DNA of 64,000 bases from Loxodes magnus (Eukaryota > Ciliophora > Karyorelictea > Loxodida > Loxodidae). The position numbers and the translations under genes are program-made. The stretch covers positions 49,853 through 113,852 of the forward strand of contig CAMPDV010001510.1 of assembly GCA_946699065.1 (NCBI GenBank). Reading direction: 5' to 3'. The notes under the pieces are model-generated. The model saw only the letters and a program-made list of their open reading frames with translations. It was not told the DNA's origin and did not search any database. Shown piece after piece: positions 1 to 64,000 of this stretch. Numbering within the stretch: the stretch's first letter is position 1; every line of letters starts with the position of its first letter.

Positions 1-383
1 AATTCTTAGAGTATTTTTGTCTACCTAAATAATTTTTGTTTATTAGTAAAAAATCCATTTTTAATTTATTTTGGTAACTAGAATCGAAAAAATTTAATAA
101 TTAAAATGTTTGATATTCTAAATTATGATGTAACGTGCCTTAGTTGGTTTGATTTTTGTATGTCTTTACAATAAATTCTAAATATTAGGCTTTTTATTAT
201 CTGAATTGAGTAAAATTAAAAATTTCATTTATTTAAAGTTCTATTTTATGTATAATTTTATTGATGTTGTAAAGTCTGAATGAATAAATATACTCAACCA
301 ATTTATAAGCTACAAGGATTAAAGAAAAAACTAAAAGGAGATATTTATAAAAAAGATAAATATAATTTAAAAAAGTTAGTTGG

Positions 384-1130
384 TCAAAAATAATTGTCTA
401 GAATTATCTTCATAAAAAAAAACACGACTATGAATAAAATATAAATCACTGTGCTGACTATTTATTTCCTTTGCTTTATTTAATTTTTTATAATGTTACT
501 CTTATCTTCGTTGGTTTTTAAAGATAGCTTATTTTATTTTTGCCATAGAATATTTTACAACTTTCTAAAGTCGTCTATTTTTACTTTCCTAGATGTATGA
601 CTTTTAGTTACAGAAGAAAATTTTTGCTATTATAATCTTGTGATATTTTTTTAATTCTGAAGAGTTAATTCATAAAGATTAGAGAACTTACTTCTTAAGA
701 GTGAACTCAAAATAGTTTTTTCTCTAATTAACCCTTTGCCAATTTATCCTTAATTTCTAGGTTTATTAAGTATATCTCTATCGACTTTTATCTGATTTTT
801 GAAACTTTGTGTCTTTTACATTAAATTATTAAAGTTGGTCGAAAATTTGTAATGAGTCGTTTTAGGTGTTCTGCCGGAGTATTTTTTGAAAAGTTAATTC
901 TTTTTAACTTCTAAATAAGAAGAACTCGAAAAATCATTAGCGTTATCCTTAAGAGTTAATTGCTCTATACTCGAACAACTTATAACCCTTTATTAGTCAA
1001 ACTATGAGTTATTTTATGTTTCATCTTTATGCCCAAGCAAATTCATGAACTTATATCCATTTGAAAGCACTTTATTTATTTTATCCTCCTTGGTTTCTTT
1101 TTATATCTGCTCTTCTACTATCGTCTCCAT
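384..1130 (-). CDS. R-family membrane protein, copy in R1 (248 aa)
   Basis: With TAA and TAG read as glutamine, this frame is open for 248 codons from ATG to TGA, exactly the same length as the R3 copy. The protein begins METIVEEQ and has a conserved hydrophilic core (SSSSYLEVK, then LFKKYSGRTPK). A Gln/Lys/Ser-rich middle follows, then a single hydrophobic segment of about 20 residues near the C terminus, and the end reads DNYF. That layout suggests a tail-anchored membrane protein with its bulk in the cytosol. I do not recognise the family. Many residues differ from the R3 copy, yet no stop or frameshift has entered, whereas the flanking R sequence is full of single-base indels. That points to selection on the protein. 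It is the only gene I could find in this R unit. Confidence 0.75.
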
Positions 1131-2252
1131 TTTAATTATAGATTTCTTTAGAAACGAGCTTAAATAATTATGGCAATGTTGAATAAAACTTTTAATTTTT
1201 GAAAATATTCAGGTATTTAAATCCCTCAAAACTAAATAAAAGAATGCTATTTACATTCATTTTATAATTTTAAATTCCTCTTAATTTTATGTTTCATTTA
1301 GAAATTTTATTTGCACTTAATTTAATTTTGTTATATTTTAGATACTTAATGAAAAACAATATTAAAAATATAATCTAAAACATTAATACTCTTTAAATTT
1401 ATCTAAATAAAATAAATCAGTTAGTTAAAAAGTATTTCATTTAAAAATAACAGAAGAAATTATAAGGATAAATTTTCCTAATAAATATGCTTATTTTATA
1501 TTTATTTGAATCTAATACTCAAAAATACATATTTGAAACTATGTTTGAATTAATAGCAGAATCTAAACTAAATAAGTATCTGATACCTTTTTAAGTAAAA
1601 TCAAGCTTAATTAATAAATTCCTAAACATAAGAAAAACAAAAAGCAATTGAGCGAAATTAATATATTAATAAATTGTCTTTATTTGAAGGTAATTTAGCC
1701 TAGAATTAAAAATACTATATCTATAATTAAGATATATATCTAGTTATTTTCATAAATTAAATTATTTAGAAATTTCTATTTTAAGAGACTAAATTTTATT
1801 TGCTTATTTAATGTTTAAACTAAGATATATTAAAACCCTCATATTCTATCTTTTTATTACATATAGACCTTTATTTAAAACTTTATAGTGAATATTAACA
1901 AACATTTAGCAAATTCGTTTCTTTAATTTACATACATTTGGTCTTTAGATTTTTCTAATTTATGTGAGTCTTATATTATAAATATGGTAATGTGATATAT
2001 CCTCTTTTTAAGCAAATCTTTGATTTTAGTGTAGATAAGCATTTTAAGAATAAATATAAAATAAAAAGAAAAATTAATTTTATTTAAAATTTTCATAAAT
2101 TTTTGATTTATGGCAGCAAGAAAACCTTTACTAAAACTTAAACTAAATTTTATAAAAAATAATTAAAACAAAAGAAAAGGATTAAGCAAATTTAATAAAT
2201 CTTATGTAACTTATGTAAAAATTATGTAAAACTTAGTCTATTTATTGTATTA

Positions 2253-2319
2253 GTATAATTTGCTTATAATTTGCTTATAATTTGCTTATAATTTGCTTAT
2301 AATTTGCTTATAATTTGCA
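2253..2319. repeat. Tandem 11-bp repeat (TTATAATTTGC)n
   Basis: About six units of TTATAATTTGC stand in direct tandem. The corresponding place in R2 (about 21505-21525) and in R3 holds a single unit, so the array expanded in R1 only. Confidence 0.9.
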
Positions 2320-5300
2320 CTGAAGCATTCTTATGAAATAAAGTTAAATTTTTATTTATAAATGAAAAAATCCTTTGAAGTATATTTTCTTAATGTAAAA
2401 GAATTAAAATCTTGATATGCTAGTAGCTAGTATATTTATGTTTAATGCTTTTATTATAATTCATATACAATTTATATGAAAGATTAACATGATGAGATTA
2501 GGTAGCTTCATTTAATATTTGCAATAGTCTAATTTATAACTCTTGTAATTAACAATAAACACATTAAGTTTTATCCTTTTATTTCCTGAGAATAATAATA
2601 ATATATTCTTAGTTTAAAATTTCTAGATACAATTATTTCTAAATTAAAAGATTGTATAATCAATCCTTTAAATAATAATTTAAGCATTACATTAAGTTTA
2701 GATAAAATAAATTTTAAATAGAATCTATATACTTAATTTATTCTTAAATCATTTTAGGAGGAATAAATCTAAATAATTAATACTAAAGACAAGAATTAAG
2801 AAAATATGACATAGCTAAGTAAATTTAGTGAAATAACTATTAAAATAAATTTTAGTGAGAAAGAGACTGATATTTTACTCATAGAAATTAAAATATTTTA
2901 TTTTATTTATCTAACTAAATTTAATTTAATTTAATTTAATTACTTTTCATAATTTTAGTTTCTATTTCGTTTTATCAACGAAAATAAATCTTAAAAATAT
3001 TTAAATTCTTATAATTTTATTTATTAAAGTTCTATCTTTTCGAAATCTCAGTCATAATAAAGTGATAAAAAATCAAAAAGATAAAACTTTAAATTTAAAA
3101 TTTTTTAGCAATTAAGAAATTAGAATTGATAATATTATGCAATATCTAGCTGAAATATTGTCTGACTTAAATTAAATATTAAAACTACTGATAAGTTATT
3201 AATATCTATTTTTATTATCTTAAATTTAGTCTTATAAAATATTAATTCATAGAAATTAAATCTCTTTATTTTATTTATAATTTATTAAAATACATACCAA
3301 AAAAATAAAATTTTAGTTCTTAAGTTGTAAAGAAGGAAAATATAAAATGTACATTCTTTTCGAAATATTAGTGTGACTAGATAATTTAAAAAATATAATT
3401 TTTGTCCATCTAAAGATAAATATTTTCAGATCTATTAAATGATTCTTCTAGTAAAAATTTACTAAGCAAAAATAATAATTATATCTCTTATAGAATTAAT
3501 TAAATAAAATTTTTAATTTAGAACTTTTGTGCATAGATATATCTAATTAGGATTTATATCATTTTAGGTAATTCATTCAAACTTATTAATTATAAAATTT
3601 TATATATTTTAGAATGAGGAACAATTATAAGGTATAATTAATGTTAATTTACTCTTTTTACTAAAAAGTCTAATAAAATAATTAAAATTTATATAACTAT
3701 AAAACTAGATAATTATACAATTTTTAACTAAAATGTTATATTAGAATAATAATTACAATAAATTTTCCTTTACTAAGTATAAAACATTATATTAAATCAA
3801 TTATATATAACTTAATAAATTAATAGTAAACTTAAACAAATTTTAGAAAAGTTTATTAATAGATAGGTTGATGAGCTAGCAAATAAGTATATCCTGATAT
3901 AAGAATTTATTAATAAATTCTAATTTTAAGGAATGAATAAATAAAATTAAATTTATTCATTTTCATAAATAGAATAAATTAATTTAAATTTAAAATTTTA
4001 TTTTTGTGCAAATATTATAAAAAGATGATGCAAAATTTAAAAATTCATTTAAAATCTACTTTTTAAGATATATGAATATAGAAATAATAGCTTAGAATAT
4101 ATATCTCAAATGTAATTTAAGCTGAGGCTTCCATTTGAATATTTTATGATAAAATAATAATATAAATTAGAATTTAGAATAGCTTATGTTTCAAAAATAT
4201 AACATTTTTATTTAATAAAATACTCAAACTTTTGCTATTATTAAATTTAATTATCTATCATATATAATACTTAATATGCTATAAACATATTTCATATTTA
4301 GACTAACAAAATTTCAAAGTCTTTTATAGATCGTTTTTAGTATTAAAGGACATACCTAAAAATTTTTTTTTAATTTAATCTCATTTAGCATTCATGCTTT
4401 TTAGAAGTTTTGTAGCTTATTTAGAAAAAATTTAAATAATGAATGGAAATTTTAAAATAAACTAAGACAATTAATCTTAAATAATTTATTTTTTATGAGG
4501 TTTAAAGTTTTAGAATGATTAAAGCTTATAAATTTCTAGTATTTTAAATATTTTATTATTCTTTTAGTTATATATATAAATTAGTAAATTTACTATTATT
4601 AATATCCCCAAATTTAATTAAACTATTTCCCAACTTAATTCTTATCTGTTACTCTAGCAATACTTTTCTATCTATAAAAATTTGAGAATTAAGGTTTAAG
4701 TTTTTAATTTAGAAAGCAATATCACTAAAGCAAATTAAAATAAATATAATAAAAATATAAATGCTATTGATTATTCTTTAATTTAGAAAATATATATAAC
4801 TATTCTCTTTATTTATTTTAAATATATTATAGTTCTAGCTATTTTAATCATATAATTCATCTAGATCTATACTTGCTTATAAAAGTAACTTAATTATAGT
4901 CTCTAAAAAATATTTTTATTTTACATTTATTAAATTAATAAGCAGGATGATTTAAAAGTATTTAATGGAAAACATTTAATTCGAAGTGAAGGATTTAAAA
5001 TATAAATCGTATCATCTTTTAACTAAAAACAGAAACTTATAAAAGAAAAATAATTTTCTTAAATAAATGATGCTAATGATATAATAATCATAAACTTAAA
5101 ATTAATTAAAATTAAATACAATACAATAAATAGATGGTTTCACATATATTATAACTATAATAAACAAAAGAAATTAGATTAAAATATATAAGATTGTTTT
5201 AAATAAATTTAAATATTCATATTTCTAATTATTTATTAAAGAATTAATGAAATAACCTAAATATTTAGTTTCTTAAGCAAAAATGAGATTTTAATTTAGT

Positions 5301-6268
5301 ATTTTCTACAATTAACTAAATAAAAAATAGAGTTTATAGATAATTAAATCAAACTTGCTTTATATTTTTAAAATTGGGATATAATTAATATACTTAAATA
5401 AATGATTTTAACAATAATTTTTATTAAATCAAAATATAAAAATGAGTACAATCATAATCCTAATAAATTACAAGCTTGAAAATATTGGAAATAAATTAAT
5501 TAAATTTAATAAAAATTTATTTCATTAAAACAAATATTAAATAGTTAGAGTTATATATAAAGTATATGATTGTTTAAGAAATTATATAAATGTTTATCAA
5601 TCAACAAAAATTTCATTAGCGCTAGAGCCCTCTAATGTAATATATAAATACCCTATATTTTTAGAGAAAAGGAAATTATTTAATTTGTTTCTGCTTTTTG
5701 TATTCTTTCATTGCTTTCTTGCTTCTATTAACGAATAAATTTTAGAATTTAATATAAAAAAATTAAGAATTTTATAAAATACATCTGTTAAAGAGAGCAG
5801 AGTCAAGATACCGACTATAGTAAAGCATTATTAATAATAATATCGTTTTTTTATTTAAAATTCACCTAAAACTTAAAAATAAAAAGCTCTTGTTTATTTT
5901 TCTATTATTTTACTATATCCTTCTTGGTATTGCTAGTTTTATCCAAACTATAATGAAATATTTAAGTTATTAATTAACTTTTATATTTTATAATATTTGA
6001 TAAACTTAATTAAAAATAAATCATTTATGCATAAATATAGCCTTAGTAGAATGATTATAAATTAATAGCATTTAAATAATATTATTTTGTATGGATTTAG
6101 TTAATAATTTAAGGTAAAGATAAGACATAATCTTTTATTTTCAAATATAAATTCAACTATGTTTAAAAACAAATTGTACTGATACTTCCTTAAAATTATA
6201 AAGACTCATTAAAATATATTATAATTATTTCTCAAAAATCACTTTTTTTCCTATCTCTTTTTAGTTAA

Positions 6269-6829
6269 ATGTGTTTGATATCAGTTGTTTCCAAAACTTT
6301 TAATATATTAGATAAAAAAATAAAGAATTTCTTGCAAAAAGTCTCTTCTAAACAGGATCCATCCCAATCAAATTACGATCAGCATAACATACTCCAAGAA
6401 CTCAAAATTATGCAAATGGAGAATTTTAAACTTTTAAGAAACGTATAAGAGCTAGAAGGAAAAATTTTATGCCTAGCGTCTAACACATAAATTCTAAAAA
6501 ATGAAAATTTCTAAACAGACAATCTGAGAATTGAGCAAATGGAAGTCAAATTCAATTAATTAGCGGAATTGACTGAAAGCTTATTTCTAAAAAATACAAA
6601 AACAAATGATCCCATGGATCTGGAACCGAATCTACAACCAGCAAAAATTCCGATGGTTAAGAATAGAAAATAATGCTGGTATTGCAGGAAATATGATAAT
6701 ATTTTAAGATAATTCAAAAATTATTATAAAAATAAAAACTTGAAAGCTTTAACCTATGGAGATCCATAAACAAACCATAATGCACTCTAGAAAGCTTAAT
6801 ATACAGAAAAAGATGTACACAGGGAATGA
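6269..6829 (+). CDS. Coiled-coil/CCHC-like protein of element A (186 aa to first TGA)
   Basis: With TAA/TAG as Gln, the frame is open from an ATG lying in the R1 flank to a TGA at 6827-6829. Residues about 45-105 form heptad-like leucine/asparagine-rich sequence (LRNVQELEGK and similar). A family motif DPMDLE follows, then a degenerate knuckle starting CWYC whose later His and Cys are not recognisable. The true start may be the Met inside the insert near 6411. Downstream sequence in another frame resembles the acidic C terminus of the 49.2-kb copy, so this copy appears shortened by frame damage. Role inferred from LINE ORF1 proteins: RNA binding. Confidence 0.55.
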
Positions 6830-7072
6830 AATCTTGAAGGACATCGCATTAGCTTAACAAAGAAGAAATTTTAATATGATTGGAATGGAACTCGATTGAT
6901 GCAAGATACCTTTTATTAAAAAGGGTTAAAAGAGTAATGGAAGATATACTTTAAGAAGAAGATCCAGAAGAAACCTGGAAATGGATTATACTTAAAACAA
7001 TTTTAAACTTCAGTGATGAACCTTATCGATAGGTTGAATCACTATAATTAATTATTAATTATTATTATTATA
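6310..7072 (+). mobile_element. ORF-bearing short retroposon, element A
   Basis: R2 has an empty site here: R2 around 25180-25210 joins the two flanks of this insertion directly, so about 760 bp were gained in R1. The insert carries a zinc-knuckle reading frame, then a two-tier hairpin at 7012-7043, then an (ATT/AATT)-rich tail. The flanks TTTTAATATAT and ATTATTATAT suggest an imperfect target-site duplication. The order ORF, hairpin, A/T repeat tail matches the other copies of this family in the window and suggests target-primed insertion by a LINE-type reverse transcriptase. Confidence 0.7.
7012..7043 (+). other. 3' two-tier hairpin of element A
   Basis: The outer stem is AGTGAT with ATCACT, the inner stem AACCT with AGGTT, and the loop TATCGAT. 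It sits just before the A/T-rich tail, as hairpins do in the other copies, and could be the recognition structure for reverse transcription. Confidence 0.65.
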
Positions 7073-7591
7073 TAAATTTGTTTTGTAAAAGAAATATTTC
7101 AGCAATATCAAAAGATCTTTCATCATCCAACATATAATTGTAACTGAGTGAATAATCGGAGGAGTTAAAATAGAATCTAAAATTATATAATAAAGCAATT
7201 TTATAACTAAATTAGTCTATTAAATCTATTATCATATTTAACTATTTTAAAATTCTTTAATTATTAAAAAAATAATCATTATCACTTTTCCTTTACTTTA
7301 ATGTAATTATTATTTCAGAAAGCAGAAATGATTCATAAAGTATTTAAGAGTATCTAAATAAATAAAATAACTAATAAATTTAAGTAAGAGTAAAAAGAAA
7401 TACTTTAGGATTACTATAAAATAATTATTTATCTATACCTTTTAATTAAAATTAGGATATTTATGTTTATATAAAAAAGAATAGAAAAATAAACTATTTT
7501 TTGGTTACAACTAAAATAAGCTTTAATTAGTTTTTTCTATTTATTAAATTTAATTATTTAAAAAAATGCGATAATACTAAGAAAATAATTT

Positions 7592-8323
7592 ATGTGTGAA
7601 GAAAGCTTATAAGCTGCTATTAACTTAAACTCTTTTCATTCTAGTTAAAAACCATCGACAAAATAAAGTATTAGGAATATTTTTTTGGGAATGTCTATAA
7701 ATAAAACATAGAAAACGCTTATTAAAGTTTGAAAAAATAATTTGAAAGTAAATGAACTAACTTATCAAGAACTTTAACTAAATTGAGAGTGCTAAACTTA
7801 AATGGAAAATTTAAAAAATTATGATCTAAAATAGATTCATAGGCTTATATGCTTCCAAATCCTATGCAAAATTTAATATCATACCTTGGTTCGGATTTTT
7901 GAAATTCAATTAATAAATTTTGTATAGCAGATGGAATTTCAGAATAGAAGTAATTTAATAAAATCCAAGAGTGATTGAGAGTAAGCACTAACAAGCATGT
8001 ATTAAATTTAATAAAAAATAAAAATATTTAATAGTGAAAATACCTAAATGCTTAAAGAAGCTTATACTAATTTATAAGTTCCAGGTAGTATTACTATTGT
8101 ATATTTCTAAATGCTTAGTTCAACTCTACATTTACCTGGATAGGAGATTCTTAAGAAATAATTTTAAATAAAAATAGAATAAGCTGATTATATGAAGAAT
8201 TATAATAAACTTAAATTGATTAATATGAAATAAATAAACCTTGCTAGCTAAATATTTGGCCTAATTAAGAATATATAATCAATATATAAAATAAACAATT
8301 AGCAAATTAATTCAGGAGCATGA
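7592..8323 (+). pseudogene. Degenerate or intron-containing small gene of unknown function
   Basis: Protein-like frames cover this stretch. A 46-codon ORF starts at 7592. A second segment near 7840-7985 reads with two TGA codons. A clean 91-aa ORF runs from ATG 8048 to TGA 8321-8323 and includes VPGSITIVYFQML and LHLPGQEIL. Between the last two lies a possible 54-bp intron, starting GTAAGCACTAAC near 7980 and ending TTTAATAG near 8033, with a branch-site-like CTAAC. The frames do not join cleanly across it, so this could be a broken gene rather than a spliced one. I recognise no domain. Confidence 0.4.
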
Positions 8324-8718
8324 TATAATCAGGAATTAAAATAAAATTAGCATAATCTTAGAATATTAAATACTTATAAATAAAAAGTTAGATAGAAAAT
8401 TTGATTCTTTTTTGTTCTGATAATTTTTCAATAATATTTAAATCTAAAAAAGATTAGAAATTATCAATAATTAAAACTATTTTAAATTTTCAAAGCACTC
8501 TCTAAAAGATATAAAAAGAAGAACGAAAACTATCATAATCAAAAAGTTATTTAAGCCTTTTTCAATTGAAGTATTTAAATAAGGAATCAAAATAACTACA
8601 TAAGACGAAAGTAATTTAATTTTTACTAAAATAAATAACAATTTATTATAGCAATCTTTTCATAAATAGTGTTTAATTAGTTAAATTAAAATTATTAAAA
8701 AGTTTAAATTGGAGTTTA

Positions 8719-8751
8719 GTGAACTTGGAGGACTTTCAACCTCGTGTTCAC
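8719..8751 (-). other. 3' hairpin of element B
   Basis: The outer stem is GTGAAC with GTTCAC and the inner stem GAGG with CCTC. In element orientation the loop reads TTGAAAGT. Element D has the same inner arrangement with GGG/CCC pairs and loop TTGGAAAT, so an A-T pair in one copy is a G-C pair in the other. Confidence 0.65.
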
Positions 8752-8899
8752 AGGACCAGTTTGATAACCTGGCTGGAACCAGCTCCCTTCAGGACTCTTT
8801 CTTCAGTCGCCTTGGATTGTATACCACTTCGGTTTGTAGATTTGACCTCCTGACGGATAAAATTAGTTACAGAATTCTCGTCTAATCTTATCCTAATAT

Positions 8900-9453
8900 T
8901 AGTCTATTATTTTTCTTATTATTTTCTATTCCAGTATTATTATTTAATTAATTTCAATTTCTAACATTGTCTATATTTATGTTCCAGTTTGTTTGCATAC
9001 AAAACATCTTGGTTTATTCCTAATTCATTTCTTGTCTTGACTCCTCGGTAGATTAATAGCTCCTTCTATGTCCATTGGATCTTAAATTGTCTTAACTTTG
9101 AATTCCTACTACTGTTGCTACTCGCTGTTCTCTCCAAACACAGTTGTTCTCTGCTGCAGCAATCCAATTTCCGTGAAGAAAGTGTTCTGCTCTCGATCGT
9201 AGACTTCCCAGAAACTTTCTTTCCATTCCTTGAGCTCAGTAACTTGATTTTTTAGAGCTCTATTTTCTAATCGTAGCTTCTTTACTTCCTCCTTCAGGTC
9301 AGAGAATGCGACTAAAATTTATGCCTGTTCTTCCTGGAACTGTGGCATCGCAAACTCTCGCACGGCTGCTGCTTCTTGCGTCTCCAGCACTTTTCTAGGT
9401 CCTTCCTCTTCAGTTGGTGTCATCGAGGTAGCCTTTTGGCGCTTTTGTCCCAT
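8900..9453 (-). pseudogene. Coiled-coil/CCHC protein of element B (broken)
   Basis: The minus-strand frame starts MGQKRQKATSM at 9453. An Ala/Glu-rich region is followed by a clear leucine-zipper-like coiled coil (LKEEVKKLRLENRALKN) at residues of about 48-75. Then comes a Gln-run and the family motif DPMDIE, and finally the first half of a CCHC zinc knuckle (CFVCKQTG). Stop codons of the standard code inside it are TAA/TAG read as Gln. At least two breaks mark this copy as dead. The architecture is that of a LINE ORF1 or Gag-like RNA-binding protein; the 15-bp target-site duplication favours the former. Confidence 0.7.
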
Positions 9454-9644
9454 CTTTTAGGTTGGCCTGGAAGTTCCTAGTTGAGTCTATTATTCTTGAA
9501 GGTTTTGAGAAGAAGATTATTTCTAGGAAGAAGACGTGTTAGTTAGAGATGAGGGTTCTTACTTTCTCTCCCCCTTTTAGGAGGTGGTATAAAAGCCTTT
9601 CTTAAACCCTTCTACCATTTTATTATTTTTGTTTAATTAGTTAA

Positions 9645-11810
9645 TAAAGATTTAATTACTTATATAAATATTTTAAATAACTTCCCACTAGCATATTAAA
9701 ATAGAAGAGTTAATAATTAATTATTTTCATTTAAATTTAAGAAAAAAGTTGTTGGCAAATCCTTATAAATATATAATCGTATACATTCTAGAGAACTAAT
9801 ATCTTTGTATAAATTATTTATATAAATTATTTCTTTCTTTAAATATTAATAACAAAATTCTAAATATTTTTATTAAATTATCAAAAAATTTCATGCTGTC
9901 TAAATAAATAAATGCTAATGAAAGACTTAAAAATTTTGGCTAAAAAACTTGATATATGCAAAACATCAAAGAATTTAATAATATCATAAATTTCTATATA
10001 TCTTAAATTTTTTAAATGACTCTTTAAACATTCTATTAATTGATATTTATTAAATTAAAAATTTAGAAAGCTCTAATTAAGTGATTAAAAGACTCAGATT
10101 TAGTTTGATTACTTCAGCAATACAAAATTAAAAATCATAAACAATTTTAATTTTTTAATTAATTCCTTTAGTGAAACATCTCAGAACTTTTTATTTCAAT
10201 TACTTTGTATAAATAAAATAATAACTATTATATTTCAAGATTTGTGATCATCTTAATAAAAACACCAAACAAAAATTACCATAAACTAATATATGCATAT
10301 CTTAAAATTGATTTTAAATAAATTTTTATAAACATCTAATATTTGACTCTTATGACTTTTAATTTAAATTTATCATTTCTATTACTTTCCATCTGGTTTT
10401 ATTTGATTTTTGTATTCCATTAATTTCTATATTATTATATAAGAAAATAAATCTCAATCCATTTACTTTGATAAATAACTTTATTTTTAATTATTTTTTC
10501 CACTTCAAATATATCTGTGCTTCTTTAAATTTTATATTTAAACAACTAAAGAAAAACTTATATAAAATTTAAAAAATATGAAATAAATTATCTTATATAT
10601 AGAGAGACTTAAACTTCATAAAGTTTATTTCAAAAAATATATAAATTTAAATTAAAAATGTAATAAAAAGATCTTTATTAATTTAATAAAATTGTAACTA
10701 TTTTTATTAAAAAGTATTTATAATTACTAAAATATTAATATGTTTGAGTTTATCTAATAAAATCTTATATTTATCAAATAATTATTTCTAAATATCAAGA
10801 AAATAATAAATCTATTTTATTATTTATAGTCCTTCTAAATTACTTAAAAATAATCTATATCATAAAATCTCTTTCAGTTTTAATTATTGTCTATATAAAT
10901 TGCGTTAAGCTTATTTTTAAATTATAAGCAAGAACATAAATTTTTCTATATTATTAAATCAATTTTAAAATTACTCTTTTAATTCTTCCTAACACAAATA
11001 TTTTGTTATCATAACAGATTTTATTTTTATATTATTAATTAAAAAATCCTTGACTTTTTAAATATTCTAAGCAAGGAAAATTAAAAAAATTTAAATTATC
11101 GTGAAATAAATAAAGGAATAAGGAGTAATACATATAAAAACCATAAAATACTGAAAAATATTAGTTTGAATAAATCAGTGAAAATGAATATTATTTTATA
11201 TAATTATTCACTAAACCTAAATAAAATAACTTTAATTTATTTTAATTTAAATTATAAAATTATACAATTTTTATGAAATGCTTTATGAAAATTTACTAAA
11301 CATAATTTTATTAATGTTATATGACTTTTATATTCTCAAAAAATGTAAAATCCTCTACATTAATTTAAATTTTTCAAAATATCATAATTTTTAAAATTTA
11401 AATGATTAATTTAAACTTAATTATAACTAAAAAATTTACCTAACTTTATGTAAAAATATTTTAAATGAAATTTATTTATTTATTATCTTTTTATAAAAAA
11501 TTAAATAGAAATCAAAAATATTTATTTTATTAAAATAAATCTTCACAATAAAATTAAAATATAAAAGTTTATAAACCATTTTTTTTTAATTATTATTTAA
11601 AAAATAATTTTTATAAAATAAGAAGATTTATTTCTAACTGGAGACGAAGTATTTAGTAATATTAATAATGAAACATTTATTATTTATTTTTTATATTAAA
11701 AAGCATTTTATAATTTACAGTTGTATGAAATTTTAAAATATTTAATTAAAATAAATTATAACATAAAATTATTTATATATAAATTTTCAAATAATAATAA
11801 TAAATTTTAT
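9645..11810. other. Gene-free A+T-rich stretch
   Basis: I see no supported gene or RNA here. The stretch is more than 80 percent A+T by eye, with homopolymer runs and no long frame with coding-like composition. Confidence 0.6.
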
Positions 11811-11814
11811 TATA

Positions 11815-11846
11815 AAGCGCTTAGCACCTCGTTGATACGCAATTCT
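11815..11846 (-). repeat. Remnant of the GAGCGCG-type retroposon hairpin
   Basis: The sequence AAGCGCTTAGCACC and its partner resemble the hairpins at 12318, 16901, 18600 and 29202, but pairing is incomplete. In element orientation it is followed by a (TTA)n-rich tail, so it probably marks the 3' end of an old insertion. Confidence 0.5.
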
Positions 11847-12317
11847 TTTTATTAATTTATTATATTTTAATTTAAATGTATATATTTTAATTTAATTTAA
11901 ATACATTTATTTATAATTTTTATTTAATTTTGCTTCATTTATTGGTTATTAAAAATGAGAATTAACTCTTGGGCTAAGCTAAATTCAAATAATTTAAAAT
12001 TTCTAATTAAAAATTATGGTAAAGACATTTATTTTATATTTTTATAAAAATTAATGATATAGATGTAAAAAATTTAATATAAGTTTTTAAAATTACTTTA
12101 AAATTATCTTTTTAGTAAAATCTAATTTTAGTAACTTATTTTTGAGGTTCTTTTTAACTTTTAATATATTTCTTGGTTTTAAATTATTAAGATAAATAAT
12201 TTGATTACCATTTGAATATTTAGATAACTAAGACATTATTTATATAAATATCGGCTAATCCTTTAATTATCTTTCTATTTTATAAATTTAGTTAAATTAA
12301 TTGGTTGATATTTTAAA

Positions 12318-12348
12318 GAGCACGTAGCACTTCATTGATGCACTGCTC
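12318..12348 (-). other. GAGCRCG hairpin at the 3' end of the LINE remnant
   Basis: The outer pairing is GAGCA with TGCTC and the inner GCA with TGC, around a loop that reads TCAATGAA in element orientation. It lies about 270 bp downstream of the end of a LINE-type ORF on the minus strand. The same hairpin ends the SINE-like elements, which suggests LINE and SINE share their 3' recognition structure. Confidence 0.6.
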
Positions 12349-12620
12349 TTTCTATATCGCAATTTTTGTTCATTTTTCAAGTAAGCCTTCAGGTAATAGA
12401 AATTCTTCTCTTATTATTTACATATCTTCATTATTTTCCACTACATTATCTCTTGCTCTTCTATCTTCTACCTATCTATGCTTTGATAGATTTTTATTGC
12501 AAACATCCTTTATTTTTCTTACATATTTAGCTTATTTTTGTTTCTAATTCTTTTCTTCTTAATAAAACTTAATAAACTCTAAAAATTATCCTTTTCTGCT
12601 CTATAGTATTTTTCTTTTTT

Positions 12621-14030
12621 TCATTAAATTTTCTTTTCTATGTAACCTTTTTTTCCTTTTTTCTTTTTTTCATGTATATCTTTGATATAATCTTTTATTA
12701 TCAAGTAAGCTTCAGCTCTTTTTTAATCTTCTTAGATTCTAATGAATCTCTGAATTTGGCCGTACCTCATATTATATCAAATAGCTCTATTCGTTATCTC
12801 TCTACTCCTATTGCTCTTAGATTTTAAATAAATATTTATCTTACTTCTTTGTATTCTGAACATTTTTCTATAATATACCATTAATTTTCTCTTGTATCAT
12901 TGCAAAAGGACATTGGCTTACCACAACTAGGTGTCTTTCTTTTAAGCAATCCTAATTCTCATTGCATCTGGATCTTATTTTAAATATAACATATCTCATC
13001 TTTTCTATTTTAATTGTATCTCAGGTAGTTGAGTAGTTCTATTACATATTCATAAAATCATATTTTTCTATACAGTAATGTTGCTATCATTTACTCCATT
13101 CTTAATAAACATATTTGGCATTTAAATTAGTTTTATTTTAATTTCTTTTTTTATGAGCAATATATTTAATTTAACTTTAACCATATCATATTAGACTTAT
13201 TTCTATATTATATTTAAGTTATAATATAGCTAAGATTTATAAATTAGCTTATATATTATTTGCTTAAGCATCTATTAAGATATTAATTACATATGCTTAA
13301 AAGGAATTTAAATTTACTATTAAAATATTTTTTATAATTATCTCTCCAAAAAAGATTAAGTTTTTTCTTATTTATATATTTTTAATCTGCTTATAATAAA
13401 AAAAATACTTATAAATTATATTTAAAAACAATCTTTGTTAATAAATGGAAAAGAGTAAAAGCAAAAGTTATACTAGAATTCTGTTATAATAAAAATAACC
13501 AAATAATTATAAAAAATTTTGCAAGCTTAAGCTTTATATTTATAAACTTTTAAAAAAATTAAATTAAATTAAATATTAAATATTAAATAATGGAAATATT
13601 ATTTAATCCTATCTAGCTTTTATTACTTAAATTAATTCTTAGATATAGCTAAAATTTTTATTTTGCTAACTTTCTTTAAATTATTTTTTCTTCTCGTATT
13701 TAAATTTTTTATAGCCAGAGTAGTATTTTACTCAATGTTGAGAAGAATTGCAATATCAATACTCATTTATTTCTATCTGTTTCTATTTTAGAAGAATAAA
13801 ATTATCAAATTTTATTAATTTTCTTGTTATTTCAAATTATTTTAATTCTATTTAATCATTTAAATAATTAGTCATAATTTCAGTCTTTTTTCTTCAGTAA
13901 TATTTGGAATTTCTTCTATTAAGACGGCTTAAAATTAATGCAATAACTTTTCTTCTGCTAAGATTTTATTTAAAGCAAATAATTTTTGTAAATATACATT
14001 GTTTATATTTTAAAAGAGCTTTACAATATT
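12621..14030 (-). pseudogene. LINE-type reverse-transcriptase ORF, C-terminal part (broken)
   Basis: Read on the minus strand with TAA/TAG as Gln, the last 150 codons include LFKIRSRCNENQDCLKE-like sequence. This is followed by SCGKPMSFCNDTRENQ and IIEKCSEYKEVRQ, then a Lys-rich tail ending at TGA 12621-12623. The pattern C-x6-C, D-T-R-E, then Cys-x-x-Tyr and Arg matches the C-terminal region of non-LTR reverse transcriptases downstream of the polymerase core. The polymerase motif itself (YADD-type) was not found. Coding-like pieces in other frames continue to about 14030, so at least three frameshifts or stops are present. It may form one LINE with the ORF1-like frame at 16.2-16.8 kb. Confidence 0.5.
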
Positions 14031-14528
14031 AATTTTAATTTAGTAATAAAATTCTTAGAATAAGATAAAATATTCTATATTTTTCAAAATTTTAATGGGT
14101 ATAATGAGTCATAAAATTGAAAAATAAATAATAACTAAGATACTTAAAAATGATTATAATTTAATGAGAATAGTAAGATATATTAAGATTATAATATAGT
14201 TAGTTTGTGATTATAATTAAATATTTTAATTAAATTATAGTATTAGCTTAATTATATATTTTAATAATTTTTAATATGTATTTTGCTTATATCTTTAATT
14301 TATTTTTGATTAAAAACATTTAAAATTTAGATATTTTTTAAATTAACTTCGTAAATTTTTTTAATTTTATTAATTAAATATCCATTTTTTAAGCCAAAAA
14401 TTAAATTAAAATTAATGAAGTTATAAAAGCTAATAATGTTCTTAGAACAATCATAAAATTATTTATTTTTTAATCCATAATTTAATATAAATTTTTACAA
14501 TTATAGTTAATATTTAAATTAAAAAAAT

Positions 14529-14732
14529 ATGTTTAAAGATGGAACAGAATATTAGAATCTCATGCTATTTTATTAAGAAGGTAAGGAAAAAAGCAGTAAA
14601 AAATCACGATAAACCGAAAAGAAGCAAAATTCTAGTTCAGAATAATATGGTAAAATTATGACATGTATTGCTGAGCCAGAAAAATATATTACAGTGTTTC
14701 CCACAGAAGTTATAAAAGTCTAATTTGGTTGA
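14529..14732 (+). CDS. Small ORF, 67 aa, unknown
   Basis: With ciliate glutamine codons this ORF runs from ATG to TGA. It begins MFKDGTEYQN, has a Lys/Ser/Gln-rich middle and ends with a hydrophobic PTEVIKVQFG. The composition looks protein-like and the local base composition is less A+T-rich than the flanks. I recognise no family. It may be an exon or relic of a larger gene. Confidence 0.35.
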
Positions 14733-14739
14733 GTTTATT

Positions 14740-16100
14740 CTCTTTTATTTATAAAATAATTTTTACAATGGAGATACTTTATTATGTTAATTAGGGCCTA
14801 ATAATACTTTTTCTATTAACTTTTTTATGTAGTTTACTCCAAATTGAAATGTCTTAATTTTAATTTTATTTTAGCTCTTAACTTTAGGTTAAATCAAATA
14901 TTAATTTTTTTTTGCTAAAATGCCATTGTTTTAGCTCTTTTAGTTATTGGTATGATCTCTTGTAACTAATTTATAATTTTAATATTTTATGTTTTGAACT
15001 TCAATTAATGACATTTAACTTTTTTATTTTGGTAAAACTTAAGTCACATTTCAAGCACTAGTATCTAAATTTTTTAAATATCAGAATCTTTATTAGAAAA
15101 TTATTTTTTATCTATTTCAGACTAATTTTTAAATTAAATTTTACCTTTCCTTTTAAAATGGGAAATATTCAGTTTAAGTTTGTTACTTTTCTAGTTCAAT
15201 ACTTTATTTGTAATCATTTTTGGCTTTAACTTTGGCCTCACTTAAGGAATTTTTTATTTATAATTCTAGATTTTTTTAAGATTGCACTATCTCTTATTTT
15301 CTTTGATGAAAATCAAAAGGTTTCGAAAATGATTAATTATTTATATAGCATTTATTCTGGCAAGAAGGATAATATAAAGATAATAAATTTTTTTCTTTAT
15401 GGTTTTCTAAAAATTATCCTGCGAGAATCACTTCATTTTCAAATATTTCAAAGCGACAAATGTTTGCATAATTTTTTTCATGTCTTTTTAGTTTAAATTA
15501 TTACTCCGTTTTAGTTAATTTTGTAATTTAGTATTTTTAAAGTTTTAATATTTTTTATTTGATTTTTCTTCAATATCTTTGTTTACTTATTTAAGTTTTT
15601 AATATTTTTATTCTTTTTTATTGTTTTTAATATATTTTTGTTAAATTGTACTATTGCGATTTTTCATTTTACTCCTTATTTCCAACTTATGCTAAGGGTA
15701 CTCTTTTATTCTTTTAATTTACGTGCTTCTATTATAAATATGTTGTATAATTTTATTTATTTTATTTCTTTTTATTTTAAATAACTTTCATTATTAAACT
15801 CTATATATTTTAGGTATTGGAAAATTTACTAGCAAGCTATTAAAGACTTTTATAATGTGTTTTGCTTAAAATTTAATTATAGAAGAAAAAATAAAATTTA
15901 TCTTAAACAGAAAAACTTTACATTTAGTATATAAATGTATACTAAATATTAAATATCCTTTTAAAATTATCTAAAAATTAAAAATTGTGTAAGTAACTAA
16001 ATTAATAGAAATTTATTTAAAAAAGTTAAAAGCTTTGCTAAAGCATTAGTAGCCAGCCATCTGACCTATTTTATCAGCTTGTCTCCATTAGTTTGTCATG
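14740..16100. other. Possible LINE interior, no readable gene
   Basis: This lies between the ORF1-like frame and the reverse-transcriptase C terminus on the minus strand, where the core of ORF2 would be expected. I found only short protein-like pieces, for example near 15400, and no diagnostic motif. Confidence 0.4.
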
Positions 16101-16121
16101 AATTCCTACTGGACTTAGTTA

Positions 16122-16152
16122 GGCGGTATAGCACTTCATTAGTGCACCATCC
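16122..16152 (-). other. Retroposon hairpin variant (GGCGGT/ACC..CC)
   Basis: The inner stem GCAC/GTGC and a TAATGAA loop (element orientation) are kept. The outer stem changed from GAGCGCG/CGC.GCTC to GGCGGT/ACCATCC. Replacement of both strands of the stem indicates selection for pairing rather than for sequence. Confidence 0.6.
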
Positions 16153-16159
16153 TTTAATA

Positions 16160-16788
16160 TTCTGAATAGTTTTTATCTTGCACGTAGCGTTCCTAATTAT
16201 TTATCCAAGGATTAAGATTTGAATTAAAGAATTTTTTTCTATAAATTTTTCTGCTTTATGTTGGATATATCCTAAATAGTTTTCTAAAAATATCTTATTT
16301 ATTCTTTCTTTAAATTTCGCTTAGTTAGTAGCAGTATTTTCATTGGTGTTATTTATTGCACACGTAACATTTTATTCTTCTTTTAAACTATTATTCCTGT
16401 AAAACTTATTTAATTTAAATTTACTAGTTATTTTAAATAAACGTTTACTGTTTATTTTAATTTGAGGCTTCATTTTCTATTTCCATAGGATCTGATTAAT
16501 TCTGTTAAAACGAAAATGGCGTTACCTGAATTTATTATTAAATTTCAAGAATTCTTTGTTCCAGTTTTTTTCTATTTCTTATGATGATTAATACTGTTTC
16601 TCAAGCAAAGACGTTATTAATTTTTCTAATTTTTCTACTTTATCAGTGAGGTGTCTTTTTTTGAAGATAAGCTCTTTTAATGACTTAGATAATATTTCTA
16701 TTTGAGTTTGTGTCGGAAGTTTTTTTAATTCTGGATTTCCAAGTGGTTAATGTTCGTCATATCAATCATATTTCTCACTTTCACTCAT
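16160..16788 (-). pseudogene. Coiled-coil/CCHC ORF1-like protein, longest N terminus (broken)
   Basis: The minus-strand frame starts at 16788 with MSESEKYD. An acidic N terminus is followed by a charged coiled coil (LTDKVEKLEKLITSLLEK) at about residues 50-70. The family motif DPMEIE comes next, then a Gln-rich linker and a degenerate knuckle starting CYVCNK. The order is the same as in elements A, B and D. The copy has at least two breaks. It lies upstream, on the same strand, of the reverse-transcriptase C terminus at 12.6-14 kb and could be ORF1 of that LINE. Alternatively it is a separate ORF1-only copy ending at the 16122 hairpin. Confidence 0.55.
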
Positions 16789-16900
16789 TGTAATTATTTC
16801 AATTTTTTATTTTTTAGAGAATTTTCTTGTTTAAATGTTTTGTTCAAAGTTCTGTTATTTCTTAGAAGCCATTTTATATATATAAATAAATTCGATTAAA

Positions 16901-16932
16901 GAGCGCGTAACACTCTCGTTGGTGCGCAGCAC
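16901..16932 (-). other. GAGCGCG hairpin of element X
   Basis: GAGCGCGTAACAC pairs in part with GTGCGCAGCAC around a TCTCGTTG loop. The outermost pairs are decayed compared with the 18600 and 29202 copies. Confidence 0.6.
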
Positions 16933-17033
16933 TTTAAATTAATTTTATTTAATGTCGAAAATTTTTTTTATAGGTCTCTCTTTCCTTGTTTCCTCTTCCT
17001 GCGGTACGTCCCTGTAATTTTTCCTTCCAAAGT

Positions 17034-17076
17034 ATAGGATGCAATATGCGATTACGGGTACATTTCCCCGACCTAT
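17034..17076. ncRNA. Small conserved fold, copy 1 (ATAGG/CCTAT stem)
   Basis: The ATAGG/CCTAT stem encloses an inner GGG...CCC hairpin (ATTACGGGTACAT, then TTCCCC) and is followed by GATGAAG. The same layout with a CAGAGG/CCTCTG stem recurs four times in the 18.8 and 29.5 kb elements. The stem change is compensated on both sides, which supports an RNA structure. The identity is unknown. Confidence 0.5.
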
Positions 17077-18599
17077 GATGAAGAAAGTTTCCTCCTGGCA
17101 TTCAGAGTAATCCAGCTTGTCACATCTTCCTTCTCTTGTTATTTGTTTCTCTTCTTCCGATTTATCCTCCGTCCGCGCTCATTTTTTTGCTACCTTGCTG
17201 AGCCTCCAAGCAGTATCCGAAGGAGAGGGCTTTCCACTCTATTTAAATTAAATTATAATAAAATATACTCAATAGCATGAATTTAAAATAAATAAAGATG
17301 CTAAGTTTTTAATTTGGAAAAGTAGTTGTTTTAATAAATATCAGATTATCCTATTAATTGGTATTATTACAGTTGCTCATTTTAAATAATTTTCTTTACA
17401 GTTTTAGAGGTTAGAAATTATATACTTGACTGATTAATTTTATAATTACTCAAAATATCTAAATGTATAAAGTAATTATTTAATAAAACTACCTCAGCCA
17501 TTTTACATATTTTCATTCGGTAAGCATTCTAATGTATTTTCATATATCAACTAAAGTTATGTGTTAAAAATTATTTGCTTATTCGATTAGAACATATTTC
17601 ATAAAAAATCAAAGGAATAAGCTAATAACGAGTATATTAATACTCCATAATATATAGGAATCAGAGTATATATCTATAATGCTTGATGTAAAATGTTCCT
17701 GATTGAAATAAAAGAGTTGGATTTATATGAATAAACTTAAACAATAATAAATAATATACATGTTAAAAAATAAATTTAGCTAAGATAATTTTGCTTTATT
17801 TAGATGAAATTGGTATATTCTTATATTTATTAAATCCAATTTACTCCTTATGCAAATTTATTTAGTGATACTTAAAGATCACTAATCAATTAAAATAATT
17901 TTAAATCATTTTAGAGAGTAAAGAGAACTTAACTAAAATTTAAAATATTTAAATTACTTAGATAATTGATTAAGAGGCAAAACATGATGATAAATTACTA
18001 GATGTCTTTTATTAATGAAAACTTATAATCTAAATTTTATTTATTTAAAGTTAAGATTAATTTTTAGTGATTCTTTCTTTTAAACTATTTGGATTAAAAT
18101 TATCTTTATTATATTTTTATTTTTTCATGCTAAATAAAAATAATTTATTAGAAAAATTAATCTATATGTGCATGATTTAATCTTAATTTTAGATTAAACT
18201 AAGAATAAAGATTTGAAGCCAAATGTTTATAAATTAAATATGTTTATGATTTAATTAAATTAGGGAAAATAGAATTTTATATCAATTATATTAAGCTTAT
18301 TACATTAATTCTTAATTTTTAAATTAGATTTAATTCATCATTAACGTCTATTTTTAACTAAAACTTTATTTTCAAACAATCAAACTTATAATAAATTATT
18401 GTAATTAAAAGATTTAAGATTATAAAAAAATAATTTTTAATTATCTAAATGCTTCTATAATTTTAAAAATTTAACTTTAGATATTCTCTTGTAAATAAGT
18501 TTTATTAAAATTAAGATTATTTTATTCCATATGATAGACTTACCAGAATAAATTAAGAATTAAACAATCTATTAAATTAAATAAATCAATTTTATTATA

Positions 18600-18631
18600 G
18601 AGCGCGTAGCACTCTTTTTGGTGCGCAGCTC
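18600..18631 (-). other. GAGCGCG hairpin of SINE copy a
   Basis: The outer stem is GAGC/GCTC, then GCG/CGC with a one-base bulge, and the inner stem GCAC/GTGC around an eight-base loop. It is nearly identical to the hairpin at 29202-29233. Confidence 0.75.
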
Positions 18632-18639
18632 TTTAATAA

Positions 18640-18765
18640 ATGTTTGTTACTGATAAAATTATCAGATATTGATAGACCTTGCTCAAGACTGGTATAATAT
18701 TCAGTACTGATAAAAATGTTCAATACTGATATAATTTAAGAATACTCGTAATATTTAATACTTGT
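18640..18765. repeat. TACTGATA repeats inside SINE copy a
   Basis: Spaced repeats of TACTGATA and close variants (TATTGATA, GACTGGTATA) occupy this stretch. The equivalent stretch of copy b (29245-29370) shows the same pattern with slightly more units. Confidence 0.6.
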
Positions 18766-18813
18766 TGGAGGTTCAAGGACTTAACAGATGTGCGTCTCAT
18801 TGCATCACCAAAG

Positions 18814-18860
18814 CAGAGGACGACATGTGTCAATTATGGGTACTTAAATCCCCACCTCTG
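18814..18860. ncRNA. Small conserved fold, copy 2
   Basis: CAGAGG pairs with CCTCTG; ATTATGGGTAC and TCCCC form an inner hairpin, and GATGAAG follows. It is the first of two tandem units in SINE copy a. Confidence 0.5.
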
Positions 18861-18950
18861 ATGAAGCTCGCAAAAATAATTTTCTTTTGTTCCAGAATAA
18901 AAGCCAGTGCCGAAGGTCAAACTAGCAGATGTCTCAAGGCCAAGCCAAAG

Positions 18951-19000
18951 CAGAGGAAGACATAAAGCCGATTATGGGTACTTAACTTCCCCAACCTCTG
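18951..19000. ncRNA. Small conserved fold, copy 3
   Basis: This is the second tandem unit, with stem CAGAGG/CCTCTG and inner GGG/CCC hairpin. It is flanked by the same CCAAAG and GATGAAG bases as the other copies. Confidence 0.5.
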
Positions 19001-19690
19001 ATGAAGCCGTCCCTTGTTGTTCACCTTCGAACAACTATGGCGATATATAATATTTAATATAAAAAAGTGGAATTTATACTTCTATTATAAAGTTCTCACT
19101 TAAAAATAAAGGAAAAGTTCTTTTAAGTAGAAAATAATTAAAGCTATTTTTACTTATTTTTTAAAGGATAACAAAGCTAAAAATCATAAACGTTTTAGTT
19201 GTAATTTATTATTCTTTAATCTTCTTATCTAAAAGATTATTCGTAAATTTTTGCTTATATAGTGTTCCTTCTATTTATTAATTTGAAGCTTTTATTTTAT
19301 ATAAGAATAAATTATTAATTTCTACTTATAGAATTTATTTATTAAAGAGTAAAAAACCCATTTTGTAAATTATTTTTGTAACTTAAATTTAAAATATTTA
19401 TTAATATAATGTTTGATGTTCTAAGTTAAGATATACCATACCTTAGTTAATTTGAAGGTTTCTATGATCCTTGCATTATATTCTAAATATTAGTTTTGCT
19501 AATTATCTGAATTTAATAAAATTTAAAAATAACTTACTTAAAGTTCCATTTTATGTATAATTCTATGAAATATTGTAAAATCTGAACGAATAAAATAAAC
19601 AACCATTTTATACAAACAGAATTAAAGCAAAAAAATTAAAAGATTAAATTTATAAAAAGATAAATATAATTATAAAATCATATCTAGTTA

Positions 19691-20428
19691 AAAGTAATTG
19701 TCAATAAATATCTTCATAAATGCAAATACGCCCAGGAATAAAATATAAATCACTGCTCTGACTATAAATTTCCTTTGCCTTATTTAATTTTTTATAGTGT
19801 TGCTTTTATCTTCGTTGGCTTTTGAAGATAGCTTCTTTTATTTTTAGCTCAGAATATTTTGCAAGTTACTATAGTCGTCTATTTTTACTTACCTAGATGA
19901 ATAGCTTTTAGTTTAAGAGGAAAGCTTTTGCTACTATAAGCTTGTACTATTCTTTTAATTCTGAAGAGTTAATTCATGAAGATCAGAGAACTAACTTCTT
20001 AAGATTGAACTCGAAGTTCTTTCTCTAAAAAACCTATTGACACTTTATTTTTAGCTTCTAAGTTTATTAAATGTATCTCCATCGACTTATACCTGATTTT
20101 TTAAGCTTTCCGACTTTTATATTAAAATATTAGAGTTAGTCGAAAATTTGTAATGGGTTATTTTAGGTGTTCTGCCTGAGTATTTTTTGAAAAGTTAACT
20201 CTTTTTAGCTTCTAAATAAGAAGAACTTGAGAACTCATTAGCGTTATTCTTAAGCGTTAATTGATTTATACTCGAAAAAACAATCCTTTATTAGTCAAGC
20301 TATGGTATACTTTGGGTTTTATCTTTATGCTCAAGTTAGTTCATGAAACTATATCCATTTGAAAGCCTTTAATTAATTTTTTCCTACTTGGTTTCTTTTT
20401 ATGTCTGCTCTTCTACAATCATATCCAT
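19691..20428 (-). CDS. R-family membrane protein, copy in R2 (246+ aa, stop lost)
   Basis: The frame is open from ATG 20428 through 246 codons to the conserved DNYF end. It matches the R1 and R3 proteins along its whole length, including the SSSSYLE core, LFKKYSGRTPK and the C-terminal membrane segment (VIYILFLGVFAFMKIF). Size differences from the other copies are whole codons. Where R1 and R3 have the stop TGA, this copy has TAA, which would be read as Gln. Translation would run on into the flank unless TAA still stops here. The G-to-A change is a single transition. The function is unknown and the frame is otherwise intact. Confidence 0.7.
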
Positions 20429-23400
20429 TTTAATTATATTTTTATTTATAAATAGCTTAAGTAATTACAGCCATGTTGAATATAGCTTTTAATTTTATAA
20501 AAAATGTAGGTATTTAAATTCCCTAAAACTAAGCAAAAAGATGGTATTTACATACATTTTGTAAATTTGCACTTCCTCTTCATTTTATGATCCATTTAGA
20601 TAATTTAATTTTGCTTAATTTAATTTGGCTATATTTGTGATATTTAGTGAAAAGTTCTATTAAAAACATAATCTAGAACATTAATACTCTTAAACTTGAT
20701 CTAAACAAAATTAAATAATTAGACAGAAGATATATTTCATATAAAATAGGCAGAAAAAATTATAAGGATACATTTTTAATACTAATATGGCTATTTAATA
20801 TTTATTTTAATCTAAGACTAAAAAAGGTATATTTGAACTATATTTGAATTATTAGCATAAATTTTACTAAATTAGTATTTGATAGCTTTTTAAGTAGCAT
20901 TAAGTTTAAGCAATTTATTTTAAACATAATTAAAGCAAAAAGATTTGGGCGAAACTTCATAATATTAATAAATTGTCTTTATTTGAAAATAGTTTAGATT
21001 GTAATCGAAAATAATATATCTACAATTAAATATATACCTGTTTATATTCTAAGTTTAAATAATTAATGAATGTTAATTGTTTATTAGTCTTCATATTCTA
21101 TCTAATAATTGATATATAGACCTTTATTTAAAACTTTAGAGTGAACTTTATTAATTGCAAACATTTTAGCAAAGTTGTTTCACTTTTTAATTAATTTAAA
21201 GGCATTTGCTTTTAGAATTTCTAATTGGTTTGAGCCTTAAATTATAAATCTTGGTAATGTGTTATATCCCCTTAAGTTTTTAATCAAATTTTTAATTTTC
21301 GTGCAGGTAATTTTGAGAATAATGATTAAATAAAAATAAAAGTTAATTTTAATTAAAATGCTCTTAATTTTTGATTTATGGCAGCAAGGTAATCTTTACT
21401 AAAACCAAAGCAAAATCTTAGAAAAAGCAATTCTTAGAAAAATGAAAAAGATAAGCAAATTTAATAAAGCTTATGTTAAACTTAATCTATTTATTGTATT
21501 GGTATAATTTGCTTATATTCTACACTGAAGCATTTCTTTTGAAATAAAGCTAAATTTTTATTGCTATACGAATTCTTTAAGAACATTTTCATAATGTAAA
21601 AGAATTAATATAAAGATATGCTAGTGTCTAATATATTTAGTGCTTTTATTCATATACAATTTATATGAAAGATTAACAAGATAAGATTAGGTAGCTTCAT
21701 TTAATATTTGCAATAGTCTAATTTATACTCTTTAATTAAGAATAAATTTATTAAGTTTCCATCCTTTTATTTGCAGAGAATAATAGTAATAAATTCTTAA
21801 CCTAATAGATACCATTGCTTCTAAATTTTAAGGTTGTATAAAAATCCTTAAAATAATAATTTAAGTATTATATTAAATTGCAAATAGAATCTTTATACTT
21901 AATTTATTCTTAACTCATTTAGTTGCAATAAATCTAAAAATTAATACTTAAATTAAATTTTAGTGAATTGACATTTTACTCATAGAAAATTAAAAGTTAT
22001 TATTCATATTTTTATATTTAATGAAAAGCATCTAAGTTGATTTAGTCACTTTTCATAATTTTAGGCTTTATTTTGTTTAATCAAACTAAAATAAATCTTA
22101 AATATTAATTTCTTAATATTTAACTCATTAAAGTTCTATGTTTTAAAAATCTCAGTCATAACAAAGTGATAAAAATCTATAAGATAAAAGTTTAAATTTA
22201 AAATGTTTTAGCAATTAAGAAATTAGAATTTATTATATATTATATAGAATCTAGTTTAAATATTGGTGACATAAATCAAATATTAAAACTATTGATAACT
22301 TATAAATATCTATTTTTATTATATTAATTTATAGAAATTTAATCTCTTCGTTTGATTTATATTTTATTAAAATACATACCAAATTAAATTTGAAGTAGCA
22401 AAGACAGAAACTATAAAATCTACAATAGTACTAGAATTAATAATTTAAAAATATAATTTTATATAAGAATAAGTATTTTAAAATGTTTAATGATTCTTCT
22501 ACTAAGTATAAAATAATAATTCAAAATATCTTACATAATTAGTTAAATCATTTTTAAACACTTCCCATTTTAGTGCCTACCAATAAATCAAGATTCATAT
22601 CATTTTCAACAATTAACTTGAACTTTCTGAATGTAAAATGTAAAATGAGGAATAATTATAAGCTATAAATAATGCTCTTTTACGCTTTTACTAAAAAGTC
22701 TAATATAATTTAGATAACTACACAATTTTTTACTAAAATGGTATATTAGTCTAATAATTACTATAAAGTTTTCCTTTATTAAGTATAAAGCATTATATTA
22801 AATCATTAATATATAACTATCAAATTAATAGTAATTTTAAAAAGGTTTAGAATAATTTATTAATGCCCTAATAAATAAGTAGACCCTGATATAAGAACTT
22901 ATTTCTAAATTCATTACTCTTAAGGAATTAATAAAACAAAAATATTTGCCTTTATTCTATTTTCATAAATAGAAAAGATTTATATCTCTAAAAATTATAA
23001 TCAATCAACTTTATAAACCGATGCTAAACTTAAATGCTCATTTGAATTAAATTTTTAAAAGTATATGAGCATAGAAGTAATAGCTTCTAATTAATATCTC
23101 TAATGCAATCTAAAGTAAAATAGTTATTTAAAAGTTTTATGATAAAATAATAATATAAATTAAGAATAGCTTATGTTTCAAAAATATATACATTTTTATT
23201 TAATAAATTATATAAAACTTCACTATTATTAAATTTAATTATCATATATAATACTTAATATTCTATAAGCTTATTCCATATTTAGACTAATAAAATTGTC
23301 TATATAGATTGTTTTTGGTATTAAAGCACTTATCTTGGGAATTTTAATCTTAATTAATGTAGCAATCAATGCTTTTGTTTTGTATTTATTTAGAGAAAAT

Positions 23401-25509
23401 TAAACTAATGTTTGGAAATGTTAAAATAAATAAGACAACAATCTAAAAAAGAATTTTGCATTTATAAGGTTTAAAGTCTTAGAAGGTTAAAAATGTATAA
23501 TTTCTAATATTTAAATATTTCTTTTAATTATATATAAATCAGTAGTTTTACAATAAGTTTATATCTTTAAATTTAATTAAACTATTTTTTAACTTTTTTC
23601 TTATCTTTTGCTCTTATATAAATTGAGTATTAAAGTTTAAGTTTTGAATTTAGAAAACACTTACACTAAAGAAATTAAAATAAATAGAATAAAAATATAA
23701 ATGCTATTGATTATTGATTATTTAGAAAAGATATATAGCTATTCTATTTATTTATTTTAAAATTACTATAATTTTAATTCTTTTATGCATATCATTTATC
23801 TCTATACTTGCTTACCAAAGTAATTTAATTATAGACTCTTTAAAAGAATATTTTCATTTAAATAGACTAGATTATTTAAACCTATTACAACCAAAACATT
23901 TTATTCTAAGTGAAGGATTTAAAATATAAGTAGCATCATCTTTTGTTTAAACTGAAATTTTTTAGTTTAAAATTATCTTCTTTAAATTAATAATGCTAAT
24001 GGTATAATAATCATAAACTTCTAGTTATATGAAATATAAAAAATAGATGGTTTCACATTCATTATAGCTTATAATAAACAAAAATTAAATATTATTTTAA
24101 ATAGATTAAAACATCTATTATTATAAAGTATTTATAACCAAGTATATGAAGAAGCTAAACATTTTGTTTTTTAAAGACAAAAAATTAAATCATTTAGTAC
24201 TTTTTAAATTAGCAAAACTAAAAGTAGAGTTTATAATAATTAAATAAAACTTGCTTTATATCTTTAAAGTTGCTATATAATTAATATACTTTAATAAATT
24301 ACTTTAAAAATTATTTCTTATTTTGAATCAAAATATAAAAATGTGTGAAACCATAATCATAATAAATTATAAGCTTGAAAATAGTAGAAATAAATTAATT
24401 TAATAAAAATATATATCATTAAGGTAAAAGTTCAATAGTAAGAGTTATTTATAAAGTATATGATTGTTTAAGAAAGTATGCAAACGTTTATTTATCAATA
24501 AAAATTATATTAGCGCTAGTGCTTTCAAATATAATATTTAAAATACCCTATATTTTTAGCGAAAAAGAAACTATTTAATTTCTTCTTCTTATAACTTTTC
24601 AATGCTTTCTTGCTGCTATTAAAGAAAAACTTTAGAATTTAATGCAAAAAATGCTTAGAATTTTAAAAAATTAATCTTCTAAAGAGAGAAAGAGTCAAAA
24701 TACCGACTATATTGAAAGCATTTTTAATAATAATATGTTGATTTTAATTTCAAAGTCATAACTTAAAAATACAAAACTCTGCTTATTTTTCTATTATTTT
24801 AATATAGCATTCTTGGAACTGCTAGTTTTCTACAAATTATAATTAAATATTAAAGTTATGAATTCCTTTTTTATAGTATTTGATAAAGTTAATCCAAAAT
24901 AAATAATTTAAGCATAAATATAGGCTCAGTTGAATGATTATAACAGCATTTAATTAATATTTTTTATGATCCAATTAATAATCTTAGGTAAAGATAAGAC
25001 AAAATCTTTTATTAGAATAATTAGTAAATTCTGCTATGGTAAATGAAACAAAATAGTACTAATACTTCCTTAAAATTATAAAGAATCATTAAATTATATG
25101 TAATTATTTTTCAAAATTCACTTTTATCTTTTCTTATTTCTTTTTAGTTCAAAACATATTTTATACCAGTAGCTTCCAAAACTTTTAATATGTAAATTAA
25201 TTTTTCGTAAAAGAAATCATTCAATATCAAAAGATCTTTCATCATCCATTTTAAAATAATAACTTAGGGAATAATTGGAGGAGTTTAAAATGAAATTTAA
25301 AATTATATAATAAAGTAATATTATAACTAAATTAGTCTATTAAATCTATTATCATATCTAACTATTTTAAAATTCTTTAATTATTTTAAAAACTAACCAT
25401 TATCACTATTCCTTTACTTTAATTTACTTCAGTTATTAATAATCCAGAAGTAGCTTTTTAATAAACTAAAGAGACATTTAAGAGATAATTACTAAAATAT
25501 TATAATTTT

Positions 25510-26240
25510 ATTATTTAAATTTTCAAGTAGTCAATTATTTTAAATCTGATATACCCTTCATTTATAATTTTGCTTATTTTAATTTTATTTATTTATTAAT
25601 ATTTAATACTTTCCATCGCTATTTTGCCATCAAATAAATTAAGTTGTTTTTTAATTTAAACAAATATTTTAGGGTTTTCGCTATAATTTATTTAGGTTTT
25701 ATGCTAATATTCTTCCTATATATTTGAATTAAATTAATTTTTAAACCTAGTGATATTGGTTTAGTATGTAATAATGACTAAATGTATCCATAAAGATATT
25801 ACAAGTATACGAAAGTAATAAAAATAATAAATAATTAAAAATTGCATATTTTTCTTAAATTTTAATAATTGTTAGCATTTTAAGAATTTCACTCATTATC
25901 TATCTAAAAACTTCATAATTTTAAATAAAGCATTTTTATTCTTAATGTAATAAATCTACTTGTCCCTTATAGTAATTAATTTTATCTTAGGTAAAGTTTT
26001 CTTTATTTAATATTAAGTAAGGTATGAAAGTGATTTTATAATATTCATAAAATTGTTATTTTATAAATTAAAACCATTCTTTATTTCTGTTTTCATTTAT
26101 TTCTATGTCTTAGCCTTTAAGCAAATTTCATAGTTGATAAACTATTTGGAAAATAATTAAATTAAGAATTTATAGTGAATAATCTACTCTCTATAGATAC
26201 TAAAAACATTAGCAAGTAGAAACTTAAAATATATTAGATA
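25510..26240. other. A+T-rich spacer between R2 and the C2H2 fragment
   Basis: I see no supported gene or RNA here. Confidence 0.5.
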
Positions 26241-26249
26241 AAGAATAAG

Positions 26250-26762
26250 CATCAATTTCAAATTTAAATCAGTAGAGTCAAAGTAGAAAAATTACAACTA
26301 ACAAAATTTAAAGAGTTAAAGAAAGAAAGTAATAAACTACAATATGGAACTATCATTTATGATAAGGATGATAACATTTTATATCAATGCAAAGAATTCT
26401 AAGATCTTCAAGAAGCTTAAGCAAAACACTTTTAAAAGAACCATCCAGAAGCTAAACCTAATGAGATTATGAGCTAGATTTGCGAAAGCTCTTTTGGTAA
26501 GAAAATAACTTCTTAAGCATTTAGTAAAACATTAAGCTAAAAAATAAAGAAAAAACAATTCAAAGAACAAATAAAATAAGATAAAGAAGATAACAGTTAA
26601 AGTTTAAAGAAATAAAGCTAATTAAAGAATCAAGAAAAGAAAGATATTAATTAAGAATACTTTTTAATATAATAATTGTTATTTAAATTTATATTCTCTT
26701 TATGTATTAAGTCACAGAATTTTCTAATATTTTATAACTTTCTAAAAAGGATTAAAAAATGA
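26250..26762 (+). pseudogene. C2H2 zinc-finger gene fragment, paralogue of the 56-kb gene
   Basis: One frame, open with ciliate Gln codons and ending at TGA 26760-26762, contains YGTIIYDKDDNILYQCKEF and then a H-x4-H end (KHFQKNHPE). The 56-kb gene has YGTIIYNKDDIAVYKCKEC in the same position, so the two are clearly related. Here the second zinc-binding Cys is Phe, so the finger should not fold. No start codon or upstream finger is present. A Lys/Gln-rich tail follows. It is best read as a truncated paralogue. Confidence 0.6.
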
Positions 26763-27059
26763 TTAGACTAGTTTCTTTCCAAAAGGTGCATAGTTTAATT
26801 ATATAGCCATTAATCGTACTTTAAATAGTTTGCTATATATTTTCTTTATGCTTGTATTATAATTTTAATTATTCTCATAAATTTAATAAGCTGACGCATT
26901 TGTTATCATTAATAAATTTTAAGTTCTATTTTATAAATAACCTCAAAACTTACAATATTTATTAATCTCTATTGGCTTAAATTAAAAATACATATGATGG
27001 AAAGAATATACAAAGGTTTTCTTGCTCTCTATAACCAGGGATAAGCGGTGTATTACTAG

Positions 27060-27870
27060 GAGCAAGGGAAAATTCATTAAGAAAATCTTTCAAAAAATTG
27101 ATTCTTATCTGAAGAGAGAAGTCTAGGAAATAGGTTAAAAATATTTTGCACAATAAGCCTTTGATTTCACCAATGAATAGTAAATAAGTTACGATTAGCT
27201 GATTAAAGTGGTGTTGAAACTTCAGAAAGAGTTTTAGAAACTGAAGAAAGACAATAAGAAACTAATGGAAAAATCTTAATAGCTGAATAAAAAGATCATG
27301 GTTCATGTCCCAGGAAAGAGACTAAACGCCTTCTGGAATATATTTAATATCAAAGCAGTCAATCATAAAATTAAAAATATGCGCAGAAAGAACTGAGAAA
27401 AAAATCGAAATAATGGAGGGAAATCAAGAAAGATATAGTACTATAAGGAACTAAATTAAAAAGAGACTTAACTTAATAGTAGTAAAAATTGAATTGGAAA
27501 AAATTAATATTTCTATTTGCTCGGAGAAATTGACTAAATAAATTGTGAAAAGAGGCCATTTTTGCAAAAGATAAAAAATTTTTGCCGACAGCGCCAAATT
27601 TTACGAAAACGACAAAAAAGTATTTGCAAGAGAAGTATTTATTAGAACAGAAAAATCATATTATTAAAGAAATTCTGTTTTTTCCAGAGAATTATATGTA
27701 AGAAAAAATGGACACATGATCCAGAATTAGAATAGCAGAGAAGATTGGATTGGAGAGTAGGGTGATCCGGACCACAAAGAGAAATTGGCTGCTCGAAAAT
27801 GAAGTCGAAAATTCCAGAATATGAGTAAAATTTTGCATTTAACAAATATAAATACTAGACAGTTAACTTG
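27060..27870 (+). pseudogene. Zinc-knuckle retroposon family, decayed copy C
   Basis: The frame contains ISYDQLIKVVLKLQKEFQ and KLKKDNKKLM. This is the family's coiled-coil signature and is also seen at 30.7 kb (QLIKVVLNLQEEVKRLKKDN) and 46 kb. A segment like LNAFWNI follows, as in element D. The downstream part is Lys-rich and decayed, and no intact CCHC motif remains. Several breaks are present. Confidence 0.5.
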
Positions 27871-27959
27871 ACTGAAAAACATTCCAATAATAAAAAAGAG
27901 TTAAATCGGCATCAATAATTTTTCTTTAAGAAAAGTAATCAAGAAAATTAAAAAAAGAT

Positions 27960-28200
27960 AAAAGATTTCAGGAAGGGATTCTTCGCGGTTCTAATGAAGT
28001 AAGAATCTAAAATGCAGCACAATTACGAGGTGGCCAAAAAACAAAAGAAAACTACTTACGCTGCAATGAAACAACCTTGGAGGAGAAACTGCTGAAATAG
28101 ACGAATCCGTTTTCAGCCAAGTGGTTTAGGAATTTAATCTCTCTTGACAGATGAGCATGTAACAACTAAATACGGTGATGCGTTTGCTATTTCTTAGGTA
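27960..28200 (+). pseudogene. Zinc-knuckle family N-terminal segment in S1
   Basis: Pieces of frame give a basic stretch and then ESVFSQVVQEFNLS and QMSMQQL, matching the N terminus of element D (EVSEFNPSGQMSMEQL). The coiled-coil and knuckle are missing after about 28200, so this is a 5' fragment with more than one break. The S2 counterpart is at 50985-51240. Confidence 0.5.
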
Positions 28201-29201
28201 TCATTTTTTATAATATATTAAAAAATAACAGATTATAATAAATTATCATGGTGAATTTTCATCTTCACTATTTTCATTTTTATCATGAACTCATATTATC
28301 ATCTTTCCTATGGTTTTATTGCTTCTAAAATAGTTTAAAAAATTAATTTAAATAAATAAAGAAAAGATAAAAATAGTAGCATAATTTAAATTTCAATTAC
28401 TTTATAATAAAAAATAAAAAATTTTAATTTGATTAAATTTATTTTAGATAAGTGTATAAGCTGTAAACCGAATATTTATAAATAATTATATTATTTAATT
28501 TTTAATTTTAGTAATATTTTAAATGTTTTAATAGTTTTGAATCGATAAACAGATTTAATTTAATAAATGCTTATAATTTTTGTTAATATGTAAGTTTCAA
28601 TTATCTAAGAGAGCTTATAATCTGAAAGTTGTTAATTAGATAGCTAAAAGAAGGTTATTAATTTTAAGATTGCTTGAAGTTTGATAAATCCAAAACAACT
28701 AAATGTAATGAATAAAGAATTTTAGTATTGCATTCTTTTAAACTTAATAGCTAAATTATTAAATTAACTATCTTATTTTTATAAATCTAACTTTCTTTTA
28801 AAATAATTCCTCAACCTCTTAGCATTCATTAATTTTCATTCACTATACAATGATATTTTTAAACGAAATGCTGTATATTTCTATCGAAATTTGCCTCCAT
28901 GATAATAATTATCATGTAAATGCTGTTAAAATAGAAAAAATTAATTTTTAATTTTTATAAAATATTAATAAATTTTGGAGACGAAAAGGTAAAATACTTT
29001 ATATATAGGAAATAAAAAATTCATTATTATAGGTTTATTTATATTTGAAGAAATATAATTTATTTATTTTTTTAATATTTCATATATCAATTTATTTTAT
29101 GAGCTTTTTATTCTGACTCTCATAAATTAATAACGCGAGAATAGCGCAAAGCTCTATTATAGAATTATATACATATAAATAAATAAATAAATTTGATTAT
29201 A

Positions 29202-29233
29202 GAGCGCGTAGCACTTTCGTTGGTGCGCAGCTC
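29202..29233 (-). other. GAGCGCG hairpin of SINE copy b
   Basis: Best-preserved copy: GAGCGCG, then TAGCAC, loop TTTCGTTG, then GTGCGCAGCTC. Confidence 0.75.
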
Positions 29234-29437
29234 TTTAAAAAAAATGTTTCATACTGACAAGAATGTTTGTTACTGATAAAATTATAAGATACTGATAAAC
29301 CTTGTTCAATACTGGTATAATTATTCAGTACTGATAAAAATGTTCAATACTGATATAATTTTAGAATACTCGTAATCTTTAATACTTGCTGGAGGTCCAA
29401 GGACATGGCAGGATTGTGTCTCATTGCATCACCAAAG

Positions 29438-29485
29438 CAGAGGACGACATGTGTCAATTATGGGTACTTAAATTCCCCTCCTCTG
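29438..29485. ncRNA. Small conserved fold, copy 4
   Basis: CAGAGG/CCTCTG stem with inner GGG/CCC hairpin; first tandem unit of SINE copy b. Confidence 0.5.
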
Positions 29486-29590
29486 ATGAAGCTCGCAATA
29501 TTATTTCTTTTTTGTTCGAGAATTAAAAATAAAATAAGCCAAGCCAGTGTCGAAGGTCTAAGAATCTTATTTCTCGAGGCCAAGCCAAAG

Positions 29591-29640
29591 CAGAGGAAGA
29601 CATAAAGTCGATTATGGGTACTTAACTTCCCCAACCTCTG
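29591..29640. ncRNA. Small conserved fold, copy 5
   Basis: Second tandem unit of SINE copy b, almost identical to the unit at 18951-19000. Confidence 0.5.
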
Positions 29641-30048
29641 ATGAAGATGACCTTGTTGTTCACCTTCGAACAACTATGGCGGTTTTAAAAAATATATATC
29701 CTATGATAATTTAAAAATGAATTGTTATATAGTTTGAATTAAGTAGATATTTATTTGCCTATATAAAAAATGATTATTTTAAATATTGCTTGATAACAGA
29801 TAAACACTAAATAAACAAATATTTTTAATTTTTAGAAATAAAAGTTGCTTTAACTATTATAATTAAGAGAATTTATGAAAGTTTTCTCTTAATTTGAAGG
29901 AAAATTTATTTATATTTTATTAATTAGGATAAGCATAAGATATATAAATTATAAAAGAGATAATCTTTTAAAGTATTTAAATTAAAGTTTATAAAATCAA
30001 GATATATGATGGTATTTAGATTATATCAAATATTTAAAAGAAACTAAA

Positions 30049-30120
30049 TAGTGAGGAGTAGTTTCGATCTACCAACCTCTGGGTTATGGGCCCATCGCTC
30101 TTACATTGTGCTACCCCGCT
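30049..30120 (-). tRNA. Initiator tRNA-Met (CAT), decayed copy
   Basis: This is a 72-base counterpart of the sound gene at 52133-52204, with anticodon CAT in GGGCCCATAACCC. The acceptor and T arms, including GATCGAAAC, still pair. The D arm reads GCAC...GAGC instead of GCGC...GCGC and no longer pairs fully, the A-box region is altered, and the first anticodon-stem pair is lost. It is probably a pseudo-tRNA created by duplication of block S. Confidence 0.75.
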
Positions 30121-30435
30121 ACTTGAAGTAATACTTAAACTCCTAATAATTACTTAAAGGGAACTTTGCAAATGTATTGGAAGCAATCTTAAATTTAAAG
30201 CTTTATTATTTATTAATTATTTTATTTATAAACTTAAAACTTAATCTTATAATTTCAACATTAATTCAGTTAACATCATATTGATATCTATCCAGGGCAA
30301 TTTTTTATATAACCAAGTTTGAGACAATTCTAACACATCTTTTGCCTTTACTATAGAGATTTATTTTATTAATTTTGTAATATTAATAAACTTATGGGAA
30401 AGGAACAGAAAAAATGAATTTAATATAATTAGACT

Positions 30436-31411
30436 CAGAAAAAAAAATGGTTGAAGGTTTCAAGTCAGGCTTCTATACCACCTCTTCCTAAGCCAAAAAG
30501 GAAGGGAGGAAGCAAGAAACCAAGTCTTAATAATCTTAACAATCTTCTCTATCACAACCTTAACCAACACTGAACTAACAACTTGGATTCTAACAAAACG
30601 AACGAAAGCCAACCTTGAAGAATATACACACGGAAACTCCAACCTCAAGCGAGAAACCAAGGAAACAGATGAAGTCTGTTCTCCACCAGGAGGTATCAGA
30701 GTTCAACCCTTCTGGCCAGATGAGCATGGAGTAGCTCATCAAAGTGGTACTGAACCTCCAGGAAGAGGTTAAGAGATTGAAGAAGGACAATAATATGCTG
30801 ATGGCAAAGCTAGACCTAGCAGAAGGAATTGAGTCAAGACTTATGACCTAGGAAAGAGATCTTAACGCCTTTTGGAATATCTCACAAAGTCAGATTAACG
30901 AATCCTAAAATTAGCTTTAGAAACAGACTGAACTGGATAACAGACTCAGAAAAATAGAAGATAAATTGTAAACTTTTAAGAAAGAGTAAAGCGAAACTGG
31001 AGCTATAAAAATGGAAATCGAAGCCTAGAAAGAGCAATCAAATCAAGGAAAATAATTCAAAATAAAGAAGAAATGTTTCTGCTGTGGAAGCGTATGACAT
31101 TTTTATCGGAATGTTAGAAATTCTAATAGAAATAAAGAAACTATTGGATAAAAGAACAACAAAAGAAGAAAAAAGAAGAAGCAAGAATGAAAAGAATGTA
31201 TTGCAACCCTGATGGTTCAATATACAAGATCAAGATGGAACCATAACAAGTAAAAGGAAGGAGAACCTAGAGAAACCCGAGTTCCCAATCTCGTTAAAAT
31301 TGGACGTCCCAAACATTTATATTTAACAGCAGGGAGCATGAACTGCTGTCCTCCTGACGGGGTTGGAAATCCCTTAAAACGGAAAACTTAAATTTAATAT
31401 TATTATAATAA
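30436..31411 (+). mobile_element. ORF-bearing short retroposon, element D, with 15-bp target-site duplication
   Basis: Perfect direct repeats TAATATAATTAGACT flank it at 30421-30435 and 31412-31426. S2 near 52515 has the empty site with one copy of the target. The 5' end (AAAATGGTTGAAGGTTTC) matches the 5' end of element B. The body carries the zinc-knuckle frame. The 3' part has a CAGCAG/CTGCTG hairpin (31327-31348), a GGGG...CCC hairpin (31359-31373) and an A/T-rich tail. At about 976 bp it has no room for a reverse transcriptase. Matching 5' ends in B and D mean these are complete units rather than random truncations. Confidence 0.88.
30669..31190 (+). pseudogene. Coiled-coil/CCHC protein of element D
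   Basis: This frame is open for 173 codons up to about the zinc knuckle when TAA/TAG are Gln. It starts MKSVLHQEVSEFN and continues SGQMSMEQLIKVV and a long coiled coil (LQEEVKRLKKDNNMLMAKL, then a second heptad stretch near residues 85-130). It reaches the knuckle start CFCCGS and a Lys/Arg-rich tail. A piece YCNPDGSIYKIKMEP after it, in another frame, matches YCTANGKIFRNFTME in the 49.2-kb copy, so the full protein was longer. The copy is lightly damaged, with about two breaks. The likely role is nucleic-acid binding and self-assembly like LINE ORF1p. Confidence 0.65.
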
Positions 31412-31969
31412 TAATATAATTAGACTTATGATAATTAGAATTTTTACAAAAAACCTTATTTTAAAAAGTAGATAAATTAATATAATCTTTCATAAGGAAT
31501 TATAGAAGAAAAAATAAGAAATATTAAAGCTGAAAATTGAAAGTTTAATAAATTCCGAAAATGGAAAAGAATAAACTTAATAGTTCTTACATCAATAATA
31601 ATAATAATTAATGAAATTTTCCTTAATTTTAAATATTTAGTCTAATAAATATTTCTTCTATTCATATAATTAATAATTAAAAAGTTTCTAATTCTTTATA
31701 ATGAAAAAATTACTAAATTAAATTAACTTAAGCTTATGAATTAAATTTAGTATGAAGCTCGCTTCATATATCAATTATTAATATTAATTTAAATTAAATT
31801 TATTAAGAAAAAACTAGAAACATTTGTTGCTTTAATTTAGCTTTAAATGAAAGATTAAAAGTAGATAAATTTAGAGAAATAATGATAATTTAAATTAAAA
31901 AAGTAAAGTTTGCTTCTAAGATAGTTTATATTAGGAGTATTAAGAATTAAATTCTAATTAAGTAATAGT

Positions 31970-32390
31970 TTAAAGATAATCATTTTAATTTAAGCAAATC
32001 AATTTATACCTAAATTATTAAGTTTAATTTAAGAGGATTTGATTCATCATTTAGTAGAATTTACTATAAATACGCTAATCTATAATATTTAGAATTTATT
32101 CTTTATGAGATAAGTGGGTAAAGGATGAAAAATTAATTTAAAAAGATATAAATTTAAGATTAAATATTCAAGTTTATTCTTTAAAAGCTTTAAATTTAAA
32201 TAGTTAACAAAAAATAGAAGATACTTAGCTTTGAAATTGTAAAGCATTAATTTTAGATAAAAATAAAAAAAGATTTAAATTAATATCTAATAATTAAATA
32301 ATAAATATACATGTATTAAGTTTATAGTAATTTATGCATATCATCTAATTAGTAATATTCCTTTAGTGATTAAGAATCTTTTACTTAAAA
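31970..32390. other. A+T-rich spacer
   Basis: I see no gene or RNA between block S1 and the R fragment. Confidence 0.5.
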
Positions 32391-32990
32391 AGAAAAAGTT
32401 TAAAAAGCTTGAGTTTAAATAAATTAAAACTTTCATATCTTTTAATAATAATTCTTTATTTCTTTAAGTTTAAATTATATTGTAATTCATTTTTTCCAAT
32501 AATTACAGATATAAACTTACATTAAATTATATCTATAACAAAATTATAAAAAGTAAATATAAATAAATTAAAGAGTTAATAAGAAGTTTAGATTGCTAAG
32601 TTTCCCTTTTTGAGGAAAATATTTAGAAATAAGGATCATTTTAATTAAGTTTTGATAAGTTTAAATTGGGAATAATCAATAAAATATGCATTTCAATCTT
32701 ATTTTTTAGCAATTCTTCCTTTAACAATGTCGAATCACTTGAGATTTTTATATTTGAATGGAGAACCAAAAAAAAAAATTTTATAAATATTTAAACTTGG
32801 AAATAGATTATTTTAGATTGTAGAAATCATATTGCTTCAGAAGGGATTTCTTAAATAATTTTATTTTAGGAAGATAGATGAAAATTAGAATCAAAATGAT
32901 ATTCTCATTTAGAAACAGTTGGTAATTAAATGAAATATACCCAAAAGAAGGAATTTCAGAATTTAATAAGTAAAAAGCTTATGTCTATAA
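32390..32990 (+). repeat. Fragment of repeat unit R (R5)
   Basis: This segment aligns with the inverse of R3 from about 45650 down to 45060. The common tract includes a run near 32800 resembling CTTGGAAATAGATTATTTTAG, and a shared ATATACYCAA motif near 32935. The membrane-protein gene is not included. Confidence 0.65.
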
Positions 32991-32999
32991 CATATTTCA

Positions 33000-33360
33000 T
33001 CTAGTAAAGAGAGAAGAGTATTTTATAGGATTTATTAGACATTTATGTTCATATAGCAAATATTTTTTAACTACTAATTTATTCATTAGTTTATATATGC
33101 AAATTAATAGATAATACCTATTAAATAGCTTTCCTCATATATCTATAACTTGATACTCTTCTCATTTAATATTTATAAATTAAGTAATATAGGTTATAGT
33201 TAAGATCTTTATATATATTCGTTTTTATAAACTTAAATAACTAATAAACATTATTATCTTTATATAATTCACTTATAAAAATATTTTATTAATATAATCA
33301 AATTAAATAAACTTTATATTCTTACTCTTTAATCCTTATTTACTTTATACCTCTTAAATC
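33000..33360. other. Gene-free spacer downstream of the kinase relic
   Basis: A+T-rich with no supported feature. Confidence 0.5.
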
Positions 33361-34563
33361 TCATTCTTTCTAGGTCCTTTATACTATATTCTTTAGATAC
33401 TAGATCATCAAAAACACTTTAAAATTCATAAAACCACCAATTTCTTCGTATGCTAGCAGCTTAAATACTTGAAAATTATTCTATTTAAGGTAAAGGAACT
33501 ATAAACTTCTAAGATGATTTTGGAATTGATTGCTACTTACTGCAACTAAATGAATCATTTTTGAGCTTATATATTGATTTTTATGCTATTTATTACATTT
33601 CTGAATATCTAAGTAACATTGTAGCTTCTACTTTAAATCTCTCAATTCTTGTTTTACTTTTTATTCTTATTATAATAGCATAAAAGATTCTTATCCAGGA
33701 GCTTCTTCTATCATATCATACTGACTTGTAATATATTCACTATCTTTACAAATTTTCTATAGAATCATTGCCGCATAAATAAATTCTTCATCTTCTTCTT
33801 TTCTGATTACTTTTCTGCTTTCTAGATAAGATTCTTAGCATTCTAGAAATCACACTCATTTACATTTATTAAAACTGATAATTCGGAATCTTAACTTCCT
33901 TATGAATCGCAAAGAGTATGGTTTTATAATTATCGAAATCAATTTTATCTTCTATAAGTGATTAAATCATCTTTAAGCATTCCTTAAAAATTATACATTT
34001 TAAAAATTAGGCAATTTTTCAGCTTTCTTTCCACTAATCATTTCATATAAAATTTAACCCAAACTTCAGTTATCTTGGATAACTTCATGTGCTTTCTCAA
34101 CTTTATATATCCCAAAATCTCCTAATTTAAAAATAGTTTAAACTGCTTACTAGCAAAGGAATATATTTGATGTCTTTAAATTTTTGTGTACGATATTATT
34201 ATCTCTAAGTACTTTAAGACCATTAACCAAATTTTATAAGATATGCATAGTTTCTTATTCTGAAACTTTTCCTCTGGATTATAAATAATCTTACAGAGTA
34301 CCTTCTTACATAAGTTCAGTTACTAAATAAATATTATTTTATGTACAAAAAACATCATGAAACTTGACAAGATTTTAATGTGAGATCATACTGATTATTG
34401 GATTTTCAATTCCAATGCTTTATCTATTCAGTTATCTTACAGTAAAGTATTCTTCTCTTTAGTTTTTAAAAACTGATTTTCATACTTATCCAAAATTTCC
34501 TTCTCCTATTTACGTCAAAAGTAAATAGTTTCCAACTTGTTTGAATTTTTATTTGAGGTCCAT
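33361..34563 (-). pseudogene. Ser/Thr protein kinase relic, NEK-like
   Basis: The minus-strand frame starts MDLKQKF at 34563 and ends at TGA 33361-33363 after 401 codons. The Gly loop is IGEGNFGQV. The beta-3 strand reads FTVRQL, with Arg where the ATP-binding Lys belongs. The alphaC/beta-4 part has SHQNLVKFHDVF. The catalytic loop reads IVHKNLKTSNIFL, so HRD has become HKN and the catalytic Asp is Asn. KLGDFGIYKV is intact. The activation segment is almost gone before SLGQILYEMISGK. TGA codons sit at codon 28 and at codon 166, the latter where kinases have the invariant Trp of D-x-W-S-L-G. The part from about 34020 to 33850 reads in a shifted frame (two compensating shifts). A Glu/Gln-rich C-terminal tail follows. 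It is related to NIMA-type kinases and catalytically dead. Confidence 0.8.
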
Positions 34564-34569
34564 TCTAGA

Positions 34570-36520
34570 TATTATATAATCAAGTCTAAAATATCATTAA
34601 ATACCAATTTGTAAAATCTGATATATAATGATGCATTTCTATTTATACTTTTATATTTAAAATGCATAGCTTATGACTATTATTAGAAATTTATTTTCTC
34701 ATAACAAATCTTTTTAAACTGATAATTTATTCATTAGTTTATACATCTATATAAGAAGAAATAAGCTTTACAGTATAAATCTTTTTTTAAGTACTTTACT
34801 CTACTCTGTATTATTATGCAAATATCAACTCTTTCACTTTTTTTTCTTAAAAAATCAATTTATAGAAATCAAGTAAGCAAAATTGTAATAGTTTTGGATA
34901 TTTTTGTAAATAAAAGTTGAAGTTTTTAGTTTTAATTTATAAATCAAGGAATTTTTCTTTTTTGATGAGTTTTTGAGTCTTTTTTCTAACATTTTTTAAT
35001 TTCTCATTTTTTATAACTCCGTCTATTTCATTTGATATTTAATTTTTATCTTTAGACTTTTTAATTATCTTTTTAGTTATTTCTTTAATTTTTAGTTTAC
35101 ATTCTATTATATAAATTTATTTTTTAAACTATATTTGATTTTTTTTTGTTAAAACTCATTTTTACACCTGTTTCTAATGAGTTTATCTTAAAAGTTATAT
35201 TGTTTTTTATACACCAAGGAAATAGTTTTCATGATAAAATAAATTTAAATAACAGATTAAAATTTTTTCGTTATAAAATGTTTTATTTAGAATCTTTTTT
35301 AGGAAATTTTAAGCAAGAGATTTGATTAATCTTGGTATTATCTTCAAGAATTACTATTTGTTTTTTCTAATTTTTAAGTAGTTTAAAGAACAAATTAAAT
35401 ATTAATTAATTTATATAAATTTTGAATAAATAAAAGATTTATTATAAGCTTTTAATTATATATTTCTATATCTTTGCTACTGAATATAATACTAATCTAT
35501 TTTTATTTTAAATTCTTATGTTTTGCTGAATTATTTTAGCATAAATATAGTTAAGAAATAATAATAAAAATTAATATTATTTAAATTTAAAATATGCTTA
35601 GAATAAAGTTTAAATATATTGACAAAATTAAAATACTTATATTTAGATAGAAAAGATAATAGCTTTTAGCATAGCAATTTATTTAAATAATATTAATAAA
35701 TTTAAGATTATTTTATACAAATATATATTTAATTTTTACACTATTTAAGAGTTTATTACGGTAGTTAAGAATTATTATATTTAAATAAAATTAATATCAT
35801 TATTTAAAGCCTAATTATGTATTTAATTCACTTATAAACACTTTTTTAAAAGTAAATAAAATTAATTTTAAAACATATTTCTATTTTGATACTTTGAATG
35901 TACAGCTACAATATAAATAAATAAATTTGTAAATAAAATTTAGAATCTTTTTATTATTATATATCTTAGATGTTAAATATTGGAATCATCTAAAGATAAT
36001 AAAAAGAAATACTATTTTTCAGATATCTATATTATTTAATATAAATAAATACATTTTTATATCAAAATTAACATTCATTCATCATTCTAAAAGGAAAATT
36101 CTTATTATTTCTATTCACATACATAAAGCAAGAGCACAGCTTTTACATAAAAATCCATTAAAAAAATTTCAAACTACTAATTTAAATCAAATATAGTTCA
36201 ATTTAGTTGAGAATAAGCCTTTGCTTAAACATTTTATCTCTAAGAATAGAAGAAATTAGAAATAATAAATTTATAAGAGAAAAATTTATAAATAAGAAGA
36301 ATAAGAAAATACCTATCGATAATTGCAATAAATTATTTAGTTTAAAGAATTAATAAAAGTGATAAACAAGTAGATAATCAAAAAACAGAAAATATAAAAA
36401 TGAATACTAAGCATAAAAAAGGAAATAAATAAAAGCCAAGAGGCTAGGAAATAATAAATAAGATAAATATAGTAAAGGCTTAAATTAAGTCGAAGAATAA
36501 TTATAAATTAATATTCTGTT
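34570..36520. other. Gene-free A+T-rich stretch
   Basis: No frame with coding-like composition and no structured RNA was seen between the kinase relic and the U4 gene. Confidence 0.5.
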
Positions 36521-36525
36521 AAAAT

Positions 36526-36646
36526 CAGGTCATTTCTGACCTTCCAGAAATTGGGCAGAGCCACATATTGGATGTAGTTCTCAATTAGCAATAATCGCGC
36601 ATCAGCAGAGCTTCACTTGCTACGATATTGCCCCTAGCACGAGGAT
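36526..36646 (-). ncRNA. U4: U4 spliceosomal snRNA
   Basis: Read on the minus strand, the sequence contains GGGGCAATATCGTAGCAAG followed by GCGCGATTATTGCTAATTGA. The latter is the highly conserved U4 core that pairs with U6 (stems I and II flanking the 5' stem-loop). Further on, AATTTCTGGA resembles an Sm-binding site and is followed by a terminal hairpin, AGGTCA-GAAA-TGACCT. The total of about 120 bases is slightly short of the roughly 145 of animal U4, which have longer 3' stems. The 5' end is estimated from the start of the conserved region. It is a pocket of normal base composition in very A+T-rich DNA and looks functional. Upstream there is only a vague TTTAAATTAAAG TATA-like element. 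Confidence 0.9.
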
Positions 36647-36659
36647 ACTCTTTACTAAC

Positions 36660-38160
36660 CTTCTTTAATTTAAATCCTTTTCTTTTTACTTTATTAAGGT
36701 TTTATTTCATACTACCAACAAATAATTAAAAAAAGACTATTGAACTAAAAGTATTTAAAACATAAAATTATAAAAGCCAAATATAATAAAAATTGTTTTT
36801 ATTAAATTATATAAATAAATTTTAAATAATTAATTATTTTAAGAGTCATCTATTTTGTATAACTATTATTTAATCTTTAATTTTTTAGATTTAACTTGGA
36901 AATTTTTAATTGAGTTTTGCTTTAAATTATATAAATTTAAAATTTTTATAATATTAACCTTTTATAAGATGATTTTATGTATGGCTTCTCTATCATTATA
37001 TCTTTTAGTCATTTAAATAATTTTAAAATTTTTCTTTTTAAATTTTTAGGTAAATATAAACAAAATAAGATATTAACCAACAACATGCATCAGTTCTTAA
37101 AATTGTACTAAATGGAGCAAAGTTGTTTATTATTTTCACATATACAAGTAAAAGCTATTAAATTTAATAATTGATTACTATATATTTATTATTTTAGTGT
37201 TAATTTACAATTCTATTTTTTATTAACACTATTATTTAAATTTTAAAACTTGAATTTATTTAAACTAAATAATTAGGATTTCCTTTAGTTAATTATGCTA
37301 TGATTTTTTAATTTTAAATATAGTTTTAGGTATATTTAGATTCATATTTAAAATATATAACGAAATTTTTCTAATTGAATAATTTTAGTATATTTTTAAC
37401 TTATTCATATGAAATAATAAATTTTAAAGTATTCTGTGATAATTTCTAGAAATATTCTTAAGGTGAAAGTTTAGAAGTTACTGAACAATATAAACTTTTT
37501 CTTTCTAAATAAAATATTTCAAGACATTTTTCATTCTTATTTAATTTCCAAATTTTATATACCATTAGATAAGCTTCATTTGGAACTTTTAAATTATTTT
37601 TAACTCTTATTTTATAAATTATACTGAAAATGCTTTACCATAAATTGAATAATTAACTAAAATTAAAAATTCATGATATTAAAATTTTATAAGGGATTAA
37701 ATCTTGTAACTAATTTTCCTTTAATGTTGCTAATTAATTTGACTTATGTCTTTAAGCTTTAGTTTAATATGCTTTTATATAATAAATAGAAGTGAAAATA
37801 AATTAGATGGGGAACTAAATGTATAAAATAATTAATTATATTATATTTATAAATTTCTTTTTATTTAATACTTTTAAAATTACAGATCATCTTCTTATAT
37901 CTTTATAACTTTATTCTTAAATTATTTTATTCATTTCTTTCATTTTTAGTTTAACGTTAATTAAGTCATATTATTTCAAAAGTTAGAAAATTTTAAAAAG
38001 CCATTACCAAATGGCTGACAGTTTATGATTCAAGTTAGTTTCTCCAAAATTTAGAAATCTCTTAAGTTGGATAAAAAACTTTAATTTAATTTTTATTATA
38101 CAAAATGAAGGTAATTAAAGTCTGAATTTACATCCATTTAATTACCTCATTCTTTAGTGA
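36660..38160. other. A+T-rich spacer between U4 and R3
   Basis: No gene recognised. The last few hundred bases may be R sequence too diverged to align by eye. Confidence 0.45.
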
Positions 38161-40818
38161 TTTATTTTTCTTAAATGAAGTTATAACCTAATTAATTTAA
38201 AAGAATAAGTTCTAATATCAGGATATACTTATTAGCTCATCAACCTTCTATTAGCAACTTTTCTAAAACCTTTTTTAAAATTACTACTAATTTGTTAAGT
38301 TATATATAATTGATTTTATATAATGTTTTAAATTTAGCAAAAGTGAACATTTTATAGTAATTATTAGACTAATATAGTATTCTAGTAAAAATTGTTTAAT
38401 TATCTAGTTTTATAATATAGAAACTTTTAATTATTTTATTAGAAATTTTAGTAAAAAGCGCATATGAACATTAAATATACCTTATAATTACTCCTCATTT
38501 AAAGTATATACAATTTTAAATTGAGTATGTTCGAGTTAATTATATAAAATGATATAATTAGCTATTAAATTTATTGCTATATACAAAAGTTATAAAGCTT
38601 TTAAAAATTATTATTTTTCCTTAGTAAATTTTTACTAGAAGAATCATTCAATACATTTGAAAATATTTATCCTTCATCTGGCTATAAATCTATATTTTTA
38701 ATTTATTTTGTCACACAATTATTTTTAAACCAAATGCACATTTTATAATTTCCTTCTTTGCTACTTAAAAATTAAAATTGTATTTTTGGAATAAATGTTA
38801 ATAAAATATAAATGACACGAAGATATTTATTTTCTATAACTTAATATTTTATAAGATACAATTAAAATAATAAAATTAGATTTTATAACTTATTAACAAT
38901 TTTAAATTTTAACTTTTATCTTATAGTTTTTTATCCCTTTATTATGATATTTCGAAAAGATAGAACTTTAATAAATAAAATTATAAACATTTAGATATTT
39001 TAAGATTTATTTTAGTTTGAAAAAACGAATTAGATTTTGAAATTATGTAAAGTAATTAAATTAACTTAGATTTGTTTTCATTAAATTAAATTTAGCTAGA
39101 AACATATTAGGTAAAATATGAATGATATCTTTTAATTTTCTATGAGAAAAATACCAATACTCTATCTTACTAAATTTTATTATATAGTAATTTCCCTAAA
39201 CTAACTTAACTATAGCATAATTTCTTTATTTTTGGTTTATATTAGTTATTTAGATTTATTTCTCCTAAAATGATTTAAGAATAAATTAAGAATATAATTT
39301 CTATTTAAAATTTATTATATCTAATTTTATATAATGCTTAAATTATTACTTTAGCTTTATTTATACAATCTTAAAATTTAAAAATAATTATTATCTAGAT
39401 ATTTGAAATTAAGAATATATTACTATTATTCTCTGGAAATAAAAGGATAAAAGCTTAGTAAGTTTATTTTTAATTAAAAGAATTATAAATTAGACTACTG
39501 CAAATATTAAATGAAGCTACTTAATCTCATCATCTTAATCTTTAAATAAATTGTATATGAATAATAATAAAAGCACTAAACATAAATATACTAGCCACTA
39601 GCATATCTTTATATTAATTTTACATTTAGTAAATATACTCAAAGAATTTTTTAATATAGTGATAAAAATTTAATTTATTTCTAAAGAAATGCTTCAGTGT
39701 AGAATATAAGCAAATTATACTTATATAATAAATAGACTAAGCTTTGCTTAAGATTTATTAAATTTATTTAATCTTTTTATTTTGTTTTAACTATTTTTTC
39801 TAAAATTTTGCTTTAGTTCTAGCAAAGGTTATCTCCCTAAATAAAAAATAATTAAGATTTTAAATAGAATTGTTTTTTCTTTTGATTTTATTTTTATTCT
39901 TAAAATGCTTATCTACACTAAAGATAAAGATTTGTTTAAAAAGGAGATATCTAATATTTTCAGATTTATAATACTAGATTCACATCAGTTAGAAAATTCT
40001 AGAGACCATATACATTTGAAATTAAAAAGTGAGTCAACTTTGCTAAAAGTTTGCTAATATTCACTATAAAATATATGAATAAAGATCTATATATCAATTA
40101 TTAAATAGAATATGAGGGTTTTTATATATAGTCAAAACATTAAATAATCAATTAAAATTTGTCCCTTAAAATAAAAATAAATAAATAATTTAAATTATGA
40201 AAATAACTAGATTTATATCTTAATTATAGATATAGCATTTTTTAATTCTAATATGAATTATTTTTAAATAAAAACAATGCATTATTATTATGAATTTTCA
40301 CTCTAATTTTTTGCTTTTATTATGTTTAGGAATTTATTAATTAAACTTGATGTTAGTTAAAAAGCTATCAGATCATTATTTAGCTAAATTTCTGCTGCTA
40401 GTTCAAACACTGTTTCAAATATGTATTTTTGAGTCTTATATTAAGTTAAATATAATATAACCAAATTTGTTAGGAAAACTTATCCTTATAATTATTCTGC
40501 TATTTTTAAATGAGATACATTTAAGTCTAATTATTTTTAACATAGATAAATTTTAAGAGTATTAACGCTTTAGATTATATTTTTTAATAGTGTTTTTTAT
40601 TAAGTACTTAAAATATAACCAAATAAAATTAAGTGGTAGTAAAATTATCTAAATGAATCATAAAATTAAGAGGAATTACAAATTTATAAAATGTATGGAA
40701 AGAACATCTTTTTATTAGCTTTAGGGGATTTAATACCTGCTTATTTTCAAAATTTAAAAGTTATATTCAACGTAGTCATAATTATTTAATATCGTTTCTT
40801 AAGAAAAATATAATTAAA

Positions 40819-41565
40819 ATGGAGACGATTGTAGAAGAGCAGATTTAAAAGGAAAATATGTATGAAAAAATAAATCAAGCACTTTCAAATGGAAATAGTT
40901 TTATGAGCTTGCTTGGGCGTAAAGATGAAGCATAAAGTATCTCATAGTTTGACTAATAAAGGTTTATTGGCTGTTCGAGTATAGATCAATTAACACTTAA
41001 GAATAACGATAATGAACCTTCGAGTTCTTCTTATTTAGAAGTTAAAAGGAATTAACTTTTCAAAAAATACTCCGGCAGAACACCTAAAATGATTCATTAC
41101 AAATTTTCAATTGACTCTAATAATTTAATGTAGAAGACACAAAGTTTAAAAAATCAGGTATAAGTAGATGGAGAAATATCTAATAAGCCTAGAAGTTAAG
41201 AATAAATTGACAAAGGGCTAATTAGAAAAAGATCTATTTCGAGATAAATATTAAGAAGTTAATTCTCTAATCTTTATGAATTAACTCTTCAGAATTAAAA
41301 AAATAACCCAAGACTATAATAGCAAAAACTTCCTTCTGTAACTAAAAGCCATACATCTAGGAATGTAAAAATAGACGACTTTAGAAAGTTGTAAAATATT
41401 CTATTTTAAAAATAAAAGAAACTATTTTTAAAAACCAACGAAGATAAAAGCAACATTATAAAAAATTAAATAAAGTAAAGGTAATTAATAGTCAGAACAG
41501 TGACTTATATTTTATTCATAATCGTATTTTTTTGTATGAAGATAATTCTAGACAATTATTTTTGA
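40819..41565 (+). CDS. R-family membrane protein, intact copy in R3 (248 aa)
   Basis: The frame runs ATG to TGA, 249 codons including the stop, with TAA/TAG as Gln. N-terminal METIVEEQIQKEN is followed by a short Gln/Asn-rich region. The conserved core (SSSSYLEVKRNQLFKKY, SGRTPKMIHYKFS) lies at about residues 75-107. A Lys/Arg/Gln-rich middle contains the conserved NLYELT and KIDDFRKLQNIL segments. A single hydrophobic helix (TYILFIIVFFCMKIIL) and DNYF end the protein. No signal peptide is visible, so a tail-anchored topology with a cytosolic domain is likely. Upstream lies ATATAATTAAA directly before the ATG, conserved in R1. It could also be a domesticated element protein; the function is unknown. 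Confidence 0.8.
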
Positions 41566-42474
41566 CCGACTAACTTTTTTAAATTATATTTATCTTTTTT
41601 ATAAATATCTCCTTTTATTTTTTTCTTTAATCTTTGTAGCTTATAAATTGGTTGAGTATATTTATTTATTCAAATTTGCAGCATTTTATAAATTTATACA
41701 TAAAATAGAACTTTAAATAAGTGAATTTTTTATTTTTTACTCAATTCAGATAATAAAAAACCTAATATTTAGAATTTATTGTAAAGGTCATGCAAAAATC
41801 AAGCCATCTAAGGCATGCTGCATCATAATTTATAATATCAAATATTTGAATTATTAAATTTTTTCAATTCTAGTTACAAAATAACTTATAAAATGGATTT
41901 TTTACTAATAAACAAAAATTCTTTAAGTAGAAGAAAATACTCTAATAGTTAAGTCTTTTAAAAATGAAATTTGTAACTAACAGATAGAAGAAAAATTGTA
42001 TTAGAAAATTTAAGTTAAAACTTTAAGATAAGAATATTTAAAAAAATATTAAATCATAACTAAAAAGTTTATGATATTTTAGCTTGCTTATCCTTTAAAA
42101 AATAAAAATAGTTTTTATTATTTTCTACTTAAAAGAACTCTTCCTTTATTTTTAGTGGGAACTTTAGATAATAGAAGTATTAATTCCGCTTTTATATTAA
42201 TAAATTTTTTAATTCTTAATTTATTCTCGTATCAAAAAGTCTATTAATTGAATGGAATAAATAATCTGAATTTTAATAAAACTTATTACCAAGAGAATAT
42301 CTTAAGAGAAGTTAAATTTTTCAAATTATATAGTATTTAGATAATTAAAAAATTATTTGTTTACAGTCTTAAATCTTATAATTACAATAGCTTATTATTC
42401 CTTAACTTCATTTTTTTAATTGGAATTTTAGTTAAAAAATCGATGTTAATGATGAGCTAAATCAAAATTAAAAT

Positions 42475-44090
42475 GGAAATACATATTTAACTAGATTTAT
42501 ATAAAAATCAAAATTAGTTGAGCATAATTATATAAAAATCACAAAGAATAAAAATAATAAGATTAAAAGATTTTTTCTTTATATAATTAAAATATTTGCA
42601 TGAATATTAAAAAATCTTAAAATAACAATAAATTCCTTTTTTTTAAATGAAATCAAAATTTTTTCTCTTATTATTTTTTTGTTTAGAATATCTGATTTAA
42701 CTTAAATTCTAACTTTGGAAATGAAAACGTAGATATTTAATTAAAAATAATATTAAATTATAAATAACTTATTAACTGGAATTGAGCTTGTGGAGATGAA
42801 ATATCATAGAATAAATTTAAATCTAAAACATAATATTTTGTATTTTTAAATTACATATCAAATTATTTATTTTTTATTATAAATTTTAATTTTTATAATT
42901 CCTAATCTTTAAAATTAGATAAATAATGATTCAAACTATGATTACTAATTGTTTATTTAGTTAAAAATTAAAATTATATATTTTTTAAGTTGTTAATTCT
43001 TCATTCTTTTTATTATTTTTTAAATAGAAATCTAATGTTTAGAAAAATTTTAATATAATTTTAAATTAAAAACGTTTAGTATAAATAAAAATTAAAGAGA
43101 ATAAGGATAATTTTAAAATATAATTTTATATTTTATATAATTTTTATTTTTCTCATTACAGAAATTATTAATTTAGCTAAAGAATAATTTCAATTAAATA
43201 TAGCACTCTTATTTTATAATAAATTTAGTGCTTATTTCTAATTTGAATATAATTGCTATATTTTTATTTAGTATATTTATTGCTATTTGTTATTTATGAG
43301 TTTATATACTCAGATATAATTGAGGTTTATTAATGAATAATAATAATTCTTTACAATTATAAATAAATTAACCTCTTTAGTATACTATATTTATTTATTT
43401 TAAAGGCTATAAGGCTAATTTTTATTTATTTGTAGCTTTATTATTTTTGAAAAGTTTAATATTCTAATTCTGTTTATTTAAAAACTTAAAATAAACAAAT
43501 AAAAATTAAATTTTCTTTATGATTTAAACTTATGCTTAATAATATGTTTTATAGGTAGCATTTGATATATAACTTATTTATCTTTCTAGAAAAACAATTT
43601 AGAAATACCTTATATTTTTATTAAATAAATCAGTTATTTTATATATATTTTATTTAGGATATTAATATTATATTAAATAAAGGAAATGCAGCATATGAAA
43701 CAATGCTTAGATTGGTATTAATTAAAATATTTTAAAGGATCTAAAGATAAAATATAAAAAATACTAAAAGAATAAATATGCTTTATAATGCTTTCAATTA
43801 TTTAACTTAATTAATAAAGTTTATAAGCGACAGAATTAAATAATATAATCATATAAATAATAATTTAGTTAAATCTAAAATTAATTTAAAATTAAGTTAT
43901 TTAATTCATTATAAAGATTATAATCTTTTGCTATATCTTAACTTTTGTACATATGAAGGTATAACTAAAACATTTTTATAAATTATACTTAAAAATTAAA
44001 AATTTATTACACTTAAATTATTTTTAATATCTACTCTATAAAGAAGAGGAGTTAGGGATGTAGGATTAAAGATTTTTTATGAAAGATTTA
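42475..44090. mobile_element. 1.6-kb insertion in R3 relative to R2
   Basis: R2 near 18305-18330 runs straight through the point where R3 has about 1.6 kb extra. Both ends carry AAATTAAAA-like bases, possibly a short target duplication. The insert is very A+T-rich, shows no coding frame and no clear terminal inverted repeats, and is also present in R4. It could be a non-autonomous transposon or an internal eliminated sequence. A deletion in R2 is the alternative. Confidence 0.45.
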
Positions 44091-45789
44091 AAAATTAAAA
44101 ATAAATGTAATAAGCTTAATATAATTGATATATAACTCTATTTGCTTTAATTTAATTAAATCTAAAACATATTTAATTTATAAATATTTGGCTTCAAATC
44201 TTTATTCTACATTTAATATTAAATTAAATTAAATCATGCTCATATAGATAAACTTTTTTATAATAATTTATTTTAAATTTCGTATTAAAAAAATAAAAAA
44301 TATAATAAAGAAAATTTTAATCCAAAAAATGTTTAAAAGAAAGAATTATTAAAAATTAATATTAAATTTAAATAAATTTAATTTAGAAGATAAATTTTAA
44401 TTAATAAAAAGACATTTAATAATGTTTATCAATATATTTTGCCTCTTAATCAATTATCTAAATAATTTAAATATTTTTTAATTAAACTCTATTTATTCTC
44501 TAAAATGATTCAAAATAAATTAAAATTAATAATTATTTTTAATTAATAAATATCTTTATTTTCTTTAAAATAAATTTGCATAAGGATTAAATTGTATTTA
44601 ATAAATATAGGAATATACCAATTTCATCTAAATAAAACAAAATTAATTAATCTTAGCTAAATTTATTCTTTTAATATGTAAGTTATTTATTATTATTTAA
44701 GTTTCTTCATATAAATACAACTCTTTTATTTCAATAATGAACATTTTACATCAAGTATTATAGATATATACTTTATTTCCTATAAATTAAGGAGTATTAA
44801 TATCCTCATTATTAGCTTATTCTTTTGACTTTTTATGAAAATACTATAGAATATTTACTGAATGAATATATGTAAAATGACTGAGATAGCTTTATTAAAA
44901 TATTATTTCATACTTTTAGATATTTTGAGTAATTATAAACTTAATCAATTAGTTAGTTAGCTTCTAACCTCTAAAACTTAAAAGAAAATTATTCAAAAAT
45001 GAGCAACTATAAAAATTAAAATAAATAGGATAAACTAATATTTATTAAGACAACTAATTGTTCAAATTAAAAGCTTATCATCTTTATTTATCTGAAATTC
45101 TTGCTATTGAGTATATTTCATTTTTTATATAAACTGCCTCTCAATACGAATATCACTTTAATTCTAATTTTTAATTTAGTTTCCTTTAATAATAGATGCA
45201 ATTTTTTAAGAAAGTACTTCTGAAGCAACAAGACTTATACAATCTAAAATAATCTATTTTCAAGTTTAAAACTTGTTATTTAATGCTCATTAATTTTTTT
45301 TTCCTTTAAAATATAAAAATCTCAAGTAATTCAGCAATGAGAAAAAGAAAATATGCTAAAAAATCAGATTGATACTTCTTTTTTATTGATTATTCCCATT
45401 TAAAACTAATCAAAAACTTAATTTAATTTAAAATGATCCTTCGCTCTATCAATTGTTTTAAAAAGGATAGATTAACTACCTAAATTTCTTATTAATTCTT
45501 CATATATATTTTTATAATTATAAGTTAATATTAGTTTATATCTGCAGAAATAGAATTACAATTAATTACAATATAATTTCAACTTAAAGAAATAGAAAAT
45601 TATTGTTAAAAGAATGAAAGTTTAAATTTAATAAAACCTACATTTTTTTAAGTTTTTCTTTAAAAAAAAATGTTCATAATATAAAGGAGTAATTATAATT
45701 AGATATAATAGATAAACCATTTCTAACATATTTTTGAATATTTGGCTTTTAATTACTGATATTACTCTTATTTAAAGTCGTAAAATTTC

Positions 45790-46440
45790 TAGCACCTTTT
45801 TCACAGATGCAGAGTTTCAATAATAGCATTTTTTTAGCTTGTCGTTTAATTTAAAATCTTGAGTTTTTTCTCCTTCGATTATTATTAGATCACTCCCTTA
45901 TTTAGATCCATTTAACACTGCAATCTTTTTGAATTTTCTTTTTCTATCTTATTGCTCAGTTACTTCTGGTTCTAGAGTTGGTTATTCTTGTGAAATATTT
46001 GAGAATAAGATCTCCTATGACTCTCGATTCTATTTCAAGTTTTTTCATCAGTCTATTATTGTCTTTCTTCAACTCTTAAACTTTTTCCTCGAGGTCTAGG
46101 AGCACTTTTATCAGTTAATCATAGCTTATGCGTTTTAGTGGAGACTTCATAGTTCATTATATTTTTAACCTCTTTTTATATTTCTCTTGATTTGATGGAC
46201 AATCTTTTTGGAGCGGATTAGGTAGTTTCTCTAGGATGTTGGTAACTCTAGTTTTCATGTTGTTTTGATTTTAGTAAACTGGGAAGATTATGAGAGTAAG
46301 TTTGGTCTTCTGTAGCGAGGTGTGCATAAGTTCTAGAATTGGTTTTGGTAATAAGATTTAAGGTAGTGTATTGATTGTAATTCCTGATTAAAGTTTGTTA
46401 ATCTATATAAAAGCATCATAATAAAATAGCCATTTTGCTA
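45790..46440 (-). pseudogene. Zinc-knuckle retroposon family, decayed copy E in R3
   Basis: In minus orientation the start region AAAATGGCTATTTTA resembles the 5' leader of B and D. The coiled-coil signature is YDQLIKVLLDLEEKVQEL followed by KKDNNRLMKKLE. A later frame ends in KKCYY with the rest of the knuckle decayed. Several breaks are present. Since R4 carries the same copy, it predates the R3/R4 duplication. Confidence 0.55.
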
Positions 46441-46459
46441 ATTGTTACTAAATTATAAG

Positions 46460-46940
46460 CTAAAATACTAAATATTAAAGTATTTAAATTTGCTTTCTTT
46501 ATACCAAAAACTACTATTTTCTGCATAAGAATCATTTGAATAATACTTATAAAGTAAAGAACTAAATGTATAAAATAAAAAGCTTAAAGATAATTATGAA
46601 GAAGTAATCAAAAGTAAAGATACATTTATTCAAAAGCAGTATATCATAATCTCTTTAAAACTTAGTAAAATAATGCCAGTTTAAAAAAGCACTATAAAGA
46701 ATATAAGAAGTTCTTTATCTACAATTAAAGGAATATTTTGCTATAGATACAAGTTTTTCATAAGTTTTTATTATAAATTATTTAAGATCATAGTTTAGAA
46801 ATTCATAGAGTTTCTTATATCAGAATATAGTAGCTCATAATATGGTTTATAGTAACATATGTAGGATCTATTCATATTTGTTTAAACTTCTATCAGAAAC
46901 TATTATAGTCAACTATTAAAGTAAACTATAAATCCTTTTT
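46460..46940. other. Spacer upstream of the RING relic
   Basis: A+T-rich with no supported feature. It would hold the promoter of the RING gene, but no motif stands out. Confidence 0.45.
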
Positions 46941-46944
46941 TATT

Positions 46945-49006
46945 ATGTCACAATATCCAAATTATAGGAGATAGGCAGCCAGCAAAGCTCCAATAACTAA
47001 TTATTAAATAGCATCTCCAACGTAGTGGGCTGCAGAGAGATAAAATTGATTGAGATCAAATGTAGGATTTTAAATACTTAATGATACCTTTAAAACCCAT
47101 GATGCTAAAACTGAAGCTGATGAGTACCTGGTCTTCGTTTTTTAATTACCAGATACAGATGTATCATTACAAACGGGAACTGTACCTGTTTGTATTGTAG
47201 AAGAAATAATGGGTCTGGATGAAGCATGTAAATTAGCGAGGGGTTTTGGATTAATTACCTTGCAGAATAATAGATAATGCATTTTGGAGGGAAGAAACTT
47301 CCAGAGAACGAAAACTGATTAATATCATCTTTCGTACATCTAGAGCCTGATGCATAGAATAGATTATTAAGATCAGAGGGGAAATAAAAAATATATGCTC
47401 TTGAAATGGTTTAGTCTTACCTAGCATGTATTCATGGTACTTTAATGGCTTATTATAAATCAGGAGAAGACAAATATTTAACCTATATATGGGCTATGAT
47501 AAACACTGTATAAATAATTCTAAGAGAATAATCCGTGAAAGTACCTGACTTACTAAGCTTTTAGTAGAAATTGTAAGGAATATAGCTATTGGAAGAACTG
47601 ATGACGAAGAGAGATAGCTCTCTTGAAGCAGCTATAAAGTATAGAGATTATATAAACTCTCTTCATCCTAGTGACTATTACTTCATGCTTTATAACATGG
47701 GAGATTCTGAAATAGTAAAACGTTCTTAAATAACCAACTTATGGTGTTTTGTCTATGGTTTATTTTTTACTCATGACATAACAGTTGATGGATTATCTGA
47801 CCTAAATCCTAAGAATGATTTGGGAAAGAACTGCTAGAAATATTCCAAGTCTTGAAATGAAAAGCATATTTGAAGAGACTAACTGATTGAATATTTACAC
47901 AAAAAGGCAGGAAGTTCAGTGCAAAATACGCTAAGAAGTTGAAGCTTTGTATTGGATTGTTTCAGAACAGTATTTTAGAGACCTGGAGGAATACCTAGCT
48001 TATATACTACAAAGAAGAATTTATCTTTAGTAAGGGAAAATTGTAAAGATTTGAAGGGAATTACTACTCTATGTTTAGCCATCTGTCCAAGTGTAAAAAA
48101 CTCCTTAAGTGATGCAGGAGTTGCAGAATTTATTCTAGGAGCTAGTAAACTTAATAGACGTGCAGTTTTAACAGGAGAGCTGATGCTTAGTTTAGTATAA
48201 CCAAATGCTCCTACACCTCTTTTAGATTAGAGAATACACTAAAATATTTAAAATGTTCTTAGTGTTCAATAAACTGAATAGGAAAAAGTATAGCAAACTA
48301 AATCAATGTAAAATGTTTATCAAACCTTAAGATCTCCCTTTTCAAATCAAATTCATACACCTTAAAATAGCAAAGAATGGAAAATTATTATTTTCGGTCT
48401 AGCAAAGGATGGAACTGAAGAAAGTGCTCGAGCTCTCTAAGAGATATTAGATGGTTGTAAAGAAGAAATACCTTCACCACCTTTAGGAGTAAAATCTACT
48501 TTACTTATAATTGCAAGAACAGCTTTTTAAGATAGTGCAGTATATGAGGCTTTCAAGGAAATACTTCCTAAGCTTAGCAGTTACGAAATGAATTGGGGAA
48601 ATGGAAGAAGAAATCAGGTAGAAAGTAAGCAAGTCTTGTAGCAATGTAATTAGGATAAACTATAAGAACAAGTCAGGATATACAGCAAAAGTATGTAGAA
48701 GAAAGTGAAGAAAAGCAGGAAGAAATAGAGGAAATGCAAGAGGAAATTGAGTATATTCCTTCAGAAAAAGCTATTTATATAGTAGGAATCTTCAACCAAG
48801 AAAAAGAAAGAATATAGCAGCAAATGGAAGATGAGGCAGGATGTCCTATTTGTTTTACATCTTTCTCATAAATTTAGAAAGTTGCTTTAACATGGTGATC
48901 CACGTCATTTGATATGTGAAATATGTATATAGAGTTTGAGTTTTTGTCCTCTATGTAGATAGAAGCTTTAAAACACTTTAACTATCAATCGTTATTTAAT
49001 GTTATG
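46945..49006 (+). pseudogene. ARM-like/RING-finger protein relic
   Basis: Coding-like sequence with normal base composition and TAA/TAG Gln codons runs from MSQYPNYRRQAA to a C-terminal RING finger at 48842-48965. The reading frame must change about six times, so the gene is broken. The middle part (about 47980-48230) reads RPGGIPSLYTTKKNL, then LCLAICPSVKNSLSDAG and LNRRAVLTGELMLSL, reminiscent of armadillo/HEAT helices. An acidic Glu/Gln-rich coiled coil (EEKQEEIEEMQEEIE) precedes the finger. The RING has CPIC at its start and RHLICEIC...CPLCR at its end, but an apparent two-base loss removes the central Cys (expected TCGDPRH). Such proteins are usually E3 ubiquitin ligases; this copy cannot be. 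Confidence 0.75.
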
Positions 49007-49222
49007 ATACTAATTTAAATTTGTTTATAGCAATATTTAAAGCTTTATATCATTAAAAAATTAAAATTATTTATGACTATTAAATAACTTTAACATCAAA
49101 CATTATTAAATTTAATATACTACTTTTATTTTAGTAATGCTTTATTTTTTATAAATGGTTAATAGAAAAATAATTTAAGTAATTTGGAAATGTTTATGCA
49201 TAGATTAATATTATATGAAATA

Positions 49223-49962
49223 ATGGCTCCTAAGGAATCATCATTAAAAAATTAGCAGAAAATCTACTAATAAGATCTCTCATTGAAATATATTCCCTAG
49301 AAATGGAAAGTAAAAAGATGTAACAGATATTACTTGGCCTGTAATAACGGATTGGATCTTTGACTTTTACTGTTCAATAATTATAAAGTGAAATTCAATG
49401 ACTTAAAACGGAATTAAGAAAAAAGCCTCAAATCTCAACTTAACGTAGAACTGGAAAAAACGCAGTTTAAACTAAAATAAAATAATAGGAAAAACAATTA
49501 GTAATAACTTCTTTTCATTCATAATGATTCTATGATTGTGGGAATATCAGTATTCCAGGTTTTTTCTAATTGGAAAAAAAATTTTAATGCAAAAAATGTG
49601 GAAAATCAGGACACGATACAAAAAACTGCAATTCAAGATGTTTCTAATGTTTTAACATAGGATATTTATATAAAAACGGTAGAAAATTCCAATTTAAATA
49701 AAAATTAGAAAACTAAAAAATTTAGAACAAAATGACTAAACTTTACTGCACTGCAAATGGAAAAATATTTAGAAATTTTACAATGGAGATCAGCTTCTGG
49801 AAGACATTGTTAATGCTTAGGAGAGAAGAACCAGACTTATATTCGGCAAAGACTGAGATTGGAACAAGATTCCAGTAGTAAAGAAGGTCTAAGTCTCCCA
49901 CCGGAATGTATGTAATAGAAGAAATTGATCCTGACGAAGAAATTCAAGAATATGGGGGATGA
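49223..49962 (+). pseudogene. Zinc-knuckle retroposon family, copy F with tandem CCHC motifs
   Basis: The start AATAATGGCTCC resembles the 5' ends of sister elements. The best part is the C-terminal half: a perfect CCHC knuckle CKKCGKSGHDTKNC is followed at once by a second, decayed one (CFQCFNIG). Then come the family segment YCTANGKIFRNFTME and an acidic end (EEIDPDEEIQEYGG) closed by TGA at 49960-49962. This gives the complete C terminus that A and D show only in pieces. The N-terminal half is more decayed. Tandem knuckles are typical of ORF1/Gag RNA-binding proteins. Confidence 0.65.
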
Positions 49963-49982
49963 CTACCAATAATATTTTAATC

Positions 49983-50017
49983 AACCGTGGTCAGCTATTG
50001 AAGGCAGTTATCACGTT
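49983..50017 (+). other. 3' hairpin of copy F
   Basis: AAC(C)GTG pairs with CACGTT, with an inner GC...GC pair around a loop containing ATTGAAG. The position, 20 bases after the stop, matches that of hairpins in the sister elements. Confidence 0.5.
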
Positions 50018-50438
50018 AATTGACTTATCTATCTTGTCTTATATGCATTAAAAATTATTTATTCTCATTATTGTAACATTAACAAATAACTTAATTTTAA
50101 GAATGATTTGAGGGAAAAATAAATCCATTAGTAATATTTGAATAAAGAAGACTTAAAATAATTATTTTTAGAATGAACAAAGATACAAGAAGAAGAGAAA
50201 CTAAACTAAAAAAATCAAATCAAACAATAATGAGACCTAAGAGTTTCAGAATGAGAGTGATATCATAAAAATTATTTCATTAAGCTGAAAGGTGAACATT
50301 ATTTAATTTAATTTAATTATCATTATTTGTTTTTTAAACTAAAGAACATATTTAGATTCACTTAGTTACTAAAAAATAATTTTATTTTAAGTTATGTATT
50401 TTTAATAAATATAATTAAATGAATGATATGAAGTCCAA

Positions 50439-50915
50439 ATGGTAGACCGAAGAGCTAAAGTCGGAGTTTATGAGTAAATTGCAAACTTAGAGATTGATAT
50501 TTGAATAATACAAGAGCAAGACGAGAAAAACTGAGTAAAATTAGATTCAAGACTCAAATTAATAAAAGAAAACCTGTAGAAGCCTTCTTTAGGAACTCCA
50601 ATTGAAATAGAGAAACAAGAAAGACATTTCCTAGAGCAAGAAAAAGATGCTATATTTGCAACAGCACTTGACATTTATGGCGAAAATGTCCCCAATAGAA
50701 AAAATAAGAATGAATATCTGGAGAAACGTTAACTAATAGCAACTGAAGTAGCGAGCGAAGGAATTCTTCCCATCGGGAAATGGGAAAATCTGGAAAACAA
50801 ATTCTCAACTCAGATTATTCAAAAGAGAGAAGTCAAGGAAGAAGAGCAAGCAAGGAACGAACATGCAGGAACAGAAATTTTTATATATTTAAAACTTCAA
50901 TTAATCCGGAAGGCG
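50439..50915 (+). pseudogene. Zinc-knuckle retroposon family, copy G
   Basis: The start is MVDRRAKVGVYEQ. A charged helix region is followed by the family motif variant GTPIEIE (DPMDIE in B) and then a knuckle CYICNST..HLWRKC. Frames shift between these parts, so the copy is broken. It sits directly upstream of block S2, whose first 250 bp are another N-terminal fragment of the same family. Confidence 0.55.
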
Positions 50916-50984
50916 AATAGTTATTTTAATGATTAATGATTAATTAAATGAACGAATAAATATTTCTTTAAGAAAAGTATAAAA

Positions 50985-53065
50985 AAAATTAAAAAAAATG
51001 ACAGACTTAAGGAAGGAATTCTTTGCGGTTCCAAGGAAGCAAGAAGTTTAAAACGCAGCTTAATTACGAGGAGGCCAAAAAGCAACAGAAAATTACATTG
51101 CGCTGCAAGGAAACCAACCTTGAACGCGAAACTGAAAATATAGTTGAGTCCGTTCTCCAGGTCCCGGAATTTAATCTTTCTGGATAGAAGAGCATGTAAC
51201 AACTCATTAAGGCGATGATGGTCTGCTATTTCTTAGATGTCATTTTTTTATATTTATTGAATCAAAAAATAGCAGATATAATAAATTACCATGACAAATT
51301 TTCATCTTCACTTTTTTTTCATTTTTTACGAAGATCCCACATTATAATATTTCCTATAATTTTATTGTTTCTAAATTAGTACAAAAAATTAAATTAAATA
51401 AATAAAGAAATGTAAAAATAAAGGGTATAACCTAAGTTCGATGACTTTATAATAAAATAAAAATATTTTATTTGATTAAGTTTAATTTAGATAATTGTAT
51501 AGCTGTAAAACTTTATATTTATAAATTATTATTTTATTCAATTTTTAATTTTAATATTCCCTTAAATATTTTTAGTAATTGTTGAATTAATTAGTAGACT
51601 TATTATCAAATGCTTAGATATTTTTATTAATATGTATACTTCAATGATATAAGTTAGATTTTATAATCTGAAAGTTGTTAATTAGATAATTAAAAGAAGG
51701 ATATGCATTTTAATATTATTTGAAGCTTAATAAACTTAAAATAACTAAATCTAATGAATAAAAAAAATTTTTAGTATTGAATAATTTTAAAAAGCTTAAT
51801 AGCTAGATAATGAAAAGACTAATTATTTTATTTTTATAGAATAAATCTTTATTTTAAATTAATTCATCAATTTCTTAGCATTTATTATATTTTTCACTAT
51901 ACAATAATGTTTTTAAAAGAAATGCTGTATATTGTATTACAATTAAGAGAATTTATAAAAGTTTTCTCTTAATTTTAAAGAAAATTTATTTATATTTTAT
52001 TAATTAGGATAAACATAAAATTTCTAAATAATAAAAGAGATAAATTTTTGAATGCTATTTAAATTAAATTTTATAAAGCAAGATATATGATAATATTAAA
52101 CTAGCTTTTTAAATATTTTAAGAGAAACAAAATAGCGAGGAGTAGTTTCGATCTACCGACCTCTGGGTTATGGGCCCAGCGCGCTTCCACTGCGCTACCC
52201 CGCTGATTAAAATAATACTTAAACCTCTAATAAATAGTTTACAGGGAAATTATAAAAATATATTAAAAGGAATCTTAAGTTTTAAGCTTTATTATTATTT
52301 ATTAATTATTTCATTTATAAACTAAAAACTTAATCTTATAATTTCTAAACTTAATTTGTTTAGCATCATTTTGATATTTATTAAGGGCAACTTGTTTATG
52401 TGACCAAGATTGAAACGAATTTGAACACATTTTTGCCTTTACTACAGAGACTTATTTTAATAATTTGGTAATAATAATATACTTCAGGAAAAGGGACAGA
52501 AAAATAAATTTGATATGATTAGACTTATGAGAATTAGAATTATCAAGAATCTTAAATTTAATAATTTTTAAACAACCTTTACAAGAAGAATTAGAGCAAG
52601 TAGAATGACTGAGTGTTTTAAGAAAATAAATTAATTTAAGCATAATTAGCATATTACATTAAGCATAATTACTCATTAAGTTCCATTACTAAAAATATCT
52701 AAATTAGACATAAATAATAATAATAATTTATAAAGTTTTCCTTATATTTAATATTATATTTATTAAATATTTCATATAATTAATTATTAAAAGTATCTAA
52801 TCCTTTATAATCAGAAAAGCCTTTATTAAACTAACCTAAATTTATTAACTAATTTAATAGTTCCCTTTTTAATATTAATAACTAATATTAATTTACATTT
52901 CATTAACAAAAATCTAGAAACTCTTATTGTTTTAGTTTGCCTTTAAATGAAGGATTAAAAATAAATAAATTTAGACAAAGAATTATAAAATTAATTAGAA
53001 GAGTAAAGTTTTTAATCTAAGATAGTTTATATTAGAAGTATTAAGAATTCAGTTCTTAATTCTTT
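50985..53065 (+). repeat. Duplicated block S, copy S2
   Basis: Counterpart of 27955-31965. It lacks both the 970-bp SINE-containing stretch and element D, so it serves as the empty-site reference. It includes a family N-terminal fragment (50985-51240) with KKFKTQLNYEEAKKQQKI and EFNLSGQKSMQQLIK, and the sound initiator tRNA-Met. Confidence 0.8.
52133..52204 (-). tRNA. tRNA-iMet: Initiator tRNA-Met (CAT)
   Basis: The gene is 72 bases with no intron. The acceptor stem AGCGGGG/CCTCGCT pairs with one G-U. The A1-U72 pair and the three G-C pairs of the anticodon stem (GGG CCCATAA CCC) are hallmarks of eukaryotic initiator tRNA. The D arm (GCGC...GCGC) and T arm with GATCGAAAC (the initiator-type loop with A at position 54, rather than TTCG) all fold. 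A-box and B-box sequences are intact and there are T-rich stretches downstream on the minus strand. It looks functional, unlike its copy at 30049-30120. Confidence 0.93.
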
Positions 53066-53069
53066 TAAA

Positions 53070-54490
53070 ATATCTAATAAATAAAATTTTTTACTTAAGC
53101 AATTATACCAGGCAAAATCAAATCTAATACTTGATTTTATGTATCCTCTTTTATTGCGTTTTTTATATGGTATAGCTTTCTTAAATATTATTAAATATCT
53201 TTTTCATTAAATATAAATTTAATTCTTTAATTATAAAGTCTGCTTTATTTTATTATCATAATCTTTTCTTAATAATATTTTAGTTATCAACTTTATTTTT
53301 ATTGAAAAGTATTTTCTTAATTTGAAAGTTGATAAAACAAAATTAATTTCAAAAACAAATTAAATCAGAGCAAAACTTTTTAAAATATTAGATTTTTAGT
53401 AATTATTTATTTAATTTTTAACATTATAAATACATTGTCTAATATTATTTTCTAGATCATAAAATAACTCTATTACTCATTTCATTTTAGTAAGAAAATC
53501 AAATATATCATGTTCTTTTTTTTGATTAATGAAGATAATTATTTTCATCTACATAATAGCGAAAGTTTATCAGCATAAAATATTACAATATTTTTAAATT
53601 TTAAGTATAAAAATCTCAATTTTCAATAAAAATTTATTAATAAAAAAACCTAAATAAAAACTTTAGAGAAAGAACTATATAAATTTACGATATTATCATT
53701 TTGCAAGGTATTATTTTAAATTAAATTAAAACTTTTAAATCTATTAAATATTTTTATTTTTTCGCACATAAATTCCAAAACTTATACCTAGTTTATTTTT
53801 TAATTATTTAAAAGAATAAAATAAAAATTTTTAAACTAAAAAAGAGAACAGAACTTAAATTGTCGACTTTATGTAAAAACTTTATCTTGGCTGCTTAAGT
53901 TTATAGATGAGAAAATGGAAATTATTTTATAAAAAAGAATATTATCAAATTTAAATAATAAATATAAAAATTTGTTAACAATTTTTTTTAATTATTATGT
54001 TTACCAAGAAATAATTAAAAAAATCAAATTTGAAAGTTGCGCAAAATTTTTTTTCTATTTTATTACATTAAAAATTTCTAATTATTTTCTAGGATTTTTA
54101 TTTTAAGATTTATCTTATTTTAGATGATTTAAAATTTTTTAAAATAACTAGTTAATATTCTTTGTAGAGAAATATTTTTAGAAAAAAATTTCTTTAGAGT
54201 AATAATAAAAATTTTTCTCTTTTATTTTTTAGTTTTTATAAGTTTTTCTATTGAATCAAAATTACTCATAAAAAAATGTTTATAGATCTAAATGATTAGA
54301 GTATAAATTTAATTTATTGAGCCAAAAAAGATTCTAAAATTACAATTTTAGATGAATATTTTATTTTATAATTATGTGTCCAAAATCTAATTTAGTCACA
54401 TATAATAATTAAAACATTTAAGTATAAAATTCGATTTTATAATTTTTATTAATTAGCAGTCATTTAAAATAAAAACATTTATAAATGATT
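53070..54490. other. Gene-free A+T-rich stretch
   Basis: No supported feature; homopolymer-rich. Confidence 0.5.
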
Positions 54491-54494
54491 AAGT

Positions 54495-56749
54495 TCAAAA
54501 ACTATTAATAACAATCTTTATATAATTTTAATTTTAGAAGCTATAATAAAAATCAGTCAAAGTATTGAAAAATTTTAAATATTTTAATTTCTCTGGATTT
54601 GCAACTAAATATTCCAGAAATTATTAAAATGTATTTATAAAAGTTTTGAGTTTAAGGCTTTTTATTTAATGAATCTAAAATTGTTTAAAGAAATTATCTA
54701 AAACTTAATTAAATAAAACAAAAAATAATTTTTCAGTGATAATGAGGCATGTAATAGGGATAATACATATTCTGATGCTAATACCTTGGCTAATTTTAAT
54801 TATATTGATATTAATTTATATAACTTGGATGCAAATTTTACTAAAAATTAGGCTAAAAACTCGGCTATAGACTTGGCTAAAACATTTATCTATTATATTT
54901 ATAATGGAACATATGATCTATTGGGCTATCGTTAAAAAATTAATCTATCTTATTTAGTTAAATTAAATTGGCACTCTTTCCTTATTTTAAGTTAAATCAA
55001 TTACTTTCCTGAACTTCTAAAATCCTATTTCTTGCTTGTTTATTTCTTTAGGTAAACTTTAATAACTTTATTTGAAAACTACTTCTTTTAATTCTCTTTT
55101 TTCTTAAATATTAACTATTTGTTATTTTTCTACTTCATATGATATGTAGTTCTTAACCTTTTCTTCATCTTAATTTAAGTCTTCGCTATCTTTATATTAT
55201 TTTTTGCTTCCTTGTTTCTTATTTTCTTCTTCTTCAATTTCAATAGTTTGTGGGGCATTTATTTTGATATTTTCTACTTTTTCTTCTTTTTCTTCTTTTT
55301 TATCTTCCTACTTTTTATCTTAAATATAATTTTTTATTTATTCTTAGAGCTAATTAATTTCTTGTGAATTATTAGTAGGTGTTAATTTATTTTTCTTTAT
55401 TGTTTAATCTTCCTCTTCTAAGTTTATTATTTCTAACTTTTTCTATTCTTTAAACGAATGTCCAGTTAAATGTCTAAGTAAATTCTTTCTCCTAATAAAT
55501 TACCCTTTACAAACTGAGCATCTTATATTATTAAATTAGGAGTTTGGATGTTCCTTTTCGAAATGAGTTTGTAACTTCAAATTTGTTTTAAATAAAATTT
55601 CACACTCTTTACATTTATAGACCGCAATGTCGTCCTTATTGTAAATGATGGTGCCATATTTTTACCGTAGTGTTTTCTCTTTCTAACTCTTAATAAGTTT
55701 TGGTTGTTCTAAGCTTGTAGTTTAAATTTTTCTTTTTGTGTATTTTTTTATGTAAAGTAAATTACTCTTCTTCTGGAAAATTTTTCTCACACTCTACACA
55801 TTAGTATTTTCTAATTAATACATGAAGAGTAGATTCATCGCTTGATTTTTCTCCATTTCGATTCTTGTCTTATTCTTTTATTGTTTCTCCTTTCATCTCT
55901 TGATTCATGTTATTTTGTGTATTTAAACTTTTTTCTACTTAATTTATTTAAGAGGGTATTTAAGCTTAAGGAAGCTAAAATTATTTTATTTGTTATAGAG
56001 TGTATTTTTATACTTTATCCTTGCTTTTATGCTGATCTAAATGAGTGTTATATGAAGAAACATTTTCAAACGGGAGATCTTTGCATAAGGGACAGAAAAG
56101 ATTATCTAACTTTTCTTGAGCGTGGCGATCTATGAAATGTTTTGAAAGTAAGACTTCATCGTTAAAGATTTATTTGCAATATATACAGGCAAATAATTCT
56201 TTATTTTCAGGCTCTTTAGTTACGACTCCACTTTTAGTTAAGTGAATTATTTCTTTATTTGATAATTAAATTTATTCTTAGCTTTAAATTATTTGAGATG
56301 AATCATTTTCTTAATTTTAGGTTGCATTTTAAATTTGCTGTTGTTGTTGATCTAAATTAGAAATTATATTTAGCTTTACTTTTTCTGGTAAAATTATTGC
56401 TTTCTACTATATTTCTTTTCTTGGTCTTTTTTTATTACTATATGTGCTTTCTTATTTTTATTCTACTTTTAAAAATTCTTCGAAGCACTAAAAAATATCT
56501 TCTTATATTTTTTAAAACTTCCTTCTCCTGGTCTTTTGTAGTTAGTTATTGAAGATAATTTGCTTCTTAATTATTTTATTGTATAGTATTAATATTTTTA
56601 AGTTCTAATATTTTATTATTTTTTTATTCTGTGATCTAATTTTCTTCTTTTTAAAGTTGCTGTGATTCTAAAAGTATTTAGTTAACTATACTTAAAGGAA
56701 GTCCTACTTTTTCGGAAATTTAATACCTAAACTAACTTAACTATAGCAT
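54495..56749 (-). CDS. C2H2 zinc-finger protein with five fingers
   Basis: On the minus strand, from an ATG at 56749 just inside R4, TAA/TAG-as-Gln frames read a long Gln/Lys-rich protein. A helix-rich N terminus (EKVGLPLSIVNQILLESQ) is followed by five C2H2 fingers. These begin FACIYCKQIF, LFCPLCKDLPF, YQCVECEKNF, YKCKECEILF and IRCSVCKGQF, each with C-x2-C-x12-H-x3-5-H. A long acidic Glu/Lys tail reads to about 54990 (KVIDLT). The next TGA is at 54495-54497, so the true end may be earlier. Two single-base changes in A-runs (near 56500 and 55650) shift the frame. They could be sequencing errors or early decay. No TGA interrupts about 600 codons. The protein is probably a nuclear DNA-binding factor. 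Confidence 0.75.
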
Positions 56750-58354
56750 AATTTCTTTATTTTTGGTTTATATTAGTTATTTAGATTTATTTCTCCTAAA
56801 ATGATTTAAGAAATAAATTAAGAATATAATTTCTATTTAAAATTTATTATATCTAATTTTATATAATGCTTAAATTATTACTTTAGCTTTATTTATACAA
56901 TCTTAAAATTTAAAAATAATTATTATCTAGATATTTGAAATTAAGAATATATTACTATTATTTCTCTGGAAATAAAAGGATAAAAGCTTAGTAAGTTTAT
57001 TTTTAATTAAAAGAATTATAAATTAGACTACTGCAAATATTAAATGAAGCTACTTAATCTCATCATCTTAATCTTTAAATAAATTGTATATGAATAATAA
57101 TAAAAGCACTAAACATAAATATACTAGCCACTAGCATATCTTTATATTAATTTTACATTTAGTAAATATACTCAAAGAATTTTTTAATATAGTGATAAAA
57201 ATTTAATTTATTTCTAAAGAAATGCTTCAGTGTAGAATATAAGCAAATTATACTTATATAATAAATAGACTAAGCTTTGCTTAAGATTTATTAAATTTTA
57301 TTTAATCTTTTTATTTTGTTTTAACTATTTTTTCTAAAATTTTGCTTTAGTTCTAGCAAAGGTTATCTCCCTAAATAAAAAATAATTAAGATTTTAAATA
57401 GAATTGTTTTTTCTTTTGATTTTATTTTATTCTTAAAATGCTTATCTACACTAAAGATAAAGATTTGTTTAAAAAGGAGATATCTAATATTTTCAGATTT
57501 ATAATACTAGATTCACATCAGTTAGAAAATTCTAGAGACCATATACATTTGAAATTAAAAAGTGAGTCAACTTTGCTAAAAGTTTGCTAATATTCACTAT
57601 AAAATATATGAATAAAAGATCTATATATCAATTATTAAATAGAATATGAGGGTTTTTATATATAGTCAAAACATTAAATAATCAATTAAAATTTGTCCCC
57701 TTAAAATAAAAATAAATAAATAATTTAAATTATGAAAATAACTAGATTTATATCTTATTATAGATATAGCATTTTTTAATTCTAATATGAATTATTTTTA
57801 AATAAAAACAATGCATTATTATTATGAATTTTCACTCTAATTTTTTGCTTTTATTATGTTTAGGAATTTATTAATTAAACTTGATGTTAGTTAAAAAGCT
57901 ATCAGATCATTATTTAGCTAAATTTTCTGCTGCTAGTTCAAACACTGTTTCAAATATGTATTTTTGAGTCTTATATTAAGTTAAATATAATATAACCAAA
58001 TTTGTTAGGAAAACTTATCCTTATAATTATTCTGCTATTTTTAAATGAGATACATTTAAGTCTAATTATTTTTTAACATAGATAAATTTTAAGAGTATTA
58101 ACGCTTTAGATTATATTTTTTAATAGTGTTTTTTATTAAGTACTTAAAATATAACCAAATAAAATTAAGTGGTAGTAAAATTATCTAAATGAATCATAAA
58201 ATTAAGAGGAATTACAAATTTATAAAATGTATGGAAAGAACATCTTTTTATTAGCTTTAGGGGATTTAATACCTGCTTATTTTCAAAATTTAAAAGTTAT
58301 ATTCAACGTAGTCATAATTATTTAATATCGTTTCTTAAGAAAAATATAATTAAA

Positions 58355-59100
58355 ATGGAGACGATTGTAGAAGAGCAGGATTTAAAAGGAAAATAAGTAT
58401 GAAAAAATAAATCAAGCACTTTCAAAATGGAAATAGTTTTATGAGCTTGCTTGGGCGTAAAGATGAAGCATAAAGTATCTCATAGTTTGACTAATAAAGG
58501 TTTATTGGCTGTTCGAGTATAGATCAATTAACACTTAAGAATAACGATAATGAACCTTCGAGTTCTTCTTATTTAGAAGTTAAAAGGAATTAACTTTTCA
58601 AAAAATACTCCGGCAGAACACCTAAAATGATTCATTACAAATTTTCAATTGACTCTAATAATTTAATGTAGAAGACACAAAGTTTAAAAAATCAGGTATA
58701 AGTAGATGGAGAAATATCTAATAAGCCTAGAAGTTAAGAATAAATTGACAAAGGGCTAATTAGAGAAAGATCTATTTCGAGATAAATATTAAGAAGTTAA
58801 TTCTCTAATCTTTATGAATTAACTCTTCAGAATTAAAAAATAACCCAAGACTATAATAGCAAAAACTTCCTTCTGTAACTAAAAGCCATACATCTAGGAA
58901 TGTAAAAATAGACGACTTTAGAAAGTTGTAAAATATTCTATTTAAAAATAAAAGAAACTATTTTTAAAAACCAACGAGATAAAAGCAACATTATAAAAAA
59001 TTAAATAAAGTAAAGGTAATTAATAGTCAGAACAGTGACTTATATTTTATTCATAATCGTATTTTTTTGTATGAAGATAATTCTAGACAATTATTTTTGA
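58355..59100 (+). pseudogene. R-family membrane protein, copy in R4 (frame disturbed)
   Basis: Nearly identical to the R3 gene but with several one-base gains or losses, for example an extra G at GAGCAGG and shorter A/T runs near 58840 and 58960. The frame shifts repeatedly and the net length is 746 instead of 747. Because R3 is open and differs mainly at homopolymers, these may be sequencing or assembly errors rather than real mutations. Confidence 0.65.
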
Positions 59101-62100
59101 CCGACTAACTTTTTTAAATTATATTTATCTTTTTTATAAAATATCTCCTTTTATTTTTTTCTTTAATCTTTGTAGCTTATAAATTGGTTGAGTATATTTA
59201 TTTATTCAAATTTGCAGCATTTTATAAATTTATACATAAAATAGAACTTTAAATAAGTGAATTTTTTATTTTTTACTCAATTCAGATAATAAAAAAACCT
59301 AATATTTAGAATTTATTGTAAAGGTCATGCAAAAATCAAGCCATCTAAGGCATGCTGCATCATAATTATAATATCAAATATTTGAATTATTAAATTTTTT
59401 AAATTCTAGTTACAAAATAACTTATAAAATGGATTTTTTACTAATAAACAAAATTCTTTAAGTAGAAGAAAATACTCTAATAGTTAAGTCTTTTAAAAAT
59501 GAAATTTGTAACTAACAGATAGAAGAAAAATTGTATTAGGAAAATTTAAGTTAAAACTTTAAGATAAGAATATTTAAAAAAATATTAAATCATAACTAAA
59601 AAGTTTATGATATTTTAGCTTGCTTATCCTTTAAAAAATAAAAATAGTTTTTATTATTTTCTACTTAAAAGAACTCTTCCTTTATTTATAGTGGGAACTT
59701 TAGATAATAGAAGTATTAATTCCGCTTTTATATTAATAAATTTTTTAATTCTTAATTTATTCTCGTATCAAAAAGTCTATTAATTGAATGGAATAAATAA
59801 TCTGAATTTTAATAAAACTTATTACCAAGAGAATATCTTAAGAGAAGTTAAATTTTTCAAATTATATAGTATTTAGATAATTAAAAAATTATTTGTTTAC
59901 AGTCTTAAATCTTATAATTACAATAGCTTATTATTCCTTAACTTCATTTTTTTAATTGGAATTTTAGTTAAAAAATCGATGTTAATGATGAGCTAAATCA
60001 AAATTAAAATGGAAATACATATTTAACTAGATTTATATAAAAATCAAAATTAGTTGAGCATAATTATATAAAAATCACAAAGAATAAAAATAATAAGATT
60101 AAAAGATTTTTTCTTTATATAATTAAAATATTTGCATGAATATTAAAAAATCTTAAAATAACAATAAATTCCTTTTTTTTAAATGAAATCAAAATTTTTT
60201 CTCTTATTATTTTTTTGTTTAGAATATCTGATTTAACTTAAATTCTAACTTTGGAAATGAAAACGTAGATATTTAATTAAAAATAGACTTAAAATTGTAA
60301 ATAACTTATTAACTGGAATTGAGCTTGTGGAGATGAAATATCATAGAATAAATTTAAATCTAAAACATAATATTTTGTATTTTTAAATTACATATCAAAT
60401 TATTTATTTTTTATTATAAATTTTAATTTTTATAATTCCTAATCTTTAAAATTAGATAAATAATGATTCAAACTATGATTACTAATTGTTTATTTAGTTA
60501 AAAAAATAAATTATATATTTTTTAAGTTGTTAATTCTTCATTCTTTTTATTATTTTTTAAATAGAAATCTAATGTTTAGAAAAATTTTAATATAATTTTA
60601 AATTAAAAACGTTTAGTATAAATAAAAATTAAAGAGAATAAGGATAATTTTAAAATATAATTTTATATTTTATATCATTTTTATTTTTCTCATTACAGAA
60701 ATTATTAATTTAGCTAAAGAATAATTTCAATTAAATATAGCACTCTTATTTTATAATAAATTTAGTGCTTATTTCTAATTTGAATATAATTGCTATATTT
60801 TTATTAGTATATTTATTGCTATTTGTTATTTATGAGTTTATATACTCAGATATAATTGAGGTTTATTAATGAATAATAATAATTCTTTACAATTATAAAT
60901 AAATTAACCTCTTTAGTATACTATATTTATTTATTTTAAAGGCTATAAGGCTAATTTTTATTTATTTGTAGCTTTATTATTTTTGAAAAGTTTAATATTC
61001 TAATTCTGTTTATTTAAAAACTTAAAATAAACAAATAAAAATTAAATTTTCTTTATGATTTAAACTTATGCTTAATAATATGTTTTATAGGTAGCATTTG
61101 ATATATAACTTATTTATCTTTCTAGAAAAACAATTTAGAAATACCTTATATTTTTATTAAATAAATCAGTTATTTTATATATATTTTATTTAGGATATTA
61201 ATATTATATTAAATAAAGGAAATGCAGCATATGAAACAATGCTTAGATTGGTATTAATTAAAATATTTTAAAGGATCTAAAGATAAAATATAAAAAATAC
61301 TAAAAGAATAAATATGCTTTATAATGCTTTCAATTATTTAACTTAATTAATAATAGTTTATAAGCGACAGAATTAAATAATATAATCATATAAATAATAA
61401 TTTAGTTAAATCTAAAATTAATTTAAAATTAAGTTATTTAATTCATTATAAAGATTATAATCTTTTGCTATATCTTAACTTTTGTACATATGAAGGTATA
61501 ACTAAAACATTTTTATAAATTATACTTAAAAATTAAAAATTTATTACACTTAAATTATTTTTAATATCTACTCTATAAAGAAGAGGAGTTAGGGATGTAG
61601 GATTAAAGATTTTTTTATGAAAGATTTAAAAATTAAAAATAAATGTAATAAGCTTAATATAATTGATATATAACTCTATTTGCTTTAATTTAATTAAATC
61701 TAAAACATATTTAATTTATAAATATTTGGCTTCAAATCTTTATTCTACATTTAATATTAAATATAAATTAAATCATGCTCATATAGATAAACTTTTTTAT
61801 AATAATTTATTTTAAATTTCGTATTAAAAAAATAAAAAATATAATAAAGAAAATTTTAATCCAAAAAATGTTTAAAAGAAAGAATTATTAAAAATTAATA
61901 TTAAATTTAAATAAATTTAATTTAGAAGATAAATTTTAATTAATAAAAAGACATTTAATAATGTTTATCAATATATTTTGCCTCTTAATCAATTATCTAA
62001 ATAATTTAAATATTTTTTAATTAAACTCTATTTATTCTCTAAAATGATTCAAAATAAATTAAAATTAATAATTATTTTTAATTAATAAATATCTTTATTT

Positions 62101-63319
62101 TCTTTAAAATAAATTTGCATAAGGATTAAATTGTATTTAATAAATATAGGAATATACCAATTTCATCTAAATAAAACAAAATTAATTAATCTTAGCTAAA
62201 TTTATTCTTTTAATATGTAAGTTATTTATTATTATTTAAGTTTCTTCATATAAATACAACTCTTTTATTTCAATAATGAACATTTTACATCAAGTATTAT
62301 AGATATATACTTTATTTCCTATAAATTAAGGAGTATTAATATCCTCATTATTAGCTTATTCTTTTGACTTTTTATGAAAATACTATAGAATATTTACTGA
62401 ATGAATATATGTAAAATGACTGAGATAGCTTTATTAAATATTATTTCATACTTTTAGATATTTTGAGTAATTATAAACTTAATCAATTAGTTAGTTAGCT
62501 TCTAACCTCTAAAACTTAAAAGAAAATTATTCAAAAATGAGCAACTATAAAAATTAAAATAAATAGGATAAACTAATATTTATTAAGACAACTAATTGTT
62601 CAAATTAAAAGCTTATCATCTTTATTTATCTGAAATTCTTGCTATTGAGTATATTTCATTTTTTATATAAAACTGCCTCTCAATACGAATATCACTTTAA
62701 TTCTAATTTTTAATTTAGTTTCCTTTAATAATAGATGCAATTTTTTAAGAAAGTACTTCTGAAGCAACAAGACTTATACAATCTAAAATAATCTATTTTC
62801 AAGTTTAAAACTTGTTATTTAATGCTCATTAATTTTTTTTTCCTTTAAAATATAAAAATCTCAAGTAATTCAGCAATGAGAAAAAGAAAATATGCTAAAA
62901 AAATCAGATTGATACTTCTTTTTTATTGATTATTCCCATTTAAAACTAATCAAAAACTTAATTTAATTTAAAATGATCCTTCGCTCTATCAATTGTTTTA
63001 AAAAGGATAGATTAACTACCTAAATTTCTTATTAATTCTTCATATATATTTTTTTATAATTATAAGTTAATATTAGTTTATATCTGCAGAAATAGAATTA
63101 CAATTAATTACAATATAATTTCAACTTAAAGAAATAGAAAATTATTGTCAAAAGAATGAAAGTTTTTTTTTCTATTAAACTGAATATTTTCCTAAGTTTT
63201 TCTTTAAAAAAAAATGTTCATAATATAAAGGAGTAATTATAATTAGATATAATAGATAAACCATTTCTAACATATTTTTGAATATTTGGCTTTTAATTAC
63301 TGATATTACTCTTATTTAA

Positions 63320-63990
63320 AGTCGTAAAATTTCTAGCACCTTTTTCACAGATGCAGAGTTTCAATAATAGCATTTTTTAGCTTGTCGTTTAATTTAAAAT
63401 CTTGAGTTTTTTCTCCTTCGATTATTATTAGATCACTCCCTTATTTAGATCCATTTAACACTGCAATCTTTTTGAATTTTCTTTTTCTATCTTATTGCTC
63501 AGTTACTTCTGGTTCTAGAGTTGGTTATTCTTGTGAAATATTTGAGAATAAGATCTCCTATGACTCTCGATTCTATTTCAAGTTTTTTCATCAGTCTATT
63601 ATTGTCTTTCTTCAACTCTTAAACTTTTTCCTCGAGGTCTAGGAGCACTTTTATCAGTTAATCATTAGCTTATGCGTTTTAGTGGAGACTTCATAGTTCA
63701 TTATATTTTTAACCTCTTTTTATATTTCTCTTGATTTGATGGACAATCTTTTTTGGAGCGGATTAGGTAGTTTCTCTAGGATGTTGGTAACTCTAGTTTT
63801 CATGTTGTTTTGATTTTAGTAAACTGGGAAGATTATGAGAGTAAGTTTGGTCTTCTGTAGCGAGGTGTGCATAAGTTCTAGAATTGGTTTTGGTAATAAA
63901 GATTTAAGGTAGTGTATTGATTGTAATTCCTGATTAAAGTTTGTTAATCTATATAAAAGCATCATAATCAAATAGCCATTTTGCTAATTG
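63320..63990 (-). pseudogene. Zinc-knuckle retroposon family, copy E duplicate in R4
   Basis: Counterpart of 45790-46440 with only a few one-base differences. It is not an independent insertion. Confidence 0.55.
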
Positions 63991-64000
63991 TTACTAAAAT

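Follow-up and report, generated by a model that had tools for sequence, protein, structure and literature searches.

Background

Ciliate germline genomes hold many repeats that have not been classified, and it is often unclear whether the ORFs within them have any function. Two of the closest described systems come from other ciliates. In Oxytricha trifallax, transcribed germline-limited ORFs (TGLOs) are defined by transcription together with absence from the soma, and only 356 of 10638 were mapped to conserved orthology clusters (PMC8495736). In Tetrahymena thermophila, the germline-limited elements REP and Tlr and the non-maintained chromosomes carry predicted protein genes that are lost from the soma, some of them with RNA-seq support (PMC5182062).

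Copies of the R repeat and of its open frame

The window, i.e., the whole stretch of 64,000 nucleotides that was analyzed, has a GC content of about 20% and few gene-like ORFs, several of which are broken into several frames or repeated. We infer that it is germline-type ciliate DNA. It also contains a tRNA-Met gene and, at 36529-36646, a full-length match to U4 snRNA, the latter suggesting that part of the window may be destined for the soma. For what we take to be the Cbs chromosome-break motif, there are two sites with two mismatches each, which are R3/R4 duplicates of each other. The copies of the repeat, R, and of the gene within it are the following:

1..7308, - (gene orientation): R1 repeat unit, cut by the window edge
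384..1130, -: R1 gene copy, 248 aa plus TGA stop (249 codons), from ORF and alignment
17257..25429, - (gene orientation): R2 repeat unit, carrying a GC-rich insertion (about 18575-19042)
19691..20428, -: R2 gene copy, 246 codons to DNYF, without stop; the frame continues to 19184
32281..32960, -: piece of R from downstream of the gene, lacking the gene itself
38189..45764, +: R3 repeat unit
40819..41565, +: R3 gene copy, 248 aa plus TGA stop (249 codons)
56726..64000, +: R4 unit, matching 39195-46452 at 99.2% identity (up to 63998)
58355..59100, +: R4 gene copy, five 1-nt indels relative to R3

Relative to R2, the R1 unit has about 760 bp extra at 6306-7065. The initial annotation of this DNA had described the frames of R1, R2 and R3 as open when TAA and TAG are read as Gln, and its coordinates, lengths and motifs proved right: R1 and R3 are exactly 249 codons long including their TGA stops, and an alignment of the three copies over 248 columns has an invariant core (SSSSYLE and QLFKKYSGRTPK) and a shared C-terminal hydrophobic helix with an invariant final DNYF. 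It had missed the fourth copy, R4, and the loss of the R2 stop codon, which has changed from TGA to TAA, with the frame reading on for another 168 residues. The start context TATAATTAAAATGGA is identical in all four copies. TAA or TAG occurs in some copy in 27 codon columns; 17 of these are Gln in all three copies (in 4 of the 17, one or more copies have CAA), and the other 10 are not Gln throughout.

The frame is maintained in diverged copies

Since the window contains 176 ATG-TGA ORFs of at least 120 aa, a single open frame of 248 codons is ordinary here. What goes beyond chance, by the counts of both TGA codons and indels, is the joint maintenance of the frame in three copies. The sense frame of R1, R2 and R3 contains no TGA, and each of the five remaining frames has 3-7; for any one pair of copies, the chance of no TGA is P 0.17-0.32 by permutation of substitutions.

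The flanking R DNA, 79-84% identical between copies, has accumulated 16-24 indels per kb, mostly frame-breaking (46 in 2937, 71 in 2996 and 108 in 5056 bases outside the gene in the three pairs). Inside the gene, there are none in 747 aligned bases between R1 and R3, and two in 738 and two in 741 in the R2 pairs, every one of exactly 3 nt. At the flank rate 11.7, 17.5 and 15.8 would be expected (P 4e-6 to 2e-5, the three tests sharing copies, so that their P values are not independent). Thus, the earlier observation that the flanks are rich in indels while the gene changes size by whole codons holds, and equal indel rates inside and outside the frame, the outcome named there as contrary, were not found. 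As in a coding gene, frame-breaking changes are rarer than in the neutral neighbors. Further, 744-column windows with at most one frame-breaking indel all overlap the gene in all three pairs, and the three R alignments contain no second frame-conserved stretch of that length; outside the gene, a frameshift-free stretch of 300 columns appears only between R1 and R3, at about 2228-1914 of R1. In six other duplicated pairs of the window, two of which are further R stretches, there are 8.6-12.1 substitutions for every indel. Between R1 and R3, the gene shows 88 substitutions and no indel; in the R2 pairs, it shows 42 and 38 substitutions per indel even when the missing R2 stop is counted as an indel.

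Could the frames be open by chance, or because a GC-richer stretch is less prone to indels, with no selection at all? The substitutions taken alone are nearly neutral, the per-pair chance of no TGA is 0.17-0.32, and the gene has a GC of 0.26-0.28 versus 0.17-0.19 outside, no flank window reaching 0.25. However, the flank indel rate is flat across GC from below 0.15 to 0.25, and a duplicated pair of GC 0.376 still shows 10.7 indels per kb. The exact 3-nt size of both R2 indels also stands against this explanation, which we consider very improbable and already disfavored.

The youngest pair, R3 and R4, bears on the same question. Over their whole 7.3 kb they differ by 33 indels and 25 mismatches (19 of the mismatches grouped in three clusters); 31 of the indels are single-base, and 28 of these repeat the neighboring base. 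In the part that can be aligned to R1 and R2, there are 18 indels, of which 15 arose in R4 and one in R3, with two unclear; five more rows, where the alignment stops (41950), are left out of this count and would make it 18/1/4. Of the three substitutions in the same part, two arose in R3 and the third is without polarity. The five 1-nt indels of the R4 gene copy are probably consensus errors; we rejected R4 as a pseudogene, its indels being mostly R4-derived and single-base, and the excess of indels over mismatches being unlike the proportion of substitutions to indels in the other duplicated pairs. R3/R4 differences fall equally often in the gene (5 of 744) and in the flanks (28 of 6504), and hence 1-nt changes do reach the gene in this assembly, which again speaks against low mutability. 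Selection has therefore kept the frame in the lineages that led to at least three copies, even as the DNA around it decayed, and the 248-residue protein is probably used.

Signs of constraint on the residues are weak and patchy

Whereas selection on the frame is strong, that on the residues is weak and patchy. Relative to the flank rate, the observed-to-expected ratio is 1.05 for synonymous and 0.74 for nonsynonymous changes (omega about 0.70, P 0.025). Synonymous change at the flank rate argues against gene conversion, which we rejected as the cause of the intact frames. The codon-based dN/dS comparison proposed by the initial annotation gave a divided answer, as the other estimates are less favorable: a joint maximum-likelihood fit gives a whole-gene omega of 0.77, not significantly below 1 (2dlnL 2.1 or 1.8, depending on the frequency model), pairwise fits are significantly below 1 for only one of the three pairs (R2/R3, 2dlnL 5.57), and permutation of substitutions returns nonsynonymous counts equal to the neutral expectation (P 0.27-0.42). 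Variable columns are distributed 51/46/63 over the codon positions (P 0.24, not significant). Constraint is weakly shown to be concentrated in codons 67-97 (8 changes versus 20.7 expected, P 0.0013) and 183-222 (13 versus 24.5, P 0.0083), segments whose limits were picked after the alignment was seen and which are also lowest in the likelihood fit (2dlnL 10.1 for the former, and 5.8 or 4.7 for the latter). The proposed selection on a repeat-encoded protein is thus supported mainly by the frame; for residues, the constraint is weak and in parts of the protein only.

The predicted protein and searches for relatives

The product would be a basic, largely helical protein that is anchored in a membrane through roughly its last 20 residues and exposes the two constrained stretches on the cytosolic side as putative contact surfaces. 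Tail-anchored proteins, SNAREs included, have one hydrophobic helix, at the C terminus, followed by a very short tail. The C-terminal helix of R1, R2 and R3 has a KD of 2.1-2.6; in R1 and R3, the best 19-aa values are C-terminal (2.61 and 2.17) versus 0.46 and -0.06 elsewhere, so that the helix at the extreme C terminus is the only hydrophobic one. In an AlphaFold model of low confidence (mean pLDDT 54.7), it ends a long predicted helix. The suggested tail anchor therefore fits the topology of R1 and R3. Against it, R2 no longer ends there, and the hydrophobicity does not exceed what neutral change would give (P 0.21-0.26): selection on the membrane helix is not demonstrable.

Pfam searches, with filters that drop most weak matches, gave no accepted match for the three gene copies and no SNARE family up to E 10. 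An EMP70 match in Pfam, seen with R2 only and over the membrane helix (E 0.0053, 15.9 bits versus a cutoff of 27), was rejected, as were two NCBIfam matches far under their cutoffs (E 0.025 and 0.073). SNARE identity was considered and found no support in the Pfam matches or in a listing of papers. PHROGs and the PDB sequences returned no match, and the single Foldseek match to the model (E 7.1) is not acceptable. Viral contigs matched neither the protein nor the sequence patterns; genome contigs gave no match in the protein search and four loci in a pattern search. These loci are bacterial and were rejected: when the three gene copies were compared with them by tblastn, no match was better than E 0.005, and 10 of the 17 were only 10-13 residues long. 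The protein searches of both contig sets may use standard-code back-translation and may thus miss Gln encoded by TAA or TAG; the pattern that gave the four loci, also run on the viral contigs, spans no Gln codon, and a second viral-contig pattern allowed TAA/TAG at one of its two Gln codons. The negative result on homologs covers the databases named, with no ciliate set among them.

How the copies may have spread

Most likely, the gene is multicopy and fast-evolving, lies in ciliate DNA of germline type, and owes its spread to segmental duplication. We hold this reading as a whole, including a single open exon of 248 codons in the ciliate code carried by R, with slightly better than even confidence. 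Ragged-ended duplications, and not transposition of R, would have spread the copies, the surrounding DNA would be micronuclear, and the gene is predicted to be active in the germline or in the somatic nucleus as it develops.

Alternatively, R might be an unclassified transposable element and the protein one of its own products, the copies having diverged during its active phase, with selection acting through transposition. Within 64 kb, several copies lie in both orientations among decayed ORF families, and 1319 repeat consensus sequences of the Tetrahymena thermophila germline remain unclassified (PMC5182062). However, when two stretches of R (2450-7382 and 41566-46502) were scanned in six frames against Pfam, no transposase, integrase, polymerase or reverse transcriptase and no other accepted domain appeared, the only match being a chitin-synthase-like one below cutoff (E 0.04). 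A second long frame is lacking in the R alignments apart from the short R1-R3 stretch, the ends of R are ragged and differ between copies, and inspection of those present in the window revealed neither terminal inverted repeats nor a target-site duplication. Moreover, the R3/R4 duplication ignores the limits of R, beginning inside it and passing its end, with the R4 unit running to the window edge. We regard a transposable element as possible, though on the unlikely side; on the same evidence, the earlier proposal that the gene drives or benefits from the spread of R is left without support.

Less probable still is an ordinary somatic family of neighboring lineage-specific copies in soma-retained DNA, R being co-duplicated long intergenic sequence. 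The copies do lie within 60 kb of one another, with a common start context and with U4 snRNA and tRNA-Met in the same window. Against this, 6.3 kb aligned between R1 and R2 hold no second conserved frame, an unusually sparse arrangement for a ciliate somatic genome, and some other gene-like ORFs are in several broken frames. A selfish germline gene can also be imagined, in which a fast-evolving membrane protein made from germline DNA in mating would favor the inheritance of R-bearing chromosomes and be removed with the soma; its logic is comparable to that of killer meiotic drivers, and we think it highly unlikely.

Comparison with known systems

Comparing indels inside and outside an ORF across diverged copies picked out a gene with evident function with no need for expression data, and the same comparison could scan a whole germline genome. 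The R1 and R3 products resemble tail-anchored proteins in the C-terminal hydrophobic helix, with its very short tail, that ends a long predicted one and, unlike SNAREs, have no match to a Pfam SNARE family, no solved relative and no acceptable structural match. The TGLO survey removed repeat-associated sequences, whereas the R gene is multicopy and lies inside a repeat; like the TGLOs of Oxytricha trifallax, it is an intron-poor ciliate ORF in what would be germline DNA (PMC8495736). Some of the Tetrahymena thermophila genes resemble transposon genes or transposases, whereas the R protein, a multicopy family without assignment, matches no family searched; it shares with those germline-limited genes a code-6 ciliate setting, a predicted protein product and a probable germline location (PMC5182062).

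Open reading frame and codon usage

The long repeated segment R occurs as four units, each with a copy of one gene, and as a fragment:

R1 unit, 1-7308; gene 384-1130, minus strand, 248 residues
R2 unit, 17257-25429; gene 19691-20428, minus strand, 246 residues
R3 unit, 38189-45764; gene 40819-41565, plus strand, 248 residues
R4 unit, 56726 to the window end (64000); gene 58355-59100, plus strand
R fragment without the gene, 32281-32960

The open frames with ciliate Gln codons reported in the initial annotation were recovered: R1-R3 all translate in the ciliate code, with only two single-residue gaps, both in R2, and an aligned identity to the R1 protein of 70% (R2) and 77% (R3). The codon columns fit TAA and TAG being read as Gln: of 27 with either codon in some copy, 17 are Gln in all three copies, and four of these 17 have CAA in at least one. 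Such a code and the base composition suggest a ciliate host, although table 6 also occurs in other lineages. A single open frame means little here, because the window has a GC content of about 20% and holds 176 ATG-TGA ORFs of at least 120 aa. Since R2 has lost its stop (TGA to TAA) and its frame would continue for 168 residues, this copy may be starting to decay or making an extended protein.

Frame conservation relative to the flanks

We then compared indels within the gene and in the shared R sequence beyond it. As initially proposed, the flanks have drifted by indels while the gene changes size in whole codons; most of the flank indels are frame-breaking.

Indels in pairwise alignments of R copies (all gene indels are 3 nt; copies are shared between pairs, so the P values are not independent)
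Pair; aligned gene bases; gene indels; outside indels in aligned bases; frame-breaking outside; frame-breaking expected in gene; P of none in gene
R1-R3; 747; 0; 46 in 2937; 39/46; 9.9; 4.9e-5
R2-R3; 738; 2; 71 in 2996; 62/71; 15.3; 2.3e-7
R1-R2; 741; 2; 108 in 5056; 90/108; 13.2; 1.9e-6

No 744-column window lying wholly outside the gene has fewer than two frame-breaking indels; at 300 columns, one non-gene stretch free of them (R1 about 2228-1914) appears, in R1-R3 only. With respect to composition, flank indels per kb were 20.7, 20.9 and 18.8 in three GC bins, all below 0.25; no flank window exceeds 0.25, and the figure for a duplicated pair with GC 0.376 is 10.7. In six other duplicated pairs from the window, including two more stretches of R, there are 8.6-12.1 substitutions for each indel, against 88 substitutions and no indel in the R1-R3 gene; the gene pairs that involve R2 have 42 and 38, counting R2's missing stop as an indel. 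TGA is absent from the sense frame of R1-R3, whereas each of their five remaining frames contains 3-7.

The R4 gene carries five 1-nt indels, at about the rate of its surroundings (5/744 versus 28/6504). Where R1 and R2 can be aligned, 15 of 18 usable indels are R4-derived, and both polarisable R3/R4 substitutions are derived in R3. The excess of single-base indels between 56726-64000 and 39195-46452, 28 of 31 repeating a neighbouring base, compared with about ten substitutions per indel elsewhere in the window, points to unpolished consensus; frame breaks there would thus not be trustworthy, and R4 would speak neither for nor against function.

Possible selection on residues and nature of the protein

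Selection on the protein, as first suggested, is borne out for the frame; for residues the signal is weak and uneven. With the substitution spectrum of the flanks, observed/expected was 1.05 for synonymous and 0.74 for nonsynonymous changes (51.2 and 116.8 changes), an omega-like ratio of 0.70 (one-sided P 0.025); by branch it was 0.98 (R1), 0.66 (R2) and 0.59 (R3), none significant alone. Three other tests were weaker or null: joint ML omega was 0.77 or 0.78 (2dlnL 2.1 or 1.8), pairwise ML omega 0.56-0.72 with R2/R3 alone significant, and permutation gave P 0.27-0.42 (nonsynonymous) and 0.07-0.22 (BLOSUM). Constraint is patchy: with segment limits chosen after viewing the alignment, codons 67-97 (8 nonsynonymous changes versus 20.7 expected) and 183-222 (13 versus 24.5) are depleted, codons 98-149 (34 versus 33.1) and 223-248 (13.8 versus 15.4) look neutral, and codons 1-66 and 150-182 are intermediate. 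Few 93-column windows of R vary as little as the protein's core (0.118), although variation is slightly lower still (0.111) in noncoding sequence near 39470-39560.

The protein is basic (40-44 K+R versus 21-23 D+E). A single hydrophobic helix at its C terminus agrees with the suggested tail anchor, but its hydrophobicity does not exceed neutral expectation at this divergence (P 0.21-0.26; polar residues P 0.08). No match to a family, a solved structure or a fold could be accepted in searches of non-ciliate collections, nor could any relative among viral or prokaryote contigs; as none of these is a ciliate database, such absence says little.

Spread of R

The unit ends are not alike, and no terminal repeats were seen at them. 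R4 duplicates 39195-46452 with 99.2% identity; this copy starts inside R and extends past the end of the shared R sequence. Because this single recent duplication ignores the limits of R, and no mobility enzyme was found in the two R stretches scanned, segmental duplication explains the spread better than an activity of the gene, contrary to the initial idea that the gene may drive it.

Within R1 lies a perfect 11-bp tandem repeat (2254-2318, 5.9 copies). A GC-rich (0.376) 0.5 kb repeat pair, 18575-19042 and 29177-29681, is 84% to 91% identical depending on alignment method; the former is an insertion in R2 relative to R3, with no clear target-site duplication, and a 64-bp piece lies at 16875-16938.

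Genomic context and comparison with known systems

Other features of the window are:

47050-49004, plus: strongly protein-like across three successive frames; no Pfam family bar weak sub-cutoff RING finger matches at its end; apparently a decayed or mis-sequenced gene
30285-31094, plus: ORF closed by a cysteine-rich motif, with related pieces at 9028-9726 (minus; sharing MVEGFK.GFYTTS), 26998-27393 (plus), 45959-46153 (minus) and 52091-52510 (plus); these may be first ORFs of non-LTR elements that have decayed
49528-49959 and 5957-6826, both plus: also with cysteine motifs
54498-57171, minus, beside R4: C2H2 zinc-finger-like gene in two overlapping frames, just under Pfam cutoffs
26034-26759, plus, near R2: its diverged relative (34.5% identical across 110 aa)
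29855-30435 and 51935-52525: duplicated pair, the latter with a tRNA-Met gene (52133-52204), the former with a weaker tRNA match (30049-30120)
36529-36646, minus, near R3: full-length U4 snRNA match (93.8 bits)

As gene-like ORFs are few and several are broken or repeated, we infer a germline origin for this DNA; given the U4 snRNA match, part of the window may be soma-destined. The safest statement is that the multicopy gene of R encodes a protein, is selected to remain translatable, and lies in germline-type ciliate DNA rich in repeats. Germline-limited genes expressed in development are described in accounts of Oxytricha (PMC8495736) and of the non-maintained chromosomes of Tetrahymena (PMC5182062), and by analogy the R gene would be another. 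What would set it apart is that it is borne on a repeat and has shown no transposon features so far.
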